Of a DNA stretch of 64,000 bases, positions 1 to 64,000 are shown piece by piece. Numbering within the stretch: the stretch's first letter is position 1; each line of letters begins with the position of its first letter. The translations under genes were made by a program, and so were the position numbers. The notes below the pieces were generated by a model, which saw nothing but the letters and a program-made list of their open reading frames with translations, was not told where the DNA came from and searched no databases. The DNA is from an uncultured Bacteroidota bacterium (lineage in GTDB: Bacteria > Bacteroidota > Bacteroidia > Bacteroidales > P3): contig CADCEC010000011.1 of NCBI GenBank assembly GCA_902800395.1, positions 28,265 to 92,264 on the forward strand, read 5' to 3'.

Positions 1-1
1 T

Positions 2-202
2 TATAGGTTATGGGTTATGGATGGCCGCATCGTGGTTGAAGGGGCGGAAGGTGCTACGGCCGCACTCTACACCGTCGACGGCCGCCAACTCTCGCAGTGG
101 AAAGTGAAAAGCGCAAAGTGGACAGCCAATGTCAGCAGCCTCCCCACTGGCGTCTACATCCTCAGTCTCGACGGCAACGGCCGGAAGATAGTCATTAGAT
201 AA
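2..202 (+). CDS. C-terminal end of a T9SS-exported protein (partial)
   Basis: The frame is open from the window edge and ends at TAA (200-202), so only the last 66 codons are present. The residues form a type A T9SS sorting domain: an ALYTVDGRQL strand, then LPTGVYILSL, ending in KIVIR. In this family the domain directs export across the outer membrane and is then removed or anchored. The first 20 bases are a GGTTATGG-type repeat, and the stretch at 98-122 (GTGGAAAGTGAAAAGCGC) is a heptamer-type repeat coding QWKVKSAKW. Both repeat types recur elsewhere in the window. The function of the missing passenger is unknown. Confidence 0.8.
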   Translation, partial: YRLWVMDGRIVVEGAEGATAALYTVDGRQLSQWKVKSAKWTANVSSLPTGVYILSLDGNGRKIVIR

Positions 203-221
203 ATGAAAAGATGCTTAAGGA

Positions 222-355
222 ACTCTGAAGAGATGCGTACGGAAGAGTGAAGAGTTCCGTACGGAAGAGCGCAGAGTTGCGTACGGAACTCCCAAGAGAT
301 GATAGTTATTCTCTGCAAAGATGATAGTTATTCTCTGCAGAGATGATAGAGGAAG
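222..355. repeat. Mixed short repeats after the first gene
   Basis: Three copies of a GCGTACGGAA/TTCCGTACGG motif alternate in orientation. They are followed by two tandem copies of a unit of about 21 bp (GATGATAGTTATTCTCTGCA) at about 299-342 and a third partial copy. No coding potential is seen in 203-406. Confidence 0.7.
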
Positions 356-406
356 AATAAAAAAACAGTTAAACACATTTTATAAACAATTAAAACCTCA
401 ACAACA

Positions 407-1228
407 ATGAAAAAAATGTTTATGGTGCTCGCCGCCACCGTCATCTGCGGCGCTTGCCTCTTCACCTCCTGCAAGAAGGACGAGGACAACACCAGCCTCA
501 ACCTAGAGGAAAAGATTATCGGGAAATGGATCACCGCCGAGAGCGACGGGGAGGCTCTGCCGACCAATATGAAAATCGTTTTCGACATCGTCTCCACCAC
601 CGAGGCCTATGTGAGTCTTTCCATTCAGGATAGAACGGCAGAAGACACCCCTTGGAGAGATCGGGAAGAGACCGATGTGGAAATAAATGGCAATGACGTG
701 ATCCTCTCCCATAGTCCTAAACCCGGCATGACTGTGATGGTTGCACTCCACATCGAGTCCATCACGGACGCGACCCTGATCGCCAAGCGCACCGTTACCA
801 TCCGGCAAGACGGCGGTTTGGTGAGATCCACAGAGAACAGGGTCCGCTACGAAAAGCTGAACGTGGACTACAGAAATGCCATCTGTGGCATGTGGGAAGG
901 CATGAGCACCGGCAGCGAGGGCTCGGAGTTCGACGACGGCGAAAACCACCGCTGGGAATACCTCCTGGACGGCACCTTCAACTACTTCCGCAAGGTCAAC
1001 GGCCAGTGGCAGATCAGCGACGACGACTATGCCGACTACTTCGTGGCAGGCACCCTGCTCTGCACCCGCTGGAAGAACGCCGGCGCCGGCAACGAGGAGC
1101 ACCGCGAGTGGTGGGAGATCGAGAGCATCGAGAACGGCGTGATGAAGTGGAAAGCCCTGCGCCAGCGCGAGGACGGCACCACCTACACCGCCACCTTCCA
1201 GATGGTCAAAGTGCCGGCGAACAAATAA
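407..1228 (+). CDS. Two-domain lipocalin-like lipoprotein
   Basis: 273 residues. A type II signal peptide ends in lipobox FTSC (Cys about 22) followed by KKDED. The mature part appears to hold two related halves of lipocalin-like type. One starts at IIGKWITAES and the other at ICGMWEGMSTG; the second has the usual WEYLLDGTFNYF and late YTATFQMVKV strands. That pattern is common in Bacteroidales lipoproteins of unknown function. ATG at 407 is chosen because it gives MKKMFMVLAAT directly before the hydrophobic core. It is the first of three small lipoprotein genes in a row, and no function can be assigned. Confidence 0.7.
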   Translation: MKKMFMVLAATVICGACLFTSCKKDEDNTSLNLEEKIIGKWITAESDGEALPTNMKIVFDIVSTTEAYVSLSIQDRTAEDTPWRDREETDVEINGNDVILSHSPKPGMTVMVALHIESITDATLIAKRTVTIRQDGGLVRSTENRVRYEKLNVDYRNAICGMWEGMSTGSEGSEFDDGENHRWEYLLDGTFNYFRKVNGQWQISDDDYADYFVAGTLLCTRWKNAGAGNEEHREWWEIESIENGVMKWKALRQREDGTTYTATFQMVKVPANK

Positions 1229-1288
1229 TAAAAATTGAACCCCTTTGCCGGCCGAGGGGAGACCCCTTGCCGGCAACTAAATGAAAAT

Positions 1289-1326
1289 TGAGGAGATAAG
1301 GAGACAGGAGAAAAGGAGATAAGACA
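1289..1326. repeat. GGAGATAAG-type tandem repeat
   Basis: GAGGAGATAAGGAGACAGGAGAAAAGG-type array between two lipoprotein genes. The same family appears at 11596-11632 (inside rnr), 33648-33700, 50577-50611 and 51087-51222. Confidence 0.75.
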
Positions 1327-1423
1327 AATGTAAAGTGTAGGGCGACGGCATCAGCGAAAGCCCCTACACCTATGAGCCTTAATAAGAAAAATGAAAACAA
1401 AAACATTTATAACACTCAACAAC

Positions 1424-1987
1424 ATGAAAAAAGTATTTTTAGCACTTGCGACTGTGGCGATGCTCTTTGTCGGCTGCAGCAAAGACGACAACAATGAAAC
1501 CAGCGGCGGCGGCAGCGGCGAGACCTTCGTGGCCGAGCGCGTAGAGATGACCTACAAGCTCACGCTCGACACCGCATCCATCGGCGCCCTGCGCGAGGGC
1601 TACGACCTCACCATCGACTACTACGATGCCGACGGCCAGATCAAGTCCTCCACGGAACTCACCCCCGACAACCTGACCTGGGAGAAGACCGTCACGGGCA
1701 CCACCTTCCCCGCCTGGTACGGCTTCCGCTACAGGCTGACCCCCAAGGCTGACCTCAGCGGCGTTGACGAGGGCGCCAAGTTCAACTTCGTCGGCACCTT
1801 CTCCATCAACGGCGCCTGCTACTCCACCACGGGCCGCAAGGTCAACCTCGTTGAGAACCGCAATATCCACAAGGGCGGCATCAAACCCCACAACGGCCAC
1901 GAATACAAGGAGGCCCAGCGCTACGAAGTGAAGAGCGACGGCACCTACGAGGGCACCATCTCGTGGGTGGACCAGGACGAGAGATAG
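1424..1987 (+). CDS. Small lipoprotein, duplicate copy 1
   Basis: 187 residues from ATG 1424. The first in-frame ATG is 1391, but 1424 gives MKKVFLALATVAML, nearly identical to the start of the next gene. Lipobox is FVGC followed by SKDDNN. The body (TYKLTLDTASIGALREGYDLTIDYYDADGQ) aligns along its length with the gene at 2220 (TYKLLVDTPDAAALRKAYDLYVDYYDREGN), including the later W..F-GFR-R--PKADLS-VD strand. The two are therefore tandem paralogues of a secreted beta-rich lipoprotein family that I cannot name. They are probably exposed on the cell surface or periplasmic. Confidence 0.75.
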   Translation: MKKVFLALATVAMLFVGCSKDDNNETSGGGSGETFVAERVEMTYKLTLDTASIGALREGYDLTIDYYDADGQIKSSTELTPDNLTWEKTVTGTTFPAWYGFRYRLTPKADLSGVDEGAKFNFVGTFSINGACYSTTGRKVNLVENRNIHKGGIKPHNGHEYKEAQRYEVKSDGTYEGTISWVDQDER

Positions 1988-2091
1988 GTGAAATGAGAAA
2001 TGAGAAATGAGAAATGAGAAAATATTAATAAAATGGAAGTTAAAGAAGTTAGAGAAGTTTTTCGCTAAATGAATTTGTTTTCAGCGGTGCT

Positions 2092-2160
2092 CAAAGCCTG
2101 CAAGCAGGCAGAAAGAAGTTAGAGCCAATAGCACATGCTGGAACATTTGGCTTTAACTTC
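2092..2160. other. Two adjacent hairpins between the duplicated lipoproteins
   Basis: GCCTGC-AA-GCAGGC lies at about 2093-2109. It is followed by a 14-bp stem (one wobble pair) formed by 2115-2128 (GAAGTTAGAGCCAA) and 2147-2160 (TTGGCTTTAACTTC) with an 18-nt loop. No T-run follows, so it is not a simple terminator. A GAAATGA-type tandem repeat lies at 1989-2020. Confidence 0.55.
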
Positions 2161-2219
2161 TAGCGCGCAGCGCGATAACTTCTTGAATTCTTTAACTCCC
2201 TCTAAAAAAATCAAACATC

Positions 2220-2759
2220 ATGAAAAAAGTTTTTTTAGCACTTGCGGCTGTGGCGATGCTTGCTGTGGGCTGCAACAAAGATGACGACAAAACGACGACG
2301 GACGACACCTTCACCGTCGCCAAGGTGAACTGCACTTATAAGCTCCTTGTGGACACTCCCGACGCTGCGGCGCTGCGCAAAGCCTACGACCTCTACGTCG
2401 ACTACTACGACAGAGAAGGCAATGTCCAGCAGACCCAGGAATTCGTCGCCGACGACTTCAACTGGCAGGTGAATGTCGAGCAGACCTCCTTCCCCTCGTG
2501 GTGCGGCTTCCGCTTCCGCTTCAGCCCCAAGGCCGACCTGAGCGATGTCGACTCGACGGCGTCGTTCTCCTTCACCGCCACCTACAGCGTCGAGGGCGTC
2601 TGCACCGGCACCAACGGCACCACCAAGATCTTCGGCTCCGAAGGCACCTTGGATAAAAGTGGCATCACCCCCTATGTCGATGCCTCCTTCGGCAAGAGCC
2701 TCCGCATCAGGATCAAGACCGACGGCACCGAAGATGGCTTCGAGCCCTGGGAGGAATAA
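2220..2759 (+). CDS. Small lipoprotein, duplicate copy 2
   Basis: 179 residues, paralogue of the gene at 1424. The start is fixed by MKKVFLALAAVAMLAVGC, where the Cys is the lipobox residue and is followed by NKDDDK. The shared body has TYKLLVD, ALRKAYDLYVDYYD, a W..GFRFRFSPKADLSDVD block and a GTNGTTKIFG strand. The C-terminus is acidic (DGFEPWEE). The signal-peptide DNA of the two copies is almost identical while the mature parts have diverged clearly. No function can be inferred beyond an envelope lipoprotein. A hairpin terminator follows. Confidence 0.75.
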   Translation: MKKVFLALAAVAMLAVGCNKDDDKTTTDDTFTVAKVNCTYKLLVDTPDAAALRKAYDLYVDYYDREGNVQQTQEFVADDFNWQVNVEQTSFPSWCGFRFRFSPKADLSDVDSTASFSFTATYSVEGVCTGTNGTTKIFGSEGTLDKSGITPYVDASFGKSLRIRIKTDGTEDGFEPWEE

Positions 2760-2790
2760 GGTGAAAGAAACCCAGAATCATTTGATTAAA

Positions 2791-2818
2791 AGAGACGGCC
2801 GTTTCGGCCGTCTCTTTC
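2791..2818 (+). terminator. Rho-independent-type hairpin after the lipoprotein genes
   Basis: Perfect 11-bp stem AGAGACGGCCG-TTT-CGGCCGTCTCT followed by TTCTTGTT. The T-tract is weak. Confidence 0.65.
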
Positions 2819-2900
2819 TTGTTCCCGTATAACTTACTTAATTGGACCAACATTAGTGTAGGACACTATATAGTAGCTCTTTTGTGCATTTGATACACAT

Positions 2901-2977
2901 TTGTTATTCGTTTGTTGTTCGATTAAAAAACGAACAACAAACGAACAACAGACGAACAACAGACGAACAACAAATGA
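2901..2977. repeat. Inverted decamer arrays (CGAACAACAA)
   Basis: Left arm 2901-2921 reads TTGTTATTCGTTTGTTGTTCG. After a 9-nt AT spacer, five direct copies of CGAACAACAA/CAGA follow (2931-2977), so the arms are reverse complements and can fold. It lies between convergent genes (2759 and 3083). Apart from this and the terminator, 2760-3082 holds nothing recognisable. Confidence 0.75.
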
Positions 2978-3082
2978 ATATATAAGCAAGTTAACATTAT
3001 CCAAACAGATTCTCCTTCCGCCATCACCTTCGCGTTGGCAAAGAAAATAAATTTGGTGGAACCGGGATTTTCAATCCTCAAC

Positions 3083-5455
3083 TCAGAACGTCAGCGTGGC
3101 GCCCAGGCAGACGAGGATGGGGAGCTGGTTGACGCGCTCGAAGGTGATGCGGTTGAAGTAGAAGATGTTCTCGCGGCTGTAGAGGTTGGTGGCCGAGAGG
3201 CTGAGCTCGAGGATGGAGCGGGTGCCCAGGGAGAATTTACGCTTCACGCCGACATCGAGACGGTGGTAGCTCGGCAGACGGCCTTTGTAGAGGTCGGCAT
3301 AGTGGATGCTGTATTCGCCATTTTCCTGCGTGTAGTCGGAGACGATGCTGCCACCGAAGAGCAGCTGGGAGAAGATGCCCTGGGTCTGAGTGAAGGGGTA
3401 TCCGCTACCGAAAGTCCAGCGGGCGCTGACCTCCCATTCGCGCCATTCGCCGAGGGCGTAGGTGGCGAGGATGTTGACGGTGTGGCGGCGGTCGTAGTGG
3501 GGGTTGTAGGTCTGAATCTCGTTGCTGCGCTCCACGAAGCCCAGAGAGTATGTGGCCCAGAGGTAGAGCCGCTCGAGGTCGGCACGCATGCTGAAGTCGA
3601 AGCCCGAGGCATAGCCCTCCTCGATGATGTAGTCCTTGCGGAGGTATTCGGGCTGTGCGTACTGGCCGCTGTTATAGACGGGGTCGTTGTCGTCGTAGAT
3701 TTTGTTTCGGTTGGCGTTGAGGAGCTGGTCGAAGTGCTTGTAGTAGAACTCGGCATTCAGCGTGATATGTTCCGTAAGGTCGTATTCCACGCCGAAGACG
3801 GCATGTTTGGCCTGCTGCACGCAGGTGGTGATGTCGTTGCCGCGGAAGGTCGAGGGCACGTTGAGGTCGGCGGAGCCTGTGAGGAAGCCGTTGAAGAGGT
3901 TGACGATGTCGTTGTCGGAGCGCGCGTCGAGGAATATCTGGCTGTAGAAGCCGCCGGCGAATTTGAAGCGCAGGTTGTCCATGGCGTTGTATTTCACCGC
4001 CAGGCGAGGTTCGAGATGGAAGCTGCCGAGGGTGGCGTAGGAGATGAGGCGGAGGCCCGGGTCGATGAGCCACTTGCCGGCGTTCCACTTGTAAGTGGCG
4101 AAGAGGGAGAGGGAGGTGGAGGGCTCGCGCTGCGAGATACGTTTGTTGTAACTGTTGACGAACTGGTAGTCGGTGCTGTAGCCCTCGATGCTGAGGCCGT
4201 ACTTTATCTTGTTCTGGCCAATGAAGTTGGTAATCTGCATCTGGGCGTTGAAGCCGCCTATCTCGCTGTATTTTTTGTCGTTGCTGCCGTCGTCGAGGGA
4301 GATGTTGTACTTCGAGTAGGCCACGCTGCCGTCGAGGATGGCGGAGGCGCCGGTGACGAGCATGAAGTTGGTCCCCGCGCCGTAGTTCTGCCAGTGGTAG
4401 TCGGCGATGGCCTGGTAGTGGTTGACTTTGTCGTCGAAGCGGAAGCCGAAGAGGTTGAGCTTGCTGCCGGTGCCGGAGTTGATGGAGAGCTTGCCGTAGA
4501 GGTCGAGGAAGTCAAAGGGCAGGCCGCCGTCGACGTAGGGGTAGAACCACTCGGAGGTAGTGGAGAGGTAGGAGTTCTTGGCGGTGAGGAGGTAGGAGAT
4601 GGTGGACTTGGAGGTTTCGCTCTCGCGTTTCAGGGGACCTTCGAGGATGAGGCTTGCGCCGAAGGTGTTGATGCCTATCTTGCCGCTGTGGTGGCGCTTG
4701 TTGCCGTCGCGGGTGGTGATGTCCATCACCGACGACAGGCGTCCGCCGTATTCGGCACCGAAACCGCCGGTGTAGATGTCGGCATTGAGGATGACGTCGG
4801 TCTCGAAGATGGAGTAGAGGCCTATGGAGTGGAAGGGGTTGTAGACGATCATGCCGTCGAGGAGGCAGAGGTTCTGTATCATGGAGCCGCCGCGGATGTA
4901 GAGCTGGCCGCCCTGGTCGCCGGTGGAGCTGACGCCCGGCAGCACCTGCATGTACTGCGCGATGTCGGCGGTGCCGCCGATGGAGGGCATCTGCTGTATC
5001 TGTGCCGCACGGATCTTCTCCACGGAGACCTGCGTCTGCATCTTGCGCTCTTCGATGCGGTTATCGGTGATTTCTACGGCTTTGAGGGTCTGCGCCGTGG
5101 GCTTGAGGTGGATGGTGAGGGTGACGGTCTTGTTCTTCTTCAGGGTCAGTTGCTCGGTGTATTCCTCATAGCCTACATACTTCACTTTCAGTGTGTAGCT
5201 TCCTTCCGGCACCTTGTTGATGAGGAAGAAGCCGTTGATGTCGGTAGCGCAACCGTGGGTGGTTTGTTTCTCTACATTCGCTCCCGAGGGGTCGCGTTCG
5301 TAGAGAACCACGTTCGCGAACGGTACAGCCTCACCATTCTTCTCATCGAACAGCACACCCTTCACGGTACACTGCGCTGATGCAGAAATGAAGAATGAAG
5401 AATGAAGAATGAAGAATAAGCTTGCGCAGAAGAATATTTTCAGATGTTTTATCAT
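3083..5455 (-). CDS. TonB-dependent receptor with carboxypeptidase-regulatory-like N-terminus
   Basis: 790 residues. Signal peptide 1-28 ends SASAQ; its FFILHSSFFIS part is encoded by a GAAGAATGAAGAATGAAG repeat (about 5391-5420). Residues 29-112 are a CarboxypepD_reg-like domain (GVLFDEKNGEAVPFANVVLY, GFFLINKVPEGSYTLKVKYVGY). The plug follows (ADIAQYMQVLPGVSSTGDQGGQLYIRGG, then GFGAEYGGRLSSVMDI) and a long outer-membrane barrel ends in an aromatic residue (GATLTF). Members import nutrients using TonB energy, but no SusD-like partner is adjacent, so the substrate is unknown. The gene precedes holA's 3' end on the same strand by context only. Confidence 0.88.
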   Translation of the reverse strand: MIKHLKIFFCASLFFILHSSFFISASAQCTVKGVLFDEKNGEAVPFANVVLYERDPSGANVEKQTTHGCATDINGFFLINKVPEGSYTLKVKYVGYEEYTEQLTLKKNKTVTLTIHLKPTAQTLKAVEITDNRIEERKMQTQVSVEKIRAAQIQQMPSIGGTADIAQYMQVLPGVSSTGDQGGQLYIRGGSMIQNLCLLDGMIVYNPFHSIGLYSIFETDVILNADIYTGGFGAEYGGRLSSVMDITTRDGNKRHHSGKIGINTFGASLILEGPLKRESETSKSTISYLLTAKNSYLSTTSEWFYPYVDGGLPFDFLDLYGKLSINSGTGSKLNLFGFRFDDKVNHYQAIADYHWQNYGAGTNFMLVTGASAILDGSVAYSKYNISLDDGSNDKKYSEIGGFNAQMQITNFIGQNKIKYGLSIEGYSTDYQFVNSYNKRISQREPSTSLSLFATYKWNAGKWLIDPGLRLISYATLGSFHLEPRLAVKYNAMDNLRFKFAGGFYSQIFLDARSDNDIVNLFNGFLTGSADLNVPSTFRGNDITTCVQQAKHAVFGVEYDLTEHITLNAEFYYKHFDQLLNANRNKIYDDNDPVYNSGQYAQPEYLRKDYIIEEGYASGFDFSMRADLERLYLWATYSLGFVERSNEIQTYNPHYDRRHTVNILATYALGEWREWEVSARWTFGSGYPFTQTQGIFSQLLFGGSIVSDYTQENGEYSIHYADLYKGRLPSYHRLDVGVKRKFSLGTRSILELSLSATNLYSRENIFYFNRITFERVNQLPILVCLGATLTF

Positions 5456-5503
5456 TTGTCTTTAACTTCTTTAACTCCTTTTAAATTCTTTAACTCCCTA
5501 AGG

Positions 5504-6511
5504 TTAGTGTATTACTTTAAAAATCAATTCCTTTAGCAGTTCGCCGTCGGTGACGGAGCCGCTGTTGCGGACGCCTTTGCTGCGGAGGTCGGTCTCGTAG
5601 AGGTAGCCGATGCAAGTGGCCAGTTTGCCGAGCTTGTAGTTGCTGGCCGCCACCGCGTAGTCCTGCACGAAGGAGGGCGCACACCCCAGCACCTTCGCCG
5701 CATCGCTCTTGTTCTCCAGCTGATGATAGAACATGATTTTAAGGAAATAGCCGTAGAGGATGGGCAGGATGAGCTGGATGGGGTTCTTTTTGGGGTTGGC
5801 GGCGAAGTAGTTGACGATGCGGTTGCACATCACCGGGTCGCGGCGTCCGATGGCTTTCTGCAGCTCGAAGACATTGTAGTCCTTGCTGATGCCTATCTGC
5901 TCCTCAATGAGCTGCTCGGTGATAGTCTCACCAGATTGGAGTAGAGGATATAGTTTAGAGAGCTCGTTGGCGATCTTGCCGAGGTCGGCACCCAGCGACT
6001 CGCTGATGAGGTAGGTGGCCTTTTCAGAGATGGTGAAGCCATGTGCCTTCACTTGGTCAGCAATCCAGCGCGGCACCTGGTTGTCCCACACTTTGGGAGA
6101 CTCGTAGACGCAGCCTTTCTTGTCGATGGCCTTGTAGGCGGCGGTGCGTTTGTCGAGTTTCTTGTGGCGGTAGCAGAAGACGATGACGCCCTTCTCGGAA
6201 GGGTGGTCGAGGTAGGTGGCCAGCTGTTCCCACTGCTTGGTGTCGATGTCCTGTGCCTCCTTGACGATGACGAGATGCACGGGCGACATCATGGGGTAGC
6301 GTTTGGCGTCGCTGATGACGGCAGCCATGGAGGTGTCGCGTCCGTAGACCACCGTCTGGTCGAAGTCGCGCATCGACTCGTCAACGACGTGGTTCTCGAA
6401 GAAGTCGGAGACCACATCAATATAGTAGTTCTCCTCGCCGGTGAGGAGGTAAACGGGCTTGAAGATGCCCGCCTGTAAATCCGCAATCAGTTGTTTGTCA
6501 GTTATTGCCAT
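5504..6511 (-). CDS. holA: DNA polymerase III subunit delta
   Basis: 335 residues, usual for HolA. The N-terminal YLLTGEENYYIDVVSDFF is the family's P-loop-like start. The middle helical region has RWIADQVKAHGFTISEKA and LGADLGKIANELSKL. The C-terminal collar region includes FELQKAIGRRDP. In the clamp-loader complex delta opens the sliding clamp. The promoter at 6538-6545 sits over a 19-bp palindrome just upstream, so it probably begins its own transcript. Confidence 0.88.
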   Translation of the reverse strand: MAITDKQLIADLQAGIFKPVYLLTGEENYYIDVVSDFFENHVVDESMRDFDQTVVYGRDTSMAAVISDAKRYPMMSPVHLVIVKEAQDIDTKQWEQLATYLDHPSEKGVIVFCYRHKKLDKRTAAYKAIDKKGCVYESPKVWDNQVPRWIADQVKAHGFTISEKATYLISESLGADLGKIANELSKLYPLLQSGETITEQLIEEQIGISKDYNVFELQKAIGRRDPVMCNRIVNYFAANPKKNPIQLILPILYGYFLKIMFYHQLENKSDAAKVLGCAPSFVQDYAVAASNYKLGKLATCIGYLYETDLRSKGVRNSGSVTDGELLKELIFKVIH

Positions 6512-6521
6512 CGCGACAGGG

Positions 6522-6545
6522 TTGCTGTTTTAAACAGCAAAGATA
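6522..6545 (-). promoter_or_regulatory. holA promoter with overlapping 19-bp palindrome
   Basis: On the minus strand TATCTTTG (6545-6538) matches TAnnTTTG. The perfect palindrome TTGCTGTTTTAAACAGCAA (6522-6540) covers the predicted start site, as an operator would. Confidence 0.55.
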
Positions 6546-6547
6546 CG

Positions 6548-6600
6548 AAAAAAGTGAAAAATGAAAAGGAAAAGTGAAAAATGAAACGCGAAAGGCGAAA
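6548..6600. repeat. GTGAAAAATGAAAA-type repeat
   Basis: Degenerate array of GTGAAAAATGAAAAGG units in the divergent spacer between holA and the acyl-CoA ligase gene. Confidence 0.6.
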
Positions 6601-6648
6601 AGTGAATAGGTTGAAAGTGTGGAGAGAAACGTTAAAAAATGAATTTTT

Positions 6649-6680
6649 TTTGGTCAGTTTGAAAAATATGTGTAATTTTG
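6649..6680 (+). promoter_or_regulatory. Bacteroidetes-type promoter of the acyl-CoA ligase
   Basis: TTTG (6649-6652), 20-bp spacer, then TAATTTTG (6673-6680). The start codon lies 29 nt downstream. Confidence 0.7.
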
Positions 6681-6708
6681 CAAAATTAACTTAAAATAAC
6701 ATTTAACC

Positions 6709-8493
6709 ATGCAAGAGCCTACACGACTGTTTGACCTGCTTCAGTGGAGGAAGGAACTGCACCCGGAGCGTCCGGTGTTCAAATTCAAGGAAAACGGCGA
6801 ATGGAAAGAGCATTTTATAGATGAATATATAGAGAAATGTGATCTTATCAGCTATGCCCTGATGCACCTCGGCGTGAAAAAGGGCGAGAATATCGGCCTT
6901 ATCAGTGCCGGCCGTCCGGAGTGGAACTATGTGGACTTCGGTGTGCAGCAGACGGGTGCTGTGCTGCTGCCCATCTATCCCACCATCAGCGAGGAGGACT
7001 ACCACTATATTTTGAACGATGCCCATGTGCGCCTGCTGGTGGTGGAGAACGCCACATTGTATAAGAAAATCAGCAACATCCGCGAGAAGCTTCCTCATCT
7101 GGAGAATTTATGCACCATTGTACCGGTGGAGGGAGTGAAGTCGATGAATGACATTTATGAGCTGGGTCGCCGCTATGTGGCGGAGCACCCCGACGCCCCG
7201 CAGCGGTTGCAGGAGATGAAGGACTCGCTGACCATCGACGATGTCTGCACGATGATTTATACCAGCGGCACCACCGGCGTTCCCAAGGGGGCTATGCTGA
7301 CGCACAGAGGACTGATTATGAACGTGCAGGAAATCAAGGAAAGTCCCGGAAAGAGCTGGACGAAGGCCCTCTCGTGGCTGCCCATGTGCCACATCTATGA
7401 GCGCATGATGGGCTACCTCTACCAGTGGCTCTGCTTCACCATTGCCTATGCCGAGAGCATCGCCAAGGTGGGTGATAACTGCAAGGAAATCAGCCCCAAT
7501 ATGATGGCCTGTGTGCCGCGCTTCATCGAGAAGGTCTACGACAAAATCTTCCGCAAGGGCGAGAAGTTGACGGGCATGAAGAAGAAGATCTTCGACTGGG
7601 CCATCAATCTGGCTTTCGAATACGACCTCGACGAGAGCAAGCTCTCGGCTTGGTACAAACTGCAGAAGAAGTTGGCCGACAAGCTGGTGTACAAGGAGAT
7701 ACGCGAGAGCATGGGTGGCGAGCTCTATATGCTCGTGAGTGGCGGCGCCACCATCCAGCCGCGCCTGACGCGCTTCTTCTCTTGTGTGGGCCTAGACCTC
7801 TACGAGGGCTACGGCCTCACGGAGTGCTCGCCGCTCATCGCCGTGACCAATTCGAACAAGAAGGGCCGCAAGATTGGCTCCGTGGGATTCGCCATGCGGG
7901 CCATCGAGGTGCGCATCGACAAGGATACCAACGAGATTCAGTGCCGCGGAGGCAACGTAATGAAAGGCTACTACAACCAACCAGAGCTCACAGCCGAAGC
8001 CATCGACAAGGAGGGCTGGTTCCACACCGGCGACACCGGCTATTTCGACCCCGACGGCTACCTCTTCATCACGGGCCGCACCAAGAGCATGTTCAAGACC
8101 TCCATGGGCAAATACATCAATCCCGAAGTCATCGAGGAGAAGATGAAGCAGTCGCCCTTCGTGCTCGACATGATGGTGGTGGGTGCCGACCAGAAGTTCG
8201 CTGCCGCCGTCATCGCACCCGACTTCGACATGTTGAAAGACTGGTGCAGGCGTCACGGCGTGAAGGCCGAGACCAAGGAGGAGATGATTGCCGACAAGAC
8301 CGTCATCGGCCGTTACCAGAAGGTGATGGATAAATACAACGTCGAGTTGGGTGTCACCGAGCAAGTGAAGAAGTTCGTGCTCGTGGCCGATACCTGGAGT
8401 GAGGCCAACAAGTTCCTCACGCCCACGCAGAAGCTTATCCGCCGCAACGTCGCTGCTGCCTACCAGGAGCAGATCGACGCGCTGTTCAAGTAA
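6709..8493 (+). CDS. Long-chain fatty acid-CoA ligase (AMP-forming), copy 1
   Basis: 594 residues. Adenylate-forming family motifs are in order: YTSGTTGVPKGAMLTHRGL (about 184-202, phosphate-binding loop), SWLPMCHIYERM, GYGLTECSPLIAV (about 366) and TGDTGYFDPDGYLFITGR (about 441). A lysine-bearing C-terminal hinge follows. It would activate fatty acids to acyl-CoA through acyl-AMP. It is monocistronic: its own promoter lies upstream and a terminator at 8562-8590. A second member of the family lies at 36179-38041. Chain-length preference cannot be read from the sequence. Confidence 0.88.
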   Translation: MQEPTRLFDLLQWRKELHPERPVFKFKENGEWKEHFIDEYIEKCDLISYALMHLGVKKGENIGLISAGRPEWNYVDFGVQQTGAVLLPIYPTISEEDYHYILNDAHVRLLVVENATLYKKISNIREKLPHLENLCTIVPVEGVKSMNDIYELGRRYVAEHPDAPQRLQEMKDSLTIDDVCTMIYTSGTTGVPKGAMLTHRGLIMNVQEIKESPGKSWTKALSWLPMCHIYERMMGYLYQWLCFTIAYAESIAKVGDNCKEISPNMMACVPRFIEKVYDKIFRKGEKLTGMKKKIFDWAINLAFEYDLDESKLSAWYKLQKKLADKLVYKEIRESMGGELYMLVSGGATIQPRLTRFFSCVGLDLYEGYGLTECSPLIAVTNSNKKGRKIGSVGFAMRAIEVRIDKDTNEIQCRGGNVMKGYYNQPELTAEAIDKEGWFHTGDTGYFDPDGYLFITGRTKSMFKTSMGKYINPEVIEEKMKQSPFVLDMMVVGADQKFAAAVIAPDFDMLKDWCRRHGVKAETKEEMIADKTVIGRYQKVMDKYNVELGVTEQVKKFVLVADTWSEANKFLTPTQKLIRRNVAAAYQEQIDALFK

Positions 8494-8557
8494 ACGGCGA
8501 AACTGCTTATCTGTCGGCGTTTTTTTTTCGTCGGCGAATTGTGCGAATTAAGCGAAT

Positions 8558-9613
8558 TTAGGGCTCCCGCCAGACGAGGGAGCCTTTTTTGTCGATGTAG
8601 GCACTTTTGATGCCTTCGCCGCTGCCGTACATGATTTCCTCATGGGTGAGGCCGGCTTCGTTGATGATGACCAGGCAAAGTCCGTTTACGAAAAAGAGGG
8701 CGTCGTCCCACTGTGGCTCGATGACCATCTTGCCTGTGCGGTCGATGAAGCCCCAGAGGTGTTCCCCGTCCTTGAATACGCGGACGGCGGCGAGGCCTTC
8801 GGTGAAGTCGTGAGCGTCAATGAACTGTGGCTCTATGACCATCTGGCCGGTTTTGTCGATAAAGCCGTAGTGGCCGTCGACCAGCACTGCCGCCAACCCT
8901 TCGGAGAAAGATTGTATGTTCTCGAAGTCTGCCGGAATCACCCACCGGCCTGTGCGGTCGATACAGCCGCCTTTCTCGGTGCCGTGCCACGCTACGGCAA
9001 GTCCCTCGGAGAAGGTCTCCATCATGGAGTACTGCGGATTGATGACGAAGTGGCCGGAGCGGTCGATGAAGCCCCATTTGCCGTCTCTCCTCACCAGCGC
9101 TAGGCCGTCGGAGAAGTGGCCGGCCAGTTCGAACTGGCAGTCGATGACCAGCTTGCCGCTCTTGTCGATGTAGCCCCAGCGGCCGTTCTGTACATCGCCG
9201 AGTTGTACTGCCGCCAGGCCTTCGTGGAAGTCGTCGGCGTTGTCCCATTGCAGGGGAATGACCTGTTTGCCGGAGTGGTCGATAAAGCCGCAGCGGCCGT
9301 CGATAATCACTTTGGCGAGCCCTTCGGAGAAATGCTCCGCCCAGTTGAACTGGGGAGCGATGACCATCTTGCCGGTGGCGTCGATGAAGCCCCATTTGGA
9401 CTCTTCCTCGGTGTACACGGACGCCAGTCCCTCCGAGAAATCGTGCGCCATGATATACTGTGGCTCGACGACTATCTCGCCTTTAGCGTTGATGAACCCT
9501 TTGAGGTCATTCACCGGAGCGCAGTAGAGAGGGGATTCCTGAGCGGAGAGGAAGTCGAAGATTGATAATTGAAAAGTGAGAATTATAGCTGTCGCCAGAA
9601 GTATCTTTTTCAT
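8558..9613 (-). CDS. Secreted WG-repeat protein
   Basis: 351 residues. The signal peptide ends FLSAQ. Then come eight WG repeats of about 30-40 residues and a ninth partial one, each with a core like WGFIDxTGKMVIxPQF followed by FSEGLAxV. WG repeats form beta structures whose ligands are generally unknown. The start ATG overlaps the rnr stop as ATGA, so the two are probably translated together. TFQLSIF in the signal peptide comes from an AATTGAAAA-type repeat (about 9560-9583). The 3' end holds the terminator of the opposing gene. Confidence 0.85.
   Translation of the reverse strand: MKKILLATAIILTFQLSIFDFLSAQESPLYCAPVNDLKGFINAKGEIVVEPQYIMAHDFSEGLASVYTEEESKWGFIDATGKMVIAPQFNWAEHFSEGLAKVIIDGRCGFIDHSGKQVIPLQWDNADDFHEGLAAVQLGDVQNGRWGYIDKSGKLVIDCQFELAGHFSDGLALVRRDGKWGFIDRSGHFVINPQYSMMETFSEGLAVAWHGTEKGGCIDRTGRWVIPADFENIQSFSEGLAAVLVDGHYGFIDKTGQMVIEPQFIDAHDFTEGLAAVRVFKDGEHLWGFIDRTGKMVIEPQWDDALFFVNGLCLVIINEAGLTHEEIMYGSGEGIKSAYIDKKGSLVWREP
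8562..8590 (+). terminator. Terminator of the acyl-CoA ligase, inside the opposing gene
   Basis: GGCTCCC (8562-8568), 9-nt loop, GGGAGCC (8578-8584), then TTTTTT. It lies within the last codons of the convergent WG-repeat gene. Confidence 0.75.
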
Positions 9614-11919
9614 TTCTTTCTGTTGTTTTTCTTGGTTTTTCTGTCCCCAGACTTCCGTTTGGGGTTACTGTGCGGGCGCTCCCTCCGGGAGTTTTTGGAA
9701 GAGGGCCTTATGAGGTCGTCCTCTTCCACGAGGTCGAAGTCTATCTGCTTCTTGAGGAGGTCGACGCGGCGGACGCGGATATGCACTGGGTAGCCGAGCT
9801 TATAGGTGCGGCCGTGACGGCGGCCGATGACCTGATAGTTGTCCTCGTCGAGCATGTAGTAGTCGTCCTTGAGGCTGCCGATGGGTATCATGCCCTCGCA
9901 CTTGTTGCCCTCGATTTCGGCGTAGATGCCCCACTTGCTGACGCCGCTGATGAGGGCAGGGAAGACCTGTCCCAGCTTGTCGGCAAGATATTCGGCTTGC
10001 TTGTATTTCACGCTGGTGCGCTCAGCATCTGCGGCTTTCTTCTCCATGATGGAGCAGTGCTTGCAGTAGTCCTCGTACTCAGCAGCCTTGACGGAGGTGC
10101 CGCCTTGCAGGTAACGTTCGAGGAGGCGGTGCACCATGAGGTCGGGGTAGCGGCGGATGGGGGAGGTGAAGTGGGTGTAGTAGGGGAAGGCGAGTCCGTA
10201 GTGGCCGATGTTCTCGGTGCTGTAGTAGGCTTTTGACATGGTGCGGATGGCGATGGTGTCGACCATGTGCTCCTCGCCGCGGCCGGCGATGTTTTCGAAG
10301 AGACGGTTGTAGCTCTCTGCCAGTGCCTTGCGGCTGGAGGTCTTCATGCTGAAGCCCAGCTTGGCGACGAACTCGACGAAGGTGTTGAGCTTCTCGGGGT
10401 TGGGCTCGTCGTGGACGCGGTAGACGAAGGTTCTAGTATTTCTAGATTTACTAGTAGCACTAGATTTACTAGGTTTTCCTATATACTCTGCCACGGTCTT
10501 GTTAGCCAGGAGCATGAATTCCTCGATAAGCCAGTTGGCCTCCTTGCTTTCCTTGATGTAGACGCCGATGGGTTTGGCGTTTTCGTCGAGTTGGAATTTC
10601 ACCTCCTGGGTCTCGAAATTGATGGCTCCGCTCTTATAGCGTGCAGCCCGCAGCTTCTCCGCAATGCTATGCAACTTCAAAATCGCCTCTCCTACCGGTT
10701 TTCCACTTTCCACTTTCCACTTTCCACTTTCAATTATCTCCTGCGCCTCCTCGTAGGCCATACGGCGGTCGCTCTTAATCACGCTCTTGCCCATCCAGGT
10801 ATCGTAAACTTTGCCTTTGCTGTCCATCTCCATGACGACGGAGAAGCAGAGTTTCTCCTCGTCCTGACGGAGGGAGCAGACCTCGTTGCAGAGTTTCTCG
10901 GGGAGCATGGGGATGGTACGGTCGACGAGGTAGACGCTGGTGCCGCGCTCGTAGGCCTCGCGGTCGATGGCGCTGCCGGGCTTCACATAATAGCTCACGT
11001 CGGCGATATGTACGCCCACCTCCACGTGACCATTCTCTAGCTCGCGGAAGGAGAGGGCGTCATCGAAGTCTTTGGCATCGGCAGGGTCGATGGTGAAGGT
11101 GGTGACATCGCGAAAATCACGTCGCGAGGCAATCTCCTTTTTTGTGGGTTTCTTAATCTTTTTGGCCTCCTCTTCGACCTCCTTGGGGAAGTCGAGCGGG
11201 AAGTCGTACTCGGCGAGGATGCTCTGCATCTCGACGTTGTTGTCGCCGGGTTTTCCGAGGCGTTTGACGACCTTGCCCACGGGGTTGTTCATGCGCTCGG
11301 GCCAGTCGGTCATCTCCACCAGCACCTTCTCGCCGTTCTCTGCGCCACCGAGGTCATCGATATGGATGAAGATATCCACGGGCATGGTGCGTGAGTCGCT
11401 GACCATAAAGGCGAATCGTTCTTGTTTCTGTATCACGCCCACGAAGCGAGTTTTGGCTCGCTTGATGATTTCCACCACCTGTCCCTCGGGCTTGTGCATC
11501 TTGCGTTGGGGGAACATCAGCACCTTCACGGTGTCGCCATGGAGGGCGTGGTGGGTGTTGTTGGGGGCAATCTGGATATCCTCTCCAAGGTATTGCCTTG
11601 TCTCCTTATCTCCTGTCTCCTTGTCTCCTTCACGGATCACATAGGCTTTGCCGCCCTGTTTCATGTCGATGGTGCCGACGACATAGTTCTGCGGCAGCAG
11701 CTCGTCGTCGATGGACTTGGGGTTGATCTTGTATTTGCCTTTGTGGCTGTCCTCGACGAGGTGTTTCTGCTCGGCAAGTTCCTGAATGGTGCGTATCACC
11801 TCCTGACGCTCGGCTTTGCTGTTGGCGCCGATGCGCGAGGCAATCTGCTTGTGGTTGTAGGCGTCGAAGGGATTGTTGGCAAAGATTTTGAGTATCTGTT
11901 TTGCTAATTGTTCATTCAT
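9610..11919 (-). CDS. rnr: Ribonuclease R
   Basis: 769 residues. N-terminal winged helix (1-70), cold-shock OB folds, the RNB catalytic domain with FTIDPADAKDFDDALSF (metal-binding Asp residues), then a C-terminal S1 domain (about 640-725) and a Lys/Arg-rich tail. It degrades structured RNA 3' to 5'. Three in-frame tandem-repeat segments stand out: EGDKETGDKETR (about 97-108), SGKWKVESGK (about 396-408) and SKSSATSKSRNT (about 481-496). Each comes from a different repeat family and sits between conserved blocks. The reading frame is intact, so the enzyme is probably active. Confidence 0.92.
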   Translation of the reverse strand: MNEQLAKQILKIFANNPFDAYNHKQIASRIGANSKAERQEVIRTIQELAEQKHLVEDSHKGKYKINPKSIDDELLPQNYVVGTIDMKQGGKAYVIREGDKETGDKETRQYLGEDIQIAPNNTHHALHGDTVKVLMFPQRKMHKPEGQVVEIIKRAKTRFVGVIQKQERFAFMVSDSRTMPVDIFIHIDDLGGAENGEKVLVEMTDWPERMNNPVGKVVKRLGKPGDNNVEMQSILAEYDFPLDFPKEVEEEAKKIKKPTKKEIASRRDFRDVTTFTIDPADAKDFDDALSFRELENGHVEVGVHIADVSYYVKPGSAIDREAYERGTSVYLVDRTIPMLPEKLCNEVCSLRQDEEKLCFSVVMEMDSKGKVYDTWMGKSVIKSDRRMAYEEAQEIIESGKWKVESGKPVGEAILKLHSIAEKLRAARYKSGAINFETQEVKFQLDENAKPIGVYIKESKEANWLIEEFMLLANKTVAEYIGKPSKSSATSKSRNTRTFVYRVHDEPNPEKLNTFVEFVAKLGFSMKTSSRKALAESYNRLFENIAGRGEEHMVDTIAIRTMSKAYYSTENIGHYGLAFPYYTHFTSPIRRYPDLMVHRLLERYLQGGTSVKAAEYEDYCKHCSIMEKKAADAERTSVKYKQAEYLADKLGQVFPALISGVSKWGIYAEIEGNKCEGMIPIGSLKDDYYMLDEDNYQVIGRRHGRTYKLGYPVHIRVRRVDLLKKQIDFDLVEEDDLIRPSSKNSRRERPHSNPKRKSGDRKTKKNNRKK
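10431..10478. repeat. CTAGATTTACTAG-type repeat inside rnr
   Basis: Tandem units built on TCTAG/ACTAG code SKSSATSKSRN in frame on the minus strand. A related short array lies at about 18527-18556 inside the FAD oxidoreductase gene. Confidence 0.75.
10701..10736. repeat. Heptamer array (TTTCCAC) inside rnr
   Basis: Four to five tandem copies of the heptamer code SGKWKVESGK on the minus strand. The same heptamer array occurs at 17626-17656 and 28950-28976. Confidence 0.88.
11596..11632. repeat. TCTCCTTA/TCTCCTG array inside rnr
   Basis: CTTGTCTCCTTATCTCCTGT-type array coding EGDKETGDKET. It is the same family as the intergenic arrays at 50577-50611 and 51087-51222. Confidence 0.8.
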
Positions 11920-11951
11920 AATATGAACATAACGCCTTTTAAAAATATTTA

Positions 11952-11983
11952 TTTTGTCAGTTCATTTTTATTTTGTACTTTTG
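11952..11983 (+). promoter_or_regulatory. Promoter of the riboswitch transcript
   Basis: TTTTG (11952-11956), a spacer of 19 bp, then TACTTTTG (11976-11983), immediately before the cobalamin aptamer. Confidence 0.7.
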
Positions 11984-11984
11984 C

Positions 11985-12158
11985 CGCCGATTTGGTCACC
12001 CGCCGAGGGTGCCAAGAGGGAAGCCGGTGAGAGTCCGGCGCAGTCCCGCTGCTGTAAGCTCAGTTGTTGAAGCTCAATATGATACGTCACTGTACAACGT
12101 CATAGTTGCATGGGAAGACAGAGCCGAAGAGAGCAAGCCAGAAGACCTGCCAAATCGC
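11985..12158 (+). promoter_or_regulatory. Cobalamin (B12) riboswitch aptamer
   Basis: The conserved core GGGAAGCCGGTGAGAGTCCG, then GCGCAGTCCCGCTGCTGTAA, is followed by peripheral stems. The diagnostic B12 box GCCAGAAGACCTGCC ends the aptamer (12138-12152). Known members bind cobalamins and repress downstream B12-uptake genes. Confidence 0.93.
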
Positions 12159-12226
12159 TAAAATCGGTACCGCTTTCGAGGAAAAAGCACTCCGGTAACA
12201 CAAGATTTGCGCTCCCGCAGGTCTTC
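12141..12226 (+). promoter_or_regulatory. Predicted expression platform pairing with the B12 box
   Basis: GAAGACCTGC (12141-12150) of the B12 box is exactly complementary to GCAGGTCTTC (12217-12226), and CAAATC (12151-12156) to GATTTG (12204-12209). The two helices could replace the ligand-bound fold. This is inferred from complementarity only. Confidence 0.6.
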
Positions 12227-12292
12227 TTCCGCGATTTTCCGATACCGATATTGAAATTGGAAACAATAACAAACTAAAAAAACAATATCAAT

Positions 12293-14212
12293 ATGGTAAA
12301 AAAAGTACTTACATTATCATTAGGACTGGTGCTGTCATTCGTCACCATGGCCCAAATGAACAACAATGAGCATGCGAAGAAGCAACAAGCCAAATCGATA
12401 TCTTTCCCAACTTCCGATATCCAGTTCTGGGTGGGTACGGGCAGCAATTCGGCTGTTGTTATCATCGGATGGGACGACAATCCCAGCGGAAACAATTTCG
12501 CCCTGGCTTGGGGTGTGCGTTGGAATGGCAGCTGCACCGCTGTGAATATGCTTGACACTATCGCCACTTATGACAGTCGCGTGGCCTACGCCATCAGTTC
12601 GGGCTTTGTGACCAGTATCGGCTACAACGACGGCACGCTTGTCTCTGGCTCCGAAGACAGCTATTGGTGCTACACCCTCAACGGCACCTGGGCCGACGCT
12701 TATGGAGTCCAAGCTATGACCAACGGCGACGTGATGGAGATTAGTAGCAGTTGTATGTTCCCCCTCACCACTGCTACGGCCGCCAGCGATCCCAACGCTA
12801 CGGATATCCCCGTTGACGCTACCATTGCCGCCAGCGACATCCTCTTCTGGGTGGGTCATGGTGAGAACGAGGCTATCCTCGCTGTCAACTGGGCCGATAC
12901 TGCTCTCGCTTGGGGCTATCGCTTCGCTGCCGACAGCGTCTCCTCCGCCACCATGCTGGCCGACATCGCTGCTGCCGACCCGCGCCTCACCGTCGAAGGC
13001 ACAGGTTACGTCTCCGACATACTTTATATCGACACCGCTGCCGGTATGACCGACACCCTCGCTGTTACCCCCGGCAACTGGTGGGGCAGCCTCCTCAACG
13101 GCTATAGCGACATGGGTACAGGCCAGATGCTTCATGACGGCGACCTCCAGAAATGGGGCGACCCCGCCGCCGGTGTCATCGCCGACAGCATGGAATACAG
13201 TGGCTACTGGTACTACACCTACGTCTATCCTATGACCATCCACGCCGTCACCGTTCCCGACACCACGGGCACTGTGGAGCCTGTCGACCCTGAGCACGGT
13301 CCTTTTTGTGGCGCCGTGGGCACTGAAGGCTGCAACGCCATCAAGGCCGACAGCAGCGCCATCGTGGCTTGGGCCACCGGCGTCACCGTCACCCGCGGAC
13401 CCCGCAACATCGCCAACCCCGACCTCGGCCTCGCAGCCACAGGTACCGAGAGCAATGCCATCGGCATGGCTACCCTCAACGATGTCTATGATGTCGTCAG
13501 CCTTGGCGACGGCGGCAGCGCCCTCGTCACCTTCGCCCGTCCCATCCGCAACGGCGAAGGCCCCGACTTCGCAGTCTACGAGAACGGTTTCAGCGACAAC
13601 AGCCTCGAACTGGCCTTCGTGGAGGTCAGCACCGACGGCCAACGCTTTGTCCGCTTCTCCGCCACCTGCCTCACCCAGACCGAGACCCAGTTGGCCAACG
13701 CCGGACAGACCGACCCCACCAACCTCAACAACCTCGCCGGTAAGTTCCGCATCGGCTACGGTACTCCCTTCGACCTCGAAGAGCTCCGCGACAGCACCGG
13801 CATCAATATCGACTCCATCGTATATGTCCGCATTGTCGACGTTGTCGGCAGCATTAATCCGCAGTATGGTACCTACGATGCTTACGGCCATATCATCAAC
13901 GACCCCTGGCCCACGCCCTTCGAGGCCAGTGGCTACGACCTCACCGGTGTCGCCGTGTTGCATGAGAACACCAACACTAGCGGCATCACAGAGGTGATGA
14001 CCGTCGAAGGCATCTGGCCCAACCCGACGGCCGACCGCGTCAATGTCAGCATGCGCTATGCCGCCGAAGGTCTCCTGTATGACCTCACCTGCCGTCAGGT
14101 GGCTTCCTACAGTCTCCGCGAAGGCCTCAATACCCTCGACCTCACCAACCTCAAGAATGGCGTCTACATGCTCCGTACGGAAGGTTCCGTGAGCAAGATT
14201 GTGAAGAAATAA
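12293..14212 (+). CDS. B12-regulated T9SS surface protein
   Basis: 639 residues. Signal peptide, then two related domains of about 130 residues: IQFWVGTGSNSAVVIIGWDD...ALAWGVRWNG and ILFWVGHGENEAILAVNWAD...ALAWGYRF. A third domain has FAVYENGFSDNSLELAFVEV, VYVRIVDVVGSIN and PFEASGYDLTGVAV. The type A T9SS sorting domain comes last (GIWPNPTADRVNV to SKIVKK). The riboswitch upstream implies expression when B12 is scarce, so binding or capture of corrinoids at the cell surface is the natural inference. I cannot prove it from sequence. No BtuB-like receptor follows. A strong terminator ends the unit. Confidence 0.78.
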   Translation: MVKKVLTLSLGLVLSFVTMAQMNNNEHAKKQQAKSISFPTSDIQFWVGTGSNSAVVIIGWDDNPSGNNFALAWGVRWNGSCTAVNMLDTIATYDSRVAYAISSGFVTSIGYNDGTLVSGSEDSYWCYTLNGTWADAYGVQAMTNGDVMEISSSCMFPLTTATAASDPNATDIPVDATIAASDILFWVGHGENEAILAVNWADTALAWGYRFAADSVSSATMLADIAAADPRLTVEGTGYVSDILYIDTAAGMTDTLAVTPGNWWGSLLNGYSDMGTGQMLHDGDLQKWGDPAAGVIADSMEYSGYWYYTYVYPMTIHAVTVPDTTGTVEPVDPEHGPFCGAVGTEGCNAIKADSSAIVAWATGVTVTRGPRNIANPDLGLAATGTESNAIGMATLNDVYDVVSLGDGGSALVTFARPIRNGEGPDFAVYENGFSDNSLELAFVEVSTDGQRFVRFSATCLTQTETQLANAGQTDPTNLNNLAGKFRIGYGTPFDLEELRDSTGINIDSIVYVRIVDVVGSINPQYGTYDAYGHIINDPWPTPFEASGYDLTGVAVLHENTNTSGITEVMTVEGIWPNPTADRVNVSMRYAAEGLLYDLTCRQVASYSLREGLNTLDLTNLKNGVYMLRTEGSVSKIVKK

Positions 14213-14234
14213 TGAGTTGTTTTGATTAATACGG

Positions 14235-14269
14235 CTGCGGTGGCCCTAGGTGGTCGCCGCAGTTTTTTT
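14235..14269 (+). terminator. Rho-independent terminator
   Basis: 11-bp stem CTGCGGTGGCC / GGTCGCCGCAG with a 6-nt loop, followed by TTTTTTT. Confidence 0.9.
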
Positions 14270-14353
14270 ATATTTTTTTAACATGCGCGTACACAATAGA
14301 AACAGACATCGCTGCGTTATCAGTCTCAAAAATAAAAACAACCCATATTGAAA

Positions 14354-15247
14354 ATGAAGAAAATCTTTTTGACAGTCAGTATCTTAGTTGCCACTTTCTC
14401 TTTTGTGGCCTGCAATGGCGATGCCAAATCCGAGGCTCAGAAGCAGATTGACTCCATGCGCGATATCATCGCCCAGCAGAACATTGGCCTTGCCGAGCGC
14501 GACAGTCTCATGGCTATGCTCAACGAGGTTGACAGCACCTTCGCACAACTTGAGGCCGAATACGCTGTCATGCAGGAGATGAGCCGCAAGAATCCCGAGG
14601 CCAACCGTCGCACCATCACTGACCGTATGGCTGCCCTTCAGGAGACCATGGCCGCCAACAAGGAGAAAATCCGTCAACTCAATGGTCGCATCAAAGCCCT
14701 CAATGGCAAGAATAACGACCTTCAGGCTTATATCACCCGCCTCGAAGAGCGCAGCGCCGCCCAGGAAGCCCAGATTGCCGAGTTACTCACCGAACTCGAG
14801 AACAACAAGGTGGTTATCAAGGACCTCCACCAAAATGTCGCCAACCTCAACCAGAATGTTAGCGATTTGACGGCCTCCAATGAGGAGAAGACCCAGGTCA
14901 TCGCCAAACAGATTGCCGACGCCAACCGCGCTTGGTTCATCGTGGGCACCTACGACGAGCTCAAGGAAGCCGGTGTCGTTACCAAGAGTGGCGGCTTCAT
15001 CGGCATCGGCCGTAAGCAGGGCACCGTGGCCAACATGAAGACCGACAAGTTCACCGAGATTGACCGCACCAAGGTCACCACCATCACCCTCAACCTCAAG
15101 AAACCCGTCCTCGTGAGCCAGCATCCTGAAGGCAGCTACGAGTTCGTGGCCGACGAGGAGAACAAGAAGGTCACCGCCTACCTTCACATCCTCAACCCCA
15201 CCCAATTCTGGCAGTATACCGACTATCTGGTGGTCTCCACCAAATAG
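14354..15247 (+). CDS. Coiled-coil lipoprotein of the Cbp1-like adhesin type
   Basis: 297 residues from ATG 14354; the frame also contains an earlier TTG, less likely. Lipobox FVAC then NGDAKSE. Residues about 25-190 are a long coiled coil (IRQLNGRIKALNGKNNDLQAYITRLEER), followed by a compact C-terminal domain with AWFIVGTYDELKEAGVVTK, GGFIGIGRK, FTEIDRTKV and NPTQFWQYTDYLVVS. This layout resembles a Bacteroidetes family described as Cbp1-like collagen-binding adhesins, but the match is from memory and binding is unproven. It is followed by uvrB after 9 bp. Confidence 0.65.
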   Translation: MKKIFLTVSILVATFSFVACNGDAKSEAQKQIDSMRDIIAQQNIGLAERDSLMAMLNEVDSTFAQLEAEYAVMQEMSRKNPEANRRTITDRMAALQETMAANKEKIRQLNGRIKALNGKNNDLQAYITRLEERSAAQEAQIAELLTELENNKVVIKDLHQNVANLNQNVSDLTASNEEKTQVIAKQIADANRAWFIVGTYDELKEAGVVTKSGGFIGIGRKQGTVANMKTDKFTEIDRTKVTTITLNLKKPVLVSQHPEGSYEFVADEENKKVTAYLHILNPTQFWQYTDYLVVSTK

Positions 15248-15256
15248 TCCCGCATA

Positions 15257-17350
15257 ATGGACTTTAAACTGAAATCCGACTTCGCCCCCATGGGCGACCA
15301 ACCCGACGCCATCCGCCAACTAGTGGATGGCGTTCGTGCCGGTCAGCGTGCCCAAGTCTTGCAGGGTGTCACTGGCTCCGGCAAGACTTTCACCGTGGCC
15401 AACGTCATCCAGGAGCTCCAGCGTCCCACGCTGGTGCTCAGCCACAACAAGACCCTCGCGGCTCAGCTATACGGCGAGTTCCGCCAGTTCTTCCCCGACA
15501 ACGCCGTCGAGTATTTCGTCTCCTATTACGACTACTACCAGCCCGAGGCCTATATCGCCGCCACCAACACCTACATTGAGAAAGACCTCGCCATCAACGA
15601 CGAACTCGACAAGCTGCGCCTCCGCGCCTCCAGTGCCCTCCTTTCCGGTCGCCGCGACGTGATAGTGGTCTCCTCCGTGAGCTGCATCTACGGCATCGGC
15701 AACCCCGACGAGTTCAAGAAAGGCACCGTCGAGATACGCGTGGGCGACCGCCTCCAGCGCGACCAGCTGCTGATGCGCCTCCTCGACGGACAGTATGTGC
15801 GCAACGAGATAGAGTTCACCAACGGCCGCTTCCGCGTCAAGGGCGACACCGTCGACATCTTCCCCTCCTTCGCCGACTTCTGCTACCGCGTCTCCTTTTG
15901 GGACGATGAGGTGGAAAGCCTCGAGAGCTTCGACCCCATCAGCGGACAGCGCCTCGACCGCTTCGACGAGATAACCATCTACCCCGCCTCCAACTTCCTC
16001 ACCTCCAAGGATCACCTCCCCGAGATTATCCTCCAGATTCAGCGCGACATGTTCGACCGTCGCGACTACCTCCTCTCTATCGACAAGCACCTCGAGGCCA
16101 AGCGTCTCGAGGAACGCGTCAACTATGACCTCGAGATGATTCAGGAGCTCGGCTACTGCTCTGGTATCGAGAACTACAGCCGCTATTTCGACGGCCGCCA
16201 GCCCGGCACACGTCCCTTCTGTCTCATCGACTACTTCCCCGACGACTTCCTCCTCGTCGTCGACGAGAGCCACGTCACCGTTCCCCAGATTGGTGCCATG
16301 TATGGCGGCGACCGCAGTCGCAAGACCTCTCTCGTCGAGTATGGCTTCCGCCTGCCGTCGGCACTCGACAACCGCCCTCTGACCTACGAGGAGTTTTACA
16401 ACCTCACCGGCCAGACCATCTATATCTCCGCCACGCCTGCCGACTACGAGCTCAACGAAGCCGAAGGCATCGTGGTGGAACAGGTGATACGTCCCACGGG
16501 ACTCCTCGACCCCGTCGTCGAGGTGCGCCCCGCCGTCAGCCAGGTCGACGACCTGCTGGACGAGATAGAGAATACCGTTGACAAGGGCGAGCGCGTCCTC
16601 GTCACCACCCTCACCAAACGCATGGCCGAGGAACTGACCTCCTACCTCATCAACCTGGGTATTCGCAGCAAGTATATCCACTCTGATGTCGATACCCTCG
16701 AGCGTGTGGAGATCATGCGCGACCTCCGCATGGGTGTCTTCGACGTGCTGGTGGGTGTCAACCTGCTGCGCGAAGGTCTCGACCTCCCCGAGGTCTCCCT
16801 CGTGGCCATCCTCGACGCTGACAAGGAGGGCTTCCTCCGCAGCGACCGCGCCCTCATCCAGACCATCGGACGTGCCGCGCGCAACGTACACAGCAAAGCC
16901 ATCCTCTATGGCGACACCATCACGGGTTCCATGCAGCGCGCCATCGACATCACCAACCGCCACCGCGAGAAACAGATACGCTACAATATGGAGCACGGCA
17001 TCGTACCCAAACAGATTGTCAAATCCACCGACGCCATCCTCGGCACCACTGGCATTATTGAGCACGCTGCCGAAATGCGGAACGCCACCGATAAAGACCC
17101 CGTTGCCATCTATAAGGAGGACACGATGCCGCAGGCCGCCGAACCCCGCGCGCCCTACGGCGAGAAGGAATCTATTGATACTCCTGCACCATCTCCATTC
17201 CTCTCATACACAAAAGAGCAGTTGAGAAAGGAAATCCGTGACCGCCAGCGCAAGATGCAGCTCGCCGCCAAAGAGCTCGACTTCCTTGCTGCCGCTAAAT
17301 ACCGCGACGAAATCAAAGAACTACAATCCCTCCTCGACACCGCCCGATGA
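15257..17350 (+). CDS. uvrB: UvrABC excinuclease subunit B
   Basis: 697 residues. Walker A GVTGSGKTFTVANV (about 34-47), the DNA-clamping beta-hairpin region YYDYYQPEAYIAATNTYIEKD (about 92-112), VVDESHVTVPQIGAMYGGDR, helicase motifs near LVGVNLLREGLDLPEVSLVAILDADKEGFLRS and QTIGRAARN. A C-terminal UVR domain follows (KEQLRKEIRDRQRKMQLAAK). It verifies damage and recruits UvrC in nucleotide excision repair. The stop overlaps the next gene's start as ATGA, which implies translational coupling. Confidence 0.96.
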   Translation: MDFKLKSDFAPMGDQPDAIRQLVDGVRAGQRAQVLQGVTGSGKTFTVANVIQELQRPTLVLSHNKTLAAQLYGEFRQFFPDNAVEYFVSYYDYYQPEAYIAATNTYIEKDLAINDELDKLRLRASSALLSGRRDVIVVSSVSCIYGIGNPDEFKKGTVEIRVGDRLQRDQLLMRLLDGQYVRNEIEFTNGRFRVKGDTVDIFPSFADFCYRVSFWDDEVESLESFDPISGQRLDRFDEITIYPASNFLTSKDHLPEIILQIQRDMFDRRDYLLSIDKHLEAKRLEERVNYDLEMIQELGYCSGIENYSRYFDGRQPGTRPFCLIDYFPDDFLLVVDESHVTVPQIGAMYGGDRSRKTSLVEYGFRLPSALDNRPLTYEEFYNLTGQTIYISATPADYELNEAEGIVVEQVIRPTGLLDPVVEVRPAVSQVDDLLDEIENTVDKGERVLVTTLTKRMAEELTSYLINLGIRSKYIHSDVDTLERVEIMRDLRMGVFDVLVGVNLLREGLDLPEVSLVAILDADKEGFLRSDRALIQTIGRAARNVHSKAILYGDTITGSMQRAIDITNRHREKQIRYNMEHGIVPKQIVKSTDAILGTTGIIEHAAEMRNATDKDPVAIYKEDTMPQAAEPRAPYGEKESIDTPAPSPFLSYTKEQLRKEIRDRQRKMQLAAKELDFLAAAKYRDEIKELQSLLDTAR

Positions 17351-19008
17351 AACAGTTACAGATAGACCTCATCCCCGAGGAGTACGCCTCTCCTTCCTCT
17401 GTCCGCCGCGCGGTGGCGCAAGCCATGGGTGTTCGGGAAGACGAGCTAGAGCCCTTCCGCATCACTCGCCGCAGCATCGACTGCCGCCGCCGTCCCCTGT
17501 ATCATTGCACCGTGGAAGTGGAAAGCGGAAAGTGGCACCCCGAAGGGGAACTGAACACCTTGGAAAAGAAAAAAAATGTAGTGAAGAAAGTGGAAAACGA
17601 TGCAAAACAGACCGCGGCAGCCGATCTTTCCACTTTCCACTTTCCACTTTCCACTAAACAAGTCCTCATCGTCGGCGCCGGCCCCGCCGGCCTCTTCGCC
17701 GCCCTTAGGGCGCTGCAGCTGGGCATGAAGCCCATCATCGTCGAGCGCGGCAAGCCCGTGGAGGAGCGCAAGAAAGACATCGTCTCCCTCGTGCGCACCA
17801 AGGAGGTGAACCCCGACAGCAACTGGTGCTTCGGCGAGGGCGGTGCCGGAACCTACAGTGACGGCAAGCTCTACACCCGTTCCACCAAGCGCGGCGATGT
17901 CAGTCAGGTGCTGCGCCTCTTCGTGGAACACGGCGCCGATCCCGACATCATGGTCGACGTCCACGCCCATATCGGCACCGACCGCCTGCCGGCCATCATC
18001 GCCAGCATGCGCAAGACCATCACGGAGGCGGGTGGCGAATATCATTTCAACACCCGCGTCACCGACCTCATCGTCAAGGACGGCCGCGTCTGCGGTGTGG
18101 TTACCGCCGCCGGCGATGAAATTGAGGCCGACGCCGTCATCCTCGCCACCGGCCACTCTGCCCGCGACATCTATGAACTCTTCACTCGTCGTGGATGGCT
18201 CCTCGAAGCTAAACCCTTCGCCCTCGGCGTCCGCGTCGAGCACCCGCAGGAACTCATCAACGAAATACAATACCACGGCAAGAACTACTCTAAACTACTC
18301 CCCCCCGCCACCTACAGTCTCACCACCCAAGTATACTCAAACAATCAAACAACCAGACAATCAAGCAATCAACACGGCGTCTTCTCCTTCTGCATGTGCC
18401 CCGGTGGCGTCATCGTCCCGGCCGCTACGGCAGGAGGACAACAGGTGGTCAACGGCATGAGCAACGCCGCCCGCAACAGTGGCTTTGCCAACAGCGGCAT
18501 CGCCGTGACCGTCGGCAGCGAAGATATTTCTAGCATATCTAGAGAATCTAGCCCTACCAGCCTCCTGGATTTCCAGAAATCCGTCGAGCGTCGCGCCTTC
18601 GAGGCCGCCGGCAACACCATCGACGCCCCCTCGCAACGCCTCGTGGATTTCCTCCGCCGCAAGCCCTCTTCGCGCCTCAACAAAAGCAACTATATGGGCC
18701 ACTGCGTCAGCGCCCCGCTGCACGAGATACTGCCCGACTTCGTCGTCGACTGTCTGATACAAGGTTTCAAGGATTTCGACCGCAAGATGCGCGGCTTCAT
18801 CACCGAGGAGGCCTCGCTGCTGGCCGTCGAGAGCCGCACCTCGTCGCCCGTGCGCATCCCGCGCGACAAGGAAACTCTCCAGCATCCACAGCTGCAGGGA
18901 CTCTACCCTTGCGGCGAAGGCGCCGGCTACGCCGGCGGCATCGTCAGCTCAGCCCTCGACGGCATCCGCTGCGTTGAGGCTATTGGCATGCTGCACTCCC
19001 GTCAATAA
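17347..19008 (+). CDS. FAD-dependent oxidoreductase with repeat-bounded insert
   Basis: 553 residues. A short N-terminal domain (to about residue 58, CTVEV) precedes the Rossmann fold LIVGAGPAGLFAAL (about 109-122). Later come GEGGAGTYSDGKLYTR, a second nucleotide-site motif ADAVILATGHSARDIYEL and a C-terminal GLYPCGEGAGYAGGIVSSALDGI. This is the layout of the uncharacterised NAD(P)/FAD-dependent dehydrogenase family. Between the two N-terminal parts lie about 45 extra residues bounded by inverted heptamer arrays (17511-17656). Two more repeat-coded stretches are SNNQTTRQSSNQ (18336-18373) and ISSISRESS. The frame overlaps uvrB by 4 bp and the convergent gene by 29 bp. Confidence 0.82.
   Translation: MKQLQIDLIPEEYASPSSVRRAVAQAMGVREDELEPFRITRRSIDCRRRPLYHCTVEVESGKWHPEGELNTLEKKKNVVKKVENDAKQTAAADLSTFHFPLSTKQVLIVGAGPAGLFAALRALQLGMKPIIVERGKPVEERKKDIVSLVRTKEVNPDSNWCFGEGGAGTYSDGKLYTRSTKRGDVSQVLRLFVEHGADPDIMVDVHAHIGTDRLPAIIASMRKTITEAGGEYHFNTRVTDLIVKDGRVCGVVTAAGDEIEADAVILATGHSARDIYELFTRRGWLLEAKPFALGVRVEHPQELINEIQYHGKNYSKLLPPATYSLTTQVYSNNQTTRQSSNQHGVFSFCMCPGGVIVPAATAGGQQVVNGMSNAARNSGFANSGIAVTVGSEDISSISRESSPTSLLDFQKSVERRAFEAAGNTIDAPSQRLVDFLRRKPSSRLNKSNYMGHCVSAPLHEILPDFVVDCLIQGFKDFDRKMRGFITEEASLLAVESRTSSPVRIPRDKETLQHPQLQGLYPCGEGAGYAGGIVSSALDGIRCVEAIGMLHSRQ
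17511..17656. repeat. Inverted pair of heptamer arrays inside a conserved gene
   Basis: Left arm GTGGAAGTGGAAAGCGGAAA (from 17511), about 90 bp of in-frame spacer, then right arm of four to five CTTTCCA units (17626-17656). The arms are reverse complements. The spacer codes a Lys/Glu-rich stretch. Confidence 0.85.
18336..18373. repeat. CAATCAAA-type array inside the oxidoreductase gene
   Basis: AACAATCAAACAACCAGACA then ATCAAGCAATCAAC, coding SNNQTTRQSSNQ. Its reverse complement type recurs at 51888-51921 inside another gene. Confidence 0.75.
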
Positions 19009-20905
19009 GCATCTCCTGACTCTTCTGTGTCATACCCAGGGCATAGCGCCGCAGGGCGTCGGCACGCTCGGGTAAGCTGTCGACAAGGTCGACGGTGGAG
19101 CGCTCCTTGTAGCGGTAGAGGCTGGCGGTACGGGCATTGGCGCGGTAGAGGTAGAGCAGTTCGCCATCGACGCAGCCAATCTTGTCGTCGGCGCTGAAGA
19201 AAGCATAGGGACGGGTGTGATGCATCAGGTCGATGCCCAGCATCGACTGCGGCGCCTCGATACCCAGAAGGGCCAGCAGGGTGGGGGCAATGTCTATCTG
19301 CATAGCCAGACGGTCGACAAAATGAGCTGCTATCCGCCCCGGAGCATAGAAGACTATGGGTATATGGTTGTATTTTAGCGAGATGTCGTAGATAGGTTTG
19401 TAGAAGTGCCCGTGGTCGCCCAGGAAGATGAAAAGGGTGTTGTCGAACCACGGCTTCTCTGCTGCCTGCTGCATGAACTGGCCGATGGACCAGTCGGCAT
19501 ATTCCGTCATCGTCTTGTCCATCTCTTTGTGGCGGGGGACGAAGTCGATGTTCTCGGGCAGGTAGAAGGGCTCGTGGTCGCTGCAGGTCATGCAGCAGGC
19601 GAAGAATGGCCCTCGGTCGCTGATGCTGTCGCAGTAGTCCATCACATGCTGGAACAGCACATGGTCGGGGATGCCCCACTGGCTCTTGGATTCCTTCCCG
19701 GGGAAGCCGCGTTCGCCCAGCACCAGGTCGAAACCGTTCTCGTAGAGGAAGCCCTGCATATTGTCGTAGTTCTCGTCATAGCCCACGAAGAAGGCGGTGT
19801 GATAGCCTGCCGCGCCGAGCGCATGCGGCAGGCCGCAGACGCGGTGTATGGGGGTGTTCCTCATAATCTGGCGTGCCAGCAAGGCAGGCTGCGAGTAGAG
19901 GGTAGAGTAGATGCCGTTATAGGTGTGGATGCCGGCAGAATAGGCTTCGCGGAAGGTCATCGAGCGTTGCATCAGGCTGTCGAGGCAAGGCGTGTAGCTG
20001 TCGTCGCCACGGGAGAGGGAAGTCTTGGCGACACTCATCGATTCCATGAGCACCACCACCACATTCGTACCCTCGGGCAGACGCAGCGTGGCCTCCTCGA
20101 GGCTCTCGTCGGCAGGCCACTCCTGCTGCTCGCGCCACACCGCCTCGGCCTCCTCTTTGTCGATGAGGTTGATGGCCCGGTTGGAGTCCTTGCCGGCTTC
20201 CTGAATGCTTTTGAAAAAGGCAAACACAGGGTTGATGCCTATCTGGTTGAGGAACGGATTACTGCAGAAGTAGGCCGTGCCTATCTTGATGGGAAATTTC
20301 GACACCGTGCCCCGCATCCCGAGGAACAGAGCTCCGGTCAACAGCACCGCGATGGGGATGCTCCACCGGTACGGCAAATCTGTGGATTGTAAATTGTAAA
20401 TTGTTGACTTATAAACCAGTCTTCCCAGCAGCCACCAGACGACGACAATGGCAATGTAGGCCAGCAGGTACAGCACATTCGTCATATCGCCGAAGAGGGT
20501 GCTCACCAAGGTGCCGAAGGAGTCGGTCCATCCCAGCGCCGCCACATCGATGTGGGTGAAGAAGCCGCAGAAATAGGGGATATCGGCCGCGCAGCCGAAG
20601 AAAGCCACGGTGTAGAACACCATCAGCATATAATGGATGACGGCGTAATACCAGCGCTTTGTGAAGCGTGTCATCTCGCCGATGACGAGCAGCAGCAACG
20701 GCAGCGCGAGGAGATAGGTGCTCACCGTGGTGTCGAAGCGGAAGCCGTTCCACAGCGCATGGAGGTACTGCCCGCCGAAATCGTCGGGGCCCTCCGTGGT
20801 GGCGCAATAGGCTACCGTCTCGGCAATTCGGAACAGCGTGAAGAATGCTATTCCTAACAAATAGATACAAATCAGGTAGTTGAACCTTGCGTTACGTTTC
20901 ATCAT
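18980..20905 (-). CDS. LTA-synthase-type membrane sulfatase/phosphoglycerol transferase
   Basis: 641 residues. Five N-terminal membrane segments (to about residue 205) precede an extracytoplasmic sulfatase-fold domain. It begins at GTNVVVVLMESMSVAK (about 280), has a likely nucleophile region AGIHTYNGIYSTL and metal-site motifs CSDHEPFYLPE and FIFLGDHGHFYKP. Gram-negative homologues modify envelope glycans with phosphoethanolamine or phosphoglycerol; the acceptor here is unknown. IYNLQSTD before the catalytic domain comes from an ATTGTAAATTGTAAATTG repeat (20382-20408). The promoter at 20911-20918 leaves almost no leader. Confidence 0.85.
   Translation of the reverse strand: MMKRNARFNYLICIYLLGIAFFTLFRIAETVAYCATTEGPDDFGGQYLHALWNGFRFDTTVSTYLLALPLLLLVIGEMTRFTKRWYYAVIHYMLMVFYTVAFFGCAADIPYFCGFFTHIDVAALGWTDSFGTLVSTLFGDMTNVLYLLAYIAIVVVWWLLGRLVYKSTIYNLQSTDLPYRWSIPIAVLLTGALFLGMRGTVSKFPIKIGTAYFCSNPFLNQIGINPVFAFFKSIQEAGKDSNRAINLIDKEEAEAVWREQQEWPADESLEEATLRLPEGTNVVVVLMESMSVAKTSLSRGDDSYTPCLDSLMQRSMTFREAYSAGIHTYNGIYSTLYSQPALLARQIMRNTPIHRVCGLPHALGAAGYHTAFFVGYDENYDNMQGFLYENGFDLVLGERGFPGKESKSQWGIPDHVLFQHVMDYCDSISDRGPFFACCMTCSDHEPFYLPENIDFVPRHKEMDKTMTEYADWSIGQFMQQAAEKPWFDNTLFIFLGDHGHFYKPIYDISLKYNHIPIVFYAPGRIAAHFVDRLAMQIDIAPTLLALLGIEAPQSMLGIDLMHHTRPYAFFSADDKIGCVDGELLYLYRANARTASLYRYKERSTVDLVDSLPERADALRRYALGMTQKSQEMLIDGSAACQ
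20382..20408. repeat. ATTGTAAA-type repeat in the sulfatase gene
   Basis: Tandem ATTGTAA units code YNLQST at the junction between the membrane part and the catalytic part. Confidence 0.6.
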
Positions 20906-20910
20906 GAATG

Positions 20911-20918
20911 CAAAGATA
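20911..20918 (-). promoter_or_regulatory. TAnnTTTG element of the sulfatase gene
   Basis: TATCTTTG on the minus strand, ending 5 nt before the ATG (20905). The transcript would be leaderless or nearly so. Confidence 0.55.
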
Positions 20919-20929
20919 CGAAAAAAACA

Positions 20930-21721
20930 CTAATTCCCGTCACCACCTCCGCCTTTTCCCCCACCTCTGCCGGCACCATTCCTTTCCACGCCAGGGTTCC
21001 CATAGCTCTCATAGTTCTCATGGCTCTCATAGTTCTCATAGTTTTCATCATTCTCATCACTCACATTTGTCCTTTCACACCCTTTCACTCCTATAAAATT
21101 GATATATATGCTCTCCGAGCAGCGTCCCGCATTGTCCTGCACAAAGCCGTAGAGATGCACCTCATCGTTCTCCCAATAGGAGGGCAGCGTCAGCGTGATG
21201 CTTCCCATGCGTCGGTAGACCGGCAGCGACAGCACCGCCTCGCAGCGCGAGGCATTGATCGCCGCCACATACACGCGGTCGTTGCCGTTGCAGTTCCGGT
21301 GCTCGGGATTCTTCTCGAAATCAAGGATTATCTCTTGTGGGAGCGTACCCTCGTGTACGCCCGTGAACGCCACCGGCGCCACCGGGCCCTCGCTCAGACG
21401 CAGGTGCTCGTAGTCAGCGACCAGAGTCTCGCCATCCATAACAAATCTCCCTTTGTTGACCATCAGGAAATAGTTGCACACGGTCTTGTGTACCTTCAGC
21501 GCCGGCAGCTCGAAGCCGATGCGCAGGATGTCCTTCAGCCGTCCGGCGAAGCCCACCGAAGCCTTAAACAGCTCGCGCTGTTCCAGTTGTTTATCGGTCT
21601 TGGCGTCGTGGAACTCGCGTGGCAACGCCCTCACGCACCACTGCCCGCGCCACATATACCCCACGGCATTACCCACTCTCCCCACGAACGGCCCATTGAT
21701 TCCTCCTAATTGCTTTCCCAT
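20930..21721 (-). CDS. DUF6266 family protein with repeat-coded tail
   Basis: 263 residues. The N-terminus GGINGPFVGRVGNAVGYMWRGQWCVRALP is the DUF6266 signature, and the C-terminal core has SLPVYRRMGSITLTLPSYWENDEVHLYGFVQD. A second member lies at 60954. The family has no known function. After the core, about 50 extra residues follow: NVSDENDENYENYESHENYESYGN, then a Gly-rich end. The acidic part is coded by 9-bp CTCATAGTT units and by a CATTTGTCCTTTCAC array (20999-21092). The other DUF6266 protein lacks this tail. Confidence 0.8.
   Translation of the reverse strand: MGKQLGGINGPFVGRVGNAVGYMWRGQWCVRALPREFHDAKTDKQLEQRELFKASVGFAGRLKDILRIGFELPALKVHKTVCNYFLMVNKGRFVMDGETLVADYEHLRLSEGPVAPVAFTGVHEGTLPQEIILDFEKNPEHRNCNGNDRVYVAAINASRCEAVLSLPVYRRMGSITLTLPSYWENDEVHLYGFVQDNAGRCSESIYINFIGVKGCERTNVSDENDENYENYESHENYESYGNPGVERNGAGRGGGKGGGGDGN
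20999..21092. repeat. CTCATAGTT nonamer array plus CATTTGTCC-TTTCACTCC array
   Basis: About six CTCATAGTT/CTCATGGCT units (20999-21060) adjoin CATTTGTCCTTTCACACCC units (21063-21092). All are in frame in the 3' end of the DUF6266 gene. Confidence 0.8.
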
Positions 21722-21730
21722 TTCTTGTAA

Positions 21731-21820
21731 TGTTTAATGGTTAACGGTTAATGTTTAACGATTTAACATGGCTTGCGGCAGCCCCGTTAACCTTTAATCA
21801 TTAAACTTTAACCTTTATTA
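21731..21820. repeat. Inverted pair of GGTTAA/TTAACC arrays
   Basis: Left arm TAATGGTTAACGGTTAATG (from about 21737), a spacer around 21770-21784, right arm CGTTAACCTTTAATCATTAA onward. It lies just upstream of the DUF6266 start. The rest of 21722-21980 is AT-rich with nothing else recognised. Confidence 0.7.
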
Positions 21821-21980
21821 TAACGTTATTCTCTTCTATTTATTTTTTACCAAAGTAAAATTTCCATAAATTTATATTAGAAGTATAGTAGAACATGATA
21901 AGAAGAGGATATTGTATTATAGATTGTTAGATACTGACAATTTTCCCCTCTTTGGGGGCGAAATAATAAAAAAATGTGTG

Positions 21981-24900
21981 CTATCTGATTATCAGTTTTC
22001 TTATGGTGGGGGAGGTGGAGAGGCGGACGAAGTAGACACCGGCTGGGAGAGGGCTGATGTCAAGGGTAGTCTTGCCGTTTTCCACTTTCCACCGTCCGCA
22101 CACGCGGCCGGTGGCATCGGTCAGGGTCAATGTGGAGGGCTGGTCGGTCTCGACAGTCACCGTCTTGCTGGCGGGATTGGGATAAATTGAAAATTGAGAA
22201 TTGAAAATTGGAAGTTCCTCGATACCAACACCCTGCACAAACACAGCCGTAACCACGGTGTCCGAAGTGATGGCGAAGCTATAGGGATTGAACATGATGG
22301 TGTCTCCCGGCACAAAGACCCAGCCATAGAGACCTGCTGGACATTTGAAGTAAGTGGCCGACAGCGTCACCGTGTCCCCTTCACGATAGGTGCCAGCTCC
22401 GGTGACATAAGCGTTCAGGTCGTCGGCATAGCCTTCCCACCCTTCCAGCCATTTTGTGACGATTGTGACAGTATACCAGACGGTGTCGGGAGGAGGTATC
22501 GGCAGGCTGTCGGCCGCAAAGTAGGCGGTGAAGGCGGTATCGCTCACCAGCATGAGGGTACGCGTGGTGTGGGTGTCGTTGTCGTTCCACGCCACGAAGT
22601 GGTAGCCCTCGAAGGGGGTGGCGCTGATGGTGACGACGCTATTGTCGGGGTATACTCCCGCGCCGCTGACGGTACCCATCGCGGTATCGTTCACGTCGAG
22701 GGTAAGGGTGCGGTAGGTCTGGGTGTCGGAAGAGACCAAGACCTGTATGGTGTCGATGCGGATGACGCCTATGTCGGAGTAGTGGGTGGGGCTGTTGTAC
22801 CAGCCCAGGTTGCGGAAGGCAATGTAGATGTTCTGTCCGCGGTAGGCGTCGAGCGACAGGGTGCGCGAGGCCCACTGGTTGCTATAGAAGGACGATGCGG
22901 TGTCGTTCTGCTCGTAATAGAGGGTGTCGAAGAGGCTGTGGCTGCTGCGGCCCTGGGTCGATACCAGCACCTGATACTTGGAGTGGTCGCACAGCAGGTG
23001 CCACCGCAGCGTGTAGCTTTGCGTATAGTCGTCGGGGATGGCTATCTCGCGCATGACGAACCAGCTGTCGACGGGGTCATTACTCCAGTTCAGGTACTGC
23101 ATGCAGGTGATGCCGCTGCTGAAATAGTCGTCGATATGCCAACCGCCGCTCCTCTGCCAGCAGGTAATGTTGCTGCTGCTGTTCAGACGCACGGTGTAGG
23201 GGAGCTGGGTGATGGGTTCGCAGTTGGTGATGCTGCAGGTCATAGCCACGCTGTCGCTGCCAGCGGCATTGGCGATGACAACGCTCACATGGTCGGTGCC
23301 ACCGGCGTGGTACTCGATGGCCGCTGTTGAGTCGGTGGCTGTGAGGGTGGCCAGGCCTGCGTCGGCCATGGTGGAGTGCCAGGTGTAGGTGACGCCCGTC
23401 GTGTCGCCTTGCAGCAGGTGGGCGGTGAAGATGGCTTCCTCGCTCGAGAGCTGCTCGGTGGGGCCGCTGATGGCTGCCACGGGCACATCGGTATAGTCGA
23501 TACTGAGGTCATCGATAGCAAGCGACAAGTTGCGGTTTCCGTGCACGAAGGCAATCCACACCGTCTGGCCCGCGTAGGTGGCCAGCGAAGCGCTGCGGAA
23601 CAGGTATTCATGGTCGAGGGTATTGGTCTGCTCGGAGTATATGGTGTCGGTAAAAAGGTTCGTGGCGCTCCCCGAGGTGGAGATAAGAACGGTCAGGCGT
23701 GGATAGGTATGGGTTGTGCTATTTCCAAAGAAGTTGGCGTAGAAACTCAATGACAAGTTGCTACCAGCAGGCACCTCGACTGGCGGCAGGATGAACCATG
23801 CGTCGATAGAGCCATTGTCGCTATCCGCCGTTGCAAAATTCGAGTACAGATAGTGGCTGCCGCTATTGGCATACCAGTATCCGTCATAGATTCTCCAATT
23901 CGTCGTTGTGCTGCCGGGGACGGTCGACAGGTGCCAGCAGGGGTTTACGCCGTTTTCGAAGCCTTCTGTCCAAGGGAAGGTGTTGATGTGGCAGCCAGTG
24001 ACAGTGATGAAGCGCCTGATGGTGTCGACCCCAAAGGCGTTGGTGGTGATGAGAGTCAATGTGTCGGTACCACCGGCGAGGTAGACCATCCTCAGGGTGT
24101 CGCCGGTGACCACCATCGTGGCCTGTCCCGCGGCGGCCATGGTCGACTGCCAGCTGTAGTTGAGGCCAGTAGCTGAGCCGGAAGACAGATGGGCGATATA
24201 GGTGGTTGTATCATCGGACTGCACGGCAGAGGGACCGCTGATAGCTGCCACGGGTTTGCCCATGTAGGTGAACGTCACCCATGCCGAATAGCTGCTGTAA
24301 GCATTGGTGGCAATGACGCTGATGGTGTCGGTACCAAGGGCGGTATAGACGATATAGGCCGAGTCGCCCACAGCCGTCAGAATGGCCTGTCCGGCGTCGG
24401 CCATGGTGGAGTGCCAGCTGTAGGTGAGGCTGTCGGAGAGACCGTTGGTCGGATAGGCGCGGAAGAGGATACTGTCACCGCCTACCTGTTCCGGCGTAGC
24501 AATGGCCACGGTGGGCATTGTGTCGAAAGCTGTCACCTCCATGTTATCGACGATGACTCCGTACCAAACTCCGTACCAAATTGTGTCCTGCGTCCACTGC
24601 AGGGCGAAGCGGTGTATATTGGCGGGGAAGGCGCCGAGGCTCACCGTCACGGTGCTTCCCGTCTGCTGCTGGGGCAGGTCGGCCACACTCACAAAGACGC
24701 TGTCCTGCATATAACCCACACTCAAGATGCCCATGGAGGAACGTTCATGCTGATAGTAGAACGACAGCATCATCTGGTTCAGCGGGGTGGCAAACACGGG
24801 ACTCTCCACGATGGCCACACTGTCCCATCCGGTAGAGTTGCCGGCCATCAGCAATAGCGCCTGCTGACCGCTCGTGAAATAGCCGCTGACGGGATTATAC

Positions 24901-27539
24901 GGGTAAGCATTTATGATGTGGGGGGCGTAGGTGGCATTGCTGCCGTTCCAGTAGCTGTGCCAGCAGTCGGGCAGCGGGCCTTCCGCATTATAGGCTGTGC
25001 CAAGCAGTGCGTTGAAGTCCTCCGTCCAAGGCAGCGTGATGGGCGAGCATTTGGTCACCTGCACCACCGCCGTCGCGCTGTCGTTGCCGAAAGCGTTGGT
25101 GGCAACGACCGTGACGGTGTCGGTGCCGCCAGAGGGATAGACGATAGTGATTGTAGTGTTTATAGTGACTATAGTGGTATCCAGCAGCGAGCTGTGCCAG
25201 GTGTAGGTGCAGGGCTGTCCTTCGACGAGGGTAGCCGTGAAAGTCACGGTGTCGTAGCTATCCACCTGTGTCGGAACCGTCAGCGTGATGACAGGTACCG
25301 AGGCGCTACGCACCGTCACATTGTCAATCAGCAGTTTCTCCGAAGAGATGTCATAGTAGGAAGGGTGACGACAGAAGGCCACATGGATGGTCTGTCCGGC
25401 ATAGGCTAACAGGCTCACGTTGCGGGTGCCCCAGTTCTGCCAGCTGTTACCGGCACTGACCACCCCCGAGCTGACCGTCAGCAGGGTGTCGTAAGTCGTC
25501 AGGTCGAGGAAGTTCGTGTCGGCACTCACCAGCACGCTGTAGTGAGGCTGATGGGTGGTGGTGTTTATCGCGGCCGCCTCGTTCCACTCAAGTATCTTTA
25601 TATCGATTGTGTCGGCAGGCATTTCGATGGCTGGCGAGACAATCCAGTGGTCCAGTGTGTTGTTCGCATAGGTTGAGACCAAGGCGCGATAGGTGTCGCT
25701 ATAGTTTACATGGTAGCTGTAAGGCTTGCCGTCGTACCAGTTGCTGCCAGCAGGGACATACCAGCACATGCTTCCGCCGTAGAAAGTCTCCGTCCACGGC
25801 AGGGTGGTCACCGCTGGGCACTCGACCACCGGATAGATGGCCGTCAACGTGTCGGCGCCGTAGGCGTTGCTGACGATGAGTGTCACTGTGTCGGTCCCTG
25901 TGGAGGGGTAAACTATAGTCACTATAGTCGCTACAGTATCTATAGCCACTATAGTGCTGTCAAGCATCGAGGAGTGCCAGGTGTAGGCCCATCCGTTGGT
26001 AACGCCGGTCACCCTGTGGGCTGTCAGCGCGACGCTCTCGCCCGTGCGGGCATGGGTGGGTGCCGTGAGGGTGGCCACAGGTTCTAGCTCCTGAAGAAAC
26101 TCTACGCGGTCCAGGTAGGCTCCGTTGCCGCCAACACCGGTAAGTACAAAAGCCACCTTCACCGTCTGGCCGCGCCAGGCATCGAGGAAGATTCGCCTTT
26201 CGATGCTGTTAGAGCACTCATCGGTCAGTGTCATCATCGTCGTCCAATCGGCCGAGTCGACCACGCCGGCGGCCGTGCAGGGTGCCACGCGGACCTCCAC
26301 AGTATCCGACCTGTTTTGCTGGTCATTCTCTGCCCGATACTGGAATTTCAGCACCAGTCCGTCATCGTTGGGCAGGTTCACCACCGGCGAGACCAGCCAC
26401 TCGTCATATTGGTAGTTGCCGGCATATCCGCCGCATGCGGCATAGCCGTTCGACCCATGCCACTGGTAGGAAGTGGATGTGTATTGCGAAGCATCCCAGC
26501 AGTCGAGGCTGTAGTTGGCAAATTCCGAGACCCACGGCAGGTACATCACAGGGCCGCAGCCCGTGGTGAAGTTGAAGCTCCGCGAGCGGAAGCTCGTGCT
26601 GCTGTCGCACACCGTCTGTACGGTACCTTGATAGGTAGTGGCAGGGTTGAAGCCGCCGTCGAGGTTGAGGGTAGGCCCTGTCCAGAGGGTGTCGATGCCC
26701 CTGGCGGGAATCTCCACATGAAGCGTTCCGCCGTCGGGGGTCTGCAGACTGACATTCGCCGGGTCGGTGCTCGAGGCGCTGACTGTCGACGGGTAGGGAC
26801 AAAAGGTGCTGTCGTAAAACAGGTTGTACCAGCGGCCTTTCTCGGGCCACGCCTCTTCGTCGTTGTGAAGCGAGCAGGAGGTGTTAAGACGCACTCCTTC
26901 GTGGGTGGCAAAATCGATGAAGATAATATCCCAGTTATTGCTGTTCAGGCTTGCCGACACACCGTTCTGTAAGCGTGCGAAAGAGGCGTTATACACCGCC
27001 CCGGGGTCGGACTCGCCATAGACGATGCGCAGGCCGCCGGCCTCAAACAGCTGCACTTGGAAACTCAAATACAGCGAGTCGCTGGCGTTATTGTAGTCTT
27101 TCATCCGTGTCTCCACCACCAGCACGCGGTTCCCCGCGGTTCCCAGCAGCGCCATACGCGTATAACAGGTGCTGTCGAAACGCCCACAGTAACCGAACGG
27201 CTCTACCTTGGGAACGTTGTTTTGGTTCAAGGCGTTCATATAGTTGCCGCTGGCCGACAGCAGCGTACTGCCCAGACGCACCGTGCCATTGATGTTGGTC
27301 GAGAACTGGCTGTAGGTCGTCCCGCACATCGTGAAGTCGAAGCCGATATTCACCAGCCCCGATCGGGCCGACGTCCTGTTTCCACCAGTGATAATCACCG
27401 AATCCACTCCGTCGATATCGTACCACAGCGTTGTGTCAACTCCCGTGGTCATGTTCCACGTGTCGATAATCATCTGCGCCTGTGTCTGATGACACATCAG
27501 CCCCATCAGGGCCATCAATGCAAAGAATACTTTTTTCAT
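21981..27539 (-). CDS. Giant T9SS surface protein with five anchor-J-like and five PKD-like domains
   Basis: 1852 residues. A signal peptide ends TQAQ. The N-terminal beta domain (to about 320) is followed by five lectin/MAM-like units that start with a C..(I/V)..LPW.E.F pattern and contain a later W.VSP or W.ILP block. Five PKD-like domains alternate with them (for example TLTAPTHARTGESVALTAH, with TYTWHSSM and GTDTVTVVATNAFG). Two InlB-type repeats come next (GTVSGAGVYPDNSVVTISAT, GAGTYREGDTVTLSAT), then a T9SS sorting domain (IYPNPASKTVTV to KLIIR). Likely an adhesin or glycan-binding surface protein. Repeats code its linkers, including IFNSQFSI just before the sorting domain. Confidence 0.82.
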   Translation of the reverse strand: MKKVFFALMALMGLMCHQTQAQMIIDTWNMTTGVDTTLWYDIDGVDSVIITGGNRTSARSGLVNIGFDFTMCGTTYSQFSTNINGTVRLGSTLLSASGNYMNALNQNNVPKVEPFGYCGRFDSTCYTRMALLGTAGNRVLVVETRMKDYNNASDSLYLSFQVQLFEAGGLRIVYGESDPGAVYNASFARLQNGVSASLNSNNWDIIFIDFATHEGVRLNTSCSLHNDEEAWPEKGRWYNLFYDSTFCPYPSTVSASSTDPANVSLQTPDGGTLHVEIPARGIDTLWTGPTLNLDGGFNPATTYQGTVQTVCDSSTSFRSRSFNFTTGCGPVMYLPWVSEFANYSLDCWDASQYTSTSYQWHGSNGYAACGGYAGNYQYDEWLVSPVVNLPNDDGLVLKFQYRAENDQQNRSDTVEVRVAPCTAAGVVDSADWTTMMTLTDECSNSIERRIFLDAWRGQTVKVAFVLTGVGGNGAYLDRVEFLQELEPVATLTAPTHARTGESVALTAHRVTGVTNGWAYTWHSSMLDSTIVAIDTVATIVTIVYPSTGTDTVTLIVSNAYGADTLTAIYPVVECPAVTTLPWTETFYGGSMCWYVPAGSNWYDGKPYSYHVNYSDTYRALVSTYANNTLDHWIVSPAIEMPADTIDIKILEWNEAAAINTTTHQPHYSVLVSADTNFLDLTTYDTLLTVSSGVVSAGNSWQNWGTRNVSLLAYAGQTIHVAFCRHPSYYDISSEKLLIDNVTVRSASVPVITLTVPTQVDSYDTVTFTATLVEGQPCTYTWHSSLLDTTIVTINTTITIVYPSGGTDTVTVVATNAFGNDSATAVVQVTKCSPITLPWTEDFNALLGTAYNAEGPLPDCWHSYWNGSNATYAPHIINAYPYNPVSGYFTSGQQALLLMAGNSTGWDSVAIVESPVFATPLNQMMLSFYYQHERSSMGILSVGYMQDSVFVSVADLPQQQTGSTVTVSLGAFPANIHRFALQWTQDTIWYGVWYGVIVDNMEVTAFDTMPTVAIATPEQVGGDSILFRAYPTNGLSDSLTYSWHSTMADAGQAILTAVGDSAYIVYTALGTDTISVIATNAYSSYSAWVTFTYMGKPVAAISGPSAVQSDDTTTYIAHLSSGSATGLNYSWQSTMAAAGQATMVVTGDTLRMVYLAGGTDTLTLITTNAFGVDTIRRFITVTGCHINTFPWTEGFENGVNPCWHLSTVPGSTTTNWRIYDGYWYANSGSHYLYSNFATADSDNGSIDAWFILPPVEVPAGSNLSLSFYANFFGNSTTHTYPRLTVLISTSGSATNLFTDTIYSEQTNTLDHEYLFRSASLATYAGQTVWIAFVHGNRNLSLAIDDLSIDYTDVPVAAISGPTEQLSSEEAIFTAHLLQGDTTGVTYTWHSTMADAGLATLTATDSTAAIEYHAGGTDHVSVVIANAAGSDSVAMTCSITNCEPITQLPYTVRLNSSSNITCWQRSGGWHIDDYFSSGITCMQYLNWSNDPVDSWFVMREIAIPDDYTQSYTLRWHLLCDHSKYQVLVSTQGRSSHSLFDTLYYEQNDTASSFYSNQWASRTLSLDAYRGQNIYIAFRNLGWYNSPTHYSDIGVIRIDTIQVLVSSDTQTYRTLTLDVNDTAMGTVSGAGVYPDNSVVTISATPFEGYHFVAWNDNDTHTTRTLMLVSDTAFTAYFAADSLPIPPPDTVWYTVTIVTKWLEGWEGYADDLNAYVTGAGTYREGDTVTLSATYFKCPAGLYGWVFVPGDTIMFNPYSFAITSDTVVTAVFVQGVGIEELPIFNSQFSIYPNPASKTVTVETDQPSTLTLTDATGRVCGRWKVENGKTTLDISPLPAGVYFVRLSTSPTIRKLIIR
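22185..22210. repeat. AATTGAAAATTGAG repeat, 26 nt shared with 40366-40391
   Basis: The 26 bases are identical at both places, in two different T9SS genes. Here they code IFNSQFSI, the linker before the sorting domain. Confidence 0.85.
25139..25185. repeat. ACTATAGTG-type repeat, copy 1, in the giant surface protein
   Basis: GTGATTGTAGTGTTTATAGT-type units code TIVTINTTITIVYP in a PKD-like domain. A second array at 25911-25960 occupies the equivalent place in another PKD-like domain. Confidence 0.65.
25911..25960. repeat. ACTATAGTC-type repeat, copy 2
   Basis: CTATAGTCACTATAGTCGCT-type units code STIVAIDTVATIVTIVYP. They lengthen a loop of the PKD-like domain relative to its sister domains. 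Confidence 0.65.
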
Positions 27540-27573
27540 TATAATTATACTTACTTTATATTTTATAACGCAG

Positions 27574-28020
27574 TTATTGTTGTTTTATTGTTACGACATA
27601 GTAGTCGGTGACTGCAGATATTTCCTCATCTGAAGTCACATGGTATATCGTCAACCATCGGTAGTGGAGCGAGGCTATATTGCAGTCCACACTGTCGCCC
27701 AGCACCTTCGAGCCGCCTCGCACCTCGGGATGGAAGCGCTTGCTCTGCCAGTAGACTATCACATTGTCAGGATTTTCCCCAGGCCAGGCTTCCGAGCGGG
27801 CAGTGGAGTCGATGACATAGGTCTTCTGCATCCCCAAGCTGTCCAACATCCACTCCCAGCCCTCGTCGGTCAAGGCCTCGAAGGTGGTGACGTCGCAGGT
27901 GAGCGAGTCGTTGAGCGGGAAGTCCTTGATGAAGCCCACGCGCACACCGGGCAAATCCTTGCACCGCTGGTACAGCTCGCTGCCCTCCACCGGCTCGGGA
28001 CGCATCTTCCATGCAGTCAC
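27574..28020 (-). CDS. Hypothetical protein, possible frameshift at the 5' end
   Basis: 148 residues read from GTG 28020. I recognise no family. It has no signal peptide or membrane segment, and contains GWEWMLDSLGMQKTYVIDST and DNVIVYWQSKRF. Upstream, ATG 28091 opens another frame (MDHNSISRHDAYCAFMRRHR) that stops exactly where this frame begins, overlapping as GTGA. Either a short leader peptide is coupled to a GTG start, or one indel has split a single gene of about 170 codons. ATG at 28005 is the next in-frame start. It precedes the giant surface gene by 34 bp. Confidence 0.55.
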   Translation of the reverse strand: MTAWKMRPEPVEGSELYQRCKDLPGVRVGFIKDFPLNDSLTCDVTTFEALTDEGWEWMLDSLGMQKTYVIDSTARSEAWPGENPDNVIVYWQSKRFHPEVRGGSKVLGDSVDCNIASLHYRWLTIYHVTSDEEISAVTDYYVVTIKQQ

Positions 28021-28230
28021 CGCCGCCAGGAGCGGTGGCGGCGCATGAAGGCGCAGTAGGCGTCGTGCCGGGAGATGCTATTGTGGTCCATCTACTATAT
28101 ATATACGCAAAAAATGACCGGAATCTGACAAAGGGGGTGAAAAAAATTGAGCAAATTGTGTAATTTGCTCAATTATAGGGAGAAAAATTTTTTGATTTTT
28201 TTGAGGGGGAAGGTAAGGGACTTAGGGTTG

Positions 28231-28977
28231 TCAGCCTTCGAAGGTGAAGGAGAGCATGAAGGTGCGGGTGGTGACGTTGTTGAAGGAGCGGATGTAGATG
28301 TCGGGGTCCTCGACCTTGAGGTCGACGAGGCCGAGGTTCATCTTGAACTCGATGGCAAACTTCACGTAGCGCAGGAAGACGTCGAAGCCCACACCCAGGG
28401 AGTAGCGGAAGTCGTGGGGCTGGAGACGGATGATGCTCTGGTCGCTCTGGTTCTTGTTCTCGCGCAGCGAGGCGAAGTCGAAGCCGTAGCTGACGCCGGC
28501 GGTGAGATAGGGTCGGAAGTTGCCGTAGCGTTTGGCACGGAACTTCAGCTCCAGGGGGAGATCGCCGTAGACGGACTCGACGCTGCGGCGCCGTTCGGTG
28601 AGGGGATGCGTGGGGAGGTAGCCTGCCTCCCAGGAATAGGTTATCTCGCGCGTCACCAAGGTAACGCCAGGCAGCAGGCGCAGGTTGAACCAGTCGTTGA
28701 GGCGCAGGTCGCCGATGACGGCGATGTGGAAGCCTGCGGCGTAGTAGGAGGTGACACCCTGAAGGGTCTGGCGGAGGGCGGCTTCGTCGCTGTATTCGAG
28801 GTCGAACATCGACTGGGTGTAGCCCACCTGGATGCCGTAATGCAACAGGCGCGAGTCGAACTTGCCGAGATTACCCACTTGGGCGGAAGCTGAGTGGGAA
28901 GTGGAAAGTGGAAAATGGAAAGCGATGCTGACGCATACCAGCACTAACACTTTCCACTTTCCACTTTCCACTTTCAT
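28231..28977 (-). CDS. porT: PorT-like outer-membrane barrel
   Basis: 248 residues from ATG 28977, two bases after the asparaginase stop; the open frame runs further upstream but only through the ansA gene. Signal peptide ends SASAQ. The body alternates strands typical of a small barrel (HYGIQVGYTQSMFDLEY, FNLRLLPGVTLVTREITY, FRPYLTAGVSYGFDF) and ends in the PorT-like pattern YIRSFNNVTTRTFMLSFTFE. PorT is a T9SS component in this phylum, which fits the sorting-domain proteins here, but general outer-membrane barrels look similar. The signal peptide is built from two inverted heptamer arrays (28889-28976). Confidence 0.65.
   Translation of the reverse strand: MKVESGKWKVLVLVCVSIAFHFPLSTSHSASAQVGNLGKFDSRLLHYGIQVGYTQSMFDLEYSDEAALRQTLQGVTSYYAAGFHIAVIGDLRLNDWFNLRLLPGVTLVTREITYSWEAGYLPTHPLTERRRSVESVYGDLPLELKFRAKRYGNFRPYLTAGVSYGFDFASLRENKNQSDQSIIRLQPHDFRYSLGVGFDVFLRYVKFAIEFKMNLGLVDLKVEDPDIYIRSFNNVTTRTFMLSFTFEG
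28889..28976. repeat. Inverted pair of heptamer arrays coding a signal peptide
   Basis: GTGGGAAGTGGAAAGTGGAA (about 28896) and CTTTCCACTTTCCACTTTC (28950-28976) flank a 27-bp spacer. On the minus strand the whole codes MKVESGKWKVLVLVCVSIAF then HFPLSTSHS. Confidence 0.88.
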
Positions 28978-28979
28978 CT

Positions 28980-29996
28980 TTATTCGGTGATTTCTCCGCG
29001 GAGGGACTGGCTGAGGCGCAGTTTGACGTGTTCTTTGTCGTTGGGGTATTCGCCGAGGAGGCACATCATCTTGGCGATGGCGGCCTCGATTGTAATGTCG
29101 CCGGCGCCGATGACGCCGATGCGGTCCATATCGCAGCTGGCGGCATACTGGCGCATCTTGACGGCGCCGGCCTTGCACTGTGTGACGTTGAGGATGATGA
29201 TGCCGCGACGGATGGCGTCGTCGAGGGCGGAGATGAACCACTCGTCGGTGGGGGCGTTGCCGGAGCCGTAGGTCTCTATCACTACGCCTTGCAGCCCGGG
29301 GGTGTGGAGCACGGCACCCACGACATCGGGACCGATGCCGGGGAAGAGCTTCAGGATGGCCACGCGGGTGTCGAAGCGCTTGCGCACCTGCATGGGTTCG
29401 GTGGGCATGGGCTGGAAGAGGTGCTCCTTGAAGGAGATATTGATGCCGGCTTTGGCCAGCGAGGGGTAATTGTAGCTTTCGAAGGCGTCGAAGTTCTCAG
29501 CGTTGATTTTGGTGCTGCGGTTGCCGCGGTAGAGGTGGCTGTCGAAGAAGATGCATACCTCGGGGATGGTGACGATGCGCGTGGAGGCTATCTCCAGGGC
29601 GCAGATGATGTTCTCACGACCGTCGCTGCGCAGCATGCCCAGCGGCAGCTGGCTGCCGGTGAGGATGATGGGCTTGGCGAGGTTCTTGAACATGAAGCTC
29701 AGGGCCGAGGCGGTATAGGCCATAGTGTCGGTGCCGTGAAGCACCACGAAGCCATCGAAGTGGTCGTACTCGCGCTCGATGATTTCAGCGATGCTCACCC
29801 AGAGGGCGGGGGTCATGCAGGAGGAGTCGATGATGCTGGGGAGCGTCACCGACTCGATGTCGTACTCGCAGTGTTTGAGCTGTGGGACAGCGTCATAGAT
29901 GCGGTCGAGGGCGAAGGGGTGCAGCGAGCCGTTCTCGTCCTGCACCATGCCGATGGTGCCACCGGTATAAACGATAAGAACTTTGTTCTGTTTCAT
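28980..29996 (-). CDS. ansA: L-asparaginase, type I (cytoplasmic)
   Basis: 338 residues. The N-terminal nucleophile motif VLIVYTGGTIGM (Thr about 11-14) and the second motif LHGTDTMAYTASALSF (Thr/Asp, then the catalytic Lys region LAKPIILTGSQLPLG) are intact. It hydrolyses asparagine to aspartate and ammonia. No signal peptide, so the cytoplasmic type. The PorT-like gene begins 2 bp after its stop, suggesting one mRNA. Confidence 0.92.
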   Translation of the reverse strand: MKQNKVLIVYTGGTIGMVQDENGSLHPFALDRIYDAVPQLKHCEYDIESVTLPSIIDSSCMTPALWVSIAEIIEREYDHFDGFVVLHGTDTMAYTASALSFMFKNLAKPIILTGSQLPLGMLRSDGRENIICALEIASTRIVTIPEVCIFFDSHLYRGNRSTKINAENFDAFESYNYPSLAKAGINISFKEHLFQPMPTEPMQVRKRFDTRVAILKLFPGIGPDVVGAVLHTPGLQGVVIETYGSGNAPTDEWFISALDDAIRRGIIILNVTQCKAGAVKMRQYAASCDMDRIGVIGAGDITIEAAIAKMMCLLGEYPNDKEHVKLRLSQSLRGEITE

Positions 29997-30044
29997 ACCG
30001 CCTATAACGGCACACCAGAGCTTTTATTGTGTTACGAGGCTATT

Positions 30045-32564
30045 TTATTCTTCCCCATTGGGTTCGCTCTCGTCGTAGAGGGCGTGGTAGACTTCGTAGC
30101 GCTGGTGGGTGAGTTTGCCGTCGCGGATGGTGAAGAGACTGACGGTGATGCTCTCGGGGGCGCCGTGGATATGGCAGAATTCAGGACCGTCGGGGCTGTC
30201 GAAGACCATGACATCACCTGACATGTATTCGCCGCCATCGTCGGCATTCCAGGTGGGACCATAGACGTTGTCGTAGTAACCTTCCATGGGGTAGGCGTAG
30301 ACCTTGCCGTCGACGGTGAAGACCTCGAGGGCCAGAGCCACCTGTGTGGTGTCGCCGTATTCACCGATGCGGGTCTTCCACGGGCCTTTGAATTGGAGGA
30401 CGCCGTAGCCGAAGCGGTCGTTGGATTCTATCAGCTGCGAGCGCTCGGCTTTCATATTGTACTGCTTCTCGAGTTGCTTGACGACTTTGGAGGGCAGGGT
30501 CTTGGGACTGTCGAGATGGTAGGTCATCGGGACGAAAGCGTGGCTGCGGAGGTAGTCGTTGGTGACGACGACCCACATGCCCCACATCTCGTCTTCCGGC
30601 AGCATGTTGCCAGGATAGGCGAAGGCGTATTTCAGACCCGGGGAGGGGATGGAGGGACGGCTGTGGAGCTCGCCGGGGTAGATGTCGCGGCCTTTGGAAT
30701 CCTTGAGGATTTCGCCGAGGTATTTGAGAATACAGACTTTGCCGGAGGGGGTGATGAGGTTAATGTACTTCTCGGCATTCTGGCGGAAGCTTTCCTGCAG
30801 CTCCCAGCGCTGGTGCTCGGCTTCGTAGTAGTCGGCGCTCTCCTCATTCAGCACGGGCTCCTTTACGTCGCTCCAGTAGACCATATGCATGTGGTCCTTG
30901 TCGAGGATATAGAGGAACATGGGCATGGAGGCGAGGATCTGCTGGTCGGGGCCGATGGGACGGGTGGCGAGGTTGAGGGGGTCGGACTCGGGGGAGAAGA
31001 AGTTTTTCTTGCCCGACTGGTCGGCTTGGCTCATGGTGCCGAGTTTGTCGGTGGGACAGTAGATCTCGCAGCCTTCGAGGACGAATTTGGAGTCGAAACT
31101 GAAGAGGGTGTTGTCGTATTTGTTGCTGTAGAAGCGGCAGTCGGTGAAGGTGACATCCTTGCAGCCACGGCCTTCGACGAGGTCGTACTCCTTGTTTTGG
31201 AAGAAGTCGCAGTTGGTGAAGTGCAGCCCTTGCGACTTGCGCAGCTGCATGATGCCGTAGGTGCAGTGGTGGACGTTGCAGTTGCGGACATCGAGATTGC
31301 GGCTCTCCATGACGTCGAAGCCATAGGTGCCGCAGCCGTAGAGGTCGCAGTCGAGGACTTCAATAATGTCGCATTTCTTCGCGCCGATGACGCCGCCGGA
31401 GCAGAAACCGTATTCGGTGTGGCCGATGGTGAGGTTCTCCACACGGCAGTGATGGCAGTTGATGAAGTAGAGACAGTAGGAGTAGCGCGGGTCGACCTCG
31501 ATGCTGGCGTTGCCGGCGCCGCGGATGGTGAGGTTGTCGATATTGACGAGGTCGAGCTGCTGGCCGTCGGTCTCTCCTTCGCTGATGACGAGGGGAATAG
31601 TGCCGATGAAGTCGTCACCGGACTGAACCCAGCGGCGGCTGGGGTTGTCGGTGAAAAGGCTCTCGTTCTCGAGGACACGCGAGAGGTTGAGGTGCACGTT
31701 CTTGGCGAGGACGATGGTGCGGTTGGGACCGAGGGCGTTGAGGAACTCGCGCTCGTTGGTGACGGTATAGGTCTGCACGCCGTTGATCTCTTCGGGTCCG
31801 CGGCCGTCGTCGGCCAGACCGCCGGGGAACATGTCGGGTGAGAGCATGCTGTAGCGGTAATCATCGGGTGTGGCCTCTTCGGCTTTGATGAGTTCGAGGT
31901 TGGTGCGCTCGAGGTCGCTGAGGACGACGGTGCTGTTGTCCTTGACGGGCTTGTACCATTTCTCTTTCTTGAAGTGGTCCTGCAGGTCTTTGGATTGGAA
32001 GTTCCAGCCGTGACGGGCGAGAATTTCGTTGCGCATGAGGCGCAGCTCCTCCTTGGGGAAGCGTGCCAGCCAGGTGGTGTTGAGCAGGTGGGTGGTGATG
32101 ACTTCGGAGGTGGGCATCTGCTCGAGGTTGCGCTCCATGAGGGTGCAGCTCTGCAGGTCGGCATTGAGGAAGTATCTCAACGTCCAGGCGGCGTCGCCCT
32201 TGTTATTGTAGAAGACCAGGAAATGGGAAACACGGTCAATGAAGAGTTTCTTCACTCTGGCTCCTTCGTTGACGCGCAGGGCGATGGCGCCGTTGCGGGA
32301 GAAGACGGAGTATTCGTTCTTGTCTTCGTTCCAGATGAGGGCAATGCTATATTCGTCGCCGTTGATATCTTTGCCGACGAGGTCTACGGCACCACTGCTG
32401 AAGGTGCTGGCCTGATAGAAGACGGCGCCGTCCCAGAACTTGTCGCCGTTCTGGATGGGCTGGGCGAACAAGGTGAAAGATGAAAGGTGAAAGGTGAGAA
32501 GGAGTAGGAGTGAGAGGGAAGTGAGAGGGAAGTGAGAGTGGAGTGAAGGGGACAAATGCTTCAT
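30045..32564 (-). CDS. Secreted YARHG and right-handed beta-helix protein
   Basis: 839 residues. Signal peptide ends TLFAQ and is coded by a repeat array. Residues about 155-225 are a YARHG domain (WLARFPKEELRLMRNEILARHGWNF then DHFKKEKWYKP). Residues about 290-520 form a beta-helix with pectate-lyase-like rungs (NLTIRGAGNASIEVDPRYS, VRNCNVHHCTYGIMQLRKSQ, CRFYSNKYDNTLF). The C-terminal 300 residues are not recognised. It is the last gene of a run of four co-oriented secreted proteins. Beta-helices of this type often bind or cleave polysaccharides, but I see no catalytic set. Confidence 0.75.
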   Translation of the reverse strand: MKHLSPSLHSHFPLTSLSLLLLLTFHLSSFTLFAQPIQNGDKFWDGAVFYQASTFSSGAVDLVGKDINGDEYSIALIWNEDKNEYSVFSRNGAIALRVNEGARVKKLFIDRVSHFLVFYNNKGDAAWTLRYFLNADLQSCTLMERNLEQMPTSEVITTHLLNTTWLARFPKEELRLMRNEILARHGWNFQSKDLQDHFKKEKWYKPVKDNSTVVLSDLERTNLELIKAEEATPDDYRYSMLSPDMFPGGLADDGRGPEEINGVQTYTVTNEREFLNALGPNRTIVLAKNVHLNLSRVLENESLFTDNPSRRWVQSGDDFIGTIPLVISEGETDGQQLDLVNIDNLTIRGAGNASIEVDPRYSYCLYFINCHHCRVENLTIGHTEYGFCSGGVIGAKKCDIIEVLDCDLYGCGTYGFDVMESRNLDVRNCNVHHCTYGIMQLRKSQGLHFTNCDFFQNKEYDLVEGRGCKDVTFTDCRFYSNKYDNTLFSFDSKFVLEGCEIYCPTDKLGTMSQADQSGKKNFFSPESDPLNLATRPIGPDQQILASMPMFLYILDKDHMHMVYWSDVKEPVLNEESADYYEAEHQRWELQESFRQNAEKYINLITPSGKVCILKYLGEILKDSKGRDIYPGELHSRPSIPSPGLKYAFAYPGNMLPEDEMWGMWVVVTNDYLRSHAFVPMTYHLDSPKTLPSKVVKQLEKQYNMKAERSQLIESNDRFGYGVLQFKGPWKTRIGEYGDTTQVALALEVFTVDGKVYAYPMEGYYDNVYGPTWNADDGGEYMSGDVMVFDSPDGPEFCHIHGAPESITVSLFTIRDGKLTHQRYEVYHALYDESEPNGEE
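32474..32562. repeat. Array coding the signal peptide of the beta-helix protein
   Basis: On the minus strand, after ATGAAG, it reads CATTTGTCCCCTTCACTCC and then TCTCACTTCCC units, coding HLSPSLHSHFPLTSLSLLLL. Confidence 0.82.
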
Positions 32565-32599
32565 ATTACAATTTATTTAATAATTCCTAATTTTTCTAT

Positions 32600-32629
32600 A
32601 TCCCATAACCTATAACCCATAACCATTTT
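32600..32629. repeat. CCCATAACCTATAACC repeat between two genes
   Basis: GGTTATGGGTTATAGG on the minus strand, beginning right at the stop of the upstream lipoprotein gene. Same family at 1-20, 34608-34646, 46254-46285 and 52174-52195. Confidence 0.75.
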
Positions 32630-33719
32630 ATTCAGCGTAGTCGGAGAGGGTCTTCCGGACTTCGATGGGGTGCCATATGGGCTCGAAGGTGACGTATTTG
32701 CCGATGGCGCTCATTGCTTTCATGTAGGTCTCTTCGTCGCATCCCTTGTCGTTGACCGTGTATCCGCTTTCGCTGTCAATCTTGTCGCCTTTCATGTTGT
32801 ACTGGTCCATCCAGGTGGTGCGGCAGACAGGACGGCTGTCCTTGATGATGCAGAATTCGCCGCGTGCGCAGCCGGTGCCACATCCACCCTGTGCCGCCAC
32901 GCCGTGCTCGAAGAAGTCCAGCATGGTGTGGGGATCGGAGAGGACCAGTAACACGGGTTTGCCGTCGGCGATGGAGAAGACGGCATCGTAGAAGTCGTCA
33001 AGGGTGTGTATCTGGACCTCATAGGTGCCGTCGAGGTCGACATCGATGAGCGCATACTTGTCGAACACGACTTCGTCGCCAAGTTCCGAGGCGGCAATCA
33101 TGTCGTTCAGATACTTGTTGATGTCGAAGGTCTTGCCGTATTGCTTGTCAATCTTCTCGTTGTTGCAGGTGTAGATGAAGGTGAACATGTCGGCTTTCTC
33201 GCTCACATTGCCGAGGTCTTGGCCGGAGAAGGAGATGTGGAAGTCGTCGACGAACCAGTCGCCGCGCTCGAAGACCAGGTTGAGGATGACTTTCCTGTTT
33301 TTGAAGTTGTGGATGGTCAGTTCGACATCGGCCGATGCTTCGGTGATATTCTTGATTTCTTTGATTTTATAGCTCCATTTCTTGTCAATATCCTGTCCGA
33401 CGACCCAGTGGTCGTAGTCTCGGTAGACATACCCCATCTCGTGGCTGAACTTGCTGCACTGGGCGTCGAGCGACAGAAAATCGGCCGAGCAGAAACGGGC
33501 ATCGTCCTTGTATTTGTAGAGGGTATCGATGCGCTGGGCGATGTACTCCTTGGTGTGACGGATGGAGTCCTCATGGTCGTCGAGGACCACGTCGGCCTGA
33601 GTGGAGTCGATGCTGTCGTGCTTTTGACCGTTGCCGCCGCAACCTATTAGAAGTAAGGAGATAAGGAGGTAAGGAGATAAGGAGGTAAGGAGGGAATTAA
33701 AGGATAAATGTTTTTTCAT
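32628..33719 (-). CDS. Lipoprotein of unknown function
   Basis: 363 residues. A lipoprotein signal peptide (MKKHLSF start, lipobox LIGC then GGNG) is coded by CTCCTTACCTCCTTATCTCC units (33648-33700). The first half has EYIAQRIDTLYKYKDDARFCSADFLS and ADVELTIHNFKNRKVILNLVFERGDWFVDDFHI, like envelope proteins with an NTF2-like fold. The second half has DVDLDGTYEVQIHT, like a calcium- or VCBS-type strand, and a Cys-rich stretch GGCGTGCARGEFC. The role is unknown. Confidence 0.65.
   Translation of the reverse strand: MKKHLSFNSLLTSLSPYLLISLLLIGCGGNGQKHDSIDSTQADVVLDDHEDSIRHTKEYIAQRIDTLYKYKDDARFCSADFLSLDAQCSKFSHEMGYVYRDYDHWVVGQDIDKKWSYKIKEIKNITEASADVELTIHNFKNRKVILNLVFERGDWFVDDFHISFSGQDLGNVSEKADMFTFIYTCNNEKIDKQYGKTFDINKYLNDMIAASELGDEVVFDKYALIDVDLDGTYEVQIHTLDDFYDAVFSIADGKPVLLVLSDPHTMLDFFEHGVAAQGGCGTGCARGEFCIIKDSRPVCRTTWMDQYNMKGDKIDSESGYTVNDKGCDEETYMKAMSAIGKYVTFEPIWHPIEVRKTLSDYAE
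33648..33700. repeat. GGAGATAAGGAGGTAA array coding a lipoprotein signal peptide
   Basis: On the coding strand CCTCCTTACCTCCTTATCTCC units code LLTSLSPYLLISLLL, ending next to the lipobox. Confidence 0.82.
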
Positions 33720-33742
33720 AATCTAAGGTTTATTATTATCAA

Positions 33743-33782
33743 TTAATATTCTTCATTCTTCACTCTTCATTCTTTACTTTAA
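33743..33782. repeat. CTTCATTCTTCACTCTTCATTC repeat at a stop codon
   Basis: The array supplies the last codons and the TGA of the secreted protein gene that ends at 33760. Same family at about 5391-5420. Confidence 0.75.
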
Positions 33783-34581
33783 AGTATACTCCGTCGACCT
33801 TGTTCCTCTTGCCGCTGCAGACGGCTGCTTCGGGATTTTCTTCGGAGATGAGCACCACGAAGTTCTTGAAGAAGTGGGCGCTGAAGGAATATCCGCAGTC
33901 GTTGGCCTCTTTGTAGTAGAAGCTGTTGTAGGTGGTGGCGATGAGGTCGGCGGGACGGTCGGGGAGGCTCTTGTAGTAGGATTCGTGCAGGTCGTTGATG
34001 ACTTCGAAGCGCACCTTGTGGTCGCCGGCCAGCCGGAAGGTGGCGCGGCCGTTCTTCCAGGAGTTCGACGCGAGGTCCCAGTGGCGATAGACATATTCGC
34101 CGTCGAGGGCATCCTCTTTGGCGTAGTCCCAGAAACTATTGGACGATGTCCCGATATACTCCATATTCTTCATCTCGAAGACCTGTCCGTTCTTGGGATT
34201 GGACCAGGAACCTTCGGTGAGGATGGGCTCGTTGTAGGTGGTGTCGTCAATTCTCATGCGCAAACAGCCGGTGACGGTGCCGTCGGCTTTGTACTCGTTG
34301 AGGAGGTATTCGTCGCCGGTCCAGGTACCGACAATCAGGAGGCGGATGGGTTTCTTATGGTTGGTGTAGACAATCTCACCCACGGCTACATAATCAGCGT
34401 TGACGGCGAACTCGATGGAGACACCTATCTTGTCGCCTAGCGTGCCCTCGAAATGGAAATCACCGAGGACGTCGGCCTTACAAATTGAAAATTGAAAAAT
34501 GAAAAATATGCTGGCGCAGAGAAAGGAGTGAAAGGGAGTGAAAGGGAGTGAAAAGGAGTGAAAGGACAAATGTTTTTTCAT
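33760..34581 (-). CDS. Secreted hypothetical protein
   Basis: 273 residues from ATG 34581, chosen over ATG 34596 because it gives the MKKHLSF start shared with the next gene. The signal peptide is entirely repeat-derived: HLSFHSFSLPFTPFHSF, then FIFQFSICKA. The mature part has FEGTLGDKIGVSIEFAVN, GEIVYTNHKKPIRLLIVGTW and LRMRIDDTTYNE, a beta-rich pattern without a named family. The last codons and stop (KVKNEE, TGA) lie in a GAATGAAGA repeat. Probably periplasmic or surface. Confidence 0.65.
   Translation of the reverse strand: MKKHLSFHSFSLPFTPFHSFLCASIFFIFQFSICKADVLGDFHFEGTLGDKIGVSIEFAVNADYVAVGEIVYTNHKKPIRLLIVGTWTGDEYLLNEYKADGTVTGCLRMRIDDTTYNEPILTEGSWSNPKNGQVFEMKNMEYIGTSSNSFWDYAKEDALDGEYVYRHWDLASNSWKNGRATFRLAGDHKVRFEVINDLHESYYKSLPDRPADLIATTYNSFYYKEANDCGYSFSAHFFKNFVVLISEENPEAAVCSGKRNKVDGVYFKVKNEE
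34480..34581. repeat. Two repeat families forming one signal peptide
   Basis: On the coding strand, ATGAAAAAACATTTGTCC is followed by four TTTCACTCC(C/T) units, then TTTTTCAATTTTCAATTTG. Two unrelated array families lie head to tail within one signal peptide. Confidence 0.85.
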
Positions 34582-34607
34582 CGTAGTAATTTTCATTTAA
34601 CCGTTAT

Positions 34608-34646
34608 TGTCTATAACCAATAACCCATAACCAATAACCTTTATTA
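34608..34646. repeat. ATAACCAATAACCCATAACC repeat at a stop codon
   Basis: Directly follows the stop of the 34644 gene. Its distal end GGTTATTGGTTATAGACAA is shared with 46254-46285. Confidence 0.75.
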
Positions 34647-35840
34647 TTTCACGAATTTGCTGCCGTTCCAGGTGAGTCTCTTGGTCACTTTGCCCTTGTC
34701 GGTGAAGTAGACGAACTCGATGGTTTTTCCCTGGCGGGGGAGGCTGCGGAGACAGCCCATGGAGCCTACCTCGGCTTCCATCTCGTCGCCCAGTTCAAAG
34801 GCATATTTATAGCTCATCTTCTTGGTGACGTTGTCGTACCAATAGAAAGAGAGCCCGGTGAGTTCGGTGTCGATGGGCTTGCCGTTCTGCAGGGCCACGA
34901 TATTTTCACCCACCAGTTTATGCTTGCCGTCGGCACAGTTCCAGTAGCAGTATTCGATAATGAGTTTCTCTCCTTTGGGCTCTTCGACCTCATAGCGGAC
35001 ATAGCCGTTCTTGGGGTCTACGGTGAATTGGGTATTCTTGGGCAGGGCTTTTCCTTTCAGGTGTTTGTTCCAGTCTGTGGCCATAGCGTTGAGGGCTTCG
35101 CCGAGTTCCTCGCGGGAGAGGATGGCGGTGACGAAGTCGCTGATGTCGGGCTTCTGACCCTTGAACTTCACGGGGAAGGACTCGTCGAGGTTCTCTTCGA
35201 ATTTCTTCATCTTCTCCCTGTCGATATCGACCCTGTCGAAGACGGGCTGCATGCCGTTCCAGGCGAAGTGGTGGGCGTAGATGAACGGCAGGTCATACTC
35301 CAAGATAATCATTTCCTTGCCTTTGCGGGGCAGCTTGTGCGCTATTTGGCTGCCCTCACCCTTACGGTGAAAGTCGGAGAGGATGTTGGGTTCGGGAGTC
35401 AGACGCTTGGTCGTGGGGTTGTAGTCGTAGAAGCAAACCACCTCAAGTTCGGGGTCGGTGGGCTTGCCAATCATGATGGCGAAGAGCTTGTGTCCGTTGT
35501 CGCGGTTCCACACGCAGGCTTGCATGTAGAGGCCGTCGGTGCCGGCGTTGTCCACTTCGACGTAGCCGTTGGTGGCGTCGATGGTCACATAGTAGCCCAC
35601 CTCGGGGTCAAGCACCTTGTGGTCAAGTCCTTGCTCCATCACGCTGCAGGCGTCGCGGGTGACGTAGGTGGGCCAGGTCTGGTGGAAGGCTTCCAGCAGG
35701 ATGCCGATACTGCCGTTCAGCACATTCTCGATGGGTTTGGATTTCCATCCTTCGTAGATGTCGGTGAGGTAGACATCCTTTTGTGCCTGCATGGTGATGC
35801 CGGCAATTAACATGACAACTGTAAAAAGAATCTTCTTCAT
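34644..35840 (-). CDS. Secreted protein with an internal duplication
   Basis: 398 residues from ATG 35840 (MKKILFTVVMLIAGITMQAQ signal peptide); ATG 35855 is less likely. Two related halves are visible. One has YYVTIDATNGYVEVD, GKPTDPELEVVCFYDYNPTTKRLTPE, LPRKGKEMIILEYD and AWNGMQPV. The other has TQFTVDPKNGYVRYE, GKPIDTELTGLSFYWYDNVTKKMS, LPRQGKTIEFVY and TWNGSKFVK. So an ancestral unit of about 150 residues was duplicated. Its family is unknown to me. It is the first gene of the four-gene secreted group; a terminator-like hairpin lies upstream. Confidence 0.68.
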   Translation of the reverse strand: MKKILFTVVMLIAGITMQAQKDVYLTDIYEGWKSKPIENVLNGSIGILLEAFHQTWPTYVTRDACSVMEQGLDHKVLDPEVGYYVTIDATNGYVEVDNAGTDGLYMQACVWNRDNGHKLFAIMIGKPTDPELEVVCFYDYNPTTKRLTPEPNILSDFHRKGEGSQIAHKLPRKGKEMIILEYDLPFIYAHHFAWNGMQPVFDRVDIDREKMKKFEENLDESFPVKFKGQKPDISDFVTAILSREELGEALNAMATDWNKHLKGKALPKNTQFTVDPKNGYVRYEVEEPKGEKLIIEYCYWNCADGKHKLVGENIVALQNGKPIDTELTGLSFYWYDNVTKKMSYKYAFELGDEMEAEVGSMGCLRSLPRQGKTIEFVYFTDKGKVTKRLTWNGSKFVK

Positions 35841-35875
35841 ATTTTTAAATAACAATATGTTTTTTATTCATTATT

Positions 35876-35908
35876 AAAAAAAAGCTCAAGTACCCCCGGC
35901 ACTCAAGC
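35876..35908 (-). terminator. Terminator downstream of tRNA-Gln
   Basis: Minus-strand GCTTGAG / CTTGAGC stem with two G-T wobbles and an 11-nt loop, followed by TTTTTTTT. Confidence 0.55.
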
Positions 35909-35925
35909 AATAACACATAACTCTT

Positions 35926-35956
35926 AACTATTAACTTTTAACTCTTAACTATTCTC
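35926..35956. repeat. CTTAACTATTAACTTTTAA repeat
   Basis: AACTCTTAACTATTAACT-type array next to the tRNA 3' end. Same family at 38963-39003, 53143-53171 and 58290-58358. Confidence 0.7.
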
Positions 35957-35957
35957 G

Positions 35958-36028
35958 TTGTCCTACCAGGATTCGAACCTAGACAAGCAGAACCAAAATC
36001 TGATGTGCTACCATTACACCATAGGACA
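35958..36028 (-). tRNA. tRNA-Gln (anticodon TTG)
   Basis: Acceptor stem TGTCCTA/TAGGACA is perfect. The D-arm has GTGTAATGGTAGCAC, the anticodon loop reads TTTTGGT with TTG, and the T-arm reads GGTTCGAATCC. Discriminator base is A and CCA is not encoded. It has its own promoter at 36052-36083. Confidence 0.95.
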
Positions 36029-36051
36029 ATCCACTCTGTCAAAAAAGCGTG

Positions 36052-36083
36052 CAAAAGTACACCTTTTTTCTGACGTGGCCAAA
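36052..36083 (-). promoter_or_regulatory. Promoter of tRNA-Gln
   Basis: Minus strand: TTTG (36083-36080), 20-bp spacer, TACTTTTG (36059-36052), 23 nt before the tRNA. Confidence 0.75.
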
Positions 36084-36130
36084 TTTTTTTTCTATCTCAT
36101 TGAAAATAAACTTTCATCTAAGGCAGTTGT

Positions 36131-36180
36131 CATTTGTCCTTTCACTCCCTTGCACTCCCTCTCACTCCATTTCACTCCCT
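36131..36180. repeat. GGAGTGAAA array starting at a stop codon
   Basis: On the minus strand: stop TAG, then GGAGTGAAATGGAGTGAGAG units, then the tail GGACAAATG. The same arrangement occurs at 50030-50078 and 55387-55440. Confidence 0.85.
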
Positions 36181-38041
36181 AGTTTCTCTTCCACGGCAGG
36201 TTGATGGAGGGCAGTTCGACGCTCTTGAAGGCCGAGAAGAAGGCATTGGAGGAGGCCTTCTCCTTGCCGTAGATGTCGGCGATAAGGTCCTTGTATTTCT
36301 CCATTAGCGGTGCGCGGCGCAGCTTGAGGGTGGGAGAGAGGAAGCCGTTGTTGGGGTTCCAGTCGTCGGTGACCAGGCGGAAGAGCTTGATTTGCTCGTG
36401 GGGCGCCAACTGCTTGTTATAGACCTCAAGGACTTTCTTGTACTTGTCGTGTACCTGCGGCATGGCGATGAGTTCGGCGTTGTCGCGGTAGTGCAGCTTG
36501 TACTTCAGCGCCCAGAAGTGGAGGGTGTTGAAGTTGGGGGAGATGATGGCGGCGGCGCATTTCTCGTTCTCGCCGATGACCATCACCTGCTCGATATACT
36601 CGGAGCCGCGGAGCATATTCTCTATCAGCTGCGGGGCGACATATTTGCCGGCGGAGAGTTTGAAGATATCTTTCTTTCGGTCGGTGATTTTCAAGTACTT
36701 GCCGGCCACGAGGGTGCCGATGTCGCCGGTGTGGAACCAGCCGTCGGGCTCGATGACCTGGGCGGTGTATTCGGGGTCTTTGTAGTAGCCCATCATCACG
36801 TGCGGTCCGCGGGTGAGGATCTCGCCGTCTTCGGCGAATTTCACCTCCACGCCGGAGAGGATGGGGCCCACGGTGCCGATGCGCACCATCTTGTGGGCCG
36901 GGTCGTTGACGGCGATGACGGGCGAGGTCTCGCTGAGGCCGTAACCCTCGTAGATGTTGATGCCTGCGGCGGCGAAGACGCGTATCATGTCGGGCTGGAT
37001 GGAGGAGGAACCGGTGATGATAACCAGGCGGTTACCACCGAATTTCTCGCGCCATTTGCAGTAAACGGCCTTCTCGAGGAAACGCTGCGTGAGCATGTAC
37101 ATCGGCGAGAACTTGCGGAGGCCCGTGTAGTCGTAGTGACGGCCGTGGCGGAACGCCAGGTCGTAAATTTTCTTCTTGATGCCGGTGAAGTCCTTGCCGG
37201 CGGCATACATCTTGTCATATATCATCTCGAGCACGCGCGGGACGGCGCAGAAGCCGTGGCCGTGGATCTCGAGCATGTTCTGCTGGATGGTGCCAAGGTT
37301 TTCAGCATAGTAGATGCTGACGCCGAGGTACTGGAAGTGGTAGTTGAGGGAGCGCTCGTAGATGTGGTTCAGCGGCAGGAAAGAGAGCACGCGGCAGTTG
37401 GAGCCGAGGATCTGTACCTGTGCGTGGGCCAGGAAGTTAGAGCAGAGGTTGCGGTGGGAGAGCATCACGCCCTTGGGCATGCCGGTGGTGCCGGAGGTGT
37501 AGATCATGGTCATCCACTCCTCGGGCTTGATTTCGCGCTTTCGGCGTTCGATCTCGGCCATCCACTTGTCGCGGTTGGCGATGCCGAGTTTGAGGATCTC
37601 CAGCATGCGGTGCTCGCCTTCGATGTTGGCGAGGGTGTAGACCTGCGGCTGGGGATTCATCTGCTCCAGTGCGGGACGCAGGCGCCCCAGCAGCACCTTG
37701 GTGCTGACGAAGACGGCGGCGGCCTCGCTGTGGTTCAGGATATGGAGGTAGGCTTCGGTGTTGAGGGTGGGGTAGATGGGTACATGAATCATACCCGACA
37801 TGGCGAGGGCCATATCGATGAAGTTCCATTCGGGACAGTTGGCGGACATCGTCACCACCTTGTCGCCCTGATGGAGACCCATCTCGCAGAGTCCGTAAGC
37901 CAGATAATGAGCGTACTTATAATAGTCGTGCGAGCTGTATTTTACCCACTCGCCGTTCACCTTGCCCGCCAGGATGTCATCCTTCGGATACTGCTCCACC
38001 AGATGGTCCAGCAGGTCAAAAGTGCGTGTAATTTCTACCAT
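36179..38041 (-). CDS. Long-chain fatty acid-CoA ligase (AMP-forming), copy 2
   Basis: 620 residues, same family as the gene at 6709 and clearly diverged from it. Motifs: YTSGTTGMPKGVMLSHRNL (about 180), SFLPLNHIYERSLNY, GYGLSETSPVIAV (about 360) and TGDIGTLVAGKYLKITDRKKD. It would make acyl-CoA from free fatty acids and ATP. The C-terminal extension (EKASSNAFFSAFKSVELPS) is absent from copy 1. Promoter at 38074-38081. The stop codon TAG adjoins a repeat array. Confidence 0.88.
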   Translation of the reverse strand: MVEITRTFDLLDHLVEQYPKDDILAGKVNGEWVKYSSHDYYKYAHYLAYGLCEMGLHQGDKVVTMSANCPEWNFIDMALAMSGMIHVPIYPTLNTEAYLHILNHSEAAAVFVSTKVLLGRLRPALEQMNPQPQVYTLANIEGEHRMLEILKLGIANRDKWMAEIERRKREIKPEEWMTMIYTSGTTGMPKGVMLSHRNLCSNFLAHAQVQILGSNCRVLSFLPLNHIYERSLNYHFQYLGVSIYYAENLGTIQQNMLEIHGHGFCAVPRVLEMIYDKMYAAGKDFTGIKKKIYDLAFRHGRHYDYTGLRKFSPMYMLTQRFLEKAVYCKWREKFGGNRLVIITGSSSIQPDMIRVFAAAGINIYEGYGLSETSPVIAVNDPAHKMVRIGTVGPILSGVEVKFAEDGEILTRGPHVMMGYYKDPEYTAQVIEPDGWFHTGDIGTLVAGKYLKITDRKKDIFKLSAGKYVAPQLIENMLRGSEYIEQVMVIGENEKCAAAIISPNFNTLHFWALKYKLHYRDNAELIAMPQVHDKYKKVLEVYNKQLAPHEQIKLFRLVTDDWNPNNGFLSPTLKLRRAPLMEKYKDLIADIYGKEKASSNAFFSAFKSVELPSINLPWKRN

Positions 38042-38073
38042 TTTATGTTAAATTTTACTAACGAAATAAAATG

Positions 38074-38081
38074 CAAAAATA
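38074..38081 (-). promoter_or_regulatory. TAnnTTTG element of acyl-CoA ligase copy 2
   Basis: TATTTTTG on the minus strand, 32 nt before the ATG. No clear TTTG -33 box. Confidence 0.55.
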
Positions 38082-38186
38082 CACACTTTTTATGAAATGG
38101 TAAAATTTTTTTTAAAGAATTCGCTTAATTCTTTAACCTTTCTTCCTGACTCCGCAGGAGACATGGCCTGCGACCGCAGTGGAGCA

Positions 38187-38223
38187 AACCTTTAACCTTT
38201 AACCTTTAACCGTTAACCTTTAT
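38187..38223. repeat. CCTTTAACCTTTAACC array at a stop codon
   Basis: Four to five AACCTTTA units. On the minus strand the array supplies the last codons and TAA of the nitroreductase gene (AAA GGT TAA). Confidence 0.8.
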
Positions 38224-38962
38224 CCATCATGCCGTTCTTCCGCAGGAAGGCGAGGAGGTCGGCGCTGATGGCCTCGTTTTGTGCCCTCGGGTAGCGTTTG
38301 GTGGTGAAAATCTCGCAGTAGTTGCGGGTACCGTTCTCCTTGACCATCTGCTGGTTGAAGGGGTCGTTGTCGCGCACCTCGTGCATCTTGACGATTTCCT
38401 CGTCGGTGGGGTCGTGGTACACCTCATTGTGCAGCACCGCGTCGCAGCCCAGGCGCTCGCTCAGACGGCCTTCTTCGGCAGGATGGCCCATGGCCAGCGT
38501 GATGACCGGCACCACCTCCTTGGGACACTTCAGCAGCTCTGCAATCTTTTCCGTGTTGTACATCACCGTTCCCAGGTGGCAGAATCCCAGGCCTTTCGCC
38601 TCCGCAGCGATGCAGAGGTTCTGTGCGAAAAGGCTCGCGTCCACCAGTGCCGACAGCAGCCACAGCAGGTCGCCGTAGGGCTCGTCGCAGCCGTTCACAC
38701 GGCAGTAGTGGTGGTAGCGGTTCACGTCGGTGCAGATGGTGAGGAAGAGCGGCGCGCTGGCGCACTGCCCGAAATGCAGTCCGCAGAGCTCCGTGCGCAG
38801 TGGCTCCTCCTGTGTGGCTATCACACTGTAAAGCTGCATGTTGCCCGTGTTGGAAGCGCGGAGCCCACAGTTGACGATTTCCTCCAATAATTTTGGATTA
38901 ACCTTCTCGTCAGTAAATTTTCTTATCGACCGATGCTGCAGCATCACCTCTATTGCATTCAT
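38213..38962 (-). CDS. NfsA/FRP-type nitroreductase family protein
   Basis: 249 residues. The N-terminal HRSIRKFTDEKV is the FMN-contact motif. Later come RASNTGNMQLYSVIAT, AEAKGLGFCHLGTVMYNT and ITLAMGHPAEEGRLSERLG, all usual in the NfsA/FRP subfamily. These FMN enzymes reduce nitro compounds, quinones or flavins with NAD(P)H; the natural substrate is unknown. The last codons and stop are supplied by a repeat array. Confidence 0.85.
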   Translation of the reverse strand: MNAIEVMLQHRSIRKFTDEKVNPKLLEEIVNCGLRASNTGNMQLYSVIATQEEPLRTELCGLHFGQCASAPLFLTICTDVNRYHHYCRVNGCDEPYGDLLWLLSALVDASLFAQNLCIAAEAKGLGFCHLGTVMYNTEKIAELLKCPKEVVPVITLAMGHPAEEGRLSERLGCDAVLHNEVYHDPTDEEIVKMHEVRDNDPFNQQMVKENGTRNYCEIFTTKRYPRAQNEAISADLLAFLRKNGMMDKG

Positions 38963-39003
38963 TATCTATAAACTTTTATCTATTATCTATTAACTATTAA
39001 CTA
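38963..39003. repeat. TATCTATTAACTATTAAC repeat at a start codon
   Basis: Begins directly upstream of the nitroreductase ATG. Same family as 53143-53171 and 58290-58358. Confidence 0.7.
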
Positions 39004-39047
39004 GTTTTTTTATTGTTTCGTACCTATTAAATTAATCATATGTTCGT

Positions 39048-39129
39048 CATTTGTCCAGTACTTGTCCAGTATTTGTCCGGTGATTCACTGGACAACAACT
39101 GGACAACATACGAACAACAAACGGACAAA
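39048..39129. repeat. Inverted decamer arrays (TTTGTCCAGT / ACTGGACAAC)
   Basis: Three ATTTGTCCAGTACTTGTCC-type units, an 11-nt spacer, then ACTGGACAACAACTGGACAA and CGAACAACAAACGGACAA. The arms are reverse complements. Organised like 2901-2977 and sharing its CGAACAACAA unit. Confidence 0.75.
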
Positions 39130-39148
39130 GGCACTACTATGTACCAAC

Positions 39149-39174
39149 AAAAAAGCCACCCGACAGGTGGCTTT
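39149..39174 (-). terminator. Terminator of the C10 protease gene
   Basis: Minus strand AAAGCCACC-TGTCG-GGTGGCTTTTTTG: a perfect 9-bp stem and a T-run. Confidence 0.85.
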
Positions 39175-39207
39175 CAATTCGGGTAATATGCCCGCATTTG
39201 TTATTTT

Positions 39208-42200
39208 TTACTTTAATATCACGTGTTGCACCGCCGTGCCTTGTCGGGTGTGGATGCGCAGCAGGTAGCTGCCAGCGCTCAAGGTGAACGGTGAGAGGTG
39301 AACGGTGAACGGTGAGCTGTCAACTTCTGAAGAGAAGATTCTGCGGCCGTTGAGGTCGAAGAGCTCCACGGAGAGGATGTCGTCGGCATCGATGGTTAGC
39401 AGGTCGGTGGTGGGGTTGGGGAATATATTAATTTTGAATTCTGAATTCTGAATATCGAATATTCCCACTTGGTTGATTGTCAGTATCAGCGTCACGGAAC
39501 TGTCGCAGCCTTCGACAGTTTCTCCGGTCCAAGTGTAGGTGCCACTCTCGGTGTAGGTGGTACCGTTCCAAGTATAGCTGCCTTCGGCGGTGTCTGTTAC
39601 CGTAGTCTCAGCGCTGTGGTTGATGGTGAGGTGCAGGGTGAGGATGCTGTCGCAGCCGTCGGCGGTGACATTCCACCACCGGTGTTCGTAGTTGCCTGAG
39701 ACATCGTAGCCCATGTGGCCGTACCAGACGAACAGGTCGCAGGCCGTCGCTGTGGTGTCGGAGGTGGCGCTATAGTTGACTGTGAGGTGGAGCGTGAGGA
39801 CACTGTCGCAGAACTGGCTGTTCATGTTCACCGTGTCGCGATAGGTGTAGTCACCGCTGGCGGTGTATACGGCGCCGTTCCAGTCCCACTGGTAGCTGTC
39901 GCAACTGACGGCAGACATCTCGCCGTAGGTGGTGTAGTTCACTGTGAGGTCGAGGAAGAAGATGCTGTCGCAGCCCACGGTGTTGGGGACGATGAGGTAT
40001 TGGACGCCGTAGGCCGAGGCGGTGTAGGTGGTACCGTACCATGTAAGGCTGTCGCAGACCTCCTCGTCGACTATCACGGTGTCGTTGTGGTTGATGGTGA
40101 GATAGAGCGTATCGTCCTGCGTGCAGCCGTGAGCGTCAGTGTGAGTGTAGTGGTACGTGCCCGAGGTGGTGATAACGGCCTCCTGCCAAGTGTAGCTGTC
40201 GCATGCCGTCACCGTGGTGGCGGTGTGGACGGGGTTGTTGATGGTGAGGTTGAGGGTCGCGATGCTGTCGCAGCCAGCGGTGTTGGTGGTGGTGTCGATG
40301 TACTGACCGCTGAAATACCGCCATTCCCCATCCCAGAAATAGGCCTCGCAAGCCGTATCAGTTAGAATTGAAAATTGAGAATTGAAAATTGTGAGATGCA
40401 GGGTCACCGTGCTGTCGCAGCCCGCGGCGTTGGTGTAGATATGCGTAGCACTATCCGTGCTATTAGTGTAATTCATGTTCCACCAAACAAAGCTGTCGCA
40501 AGCCGTAGCCGTGGTATCGCCAGTGGTGCTGTAGTTGATAGTCAGATGCAGCGTCACAGTACTGTCACAGCCTTGGGTGTTGGCGCCGACAAATAAATGC
40601 GTATGAGAATCTGTGCTTTCTGTGATATCTGTGTACTCATACCATGTAAAACTGTCGCATGCCACCGCCGTGGTATCTTCGGTGGTGCTGTATTTGACAA
40701 AGAGATAGTGTGAGACGATACTATCGCAGCCATCCATGGTACTGAGGGTGTCCATCAGGATGGTGTCGATGGTATAGATGGCTCCATTCCATGTGTAGCT
40801 GTCGCAGACGGTGATGCTGTCGCTGCCGGCGGCAGGTGTGCAAGGAATAGCTGCAAACACAGGGAATCCACCATTCACATTAGCCGAGTCCGCCGCCCAA
40901 TGACGGTAGATACCAGCTGTGTCATTGGCATCCACCCAGGCGTTGAGTGCGGTGAGAAGGTCGGTGTAAGTAGAGTCCCCAATGGTGACCGAGGAATTCA
41001 ATGCGCCATTATTATCAAATGTGGCGGTGTCAGACAAGACAAAATCGAAAACAAGCCAAGTGTTGGCTCTACCTCTGAAAGGAATGCCATCTGCATATCT
41101 TGCATATACATTATGCATTTCTCCGTCAATACTGATATGGCCTATTGACAAACCTGTGGAATTATAATAATTCGTACTGTCATACTCCACATTTCCTGAA
41201 CTATAACAATTTGAAATCACACCTTGACTTGTACCGACCAAGCCTCCTCGTAACGACATAGGCATTTTCCCAACAGAATAGATATCACACGATGAATAGC
41301 AATTGTTGATGACAGCATCATTCGACTGAATGCCACCAATCAGTCCGCCAGCATTTTGGTCTGCAAAGATAACTCCCGAGGTAGAACAATTTTTTATGAT
41401 GGTTTCGATATTATACATCGACGGTATAACGCCACCCAATCCTCCGACGAAATAACGTCCGCGAACCAACGCATTGTCAATATTGCAATTTTCAAAGAAA
41501 CCACCATATCCTTGACCGAACAAACCACCCACACTTTCCCGTCCAGAGAAAACACCATTCTTAATTGTGATATCGCGTATGGTGCATTGACACCAGTTTC
41601 CGAGAAAACCAATATATGCCGAATTCTCATCAGACATGGATTCTCTACAAATAATATTGGATATAGCGTGATTGTTTCCCTCTATAGTGCCCAGGAAATA
41701 ATCCAGAGGCTTCCATCTGTATGCACCCATATCAATATCATTTACAATAGATACAGTCCTCCCCTCGAAAGAATTCCACTGATTTAAATAATCCAAATAT
41801 GCCAAACCTTCGGCCGAAGAAATGGTCACATTGCCTCCATCATCTTCCACGTATCCAGCCGGACACTGAGTAACTATTTCAGTCCAATATTTTTTATCCA
41901 CATAGAGTTTGACAGGCTGGCTCCAGCCTACGGTGTCGTCTTCGTTGCAAATTGGACGAACCGAAAAATAATACGTATGCCCCAACATAAGATTTTCAAC
42001 AGTGTCGTTGGGAGCGAAAACGCTATAAACAACAGCATCGTTTTCAGAAGCGTCTTCTTCGACGTATTTCACTTGCCATTGTTCCGCATCACCATTCTCA
42101 TTCCAAGACAATGCCACTGCTGTTCCGTCATTGAATGCAATATTGGAAGCCATAATATTGCTTACATTTGGACACGTCGGTTCATAATACCCGCCCAAAA

Positions 42201-45108
42201 CGGGGAAATGCAGGACAGAGTCCCATACCCACGTCCTCAAACCTGACGAATTGGTTTCCACAACCTTGCGGTTCAATGCCGTCAACAAATCCATATTCTC
42301 CCCCAGATTGTAGTTTACCGAGGTGTCTTGGATAATTCTTCCTATTGTATCACCGTCGACCCTGAACGTAGCCACATTGATTGCCGACTCCACCTGTATT
42401 CCATGTCCAGTCACATAGCCAAAGAAATAGTAAAGGGTAGCCATAGAATCCACCGACGGATCCCAATGGCGCTCGGTATTATTTATATCCGCGTAGCAAT
42501 TATCGTATGAGCCTCCGGCGTCAGAGCCCGTAATAAGGCCTGGTCCATAAAGATCACTCTGTATTGAAAGCCACTGAAACGAGGTGCCCTGACTTGTGTA
42601 GCAATTGCTAACATAAGAGTCATAATTCAAATTCAAGATACCCCCATGGCCTGCCTGTGCATAATTCTCACCAATTGCATAGCAGTTAATAATCCTTGAA
42701 TGGTTTGCTCCACCAATAAGACCTCCGATTCCGCCCAATTCGCTACTGGCTCTATAATCAACAGAAGAACAATTCATTATTACAGCATAAGAAATACCGC
42801 CACAAAGAGATCCAATCGATCCGTCGCCGCATATTTCTGCATTCCTCATGTGCAAATCGAAAATCGTATCATCTTGATAATGACGAAACAGCCCATTCCC
42901 TGCAGAATAATAACCAGTTTTTAAGTTACTGATGGTATGACCATTACCCAAGACCTTACCATAATAACTGACCGACTTCCACAAATGCGCCCCCATATCA
43001 ATATCGGCAAGAAACTCAATCGTTTTCCTGTCATTGGCTGTAGGGTAATCCTCCGTGTTGCATTGACGCATCCACCAGGCAAGACCTTCGGCGGACGATA
43101 TTTTCACAGTGTCGCCACTCACAAAGAATCCATCGGGTTGCTCCTCGACAAAGTCCTGCCAATATTTTTTGGGGTTCAGGACAACCGTATTCCATTCTCC
43201 ATAGTTTCCTTCCCCACACACGGACCGTATTTTCACCTCAAGGTTGTCATCTTCGAAATGACTGTTTATCGCAATAAAAGTCGTGTCGCAAGATGTCAGT
43301 GTGTCAGCCCATGCCACCTGCCATTTGGTTGCGGATCCATTGGGCGTCCAACTTATTTTATATCCTGCAGAATCACGTGTTTCCGAAACATTCGATACCA
43401 TGCGGCAGGCTGAAGCGTCACTAACAAGAATATGCATTTCTTTTTCAAGCATACCAGAACAATATTCCTTAATTGTGAATCCATGTTTAGTGGAGACTAT
43501 TGGAGAAAAATCGTTTGTCACACACTGCTGCATAGCTGGGTCGTTAGGTAGCTGTGCATACGGATATCCTTCGCCGGCAGGCTCAAGAACACGAATCAGA
43601 GAATCCATATTGGGTCCGTCATATACCACCACAGCATGACCGATGTCGATATTGAACACATCCAAAACAAGTTGTCCCGCACTGTCGCTCGGCACGAAAT
43701 GAAGCAGTATCGGCTTGGCCTCTCCATAGTTATTGTAGTTCATCTGATATTCATTCTTCGCACTGATGTTATAAAGATGGACAGGAGAAGATACAGTAAA
43801 TGATTCCTGGGTTTCAAGATATGTTGCAGAAGAAAGGTCGATTACGGGAATAAAATTGCATAAAACAGCCCGTTCAGTACTATCGGGACGAATGCCCACT
43901 ATGGCCTGCTGCCAATAGTTGAATTCCCACGAAGGGTTTATTGCAGATGTTAGGTACCAGCCGTCACTATAGCCCGACCATCCGAAATTAAAGTGGAAAT
44001 AGCCATCTTCTTTATATCCATCCAATACAAAAGCGTGGGAAACAATTCCGTTCTGCCCACTGTAGTAAACTGGAGCCCCCGAATCGATTTCTCTCCGCAA
44101 GAGTGCTATCCATTCATCATCTGCGTACATAGTACGATCTGCGAAACCAAGATTTGAGGAGTAACCAAAATGACTAATAAATGCACCTCTGATATTCTTG
44201 TAAAGAGCGCCGCTGCTTGCCGATCCATACAACATATCATTTGCAATGCCACAGTCGCGCATCAGGGTGGCAACAGAATTGATTTCCTGTTGAGTGCTTG
44301 AGGAAGTCAGAGCACTTGGCATGTGGGTGTAATCATAATTGGAACTGTCAAAATCAGCAGCGACATTACCATAATAGCAATAATAACTATGAGTACCAAA
44401 ACCATGGGCGGGGTAACCCCAGTAGTTGATGATTTGCGCCATGGCGGTGGCGACACAGCCGGTAACGGCATGACCGGCGGGGCCGGCGGCATCCTCGGGA
44501 CAGAGGGCATTATAGTACTGTTCTTGGTCCCAGGTGGTGGTGAGGAGGGGACCAACCGAATCTGGAAGATTCGTGGTAGTTAATAGATTAGAGTTAAGAG
44601 ATAATAGTTGACGCCATTCGGAAGAGATACCCCTCTGCCCTTCGGGCACCTCCCCTATGTTAGGGGAGGAATTGTAAGGATTGCTTGGGGACGCCTCCCT
44701 TATGTATGGAGAGCCACTGACAGCCTCGATTTGGGCGGCGAGGTCGTTGAGGTAGGAGGTTACCTGCGAGGGAAGAACAACTTTTCCTTGCTCTTTAGCG
44801 GACGAGGACGTCTGCGTTTCCGAGGTAGGCCAAGGACGGCTGAGACTGTAGCCGAGGACAGGGTGGGCGATATCGTCGGCAGAAACGATGACGAACATAT
44901 TGCCGAGGTTGACCACATACATGGCGGGCTGGCCGATTTTGGGCATCTTGTGGGTGTAGACCACTGTGGCCTCGAGCTTGTCGGTGCCCTTGACATACTG
45001 GGCTACGAAGTTCTTGGCCACCTGCATGGCCTTCTCCGGCTCCACCGGCTTGGCCATCATCGAATGACCCATCAGGGTCAGCAGCATAAAGAGTAATGAT
45101 TTTTTCAT
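39208..45108 (-). CDS. Giant C10 (streptopain-type) protease with T9SS sorting domain
   Basis: 1966 residues. Signal peptide 1-19, then a Spi/C10 propeptide (about 20-95, AMYVVNLGNMFVIVSADDIAHPVLGYS). The catalytic domain has Cys218 (AVTGCVATAMAQIINYWGYP) and His358 (IVSHAFVLDGYKEDGYFHFN), so it should be active. Then a CUB-like stretch, Fn3-like and two GLUG-type regions, nine repeats of about 65 residues (CDSYTW...GCDSxxTLxLTIN), and a type A sorting domain (INIFPNPTT to HVILK). A secreted, surface-anchored cysteine protease. Four repeat-coded linkers sit at domain borders. Own promoter, 245-nt structured leader and terminator. Confidence 0.9.
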   Translation of the reverse strand: MKKSLLFMLLTLMGHSMMAKPVEPEKAMQVAKNFVAQYVKGTDKLEATVVYTHKMPKIGQPAMYVVNLGNMFVIVSADDIAHPVLGYSLSRPWPTSETQTSSSAKEQGKVVLPSQVTSYLNDLAAQIEAVSGSPYIREASPSNPYNSSPNIGEVPEGQRGISSEWRQLLSLNSNLLTTTNLPDSVGPLLTTTWDQEQYYNALCPEDAAGPAGHAVTGCVATAMAQIINYWGYPAHGFGTHSYYCYYGNVAADFDSSNYDYTHMPSALTSSSTQQEINSVATLMRDCGIANDMLYGSASSGALYKNIRGAFISHFGYSSNLGFADRTMYADDEWIALLRREIDSGAPVYYSGQNGIVSHAFVLDGYKEDGYFHFNFGWSGYSDGWYLTSAINPSWEFNYWQQAIVGIRPDSTERAVLCNFIPVIDLSSATYLETQESFTVSSPVHLYNISAKNEYQMNYNNYGEAKPILLHFVPSDSAGQLVLDVFNIDIGHAVVVYDGPNMDSLIRVLEPAGEGYPYAQLPNDPAMQQCVTNDFSPIVSTKHGFTIKEYCSGMLEKEMHILVSDASACRMVSNVSETRDSAGYKISWTPNGSATKWQVAWADTLTSCDTTFIAINSHFEDDNLEVKIRSVCGEGNYGEWNTVVLNPKKYWQDFVEEQPDGFFVSGDTVKISSAEGLAWWMRQCNTEDYPTANDRKTIEFLADIDMGAHLWKSVSYYGKVLGNGHTISNLKTGYYSAGNGLFRHYQDDTIFDLHMRNAEICGDGSIGSLCGGISYAVIMNCSSVDYRASSELGGIGGLIGGANHSRIINCYAIGENYAQAGHGGILNLNYDSYVSNCYTSQGTSFQWLSIQSDLYGPGLITGSDAGGSYDNCYADINNTERHWDPSVDSMATLYYFFGYVTGHGIQVESAINVATFRVDGDTIGRIIQDTSVNYNLGENMDLLTALNRKVVETNSSGLRTWVWDSVLHFPVLGGYYEPTCPNVSNIMASNIAFNDGTAVALSWNENGDAEQWQVKYVEEDASENDAVVYSVFAPNDTVENLMLGHTYYFSVRPICNEDDTVGWSQPVKLYVDKKYWTEIVTQCPAGYVEDDGGNVTISSAEGLAYLDYLNQWNSFEGRTVSIVNDIDMGAYRWKPLDYFLGTIEGNNHAISNIICRESMSDENSAYIGFLGNWCQCTIRDITIKNGVFSGRESVGGLFGQGYGGFFENCNIDNALVRGRYFVGGLGGVIPSMYNIETIIKNCSTSGVIFADQNAGGLIGGIQSNDAVINNCYSSCDIYSVGKMPMSLRGGLVGTSQGVISNCYSSGNVEYDSTNYYNSTGLSIGHISIDGEMHNVYARYADGIPFRGRANTWLVFDFVLSDTATFDNNGALNSSVTIGDSTYTDLLTALNAWVDANDTAGIYRHWAADSANVNGGFPVFAAIPCTPAAGSDSITVCDSYTWNGAIYTIDTILMDTLSTMDGCDSIVSHYLFVKYSTTEDTTAVACDSFTWYEYTDITESTDSHTHLFVGANTQGCDSTVTLHLTINYSTTGDTTATACDSFVWWNMNYTNSTDSATHIYTNAAGCDSTVTLHLTIFNSQFSILTDTACEAYFWDGEWRYFSGQYIDTTTNTAGCDSIATLNLTINNPVHTATTVTACDSYTWQEAVITTSGTYHYTHTDAHGCTQDDTLYLTINHNDTVIVDEEVCDSLTWYGTTYTASAYGVQYLIVPNTVGCDSIFFLDLTVNYTTYGEMSAVSCDSYQWDWNGAVYTASGDYTYRDTVNMNSQFCDSVLTLHLTVNYSATSDTTATACDLFVWYGHMGYDVSGNYEHRWWNVTADGCDSILTLHLTINHSAETTVTDTAEGSYTWNGTTYTESGTYTWTGETVEGCDSSVTLILTINQVGIFDIQNSEFKINIFPNPTTDLLTIDADDILSVELFDLNGRRIFSSEVDSSPFTVHLSPFTLSAGSYLLRIHTRQGTAVQHVILK
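39283..39322. repeat. GGTGAACGGTGAAC array in the sorting domain
   Basis: GTGAACGGTGAGAGGTGAAC-type units code SSPFTVHLSPFTLSAG on the minus strand, replacing the turn before the final strands of the sorting domain. Confidence 0.75.
40366..40391. repeat. AATTGAAAATTGAG repeat, 26 nt shared with 22185-22210
   Basis: Codes IFNSQFSIL exactly at the border of two of the nine C-terminal repeats, where the sister linkers read NYSTTGDT. A related degenerate array at 39432-39458 codes IFDIQNSEFKINIFP before the sorting domain. Confidence 0.85.
44577..44669. repeat. Repeat plus hairpin between propeptide and protease domain
   Basis: GTTAATAGATTAGAGTTAAG units (44577-44612) code LLSLNSNLLTTT. Next to them, CCTCCCCTA-TGT-TAGGGGAGG (44649-44669) is a perfect 9-bp hairpin coding part of SSPNIGEVPE. 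Confidence 0.7.
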
Positions 45109-45158
45109 AATATTTGTGTTTTTTTATTGTCAATAAATCCGTGAAACTTTACTGTTTT

Positions 45159-45267
45159 CACCTGAGGTTCTCGACTACCTGTAGTACCAACAAGAAAAGT
45201 TCACGGATACCGTGAACGTTTTCCCTCTCTTGAGTACTACAGTTCGAAATTGTCGAGATTTCAGGTG
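45159..45267 (-). ncRNA. Triple-nested palindromic leader element of the C10 protease
   Basis: Three arms nest symmetrically. Outer: CACCTGA..CTCGAC (45159-45175) with GTCGAG..TCAGGTG (45252-45267). Middle: CTGTAGTAC (45179-45187) with GTACTACAG (45234-45242). Inner: GTTCACGG-ATA-CCGTGAAC (45199-45217), extended by AAAA/TTTT. It lies in the predicted 5' leader, 50 nt before the start. No known RNA class is recognised. It could act as RNA or as a DNA binding site. Confidence 0.65.
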
Positions 45268-45359
45268 TGCAAAGAAAAGCAAAAACGCTTAATTATGTCT
45301 TTATTACTATTCTATCCTTTTGTTTTTATACCATAAATTGTTGTTTTGGTGCGACGGTG

Positions 45360-45390
45360 CAAAATTACGAATAAAATCTGATTCCACAAA
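45360..45390 (-). promoter_or_regulatory. Promoter of the C10 protease gene
   Basis: Minus strand: TTTG (45390-45387), then a spacer of 19 bp, then TAATTTTG (45367-45360). It implies a leader of about 245 nt. Confidence 0.7.
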
Positions 45391-45418
45391 AAAAAGTTTC
45401 CCCGAGGGGGGCAAAAGT

Positions 45419-45466
45419 AAAAAAGACATCTGCGGACCTTACAGTATATGTAGGGTCCGCAGATGT
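45419..45466 (-). terminator. Terminator of the fab operon
   Basis: Perfect 13-bp stem ACATCTGCGGACC / GGTCCGCAGATGT with a 15-nt loop, followed on the minus strand by CTTTTTTAC, just after fabG. Confidence 0.9.
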
Positions 45467-45484
45467 GGGGAAATAGGCCGTGTT

Positions 45485-46231
45485 TTACAGTGACAGGCCG
45501 CCGTCGACGCAAATCACCTGACCGGTGATGTAGGTGGAGAGGTCGGAGGCGAGGTAGAGCGACGTCTTGGCGACATCGAGGTCGGTGCCGCCGCGGTGCA
45601 GGGGGATGTCTTCCATCCAGCCTTTGCGCACGTCCTCGGGGAGCTGCTGGGTCATGGCGGTCTCGATGAAGCCGGGGGCAATGGCGTTGCTGCGGATGCC
45701 ACGCGAACCGAGTTCCTTGGCGAGGCTCTTGGTGAAGCCTAGGATACCAGCCTTGGAGGCGGAATAGTTGCACTGGCCGGCGTTGCCGTTGACGCCCACC
45801 ACAGAGCTGGTGTTGATGATGCTGCCGCTACGCTGCTTGAGCATCATGGGGGCGAAGGCTTTGCAGAAGTTGAAGACCGAACGCAGGTTGACTTCGAGGA
45901 CGAGGTCCCAGTCCTTGGGCTGCATGCGCAGAAGGAGGTTGTCGCGGGTGATGCCGGCGTTGTTGACGAGGACGTCGAGGCGGCCGAATTCTTTCTGCAC
46001 GATGTCGGCGACGCGGAGGGTGTCCTCATAGTCGGCAGCATTGCTGGCGATGAACATCGAGCGCGGCTGGTATTTCTGCAGCTCAGCGAGGAGTTCACGG
46101 CTGCTGTCGGTTTCCTGTAAGTCGGTGAAAATGACGGTGGCACCCTCTTCGGCGAAGAGCAGTGCAGTGCGGCGGCCAAGGCCGCGGGAGCCTCCCGTTA
46201 CGAGGGCGATTTTATCTTTCAGAAGTTCCAT
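45485..46231 (-). CDS. fabG: 3-oxoacyl-ACP reductase
   Basis: 248 residues, a classical short-chain dehydrogenase: cofactor loop TGGSRGLGRR, NNAG motif (VLVNNAGITRDNLLLRM), catalytic Ser in NTSSVVGVNGNAGQ and YSASKAG (Tyr-x3-Lys). Substrate-side end PGFIETAMTQQLPEDVR and C-terminal ITGQVICVDGGLSL. It performs the NADPH reduction step of fatty-acid elongation. Last gene of fabH-fabF-fabZ-fabG. Confidence 0.92.
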   Translation of the reverse strand: MELLKDKIALVTGGSRGLGRRTALLFAEEGATVIFTDLQETDSSRELLAELQKYQPRSMFIASNAADYEDTLRVADIVQKEFGRLDVLVNNAGITRDNLLLRMQPKDWDLVLEVNLRSVFNFCKAFAPMMLKQRSGSIINTSSVVGVNGNAGQCNYSASKAGILGFTKSLAKELGSRGIRSNAIAPGFIETAMTQQLPEDVRKGWMEDIPLHRGGTDLDVAKTSLYLASDLSTYITGQVICVDGGLSL

Positions 46232-46253
46232 AGTCTTTATTATTTATTCTGGT

Positions 46254-46285
46254 TGTCTATAACCAATAACCTATAACCATTAACC
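46254..46285. repeat. CTATAACCAATAACC repeat at the fabZ stop
   Basis: On the minus strand the fabZ stop TAA is inside AAGGGTTAATGGTTATAGG. The far end GGTTATTGGTTATAGACAA matches the array at 34608-34646. Confidence 0.78.
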
Positions 46286-46714
46286 CTTATTGGGATTGTC
46301 AATTAATGCGAAGGTGAGTTCGCCGGAGCAGCAGACCTTGCCGTTGACCGTCGCTTTGGCGTCGACGAAGAAAATCATGCCGCGGCGGCTGGTGATGTGG
46401 GCACGGAGCTCCATCACGTCGCCGGGACGCACGGGCTGGCGGAAACGCACATTGTTGATACCGCTGTAGAGCGGGGTGCGGCCCACGAGCTCGTCGCGCA
46501 CGAGGATGCAGGAGGCCTGAGCCATAATCTCGCACTGGATGACGCCAGGCACCACGGGGTTGCCGGGGAAATGGCCCTGAAGGAAGAATTCGTCGCCACG
46601 CACATGGTAGTGTGCGATAGCCTCTTCGCCTTCCATCGTCACGTCGTCGATGAGCAGCATCGGCTCACGATGCGGCAGGAAGGTCTTGATGTCGTCTCTG
46701 TTAAGTACGTTCAT
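46280..46714 (-). CDS. fabZ: 3-hydroxyacyl-ACP dehydratase
   Basis: 144 residues. The hot-dog motif LQGHFPGNPVVPGVIQCEIMAQAS carries the catalytic His, with the partner Glu nearby; N-terminal FLPHREPMLLIDDV. It removes water from 3-hydroxyacyl-ACP during elongation. As a stand-alone FabZ it is not fused to LpxC, unlike in many relatives that also carry an LpxC-FabZ fusion. Third gene of the fab group. The stop codon belongs to a repeat array. Confidence 0.9.
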   Translation of the reverse strand: MNVLNRDDIKTFLPHREPMLLIDDVTMEGEEAIAHYHVRGDEFFLQGHFPGNPVVPGVIQCEIMAQASCILVRDELVGRTPLYSGINNVRFRQPVRPGDVMELRAHITSRRGMIFFVDAKATVNGKVCCSGELTFALIDNPNKG

Positions 46715-46717
46715 AAT

Positions 46718-46740
46718 ATTTCAATTTTCAATTTCCATTT
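46718..46740. repeat. TTTCAATTTTCAATTT repeat between fabF and fabZ
   Basis: AATTGAAAATTGAAA on the minus strand, abutting the fabF stop. Same family as the repeats at 22185, 34480 and 40366. Confidence 0.65.
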
Positions 46741-47977
46741 ACACTTTGCGAAGTGCCACCGTGGAGTTCTGGCCGCCGAAGCCGAAGGTGTTGCTGATGG
46801 CGATGTCGGCTTGCCACTGGCGGGCGGTATGCGGCGTGTAGTCGAGGTCGCATTCGGGATCCGGCTCGTCGAGGTGGATGGTCGGCGGGATGATACCCTC
46901 TTTGAGGGCCATGGCGCTGATAATCAGCTCGACGGCACCTGTGGCACCCAGCATGTGGCCGTGCATCGACTTGGTGCTGCTGATGACGGCTTTGCGGGCT
47001 TCCTCTTCGCCGAGGGCTTTCTTGATGGCTGCTGTCTCGCCCTTGTCGTTGAGGGGCGTGCCTGTGCCGTGGGCGTTGATATAAAGTTTATCGCCAGCCT
47101 TGAAACCGGCCTCTTCGAGGGCCAGACGCATGGATTCGGCGGCGCCGCGTCCTTCGGGGTGCGGTGCGGTGTAGTGGTGGGCGTCGCAGGTGTTGCCGTA
47201 GCCACAGACTTCGGCATAGAGTTTGGCGCCGCGACGTTTGGCAAGTTCCTCGCTTTCAAGGATGAGGATGCCGGAACCTTCGCCGAGGACGAATCCGTGA
47301 CGACGGCTGTCGAAAGGCAGCGAGGCAGCCATGGGGTCCTCGGAGGTGGTGAGGGCTTTCATGTTGCTGAAGCCGCCGATGGCCATCTCGCAGACGGCAG
47401 CTTCGGCACCGCCGGTGATGACGGCGTCGGCACGTCCCTCATGGATGAGGCGGTAGGCTTCTCCTACGGAGTGGGTGCCTGTGGCACAGGCCGTTACGAC
47501 GGGCAGGTTGGGGCCTTGGGCGTTGTAGGTGATGGCGATGTTGCCACCGGCGATGTTCGAAATCATCTCGGGGATGAAGAGCGGCGAGATGCGGCGCAGG
47601 CCATACTGCATCATGTTTGCATGCTCGCGCTGGAAAGTCTGGATGCCACCGATGCCGCTACCCACGGCGACGCCGAGGCGACGGGGGTCGACATCCTCGC
47701 CCACCTTCAGGCCACTGTCGGCCATGGCCTGTGCGGCAGCCGAGAGGGCGTAGAGGGCATAGAGGTCGTTGTGACGGATCATGGTTTTGTCGAGGCCGTA
47801 GTCTTCAGGATGGAAGTCTTTCACCTCGGCAGCAATCTTCACCGGCAGGTCGGAGGCGTCGATTTTTTTGATGAAGTCGATGCCGCAGGCACCGTTCTTG
47901 ATGTTGTTCCACAGCGTTTCTACGTTGTTTCCCAGCGGTGTGATGCAACCCACACCAGTGATATATACTCTACTCAT
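46739..47977 (-). CDS. fabF: 3-oxoacyl-ACP synthase II
   Basis: 412 residues. Catalytic triad motifs: VVTACATGTHSVGEAYR (Cys), NAHGTGTPLNDKGE (His) and KSMHGHMLGATGAVELI (His), plus the terminal NTFGFGGQNSTVALRKV loop. It condenses malonyl-ACP with acyl-ACP to lengthen fatty acids. It follows fabH by 33 bp. No acyl carrier protein gene is next to it; many genomes place acpP here. Confidence 0.94.
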   Translation of the reverse strand: MSRVYITGVGCITPLGNNVETLWNNIKNGACGIDFIKKIDASDLPVKIAAEVKDFHPEDYGLDKTMIRHNDLYALYALSAAAQAMADSGLKVGEDVDPRRLGVAVGSGIGGIQTFQREHANMMQYGLRRISPLFIPEMISNIAGGNIAITYNAQGPNLPVVTACATGTHSVGEAYRLIHEGRADAVITGGAEAAVCEMAIGGFSNMKALTTSEDPMAASLPFDSRRHGFVLGEGSGILILESEELAKRRGAKLYAEVCGYGNTCDAHHYTAPHPEGRGAAESMRLALEEAGFKAGDKLYINAHGTGTPLNDKGETAAIKKALGEEEARKAVISSTKSMHGHMLGATGAVELIISAMALKEGIIPPTIHLDEPDPECDLDYTPHTARQWQADIAISNTFGFGGQNSTVALRKV

Positions 47978-48010
47978 AATTTATATATATTTCCTTATTT
48001 ATATATTCAA

Positions 48011-48976
48011 TTAATATTTTATCAGTGCTGTTCCGGTGACGAAACCGGCGCCGAAAGCGCTGAAGAGAATGGTGTCGCCTCTCTTGATGCGTCCGGCGCG
48101 CACCTCTTCGTCGAGCAGCAGCGGCACGCTGGCCGAGCTGGTGTTGCCGCAGCGTTCCACGTTGGTGGGGAATTTCTCGTGCGGCTGACCCAGGTTGGTA
48201 CGTATCGACTCGATGATGCGCAGGTTGGCTTGGTGCAGCAGGAAGTGGTCTACGTCGTCGGGCGTCAAGCCGGCCTTGGCGATGACATCCTTGATGTCGT
48301 TAGCGGCGGCGGTGACGGCCATGCGGAACACCTCGCGCCCTTTCATCTCGAAGGTGCGGTGTCTGTCGATACCCTCGCCCGTCTCGAAGGGTGTGGGCTC
48401 CATGGGGTTGCAGTAGACGATGACCTCCGGCATGGGTACGCAGGTCATCTTGTGACCCAGCATGTCGTCGCCACCGTTGGTCACGACGACGGCTCCGGCG
48501 GCATCGCCGAAGAGCACGCACGAGGCACGGTCGTTCCAGTCGACGAAGCGTGTCACCTCTTCTGCGCAGACCAACAGGATGTTGTGGGCGCGGCCGGTGG
48601 CCAGCAGGGCGTCGCATAAATCAAGGCAGTAGACGAATCCCGCACAGGCGGCGTTGACGTCCATTGTGGGGCAGTTGGGACCTTTGATGCCCAGGGCACC
48701 CTGTATCAGGCTGGATAGGGTGGGCGTGATATAGAGGTTGGCGACATTGGAGCAAATGATGTAGTCGATATCGTCGGGGGCGAGTCCGGAGGCATCGAGG
48801 GCGCGGCTGGCGGCTTTGGCTGCCAAATCTTCAAATCTTTCGTCGGTAATTATCTGTCGTGACTTGATTCCGGTTCGGGTGGAGATCCATTCGTCGCTAG
48901 TGTCGAGAAACTCGGACAACATGTCGTTGGTCACCGTTTTTCTCGGTACAGCACTTCCTGTTCCTAGTATTTTCAT
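48011..48976 (-). CDS. fabH: 3-oxoacyl-ACP synthase III
   Basis: 321 residues. Active-site Cys in DVNAACAGFVYCLDL, His in FLLHQANLRIIESI and Asn in ERCGNTSSASVPLLLDE; N-terminal GTGSAVPRKTVTNDMLSEFLDTSDEWI. It starts fatty-acid synthesis by condensing acetyl-CoA with malonyl-ACP. First gene of the four-gene fab group, so transcription probably begins in the 145-bp divergent spacer shared with the LytTR gene. Confidence 0.93.
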   Translation of the reverse strand: MKILGTGSAVPRKTVTNDMLSEFLDTSDEWISTRTGIKSRQIITDERFEDLAAKAASRALDASGLAPDDIDYIICSNVANLYITPTLSSLIQGALGIKGPNCPTMDVNAACAGFVYCLDLCDALLATGRAHNILLVCAEEVTRFVDWNDRASCVLFGDAAGAVVVTNGGDDMLGHKMTCVPMPEVIVYCNPMEPTPFETGEGIDRHRTFEMKGREVFRMAVTAAANDIKDVIAKAGLTPDDVDHFLLHQANLRIIESIRTNLGQPHEKFPTNVERCGNTSSASVPLLLDEEVRAGRIKRGDTILFSAFGAGFVTGTALIKY

Positions 48977-49120
48977 GTTAATTTTTATTAATTTTCGGGT
49001 TGCAAAGAAACGTGAAAAATGGAAAAAGTAAATGTTAATTTAAGTAAATTACACAATAAGTTGGGTAAAGTGACGTTATTTTGGGTGAAATTTGATTATT
49101 TTAGGCGAAAAAATGTTAAA

Positions 49121-50032
49121 ATGAATAGTGACCCTACGTTAAATATTACTACAATCTGCCGCTATCTGTCCCGTAGCAGTTCTATTTTCCTTTTCTTGGC
49201 ATTTAGTCTTCTCTTCGCTGTCGTCCTTGTGGTTTTCATTCAGCCGGTGGGCGTTTTGTCCAATACCACCCAGCTCTCCTCTATGTCGCCCGTGGCCCAG
49301 TTGGCGCTGATTACAGTTGCGGGTTATCTTACTGTGCTCATTAGCAGGGTTGTACTTCATCTTGTTGCTCGCCGTCATACGCTCTCTCCGATGGTTTATG
49401 CTATCTGGATTGCCATAGAGCTCATGTTTTGTGTGGCTTTTTCATCCTTTTTTGCATGGATTGTGAGTGGATGTGGCTCGGTGAAGATTGGCCCTCTTGC
49501 AGGCGATATATTTCTGGGGAATATTGCTGTCTTCTTGATTCCTAATATTATAGCATTCCAGGACTTCCGTATCCACGAGCTTAAGGCAGAACTCCGTCGC
49601 TCCCAGGCGCCTTCGCAGACTGTTCCTATTTCTCCTTCACTGCCCGACCAGCACATCAATTTCTATGAGAAGGGAGGTAGGCTTGCCCTCACCACCCGTT
49701 GCTCCAATGTGCTCTATATTGAGGCGGCCGACAACTATGCCAATATTCATTATATTAATGAAGGGAAAGAAGATGCTTTTATCCTTCATAATACATTGAA
49801 GGACATTGAAAAGGATTGCCTCGCCATGGGGCTCCTCCGCTGTCACCGCGGCTATATGGTGAATGTGGAGAACGTGAAACTGATGCGTAAAGAGCGTGGT
49901 AATCTGCTACTTGAGATTAACCACACCCCTAAGATTATCCCCGTCTCAAAGAGCTATGCGTCGGATGTCATTAATTTCTTCTCCACCAACAATGCCTCCG
50001 CCCCCCTCTCCGGCCCCATCCCTGTTTTATAG
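49121..50032 (+). CDS. LytTR-domain membrane regulator
   Basis: 303 residues from ATG 49121; an in-frame ATG at 49019 would add 34 residues of low-complexity sequence. Four membrane segments (FLFLAFSLLFAVVLVVF; LALITVAGYLTVLIS; WIAIELMFCVAFSSFF; IFLGNIAVFLIPNIIAF) precede a cytosolic LytTR DNA-binding domain (VLYIEAADNYANIHYIN, GLLRCHRGYMVNVENVKLM, PVSKSYASDVINFF). Such fused regulators sense envelope signals; the target is unknown. The stop codon TAG is the first unit boundary of a repeat array. Confidence 0.85.
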   Translation: MNSDPTLNITTICRYLSRSSSIFLFLAFSLLFAVVLVVFIQPVGVLSNTTQLSSMSPVAQLALITVAGYLTVLISRVVLHLVARRHTLSPMVYAIWIAIELMFCVAFSSFFAWIVSGCGSVKIGPLAGDIFLGNIAVFLIPNIIAFQDFRIHELKAELRRSQAPSQTVPISPSLPDQHINFYEKGGRLALTTRCSNVLYIEAADNYANIHYINEGKEDAFILHNTLKDIEKDCLAMGLLRCHRGYMVNVENVKLMRKERGNLLLEINHTPKIIPVSKSYASDVINFFSTNNASAPLSGPIPVL

Positions 50033-50078
50033 GAGTGAAAGGGAGTGAGTGGGAGTGAAATGGAGTGAAAGGACAATA
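50030..50078. repeat. GGAGTGAAA array at the LytTR gene stop
   Basis: TAGGAGTGAAAGGGAGTGAG units, then the tail AAAGGACAATACC. Sense orientation relative to the gene, as at 36131-36180 and 55387-55440. Confidence 0.85.
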
Positions 50079-50116
50079 CCATATTTTGATACAGAAACAA
50101 TAATGATTTAATAGTA

Positions 50117-50566
50117 ATGCAATTCAGATTAACTTATCAAGAAATCAGTGACTTAATAGCTCGTAAAGCCGGTCGTTCCGTCCCAGTGCTTTACGGTGGT
50201 CCCCATACGGTGCGTATAGGCCTTGATGTCAATGTGTTGTTCAAGACTGCCAATATTGGACTCGACCTCACGGTCGACCAAGTGGACGAGAACGGCAATA
50301 TCTACCTCACCTATAACGGCGGCATGGGCATCGATTTTATGATTCGTACCGCTCTTAACCACGCTCAGAATCAGCCCGGTGCCGATATGCTGGAGCTGTT
50401 ACCCGATAATCGTATCTTACTGAATTTCAGTAAAGGTTTACAGCAGGCGGCGGCCTCACAGGGACAAGGTGCCCAGGTGGGTAGCCTCTTCGACCATATC
50501 CAGTTGAAGGATATCAGTTTCGACGAGCAGTTCGCTATCATCGACTTTGTGCCAAAAAACTTTTAA
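50117..50566 (+). CDS. Hypothetical cytosolic protein
   Basis: 149 residues without signal peptide or membrane segment. The pattern is a short helical start (LTYQEISDLIARKAGRSV), then beta strands (TVRIGLDVNVLFKTANIGLDLTVDQV, GNIYLTYNGGMGIDFMIR) and a C-terminal LKDISFDEQFAIIDFVPK. I do not recognise the family. It is codirectional with rlmH 50 bp downstream, with a repeat array between them. Confidence 0.65.
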   Translation: MQFRLTYQEISDLIARKAGRSVPVLYGGPHTVRIGLDVNVLFKTANIGLDLTVDQVDENGNIYLTYNGGMGIDFMIRTALNHAQNQPGADMLELLPDNRILLNFSKGLQQAAASQGQGAQVGSLFDHIQLKDISFDEQFAIIDFVPKNF

Positions 50567-50576
50567 TGGGGTATTG

Positions 50577-50611
50577 TCTTATCTCCTTATCTCCTGACTC
50601 CTTATCTCCTA
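50577..50611. repeat. TTATCTCCTTATCTCCTGAC array before rlmH
   Basis: TCTTATCTCCTTATCTCCTG and so on, ending 5 nt before the rlmH ATG. Opposite orientation to the array after rlmH. Confidence 0.75.
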
Positions 50612-50615
50612 TAAA

Positions 50616-51089
50616 ATGAATATCAAACTAATCGTTGTCTCCAAGACGGATGTGCCGTATCTGCAGACGGGCATCGACGAGTATGTCGGGCGGTTGAAGC
50701 ACTACTGCGACTTCGAGCTGGTGGTCATCCCGGCGTTGAAAAATCTGGGCAAGGCCTCGCCCGAGGAAGTCAAGGAGCGCGAAGGACAGCTGATTCTCAA
50801 ACAGGTGGAGAAGAGCGACATGGTGGTGCTATTGGATGAGCATGGGAAGGAATACGGCTCGGTGGAGTTCTCGGAATATCTTCAGAAACAGATGAATACC
50901 GGCATCCGCACCCTCTCGTTCGTCGTGGGTGGTGCTTACGGCTTCTCGCCGGCGGTCTATGTTGCCGCCCAACATAAAATCTCGCTCTCGCGGATGACCT
51001 TCAACCATCAGATGGTGAGGCTTTTCTTCGTAGAGCAACTCTATCGTGCCTTCACCATCCTGAGGCACGAGAAATATCATAATGAGTAG
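50616..51089 (+). CDS. rlmH: 23S rRNA pseudouridine1915-N3 methyltransferase
   Basis: 157 residues, the usual length. VVLDEHGKEYGSVEFSEYL, SFVVGGAYGFSPAV (SAM-binding knot) and the diagnostic C-terminus MTFNHQMVRLFFVEQLYRAF then RHEKYHN. It methylates helix 69 of 23S rRNA after ribosome assembly. The stop TAG runs straight into a 135-bp repeat array. Confidence 0.95.
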   Translation: MNIKLIVVSKTDVPYLQTGIDEYVGRLKHYCDFELVVIPALKNLGKASPEEVKEREGQLILKQVEKSDMVVLLDEHGKEYGSVEFSEYLQKQMNTGIRTLSFVVGGAYGFSPAVYVAAQHKISLSRMTFNHQMVRLFFVEQLYRAFTILRHEKYHNE

Positions 51090-51222
51090 TGAGGAGGTAA
51101 GGAGATAAGGAGGTAAGGAGTCAGGAGATAAGGAGGTAAGGAGATAAGGAGATAAGGAGGTAAGGAGTCAGGAGATAAGGAGGTAGGGAGATAAGGAGTA
51201 AGGAGATAAGGAGTTAGGAGAT
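51087..51222. repeat. Long GGAGATAAGGAGGTAA array between convergent genes
   Basis: About 15 units of AGGAGATA/AGGAGGTA/AGGAGTC. It spans from the rlmH stop into the last codons of the opposing gene, whose TAA lies within the array (ATCTCC TAA CTCC). Confidence 0.9.
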
Positions 51223-52173
51223 AAAGTGGGAGAGGAAACGGGGACGGAAACGATAGACCTCAAAGAAAGGGGTCTGGGTGGTGCCGAAAGTGCGGTAGAA
51301 ATATTCGTTTCCTTTGTCCATGCTTCCTTCGAAATCAAATGCTTGTGTCTTCCCGGAGAGGTGACGGATAATCTGCCAGAAGAGGTATGTTTGGCTGTTG
51401 CGTGGTGCCTCAGGGGTGATGGCCGACATCTGCGCATAGGCGCAACGGTCGTCATAGACCACGAAAGAGACATTGACGGGCTTTCCTTCTGTGTTGCGTA
51501 ATGCCCAGAGGAGACCCTGTCCGCGTTCAAGGGCGGTGCGGCAGACGCGCTCGATGAGCTCTTGTGAGAGCAGGTCCTCGCCCTTTTTCCGTTCGAAATA
51601 CTCGCGGTGCATGCGTGCGAACTGTGAAGGCTCGAAATGGGTGTCCAACGTGCAGCAGTTCTCCACGTCGGCCATATTCTGTTTGCGGCCGCGTGAGGCG
51701 GCGGCAAAGAGGGTATCGGGGTCGGCGATGGAAGGGAAGCGGTAGGTGTAGCGGGTGGTCTGTTGATAGCCGGCCCAGCGGAAAGGCAGCCAGTCGGTGA
51801 CGGTGGGGGAGAAGTGCATCAGGCAGAGGCGGGCACCCAGGGCGTTGAGCTGCGCCGCCAGGTCGCCGCCTACACGGTGCTCGAAATCGATGATTGCTTG
51901 ATTGCTTGATTGCTTGACTACCTGAGTGTCAGGGTAGTTATACCAAGGGCCGCAGAACTGCGTCAGCTGTGGCTGCAGGATGTATTTCAAGCCGAACTTG
52001 CGTCCGATGAGGTAGGGGAGGGCACCTTCGATGCGGCCGTCGCGCTGGCTCAGCAGCACGTCCCACTGCTTCCCCTCGCAGACTGTCTCCATCCACCAAT
52101 ATTGCTGAAACAGAGGGATTCGCGACCCCTCTGCTTCGCATAATTGTTTGTATTTCTCCTTGTTACTGCTCAA
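51214..52173 (-). CDS. GNAT/FemAB-like acyltransferase
   Basis: 319 residues. The only plausible start is TTG 52173, because a stop (TAG) lies four codons upstream and the next Met is at residue 28. Features fit a FemAB-like GNAT fold: FQQYWWMETVCEGKQWDVLL, ASRGRKQNMADVENCCTLD, FARMHREYFERKKGEDLL, NVSFVVYDDRCAYAQMSAITPEA and FDFEGSMDKGNEYFYRTFG. The last motif is frequent in Bacteroidetes proteins of this type. The substrate is unknown. VVKQSSNQAII is coded by an ATTGCTTG repeat. Confidence 0.7.
   Translation of the reverse strand: MSSNKEKYKQLCEAEGSRIPLFQQYWWMETVCEGKQWDVLLSQRDGRIEGALPYLIGRKFGLKYILQPQLTQFCGPWYNYPDTQVVKQSSNQAIIDFEHRVGGDLAAQLNALGARLCLMHFSPTVTDWLPFRWAGYQQTTRYTYRFPSIADPDTLFAAASRGRKQNMADVENCCTLDTHFEPSQFARMHREYFERKKGEDLLSQELIERVCRTALERGQGLLWALRNTEGKPVNVSFVVYDDRCAYAQMSAITPEAPRNSQTYLFWQIIRHLSGKTQAFDFEGSMDKGNEYFYRTFGTTQTPFFEVYRFRPRFLSHFIS
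51888..51921. repeat. GATTGCTT array inside the acyltransferase gene
   Basis: GATTGCTTGATTGCTTGATT and so on: four units coding KQSSNQAII on the minus strand, between two conserved blocks. Its complement type is at 18336-18373. Confidence 0.8.
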
Positions 52174-52195
52174 AACAATAACCTATAACCATTAC
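52174..52195. repeat. AATAACCTATAACC repeat between OmpA-family gene and acyltransferase
   Basis: On the minus strand TAATGGTTATAGGTTATTG: it starts at the stop of the 52192 gene and runs to the TTG start of the next. Confidence 0.75.
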
Positions 52196-53139
52196 AGAAT
52201 CTTGATGCTCACGCGGTTGTTCTCGATACGGCCTTCGTAAGTGCTGTTGTCGCCGATGGGGTCGGCGTCACCTTTCACCTCGATTTCGATGCGTGCAGCG
52301 TCGACGCCGCGCAGCAGGAGGGCTTTCTTCACCTCCGTGGCGCGTTGGCGCGAGATACCCTCGATATAGGCATCGGTGCCCTGGTTGTCAGCGTAGCCGA
52401 TAAGCAGCACGCTCTTGTTGTCATTGGCGTTGATGTATTCGGCCAGTTCGTCGAGGACGGGAATCCACGACTCCACGATGGTGGCGTCGTTGGGGAAGAA
52501 CTTGATGTCGGGGAAGGTGTGCGACGAGGCGGTGTCGGGCATGAAAATGGGGTTCTTCTTGCTGCCGAAATAGAGGAGCACGCCCACATTGATGATGTCT
52601 TCGCTGCGCTGCGAGTTGTAGTAGTTGGTGCCCTTGAAGTAGCGGTAATCAATCTCGGCAATCTTGTACTGCGTCTTGTTGCGCATGCCCTTCCTGTTTT
52701 TCCAGCTCTCGAAGGCGTCGATGGCGGCTTTGGCCTCGTTCTTTCCTTTCTCGATAAGTTCCTGTCGCTGTGTGCGGTCGGTGATGTCGGGATTGATGGC
52801 GAAGAGAGCGGTGAGCGTCATCGTGGCGCGCGAGTTTTTCTCCAGGTAGTTCATCACGGGCTTGATGTCCTCACTCCATTCGGGTTTGTCGTCGACACAG
52901 AGCGACAGGAAGTCGAGGTAGTTGAAGGGGGAGTAGTAGAGTGTGACGCTCTTGGAGCTGAAGGTGGTGAACTTGTCGAAGGTGGCGTAGTCCGTCTCGC
53001 GCACTTTCTGGCGTCCTTCCACGAAAGTGGAGGTCGCCTCCTTCTTGCCTTTCTTGCTTTTTTTCTTGCCCTGAGCCAGAGCGTCGGAGCCTCCGAGGAG
53101 AATCGTCGCAGCCAGAAGCAAGGTGATTATCTTTTTCAT
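52192..53139 (-). CDS. OmpA-family envelope protein
   Basis: 315 residues. Signal peptide ends ALAQ, followed by a Lys-rich stretch (GKKKSKKGKK). The middle region (about 45-185) is of unknown fold. The C-terminal OmpA-like domain has LLIGYADNQGTDAYIEGISRQRATEVKKAL and the late GRIENNRVSIKI, where Asn-Arg contacts peptidoglycan in the family. It probably links the outer membrane to peptidoglycan. The FtsE gene lies just upstream. Confidence 0.83.
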   Translation of the reverse strand: MKKIITLLLAATILLGGSDALAQGKKKSKKGKKEATSTFVEGRQKVRETDYATFDKFTTFSSKSVTLYYSPFNYLDFLSLCVDDKPEWSEDIKPVMNYLEKNSRATMTLTALFAINPDITDRTQRQELIEKGKNEAKAAIDAFESWKNRKGMRNKTQYKIAEIDYRYFKGTNYYNSQRSEDIINVGVLLYFGSKKNPIFMPDTASSHTFPDIKFFPNDATIVESWIPVLDELAEYINANDNKSVLLIGYADNQGTDAYIEGISRQRATEVKKALLLRGVDAARIEIEVKGDADPIGDNSTYEGRIENNRVSIKIL

Positions 53140-53142
53140 ATT

Positions 53143-53171
53143 CTTAACTCTTAACTATTATCTATTATCTG
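53143..53171. repeat. TTAACTATTATCTATTATC repeat at the ftsE stop
   Basis: On the minus strand GACAGATAATAGATAATAG: the ftsE stop TAA is inside the array, which then runs to the next gene's start. Confidence 0.8.
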
Positions 53172-53848
53172 TCAACTGTTTCCGTGTCCACCACTGTTCC
53201 GTTCTCGCACACCACCACGCGGGCGGGGAACTTGTCGATCATCATGAAGTCGTGGGTGGAGATGAACATCGTGGTGCCGGTATTGCGGTTGATGTCCACG
53301 AGCAACTGCATAATCTCCGCCGAGGTGACGGGGTCGAGGTTACCCGTGGGTTCGTCGGCCAGTATCAGCGTGGGATTGTTGATGAGGGCACGGGCGATGC
53401 CTACGCGCTGCTGCTCTCCTTCGGAGAGTTGCAAGGGGTTGCAGTAGGCCTTCTCGGCGATGCCCACGTCGTGCAGCACCTTCTCCACCTGCAGGCGTAT
53501 CTCCTCCTTTTTCTTCCAGCCGGTGGCCTTGAGGATGAATTCAAGGTTGGAATAGACATTGCGGTCGTCGAGGAGGCGGAAGTTCTGGAAGACGATGCCG
53601 ATGCGGCGGCGCAGCTGCGGAATCTGGCGGCGCTTGATGTGGGCCACGTCGAAGCCACACACTTCGGCCTCGCCGCCATCGATGGGACGGTCGGCATAGA
53701 GGCTGCGCAGCAGCGACGTCTTGCCGGCGCCGCTTTTGCCGATGAGGTAGACGAACTCGCCCTCCCGGATATCGAGAGTCACGTTCGACAGCAGGATGCC
53801 GTTCTCATGACTGACGGTGAGCTCTTTAAGATGTACGATACTATCCAT
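53165..53848 (-). CDS. ftsE: FtsE-type ABC ATPase
   Basis: 227 residues from ATG 53848; the frame also contains a TTG nine bases earlier. Walker A GKSGAGKTSLL, Q-loop FQNFRLLDDRNVYSNLEFIL (the NV(Y/F)xN form typical of FtsE), signature LSEGEQQRVGIARAL and Walker B LILADEPTGNLDP. FtsE with FtsX controls peptidoglycan hydrolases at division. ftsX is not adjacent, a split also known in other Bacteroidetes. The last codons come from a repeat array. Confidence 0.82.
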   Translation of the reverse strand: MDSIVHLKELTVSHENGILLSNVTLDIREGEFVYLIGKSGAGKTSLLRSLYADRPIDGGEAEVCGFDVAHIKRRQIPQLRRRIGIVFQNFRLLDDRNVYSNLEFILKATGWKKKEEIRLQVEKVLHDVGIAEKAYCNPLQLSEGEQQRVGIARALINNPTLILADEPTGNLDPVTSAEIMQLLVDINRNTGTTMFISTHDFMMIDKFPARVVVCENGTVVDTETVDR

Positions 53849-53904
53849 AATTGACAATAAAAACGCGCGGTATTTATATTTATTGTGCTACGGCGGGGAA
53901 AAAG

Positions 53905-55362
53905 TTACCGCTTCCAGAAGCGGGGGAGCAGGAGGATGATGAGGGTCATGCATTCGAGTCGGCCCATGAGCATCAGGAAGGAGCAGTACCAGAGGGCCGG
54001 GGAGGAGAAGTGGGCGTAGCTGCCGAAGCCGCCGGAAGCACCCAGACCGGGGCCGTAGCCCGTGAGGCAGCCCACACTTGCACCGATGGCTTCCGTGGGA
54101 CTCACGCCACAGAGCATCAGCCCCATCACTCCCAGCATCAGCGTCCCTCCGAAGACGATGAAGATGACCATCACGTTGTTGGAGATATGACCCGTGACGG
54201 GCTTGCCGTTGAGGCGCACAGGGTTGACGATATGGGGGTGCAGACGGTTGTGAAGGATGGCGCGGGCGTTGCGGAAGAGGATAAGCACGCGCATGGTCTT
54301 CAATCCACCCGAGGTGGAACCGGCCATACCGCCACAGATGGCCAGTATCAGCAGCAGGAAGGTGACGGGGACGGGCCACAGCGTGTAATCAGCTACCACG
54401 GAACCTGTGGTGGTCATCGCGCTGACGGTCTGCACAGTGCCTACCCTGAAAGCGTCGGCCCAAGGAAGTCCGGAGTTCAGGTGGAGGAACACCACCACGA
54501 AAGCCACCGCCACGATGCAGAGGAAGAGGTAGGAGTTCAACTCGTCAAACTTATGCTTCATCTTACGCCAGCGGAAGGTGAAGAGGAGGTAGAGCAGCGT
54601 GAAGTTCACGCCGCTGAAGAACATTGCGCCGGCAAGGATATACTGCTGCAGGGGCGTCAGCGAGGCGATGCTGTCGGAGGCGGGGGCGAAGCCGCCGGAG
54701 GAGATGTTGCTGAAGGTGAGGTTCACAGCATCCCAGGCCTGCATGCCTGCGGCCAGCAGGGCGAGGATGAAGAACAGCGTCAGCCCCAGGTAGACGGTGA
54801 GGGTGCGGCGGACGGTGACGACGGTGCGCACGGCGCCGCCGCCGGCATTGTCGGCACCGGAGGCTTCGGCGGTGTAGAGGGCGTATTTGTTGATGCCCAG
54901 TTTGGGGGTCAGCGCCAGCACGAGGAGGACGATGCCGAAGCCGCCGAACCACTGCATCATCGACCGCCACAGGAGTATCGACGCCGGCAGCGCGGCGACA
55001 TCGGGGAAGATGGTGGCACCGCAGGTGGAGAAGCCCGACATGGCCTCGAACCAGGCGTAGGTGAACGAGTGGGTGGCGCCGGTGGCGAGGAAGGGGAGGG
55101 TGGCGAAGAGCGAGAGGACTATCCACAGCAGCACCACCAGGAGGTACGACATGCGTCGGTCCTTGATGTTGCGGAAGTGGCGGAAGCGGAAATGCAGGAA
55201 GGCGCCTACGGCGAAGGTGATGGCGGAGCAGAGGGCTATCTGCGGCGTCGTGCCGTCGGCGAAATGCCAGGCGGGAATCAGGCACAACGCCATCAGGACT
55301 CCCTCTGCCATCAGAAGAGGCCCGATAAACTGTAACACCGCTTTCCAGTCGCTATTCTTCAT
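53905..55362 (-). CDS. trkH: TrkH-family potassium channel subunit, copy 1
   Basis: 485 residues with about ten membrane segments. Four pore-loop regions carry the selectivity-filter glycines: SGFSTCGATIF, NISSGGFAP, SAMTTTGSVVAD and GCLTGYGPG. This is the translocating subunit of Trk-type K+ uptake, gated by TrkA. The filter sequences differ from copy 2, so ion affinity may differ. It lies downstream of trkA and the second trkH on the same strand. Confidence 0.88.
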   Translation of the reverse strand: MKNSDWKAVLQFIGPLLMAEGVLMALCLIPAWHFADGTTPQIALCSAITFAVGAFLHFRFRHFRNIKDRRMSYLLVVLLWIVLSLFATLPFLATGATHSFTYAWFEAMSGFSTCGATIFPDVAALPASILLWRSMMQWFGGFGIVLLVLALTPKLGINKYALYTAEASGADNAGGGAVRTVVTVRRTLTVYLGLTLFFILALLAAGMQAWDAVNLTFSNISSGGFAPASDSIASLTPLQQYILAGAMFFSGVNFTLLYLLFTFRWRKMKHKFDELNSYLFLCIVAVAFVVVFLHLNSGLPWADAFRVGTVQTVSAMTTTGSVVADYTLWPVPVTFLLLILAICGGMAGSTSGGLKTMRVLILFRNARAILHNRLHPHIVNPVRLNGKPVTGHISNNVMVIFIVFGGTLMLGVMGLMLCGVSPTEAIGASVGCLTGYGPGLGASGGFGSYAHFSSPALWYCSFLMLMGRLECMTLIILLLPRFWKR

Positions 55363-55386
55363 TTTTTATATTAGTATTCAAGCATT

Positions 55387-55440
55387 TATCATTTGTCCTT
55401 TCACTCCCTTTCACTTCTTTTCACTTCCTTTCACTCCCTC
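55387..55440. repeat. GGAGTGAAA array after trkH copy 2
   Basis: Minus strand: GAGGGAGTGAAAGGAAGTGA units, then the GGACAAATG tail, starting a few bases after the stop (55445). Third example with the same unit, tail and orientation. Confidence 0.85.
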
Positions 55441-55444
55441 TTAT

Positions 55445-56908
55445 TTATCGCCGTTTCCAGTAGGAGGGTGACACGATGGCCAGCAGGGCGAAAATCTCCA
55501 GCCGTCCAGCGAGCATCAGCACCATCAGCGTCCATTTCGACAACATTGGTAGCGAGGCGTACTCGAGGTTGGCACCCAAACTGTTGATAAGCGGCGAGGG
55601 ACCCAGGTTCGAGATGTTGGCCGACGCCAGACAGAAGGCATCGGCGACGGACGAGCCCGATATCGTCAGCAGGAAGGCGCCGCCGATGATGAAGCAGATG
55701 TAGAGGAAGAGGAAGGCAAAAATCTTGTTCACATAGTCGCTGGGCACCACCTTGTGGTCAATCTTGATGGTGAAGACCACGTGGGGATGCACCATGCGGG
55801 TCAGGTAGTTGCGCATATAGAGGAAGAGCACCATCAGGCGCCGCAGTTTGAGTCCGCCGCCCGTGGAGCCTGCGCAGGCACCGCTGAGAATGAGCATAAA
55901 GGTCAGCACCGAAGGCCAGAAGGGCCACACCGCCGGCCCCTCGGTATAGAAGCCGCAGGTGGAGACCGTCGAGGCGATGTGGAAGAGTGAGAAGTGGAGA
56001 GTGGAGAGTGAAAAGTTATGGTTGGCGATGCTGAAGGCCACGAAGCAGCTCAGGGCCGCAAAGAGGAAGAGCACAGCGTAGAGCACGAACTCGTGGTTCA
56101 CCTTGAAGCGCCGCCATTTCAGCGTGAAGAGGTTGTAGAGCAGCGCTACGTTTACGCCGCTGAGGAACATGAAGACCGTCAGTATGCCCAGCGTGAGCTC
56201 GGAGTAGCCGGTGAGGCCGAACTGCGCCGTCATGAAACCACCCGTGGAGACGGTGCTCAGCGCCAGACAGACGGAGTCGAGGGCGCTGTTGCCCACCAGC
56301 GCCAGCAGGGCGATGAGCAGCACCGTGATGAAGCTGTAGATGAACCACATCCGCATCACCGACTTGGCGATATGGGGGTGCAGCTTGCGCTGCTGAGTGC
56401 CCGAGAATTCGGCAGCGTAGAGCTTCAGCGAGCCGTCGCTGAGTCTCCGCAGCAGCGCCACCACCAGCAGGATAAGTCCCAAACCTCCAATCCACTGCGT
56501 CATCGAGCGCCAGAGGAGGAGGCTCTGCGGGATGGCCTCGGGACGCACAATCACCGACGAGCCCGTGGTGGTGAATCCCGAGATAGACTCGAAGGCGGCG
56601 TCGGTGAAGCTCTGCAGCGTGCCCGTCATCAGGTAGGGTAGGGCCCCGCAGAGCGGCACGGTGATCCACACCACCGAGGTGATCCAGAAGCTCTCGCGCT
56701 CGCGGAGGTCGTAGGTGGCGTTGCGTCCCGCGATGTTGCGCAGGAAGAGTCCCACGGCACCCATCAGCAGGGCGGCGAGGATGAGGGCGTACTGCGCCCC
56801 GTCGGCATAGTAGAACGATGCCGCGATGGGGAGCAGCATCCCACCCGCCATCGTCAGCGTCAGCAAGCCTGCCAGACGCGCCACCAACCTATAATTCAGT
56901 TTTCTCAC
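55445..56908 (-). CDS. trkH: TrkH-family potassium channel subunit, copy 2
   Basis: 487 residues from GTG 56908, which overlaps the trkA stop as GTGA; the open frame upstream lies within trkA and is not coding. Pore loops: ISGFTTTGSSV, STVSTGGFMTA, ASTVSTCGFYTE and SANISNLGPS. Paralogue of copy 1. Just before the third pore loop, SIANHNFSLSTLHFSLFHI is partly coded by a GTGGAGAGTGGAGAGTG array (55985-56014), so the repeat falls in a membrane segment. Confidence 0.87.
   Translation of the reverse strand: MRKLNYRLVARLAGLLTLTMAGGMLLPIAASFYYADGAQYALILAALLMGAVGLFLRNIAGRNATYDLRERESFWITSVVWITVPLCGALPYLMTGTLQSFTDAAFESISGFTTTGSSVIVRPEAIPQSLLLWRSMTQWIGGLGLILLVVALLRRLSDGSLKLYAAEFSGTQQRKLHPHIAKSVMRMWFIYSFITVLLIALLALVGNSALDSVCLALSTVSTGGFMTAQFGLTGYSELTLGILTVFMFLSGVNVALLYNLFTLKWRRFKVNHEFVLYAVLFLFAALSCFVAFSIANHNFSLSTLHFSLFHIASTVSTCGFYTEGPAVWPFWPSVLTFMLILSGACAGSTGGGLKLRRLMVLFLYMRNYLTRMVHPHVVFTIKIDHKVVPSDYVNKIFAFLFLYICFIIGGAFLLTISGSSVADAFCLASANISNLGPSPLINSLGANLEYASLPMLSKWTLMVLMLAGRLEIFALLAIVSPSYWKRR
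55985..56014. repeat. Heptamer-type array inside trkH copy 2
   Basis: GAGTGAGAAGTGGAGAGTGG then AGAGTGAAAAG, read on the minus strand as FSLSTLHFSL next to the third pore loop. Confidence 0.75.
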
Positions 56909-58245
56909 TCGAAGAGTTTTACCATTGCGGACATCGATTTCGGCAGCGTGAAGATGACCACCTTGTCGCCCTCCGCCAGCTGCAGTTCGCGGCTGGGGAG
57001 CAGCGTCTCGCGGCCGCGGATGACGCCGCCCACGGTGGCGCCTTCCGGCACCGCCAGCTCGCCCAGCGGCACCTTTGTTGCTGTGGCACGCTTGCCCACG
57101 ATGAGTTCCATCACCTCGGCGTTGGTGCCCGAGAGCCATTTGCTGCTCACGGCGTCGCCCTTCACGATGAAACGGGCGATATAGCTCGCCGTGATGAGTT
57201 TTTTGTTGATGATGGTATCGATGCCGATATCCTGCGAGATTTCGATAAATCCGGTGTTCTCCACCAGTGCGATGGTGCGCTTCACGCCGAGGCGTTTGGC
57301 GTGGAGGCAGGTGAGGACGTTCGTCTCGCTCGAGTCCGTCACGCCGATGAAGGCGTCGACATTCTCCAGTCCCTCCTCCTTGAGGAGGTCGATGTCCGTG
57401 GCGTCGCCGCTGATGATGAGGGTGTCGTCGAGCAGGGCGCTGAGCTCTTCAGCCCTTTGGTGGTCCTCCTCGATGAGGGTGATGCGCATCTTGTCCTGCA
57501 GCGTCATCGCAGCATAGCGCCCGATGCGGCCGCCGCCGGCCATCATCACCCGCCGGATCTCCACGGCCTGCTTCCCCACCACCTGGTTCACGCCCTCCAT
57601 CTGGTTGGTGCGTCCGATGAGGTACACCTGGTCGTCGGCTTGCAGCGCCATTCCGCGGTGCGGAATCAGCGTCTCGCCGCGTCGCAGGATGGCCACCACG
57701 CGCACCTGCAGGTCGGGGTGCTCCTGCGCCAGCTCCCTCATGTCGTGTCCCACCACCGGCGAGCCCTCGTCGATTCTCACCACATACATCGTCAGCAAGC
57801 CGCCGCTGAAGTCGAAGAACTCTGTGGCGACGCTGTTGTTCAGCAGGTTGGTAATCTCGCGGGCCGCGATACGTTCGGGACAAACGAGCTCGTCGACGCC
57901 CAGCTCGCGGAACATCTCGCGGTGCTTGGGGTTGAGGAGCTCGGCATTGCTGATGCGCGCCACCGTCTTCTTGGCCTTGAGCTTCTTGGCGAGGATGCAG
58001 GTCATCAGGTTCACGCTCTCCTCGTGGAGCACCGAGAGGAAGAGGTCACAGTCCCCCACATTGGCGTCCTGCAGCACCTGCGGCGAGGTCGAGTCGCCCG
58101 TGATGGTCATCAGGTCCGTCTCGCTCTCCAGCCGTTTCAGCAGCTCGGAGTGTGGGTCCACCACCGTGATATTATGGTCAAGTTCTGTCAGCGACTTCGC
58201 CAGGTGGACGCCCACTTCGCCGTCGCCTGCAATGATGATATTCAT
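56905..58245 (-). CDS. trkA: TrkA potassium uptake regulator
   Basis: 446 residues. Two RCK modules, each with an NAD-binding Rossmann start: NIIIAGDGEVGVHLAKSL (residue 2) and VMMAGGGRIGRYAAMTL (about 232), the first with an acidic residue at the end of strand 2 (ITVVDPHSELL). Each is followed by a TrkA-C domain (VGHDMRELAQEHPDLQVRVVAI; ATKVPLGELAVPEGATVGGVI). It gates TrkH. One TrkA gene with two TrkH genes suggests a shared regulator. First gene of the group. Confidence 0.93.
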   Translation of the reverse strand: MNIIIAGDGEVGVHLAKSLTELDHNITVVDPHSELLKRLESETDLMTITGDSTSPQVLQDANVGDCDLFLSVLHEESVNLMTCILAKKLKAKKTVARISNAELLNPKHREMFRELGVDELVCPERIAAREITNLLNNSVATEFFDFSGGLLTMYVVRIDEGSPVVGHDMRELAQEHPDLQVRVVAILRRGETLIPHRGMALQADDQVYLIGRTNQMEGVNQVVGKQAVEIRRVMMAGGGRIGRYAAMTLQDKMRITLIEEDHQRAEELSALLDDTLIISGDATDIDLLKEEGLENVDAFIGVTDSSETNVLTCLHAKRLGVKRTIALVENTGFIEISQDIGIDTIINKKLITASYIARFIVKGDAVSSKWLSGTNAEVMELIVGKRATATKVPLGELAVPEGATVGGVIRGRETLLPSRELQLAEGDKVVIFTLPKSMSAMVKLFE

Positions 58246-58249
58246 GGAT

Positions 58250-58358
58250 GATAAGGTTTAACGGTTAAAGGTTAACGTTTAAGGTTGTGTTAACTCAACT
58301 TTTAACTCTTAACTTTTAACTTTTATCTATTAACTATTATCTATTATCTATTATCTTA
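58250..58358. repeat. Two array families between trkA and the next gene
   Basis: TTTAACGGTTAAAGGTTAAC units (58257-58283), then TTTTAACTCTTAACTTTTAA and ATTATCTATTATCTATTATC units to 58358. The second array codes the last residues (IIDNR) and the stop of the gene at 58337. Confidence 0.85.
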
Positions 58359-58969
58359 AACATTCCCAGCAGCCCTTGGGAGCGGCCGAGGAGGCGGTCG
58401 GTCTCGCTGCGGAACTTCTCGGGGATAGTGTTGCCGGAGAACTCTTCCTGGAAGGAGGCTTTCCGCAGGGTCTCGAGGTCGATATAGTCGAGCCCCTCGG
58501 CCTTCTTGGCCGTGAAGCGCAGCAGGTGTTTCCTGTCATACCACATCCGCAACTCGTAGACGGGCACTATGTCGGAGCTCACGTCGGGCGTGAGGGCGTA
58601 GATGAACATCACGTTGCCGTCCTCGTCGTAGAGGTATTCCTCGTAGAACTCGCGGGCGGCGTAGTTGTACTCCTCGGTGGCCAGGCGCAGGAAATGCGGC
58701 GGGTAAATCTCGCCCTCATCCTCGGTGGGCAGCTCGCCCCAGTACATGTGGGTGATTTCGCGGTGCGGCCCTGAGCCAGGGAGGTTCTCCCTCACCGTCA
58801 GCTCGTAGTATTCCGGAGGGATGCCCTCCGAGGGGAAACGCTCGTCCATCAGGGCTATCCACGCCTTCACCTCGCGGTAAGTGTTACCAATCATTTCGAC
58901 GTCGACCTGTGCCCCTGCCGACAGCATCCACCATGCGCATAATAAGGCAATTGCAACCTTCTTTTTCAT
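58337..58969 (-). CDS. Secreted hypothetical protein with repeat-coded end
   Basis: 210 residues. Signal peptide MKKKVAIALLCAWWMLSAGAQ. The mature part is acidic (YREVKAWIALMDERFPSEG, EEYNYAAREFYEEYLYDEDGNVMFIYAL, PVYELRMWYDRKHLLRFTA) and no family is recognised. The last residues KIIDNR and TAA are read from a GATAATA repeat. Promoter at 58995-59002. Confidence 0.65.
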   Translation of the reverse strand: MKKKVAIALLCAWWMLSAGAQVDVEMIGNTYREVKAWIALMDERFPSEGIPPEYYELTVRENLPGSGPHREITHMYWGELPTEDEGEIYPPHFLRLATEEYNYAAREFYEEYLYDEDGNVMFIYALTPDVSSDIVPVYELRMWYDRKHLLRFTAKKAEGLDYIDLETLRKASFQEEFSGNTIPEKFRSETDRLLGRSQGLLGMFKIIDNR

Positions 58970-58994
58970 TGTTTGAATATAAAAATCTAAACTG

Positions 58995-59002
58995 CAAAAA
59001 TA
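58995..59002 (-). promoter_or_regulatory. TAnnTTTG element of the secreted hypothetical gene
   Basis: TATTTTTG on the minus strand, 26 nt before ATG 58969. No clear -33 box. Confidence 0.5.
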
Positions 59003-59368
59003 CTTTTTTTTTCCGACATAAACGTGGAAGATAAAAAAATGAGAAAAGGTTTTCCGGGATTAATGGATTTCGTTCAACCGGAAAAAAGAAATTCGAAAAC
59101 GTTAAAATTTGTTAAAATCTTATTTACTTCTTACTCTCTTTTACCCTCGTAAAAGTTGATTAAAATCGGAATAGAATTTGATTAAAACTTGATAAGAAGA
59201 GGGTTCCTCTTTAACGCTGATTTACAGCCGATTAGCCTATCATGTTTTACCATATAGCTAAAATGCTGATTATCAGTAATGTAATTTGTTAAAAAATGTT
59301 AAATGAAATTTAGTGGAAAACGACAAAAAAATACCGTTTTGGCACCGCTTTGAAAGTGTTAACAGATG
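59003..59368. other. AT-rich gene-free stretch with one hairpin
   Basis: No open frame with coding character. TTTTCCGG (59050-59057) pairs with CCGGAAAA (59078-59085). GTTAAAATTTGTTAAAATC-type direct repeats follow. Base composition is much more AT-rich than the surrounding genes. Confidence 0.5.
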
Positions 59369-60064
59369 TTAAATCGTCTTCTTGCCGACCAGGAAGCGCA
59401 GGGAGTCGAGGAGGGCGCGGTCGAGGGTGCGGAGCTTCTCGGGGTTGGTGCAGCGGTTGCTCTTGATGGAGGCGGGGAATCGGGTGCCGTCGGCGCGGAG
59501 GAAGGCACCGCAGAGGGTCTGCCATTTCTGGCGGTTGCCGCCGGCACAGTGGATGAGGCCGAGCTGCCAGAGGCTGTCGACGAGGTGGTTGAGCATGTCG
59601 GAAGGGCCGAGCCAGAGGACCCACGGAGGGTCGGAGGAGCGCTCCTGCTCGTTGAGGGCGAGGCCCAGACAGCGGCGGAAGGCCGTCTGCTGCTCACGGT
59701 CGGAGGCGATGAGGCCCGCCTCGGCGAGTTGCTGGATGCCTCCCCGCAGGGTGTCGACACCGATGGCATAGCGGTCGCCAAGCCATATAAAATGACGCTC
59801 GGCGGTGGCGGGGACAGACCGTTCGGGAGCCGGAAGGATCGTCGCGGAATCGTCGCTGCCGGAAAAAAGGCTCCGCTCCTCGGCCAGGAGGCTCTTGATT
59901 TCTTTGGCACGTTCGATGCAGACACGCGCCCATGCGGGGTCGGGCCACTGGCGGTAGAAACTGCGCCAGAGAGGCAGCTGCTCCTTGAGTCCGATGTTAT
60001 GGCTGGTCATCACACGCTGCAATAAGTCGGCATCGGCGGGCAATCGCTCGCCGCAACACTCCAC
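59369..60064 (-). CDS. Hypothetical protein, perhaps RteC-like C-terminus
   Basis: 231 residues from GTG 60064; no in-frame ATG occurs earlier, although the frame stays open upstream beyond the predicted promoter. The C-terminal half (WVLWLGPSDMLNHLVDSLWQLGLIHCAGGNRQKWQTLCGAFL) resembles the W-x-G-x3-L-x3-L pattern seen in RteC and related Bacteroidetes regulators, but this is a weak likeness. The N-terminal half is helical and Arg-rich. No signal peptide. Function unknown. Confidence 0.55.
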   Translation of the reverse strand: MECCGERLPADADLLQRVMTSHNIGLKEQLPLWRSFYRQWPDPAWARVCIERAKEIKSLLAEERSLFSGSDDSATILPAPERSVPATAERHFIWLGDRYAIGVDTLRGGIQQLAEAGLIASDREQQTAFRRCLGLALNEQERSSDPPWVLWLGPSDMLNHLVDSLWQLGLIHCAGGNRQKWQTLCGAFLRADGTRFPASIKSNRCTNPEKLRTLDRALLDSLRFLVGKKTI

Positions 60065-60140
60065 TACTTTTTCCCTATAATCTTGTTTTTCTGTTGATAA
60101 GGATGTGGAGACAGCATATGGAACAGTATAATTCGTTCTG

Positions 60141-60148
60141 CAAAAATA
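60141..60148 (-). promoter_or_regulatory. TAnnTTTG element upstream of the 59369 gene
   Basis: TATTTTTG on the minus strand, giving a leader of about 70 nt to the GTG start. The spacer 60149-60309 is AT-rich and otherwise empty. Confidence 0.5.
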
Positions 60149-60309
60149 GGTATTATTTCTCTTCTATGCAAGAAAAAAATTAAGATTTTTTTTACGCTAA
60201 TTTTTCGCAAAATAATCGCTTTCTGACGGACATCTTACGGTAATCCGACGGGAAATAAATGCCATTTTAACGCATTTAATATACTGATTCATAGCTCATA
60301 AAACATTTC

Positions 60310-60317
60310 TACTTTTG
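60310..60317 (+). promoter_or_regulatory. TAnnTTTG element of the HTH gene
   Basis: TACTTTTG. Transcription would start at about 60323-60325, at or just before the ATG at 60326. This favours the start at 60353. Confidence 0.55.
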
Positions 60318-60352
60318 CCGACGAAATGTTTAACCCCATTAAATCAAAAAAG

Positions 60353-60847
60353 ATGATGACAAAAGAGGAATTGCAGGAAATCCTGCACGAGCTGGAGCTC
60401 GACTATGAAGCCGAGCCTACATTAATCTATTTGTTCTACACCACGCCCGACGGACGTGTGAACAACTTCAGCATCAGCGTGCGTCGTGGAGGCCACCTGA
60501 GCGACCGGCAGCTTGAGCGGCTGATGCGCCGCGAGTATCCCGCCACGCGGCAGGGCGTGCTGTTCCACGCGGAGCGGCCGGAGAGTACGCCCGACGACAA
60601 AGAGTGGCTTGATGTGAGCGAAGCCTGCCGCATGCTCCATATCTCGCGCAAGACATTGTGGAAATGGACAAAGCGGGGGCTTTTCACACCGTCGAAGGTG
60701 GAAGGCATGGTGTACTACAGCCGGACAGAAATCAACGATGTCATCACGTCGAACCTAATGCAAGAAAACGGGCGTGTAGACAAAACGGCGCTGGATGAAA
60801 AGGGATTGTTACCCTCGCGGAATACGAGTTACCTTGAGGGAAAATAA
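60353..60847 (+). CDS. Excisionase-like helix-turn-helix protein
   Basis: 164 residues from ATG 60353 (MMTKEELQEIL); the ATG at 60326 would leave almost no leader. The N-terminal part (about 1-75) has LIYLFYTTPDGRVNNFSISVRR and LERLMRREYPATR, of unknown fold. Residues about 85-135 are an HTH_17-type domain: WLDVSEACRMLHISRKTLWKWTKRGLFTPSKV then VYYSRTEINDVI. Such domains occur in excisionases and in regulators. It is followed by a DUF6266 gene 106 bp downstream, so it may control it. Confidence 0.75.
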   Translation: MMTKEELQEILHELELDYEAEPTLIYLFYTTPDGRVNNFSISVRRGGHLSDRQLERLMRREYPATRQGVLFHAERPESTPDDKEWLDVSEACRMLHISRKTLWKWTKRGLFTPSKVEGMVYYSRTEINDVITSNLMQENGRVDKTALDEKGLLPSRNTSYLEGK

Positions 60848-60953
60848 GTTTACTTTTCGAGAGGTAACACTGTTTTGACCGTAAATTGTCATTGTCGTCG
60901 CGACCGACAAAACAATCAACAATTTTCATTCACCTTTAAAACATTTTAAAACT

Positions 60954-61607
60954 ATGGCAAAAGTTAATTGGGGAATCCTTGACGGATTCATCGGAAAAGT
61001 AGGAACTGTTGTGGGCTCATTCTGGAAGGGCAAGCCGGTGATGCGCGCTTACAAGCGTCAGGTGTCGGATCGCAACAGCGAGGCTCAGCAGCTCGTCCGC
61101 ACCCGCTTTGGTGCCATCAACAGCCTGGCCGGTGCCTTCCTCTCGGCCATCCGCATCGGCCTCTTCGAGGTGGCACGTCGCAAGCGCACTACTGAGGGCA
61201 ATGTTTTCGTGCAGGAGAACTGGGGCTGCGTCCACGCCGACACCCCAGGTGCCGCCACCGTCGACTACACCGAGCTCGTCATCGCCAAGGGCCACCTCCC
61301 CGAGGCACAGTTCGGCGCCGCCTCCTTCGCCGACCCGCTCAGCGTCGAAGTCCCCATGACCGACAGCTCCGAAGTCATCGGTGCCGACCCCCGCGACAAG
61401 GTCTACCTCTTCGTCTACAGCCCCGAGGCTGGTGCCGGCATGCTCGGCGACGTGAAGGTGCGTGCCGACGAGTCCATCGCCTGCACCGTCCCCGCCTACT
61501 GGAACGGCCACCGCGTCCACGTCTGGGGATTCGCCGTCGGTGCTGGACCCGACAACGAGGGCGAAATCTCCAACTCCCGCTACCTCGGCTCCGGCACCAT
61601 CAGCTAA
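60954..61607 (+). CDS. DUF6266 family protein
   Basis: 217 residues. N-terminal signature WGILDGFIGKVGTVVGSFWKGKPVMRAYKR. The middle contains FGAINSLAGAFLSAIRIGLFEVARRKRTT, and the C-terminal beta domain has DKVYLFVYSPEAGAGMLGD and VPAYWNGHRVHVWGFAVG. It is similar in layout to the protein at 20930 but lacks that protein's acidic tail. The family is of unknown function, without signal peptide. It ends at a strong terminator and is probably cotranscribed with the HTH gene. Confidence 0.8.
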   Translation: MAKVNWGILDGFIGKVGTVVGSFWKGKPVMRAYKRQVSDRNSEAQQLVRTRFGAINSLAGAFLSAIRIGLFEVARRKRTTEGNVFVQENWGCVHADTPGAATVDYTELVIAKGHLPEAQFGAASFADPLSVEVPMTDSSEVIGADPRDKVYLFVYSPEAGAGMLGDVKVRADESIACTVPAYWNGHRVHVWGFAVGAGPDNEGEISNSRYLGSGTIS

Positions 61608-61653
61608 CGGCCCGATGCCCTGCCGGCGAAAACCGTAACGTCGGTATCGCTGA

Positions 61654-61705
61654 GAAGCGCCCCGCAGGAAGACACTGCTGTCTCCCTGCGGGGCTTCTTT
61701 TTTTT
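61654..61705 (+). terminator. Rho-independent terminator after DUF6266
   Basis: GAAGC(G)CCCCGCAGG paired with CCTGCGGGGCTTC around a 16-nt loop, then TTTTTTTT. Confidence 0.9.
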
Positions 61706-61746
61706 CGACAGGCGGCTTTTCTCATCGGCGGAAGAACAGTTTCCGC

Positions 61747-63084
61747 TTACACTTCGGTCAAGAGAAACGCCATGTAGAAAGGAAGGGTGAGCAGCGGACC
61801 ACTGCGCCCCACGTTGTAGTCGCCCACCTTCAGGGCATGCAGCACATGGTAGTGCTCGGGGTGCTTCAAAACCGTCTGCATTGACTTGGCATTGCCTGAA
61901 CGGGCTTTGCATTCCAACGGACAGCATTCGCCCTTGTAGCGTATCAGGAAATCGAGTTCTAAACCACCCTCTTTCTGGTAGTAGTAGAGTTTGCGTCCCA
62001 TCTTGCCGAGAATGTCGGCCGCAAGGTTCTCGTAGATGGCACCTTTGTAGCCGCGCAGGTCGCCCTGCAGGATACTCCAGACTGTGCCCTCCTCGAGCAT
62101 GCAGACCAGAAGGCCGATGTCGGTCATGTAAACTTTGAAGACGTCGGGGTCGGCATTGCCGTCGAGCGGCAGTTCGGTGATGGTGGTGTTGTGGCAGCGG
62201 TGTATGATGCCGGCATCCTCAATCCACTGGAGGCTGCCAGCATACTGGCTGGAGCGCGCGCCCTTGCGGATGACGGAATACTGGAACTTCTTGTTCTCCT
62301 TGGCCAGCTGCGCCGGTATGGAATCAAAACATTCGCGGATGCGGGGCTTGTCCTCCTGACGGGCATATTTCAGCATATCGGCCTTGTAGGTCTCGATGAT
62401 GCCACGCTGCACATCGAGCACATCGTTCATGTTGTTGGTTTCTAGGAATGTAGAGACTGCCTCGGGCATTCCGCCAACCACAACATAGCGCAGCAGCAGG
62501 TCGCGCAATCGCTGATGGATACCCTCTCCCACGGGTGTCTCGTTGTGCAAACAGTCACGCAGATAGTCGATATGCTGTGCTCCGATGCCGTTGGCCCACA
62601 GCCACTCCTCGAAGTCCATGGGATACATGGTTACCACCTGCTCGAACCCCACGGGGACGGAGGCCTTGTCCTCTTCTTCCTGCTCTTCTTTGGTCTTGTA
62701 GCCATTGACGCCCAGCAGAGATCCGGTGCAGATGACGTCGTATCGCCCGTCGAGCTTGAAGAATTTCAGCGAGGCGCGGGCATTGGGACAGTCCTGAATC
62801 TCGTCCAACACCAGGCAGGTCTTCCCTGGAACAAAGCGGGCGCCGCGGATACCTGCCGAGATAGCCAACGTCAGCGTGTCCACATCGAGTGCGCCAGCGA
62901 AGAAAGCCTTGTAGTCTTTGTGCTCATGGAAATCGAGATAAATGACATTGGGGTAGTTACTGCGAGCAAAATCCAGCACAGAACTCGTCTTCCCACACTG
63001 GCGACAGCCTTTGATGACCAGCGGTTTGTGGTTCTTCTTATTTTTCCAGAGAATCAGCGTGTCTTCTATCTTCCGTTTATACAT
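61747..63084 (-). CDS. AAA-family ATPase with DUF4143
   Basis: 445 residues. Walker A GCRQCGKTSSVLDF (about 25-38), Walker B KTCLVLDEIQDCPNAR, sensor-like DVICTGSLLGVNGYK. The C-terminal DUF4143 part has MTDIGLLVCMLEEGT, GAIYENLAADILGKMGRKLYYYQKEGGLELDFLIRY and CPLECKA, a nuclease-like D..E.K arrangement. This family is widespread in gut Bacteroidales, often in many copies, and its role is unsettled. The transcript begins with three 20-nt direct repeats. Confidence 0.85.
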   Translation of the reverse strand: MYKRKIEDTLILWKNKKNHKPLVIKGCRQCGKTSSVLDFARSNYPNVIYLDFHEHKDYKAFFAGALDVDTLTLAISAGIRGARFVPGKTCLVLDEIQDCPNARASLKFFKLDGRYDVICTGSLLGVNGYKTKEEQEEEDKASVPVGFEQVVTMYPMDFEEWLWANGIGAQHIDYLRDCLHNETPVGEGIHQRLRDLLLRYVVVGGMPEAVSTFLETNNMNDVLDVQRGIIETYKADMLKYARQEDKPRIRECFDSIPAQLAKENKKFQYSVIRKGARSSQYAGSLQWIEDAGIIHRCHNTTITELPLDGNADPDVFKVYMTDIGLLVCMLEEGTVWSILQGDLRGYKGAIYENLAADILGKMGRKLYYYQKEGGLELDFLIRYKGECCPLECKARSGNAKSMQTVLKHPEHYHVLHALKVGDYNVGRSGPLLTLPFYMAFLLTEV

Positions 63085-63100
63085 ATTCGGTGTTACTTTA

Positions 63101-63220
63101 CATTTTTTGGTACGACTTTTAAGGTGTAGTCAACATTTTTATTGGCGACTTCTATGTAATAAACCGCACTTTTTTGTATGACTTTTTGTTCGTTTAATAC
63201 ACTTTTCTGTACGACTTTTT
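63101..63220 (-). repeat. Three 20-nt direct repeats in the ATPase leader
   Basis: Minus-strand copies: AAAAAGTCGTACAGAAAAGTG (63220-63200), AAAAAGTCATACAAAAAAGTG (63187-63167) and AAAAGTCGTACCAAAAAATG (63120-63101). They lie between the predicted start site and the start codon, spaced 33 and about 67 bp apart. Confidence 0.8.
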
Positions 63221-63227
63221 TAAAATG

Positions 63228-63235
63228 CAAAGATA
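63228..63235 (-). promoter_or_regulatory. TAnnTTTG element of the AAA ATPase gene
   Basis: TATCTTTG on the minus strand, implying a leader of about 140 nt. From 63236 to 63440 the DNA is AT-rich with no gene; TTTCAGCGGTGCTCA at about 63372 also occurs at about 2079. Confidence 0.6.
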
Positions 63236-63440
63236 CAACTTTATTTTAAAACGGCAAAATAAATAATATTTTGCGTTTAAAACGCACCCCATTTGACCAG
63301 CAATAAAAGTTTTTCATACACCCCACAGGATTCAAAAAAATTCGCTTAATTATACGCTGTATTTGATTTATTTCAGCGGTGCTCATCACCCTTTCAGGGG
63401 TCGCATAATTCGCTGACAGAAAGAGAGCCGTTCGCCGTCG

Positions 63441-64000
63441 TCAATGGATGAGCAGTTTCTTGGTTGTGGGGCCGGCGGGGGTGGTGATACGCAGTAGGTA
63501 GGTGCCGCGGGGCCATTCGATAGTGGAAAGTGGGAAACTGAAAGTGGAAAGTTGGGGGCTTTCGTAGATGCGGCGGCCACGGAGGTCGTAGGCTTCGATG
63601 CGAGAGATGCCGAAGGAGGAGGTGATGCGTACGCTGTTTCTGGCGGGGTTGGGGGCCACGTTGGTGTAGCGGTAGATAAGGTCGTTGGGCTGGAGGCCCA
63701 CGCCGGGGTCGCCGCCGGGGATAACGATGACGCTGTCGCCGGGGTTGACGACGAGGGTGTCGTCGCCGATGATGACGGGCTCGCCCGGGATGACGATGAC
63801 GGTGTCGCCGGTGTTGACGATGGTGTCGCCGCCGATGACGAGGGTGTCGCCGGGAAGGACGACGAGGGTGTCACCGGGGTTGACGACGGTGTCAATGGGA
63901 TTGACGGTGGTGTCAATAGGGTTGACGGTGGTGTCGGGCGGGGCGAGAATGGGGAAGAGGAACGGGTGCATCACGTATGGAAACCATCCGTAATGCCAAC
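63441..64000 (-). CDS. C-terminal part of a T9SS protein with a repetitive linker (partial)
   Basis: The frame is open to the window edge, so the gene starts outside. The first visible residues are followed by about 75 residues of degenerate 8-9 residue repeats built on VNPxDT / PGDTxVI (VNPIDTVVNPGDTLVVLPGD), a stalk-like, acidic, Pro-containing linker. A type A sorting domain follows (YTNVAPNPARNSVRITSS, EAYDLRGRRIYE, PRGTYLLRI, TTKKLLIH). LSTFSFPLSTI in the sorting domain is coded by a heptamer array (63519-63556). Confidence 0.8.
   Translation of the reverse strand, partial: WHYGWFPYVMHPFLFPILAPPDTTVNPIDTTVNPIDTVVNPGDTLVVLPGDTLVIGGDTIVNTGDTVIVIPGEPVIIGDDTLVVNPGDSVIVIPGGDPGVGLQPNDLIYRYTNVAPNPARNSVRITSSFGISRIEAYDLRGRRIYESPQLSTFSFPLSTIEWPRGTYLLRITTPAGPTTKKLLIH
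63519..63556. repeat. Heptamer array inside a sorting domain
   Basis: ATAGTGGAAAGTGGGAAACT then GAAAGTGGAAAG. Read on the minus strand as LSTFSFPLSTI, at a loop of the T9SS domain. Confidence 0.8.

What the first reader, a model, noticed from the sequence alone, without database searches (positions are those of the whole stretch)
1..64000. Window-wide system of at least ten short tandem-repeat families reused at gene edges, signal peptides and domain junctions
Seen: arrays of 7-10 bp units recur at more than 35 places in 64 kb. Families include TTTCCAC, GGAGTGAAA, GGAGATAA, GGTTATGG, GGTTAAAG, TTAACTATT, AATTGAAA, GAATGAAGA, CAATCAAA and CGAACAACAA. The same unit appears at unrelated loci, in both orientations and often in frame. 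At least six genes (ending at 33760, 38213, 46280, 51214, 53165 and 58337) take their stop codon from an array. At least four more arrays begin at or within a few bases of a stop (32628, 34644, 50032, 51089). Inference: simple slippage would not give the same units at distant sites, so some process copies or inserts array seeds, and selection keeps them where proteins tolerate it.
Basis: partly seen in the sequence, partly recalled or inferred. Interest (0 to 1): 0.88.

Follow-up and report, generated by a model that had tools for sequence, protein, structure and literature searches.

The report
Species-private short DNA arrays spreading everywhere
A group of rumen bacteria carries hundreds of short repeated-unit DNA patches in unrelated genes and gene edges, with different units in different species, found mostly where genes tolerate them, so they look like very small selfish DNA with an unknown copying mechanism.

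Summary
The window, from a rumen-type Bacteroidales MAG, holds 20 strong arrays against 0 in 12 simulations; 464 kb of the genome hold 179 against 3 and 1. Units are largely genome-private: arrays of one genome share a unit 8.6 times more often than arrays of different genomes. Unit AAAGTGG occurs at 43 places here, is frequent in G078, and is absent from 56 of 61 family genomes; only 1 of 21 G078 places examined coincides with one here. Sequence-blind slippage predicts 0.86 AAAGTGG arrays; 23 were seen. An 83-bp module tipped with AAAGTGG units lies in six unrelated enzyme ORFs, so DNA is copied between loci. Selection sorts the outcome: arrays crowd stops, and units with stops in both orientations are nearly absent from coding. 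Enrichment at signal peptides was not confirmed. Reverse transcriptase, PolA flap-nuclease loss and MutS loss do not explain it generally. I propose array-templated copying plus local expansion; the copying step is inferred. New variant of a known kind.

The parts
1990..2021 (.). 7-mer GAAATGA array 2 bp after a stop; relative L017 has a shorter version at the same place
2928..2978 (.). 11-mer AAACGAACAAC array, arm of an intergenic hairpin
   Evidence: 2860-2985 folds, z -5.2
5387..5417 (-). 7-mer AATGAAG array coding the signal-peptide region of a TonB-receptor-like gene; relatives have CAATTTT or CACTCCC-type arrays, or none, at the same place
10700..10731 (-). AAAGTGG array in a variable loop of RNase R (ESGKWKVESGK); other species carry different units or none there
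17514..17596 (+). 83-bp dispersed module (VESGKWHPEGELNT.EKK) bounded by AAAGTGG units, inside an FAD-dependent oxidoreductase; absent from all 20 orthologous hits that span the site
17626..17655 (+). CCACTTT array in the same linker, just before the Rossmann motif
22184..22210 (-). CAATTTT array abutting a T9SS C-terminal sorting domain
28893..28975 (-). two AAAGTGG arrays in opposite orientation with a 26-bp core between them; together they code the whole signal-peptide region (MKVESGKWKVLVLVCVSIAFHFPLSTSHSASAQ) of the outer-membrane beta-barrel gene 28231-28977, and they form a hairpin
   Evidence: (z -7.8)
32470..32550 (-). 7-mer and 11-mer arrays coding the N-terminal signal region of 30045-32564
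32596..32624 (.). ATAACCC array close to the stop at 32628
33653..33693 (-). GGAGATAA 8-mer array coding the N-terminal signal region of 32628-33719
33748..33774 (-). array supplying the stop codon at 33760
34482..34565 (-). AAATTGA and GGAGTGAAAG arrays coding the N-terminal signal region of 33760-34596
34613..34639 (.). ATAACCA array close to the stop at 34644; absent in L159
35918..35950 (.). TTAACTN array beside a tRNA gene (35958-36028)
36138..36178 (.). GGAGTGAAAG array between that tRNA and the stop at 36179
38187..38222 (-). AACCTTT array supplying the stop of 38213-38962; absent in L159
38961..39003 (.). TTATCTA/TTAACTA array
39051..39128 (.). inverted pair of 11-mer TTGTCCAGTAC-type arrays (hairpin)
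   Evidence: z -5.3
39430..39453 (-). AATTCTG array just before the T9SS sorting domain of 39208-45108
40366..40391 (-). CAATTTT array inside the same Peptidase_C10 gene
46257..46285 (-). ATAACCA array supplying the stop of a FabA-like gene
50032..50072 (.). GGAGTGAAAG array beginning at a stop
50578..50610 (.). CTTATCTC array upstream of the SPOUT methyltransferase gene 50616-51089
51088..51224 (.). GGAGATAA array after that gene, opposite orientation, supplying the stop at 51214
51891..51917 (-). GCAATCAA 8-mer array in a GNAT-like gene; +24 bp against L159, no seed above background there
53142..53170 (-). array supplying the stop of an ABC-transporter ATPase gene
55397..55439 (.). CCTTTCACTC 10-mer array near a gene end
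58253..58357 (-). compound GGTTAAAG / TTAACTATT arrays supplying the stop of 58337-58969

Best explanation
The arrays are a clade-restricted population of very small selfish or mutational DNA. Shown: short tandem arrays of mostly 7-11 bp units (period-7 arrays in coding have a median of 4.3 copies) occur at unrelated sites; genomes re-use their own preferred units; a module bounded by array units has been copied into unrelated genes; arrays are left mainly at gene ends, in intergenic DNA and in tolerant loops, in stop-free orientations, as purifying selection would leave them. Inferred: the copying step is array-templated template switching. A nascent strand at a stalled fork or break strays onto one of the many existing arrays, copies some tens of bases with slippage, and returns. 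Common units are then copied most often (rich get richer), so each species drifts to its own dominant units. Local expansion afterwards adjusts copy number.
For: Excess over chance. Private repertoires: within-genome sharing 400 of 14,212 pairs, between-genome 327 of 99,492, permutation maximum 216 in 200 runs; without G000 54 of 2,387 and 136 of 49,427; genome counts. Not sequence-blind slippage: 23 AAAGTGG arrays against 0.86 expected from seeds. Same unit, different sites: all 43 exact-pattern places of G000 are held, and 1 of 21 examined G078 places coincides with one (1 of 20). Arrival without a clear seed: seeds of 4, 5 and 3 bases against 3.5, 3.8 and 3.7 in shuffles at CTP synthase, methionyl-tRNA synthetase and a GNAT gene. 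All 19 coding comparisons changed by a multiple of 3 (zero included); of the 10 with non-3n period and nonzero change, 8 were not a multiple of the unit. Direct copying: 83-bp module, seven core copies at 94.5% or better, six on the coding strand of ORFs with UbiE, FAD oxidoreductase, Dus, GNAT, GHMP kinase and NUDIX domains, in two reading frames; absent from 20 of 20 orthologous hits of one site. Selection. Reverse transcriptase not found in array-rich G001, G002 and G004.
Against: The template-switch step is not shown: junction microhomology was inconclusive (7 left and 5 right junctions). 575 of 623 array flanks share nothing with other array flanks, so most arrays travel without neighbours and a local origin cannot be excluded case by case. 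Seeds are on average longer than in shuffles (5.7 against 4.1), which fits local slippage for a part. At RNase R several arrays fit the local codons for E-S-G, E-N-G or E-G. Some intervals that I scored array-less are decayed arrays. The genome itself has one reverse-transcriptase match. In the GNAT ORF (L380) the module lies near the ORF start and the Pfam match covers only the C-terminal part, so that gene may be damaged rather than cleanly fused.
Confidence: 0.5

Rival explanations
1. Purely local tandem duplication and slippage at every locus, with genome-specific sequence preferences of the replication machinery that favour certain units.
For: Copy-number change in place (window 1990 against L017). 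Seeds longer than in shuffles on average. Coding period-7 arrays peak at 4-5 copies, as expected if only +3 units keeps the frame. RNase R arrays fit local codons. Heptamers are said to be the most abundant repeat class in most bacterial genomes (PMC4679880, introduction read).
Against: The unit excess is 27-fold over seeds and the preferred unit differs between species of one genus. AAAGTGG is not special in viral contigs: 6 stretches, against 1 and 13 for two heptamers of the same composition and 7 for AAAATTG. The copied 83-bp module cannot arise by slippage. Several sites lack a seed above background.
Confidence: 0.22
2. A dedicated mobile element: array-tipped modules (and the paired inverted 11-mer arrays) are moved by an unidentified recombinase or transposase, and bare arrays are remnants.
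For: The 83-bp module with array units at both ends. Paired inverted 11-mer arrays: 45 of 103 against 3 in the reversed control. Private units resemble element families.
Against: Only 48 of 623 flanks share non-array sequence. For 7-mers the inverted-partner excess is small (18 of 199 against 10 in the control). No constant end or target duplication was noticed by eye. Of possible enzymes I searched only for reverse transcriptase.
Confidence: 0.15
3. Selected regulatory or nucleoid-protein binding motifs, as proposed for TAACTGA repeats.
For: Position bias towards gene ends. Published suggestion for other heptamers (PMC4679880, sections 3, 12, 15 and 24 read).
Against: Preferred units differ between species and occur inside enzymes in both orientations. 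Starts are not favoured (2 against 5.1 and 2 against 4.8). Sites are mostly not shared.
Confidence: 0.08
4. Assembly artefact or chimera.
For: The named records found are almost all MAGs.
Against: The same behaviour is seen in records from different projects. Arrays keep frames in CTP synthase and methionyl-tRNA synthetase genes.
Confidence: 0.02

Closest known systems
Dispersed heptameric tandem repeats of Xanthomonas (GGGAATC) and Nostoc (PMC4692102; search listing and passages seen); cyanobacterial STRR (listings only, otherwise recalled)
   Same: One genome re-uses a heptamer at many loci; most arrays of about four units; over-represented between genes.
   Different: Here tens of units co-exist, repertoires differ between species of a genus, a large share of arrays lies inside ORFs, and sites are mostly not shared. 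The paper says that most Xanthomonas repeats lie between the same genes in two species.
TAACTGA direct repeats of Beggiatoaceae (PMC4679880; abstract, sections 3, 12, 15, 24 and further passages seen)
   Same: Dispersed heptamers; stop-codon logic limits coding sites; mechanism unknown.
   Different: One unit, mostly just upstream of starts; here many units, gene ends rather than starts.
Rickettsia palindromic elements (review PMC10969869, passages seen)
   Same: Small repeats inserted in frame in unrelated metabolic genes with a conserved peptide.
   Different: The module here is 83 bp, tipped by tandem-array units, and bare arrays far outnumber it.
Borg tandem repeats (PMC9879509, passages seen)
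   Same: Genome-specific, fast-evolving tandem repeats in genes and between genes.
   Different: All Borg repeats in ORFs have unit lengths divisible by three; here 64 of 80 or 56 of 72 coding arrays do not.

Membership tests
Dispersed heptameric tandem repeats (Xanthomonas/Nostoc kind) | one heptamer re-used in tandem at many loci of a genome | tested here: met
   AAAGTGG 23 arrays in 464 kb; exact pattern at 43 places genome-wide; reversed control 3 hits
Dispersed heptameric tandem repeats (Xanthomonas/Nostoc kind) | mostly about four units | tested here: met
   median 4.3-4.7 copies for period 7 in G000
Dispersed heptameric tandem repeats (Xanthomonas/Nostoc kind) | over-represented in intergenic regions | tested here: met
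   93 against 20.8, 102 against 27.3; but 86 or 77 of 179 lie in ORFs
Dispersed heptameric tandem repeats (Xanthomonas/Nostoc kind) | most sites kept between related species | tested here: not met
   1 of 21 G078 AAAGTGG places coincides with one of 43 in G000
TAACTGA repeats | arrays just upstream of start codons | tested here: inconclusive
   arrays overlapping a start codon 2 against null 5.1 and 4.8; the stretch upstream of starts was not tested on its own
Rickettsia palindromic elements | repeat inserted in frame in unrelated genes with a shared peptide | tested here: met
   module in six ORFs with enzyme domains; shared peptide in three, a second frame in three; the GNAT case may be a damaged gene
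Rickettsia palindromic elements | palindromic element of about 150 bp | not tested
   the module is 83 bp; I did not fold it
Borg-type tandem repeats | ORF repeats only with units divisible by three | tested here: not met
   64 of 80 coding arrays have periods 7, 8, 10 or 11; 56 of 72
MITE | terminal inverted repeats with target-site duplication | tested here: inconclusive
   most direct arrays have no inverted partner; 45 of 103 11-mer arrays do; no formal test for a duplication
Telomerase-like or retroelement insertion | a reverse transcriptase in every array-rich genome | tested here: not met
   RVT_1 found in 9 of 21 genomes, G000 included, but not in array-rich G001, G002, G004 (98% complete each)

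The most novel reading that the evidence does not exclude
A minimal kind of selfish DNA: short tandem arrays that spread by acting as their own template, with no transposase, writing species-private peptide patches into essential enzymes, and sometimes carrying a coding module between genes.
Probability: 0.35. Interest if true: 0.88.

Novelty: new variant of a known kind. Interest (0 to 1): 0.72.

Why it matters
How dispersed heptamer repeats spread is an open question: the TAACTGA paper suggests horizontal transfer but says that no mechanism is evident. This rumen clade has many sequenced species whose units differ, so gain, loss and source of arrays can be placed on orthologous sites. It also shows frame-keeping arrays of units that are not multiples of three inside enzymes that are usually essential, which stepwise slippage should rarely allow, and a module that has moved between coding genes. 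If the copying step is array-templated, it would be a transposase-free route by which new peptide sequence enters proteins.

Tried and rejected
Reverse-transcriptase (telomerase-like) synthesis as a general cause: RVT_1 was not found in 12 of 21 genomes, among them array-rich ones; G000 itself has one match. Loss of the PolA flap nuclease: found in 19 of 21, G000 included. Loss of MutS: found in 21 of 21. Phage or plasmid vehicles: no plasmid match for a 33-base AAAGTGG array; viral-contig scans found AAAGTGG arrays in 6 stretches and GCAATCAA arrays in none, and three other heptamers in 1, 13 and 7, so no special link. Junction microhomology: inconclusive. Signal-peptide enrichment against uniform placement: not met. 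A megablast of one window gene against phages found nothing. PHROGs on five window genes gave nothing that bears on the arrays.

Limits: the first gene calls were longest-ORF calls and picked the wrong strand at least once (28147-28893 instead of 28231-28977); I repeated the placement tests with codon-trained calls. The genome sample is not random: chosen stretches, many at contig starts. Genomes are sampled unequally. L021, L033, L035 and L086 were dropped there as duplicates. In one search arrays without an orthologous interval were not counted. In one search hits that did not reach 15 residues beyond the site were dropped, and some of the 20 hits are the same genome twice. One G078 hit (C30:24711) was not fetched; two fetched G078 loci hold compound arrays that one search did not class as AAAGTGG (counted).
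Full report
What is there. The window is part of contig C11 of a 2.4-Mb, 95% complete genome. The nearest named relatives found are Bacteroidales MAGs, most with rumen or gut names, and three window proteins carry T9SS sorting tails. My detector finds 20 arrays in the window at score 14 or more, and none in 12 Markov simulations; at score 10 or more it finds 40. In 464 kb of the same genome it finds 179 arrays at score 11 or more, 97 of them of period 7; simulated sequence of that size gave 3 (order 2) and 1 (order 5). A larger sample that includes this one, 864 kb, holds 313. Eighteen loci of more distant Bacteroidales give 15 in 226 kb. Relative G009 has 57 in 400 kb.

Where they lie. Arrays touch a stop in 39 of 179 cases against a null mean of 6.7, are intergenic in 93 against 20.8, and lie in the first 35 codons in 17 against 15.0. 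Because those gene calls chose the wrong strand at least once, I repeated the test with codon-trained calls: stops 36 against 6.5, intergenic 102 against 27.3, first 35 codons 10 against 14.7. So gene ends are confirmed and signal peptides are not, as a class. Single genes are still striking: the whole signal-peptide region of the beta-barrel gene 28231-28977 is coded by two AAAGTGG arrays in opposite orientation.

Units are private to genomes. Over the sampled genomes, two arrays of one genome (pairs within 1 kb left out) share a unit in 400 of 14,212 pairs, and arrays of different genomes in 327 of 99,492. Shuffling units within each period gave at most 216 shared pairs in 200 runs. Without G000 the figures are 54 of 2,387 and 136 of 49,427; for 11-mers 33 of 407 and 8 of 4,823. 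A three-unit AAAGTGG pattern has 50 overlapping hits at 43 places in this genome, 34 hits in G078, 2, 2 and 1 in three others, and none in 56 of 61 family genomes; the backward control has 3 hits in G000 and 4 in G083. A GCAATCAA pattern has 10, 7 and 3 hits in three genomes and none in 58. The G009 sample has no AAAGTGG array and its commonest unit is the 11-mer GGTAGGGAGTT (7 of 57).

Slippage alone does not explain it. If every 10-bp seed were equally likely to expand, AAAGTGG would give 0.86 arrays; there are 23. All 43 exact-pattern places of G000 are held. Of 21 G078 places examined, six have any homologous G000 stretch among the held loci, and one (ubiE) has the array at both (some searches gave 1 of 20). 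So the unit is shared while the sites mostly are not.

Arrays sit inside enzymes that are usually essential. Coding arrays were found in genes with Pfam domains of CTP synthase, methionyl-tRNA synthetase, LpxB, CoaBC-like flavoprotein, UbiE, a Mur-ligase-type protein that I call folC-like from recall, phosphorylases and others. Of 80 coding arrays away from stops, 64 have periods not divisible by three; with the codon-trained of 72. In CTP synthase the closest array-less relative (G002, 90% identical) has four residues where G000 has thirteen; the change is +27 bp, not a multiple of the 8-bp unit, and the G002 interval has no seed above background. Of 34 arrays with an orthologous interval, 26 had an array-less one. 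All 19 coding ones changed by a multiple of 3, zero included; of the 10 with non-3n period and nonzero change, 8 were not multiples of the unit. Mean seed length was 5.7 against 4.1 in shuffles, so some local origin remains likely.

The same tolerant sites are filled by different units in different species. In RNase R one loop carries AAAGTGG, AAAGGTG, AAAATTG, AAAGCGG or AAAGGGAGTG arrays, or none. In the folC-like gene three sites do the same, one with identical length. Signal peptides show the same turnover. In the linker before the Rossmann motif of an FAD oxidoreductase many species have their own low-complexity patch.

Direct evidence of copying. An 83-bp module (window 17514-17596), bounded by AAAGTGG units, recurs at 90-95% identity in three genes. 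With a 59-bp core, seven copies at 94.5% or better and one weak one were found in the stretches searched. Six lie on the coding strand of ORFs with UbiE, FAD oxidoreductase, Dus, GNAT, GHMP kinase and NUDIX domains, three in one frame and three in a second. In the GNAT ORF the module is near the ORF start and the domain match covers only its C-terminal part, so that gene may be damaged. The seventh copy lies opposite to an ORF without a Pfam match. Five of six frames of the module are stop-free. None of 20 orthologous hits that span the site in the FAD oxidoreductase carries it; some of those are the same genome twice. A related core occurs in another species (L066). Most arrays share no flank: 48 of 623 flanks do.

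Selection sorts what arrives. For periods not divisible by three, units with stops in both orientations appear 1 time in coding, 23 at stops and 16 between genes; units free of stops in one orientation appear 40 times in coding, 38 of them in the allowed orientation. Codon-trained calls give 1, 20 and 19, and 32 with 30 allowed. Coding period-7 arrays peak at 4 to 5 copies, intergenic ones spread wider.

A second class. 11-mer arrays often come as inverted pairs: 45 of 103 have an inverted partner within 150 bp, against 3 for the reversed control; for 7-mers it is 18 of 199 against 10. Examples fold strongly (L065:9620-9755 z -18.3; window 39040-39140 z -5.3; window 28885-28985, of 7-mers, z -7.8), while another array region, window 33640-33780, does not. 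Their relation to the 7-10-mers is open.

Mechanism. Reverse transcriptase, PolA flap-nuclease loss and MutS loss do not explain the arrays in general. I propose array-templated template switching followed by local expansion, because it needs no special gene, gives frequency-dependent private units, leaves no constant ends and can carry an array-bounded segment along. That step is inferred; the junction test was inconclusive. The dispersal itself and the sorting by selection I regard as shown.

Literature. The kind is known in outline: heptamer families in Xanthomonas and Nostoc (PMC4692102, passages), TAACTGA repeats (PMC4679880, abstract, four sections and passages), in-frame Rickettsia elements (PMC10969869, passages), Borg repeats (PMC9879509, passages). 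Two searches aimed at this behaviour in Bacteroidales, Bacteroidetes or rumen genomes (20 of 23 listed, 6 of 6 listed) showed no title that describes it; the library lacks many journals. What I say of cyanobacterial STRR beyond those listings is recalled.

Noticed in passing
L065:9620-9755; L048:9365-9450; G009 loci L119, L125, L129: Long hairpins of inverted 11-mer arrays with genome-specific units; in L065 and L048 the ends read about ACCAAC...GTTGGT. Possibly a separate element class.
   Followed up: partly
window 28231-28977 and L100:10688: The signal-peptide stretch VSIAFHFPLST, with its AAAGTGG array and neighbouring bases, is shared by two unrelated genes, perhaps a second copied module.
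   Followed up: partly
window 50578-50610 and 51088-51224: GGAGATAA arrays in opposite orientation on both sides of a SPOUT methyltransferase gene.
   Followed up: no
window 35918-36178: A tRNA gene (35958-36028, minus) lies between two different arrays.
   Followed up: no
window 11976-12168: Cobalamin riboswitch (Rfam RF00174).
   Followed up: no
window 39208-45108: Large Peptidase_C10 protein with Spi inhibitor domain and T9SS tail.
   Followed up: no
window 59102-59247, 61505-61607, 63401-63564: Dispersed 103-167 bp repeats at 91-97% identity with other places in the genome.
   Followed up: no
L110:8800-10650: Cluster in which AAACTTT arrays alternate with a GGCGGTGCCGGCGGTTGTTTTTGGG segment.
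   Followed up: no
L341 (viral contig, 14.8 kb): A 43% GC contig of unknown host with three AAAGTGG arrays and other heptamer arrays.
   Followed up: no
window 63713-63936: Imperfect 21-24 bp repeats.
   Followed up: no
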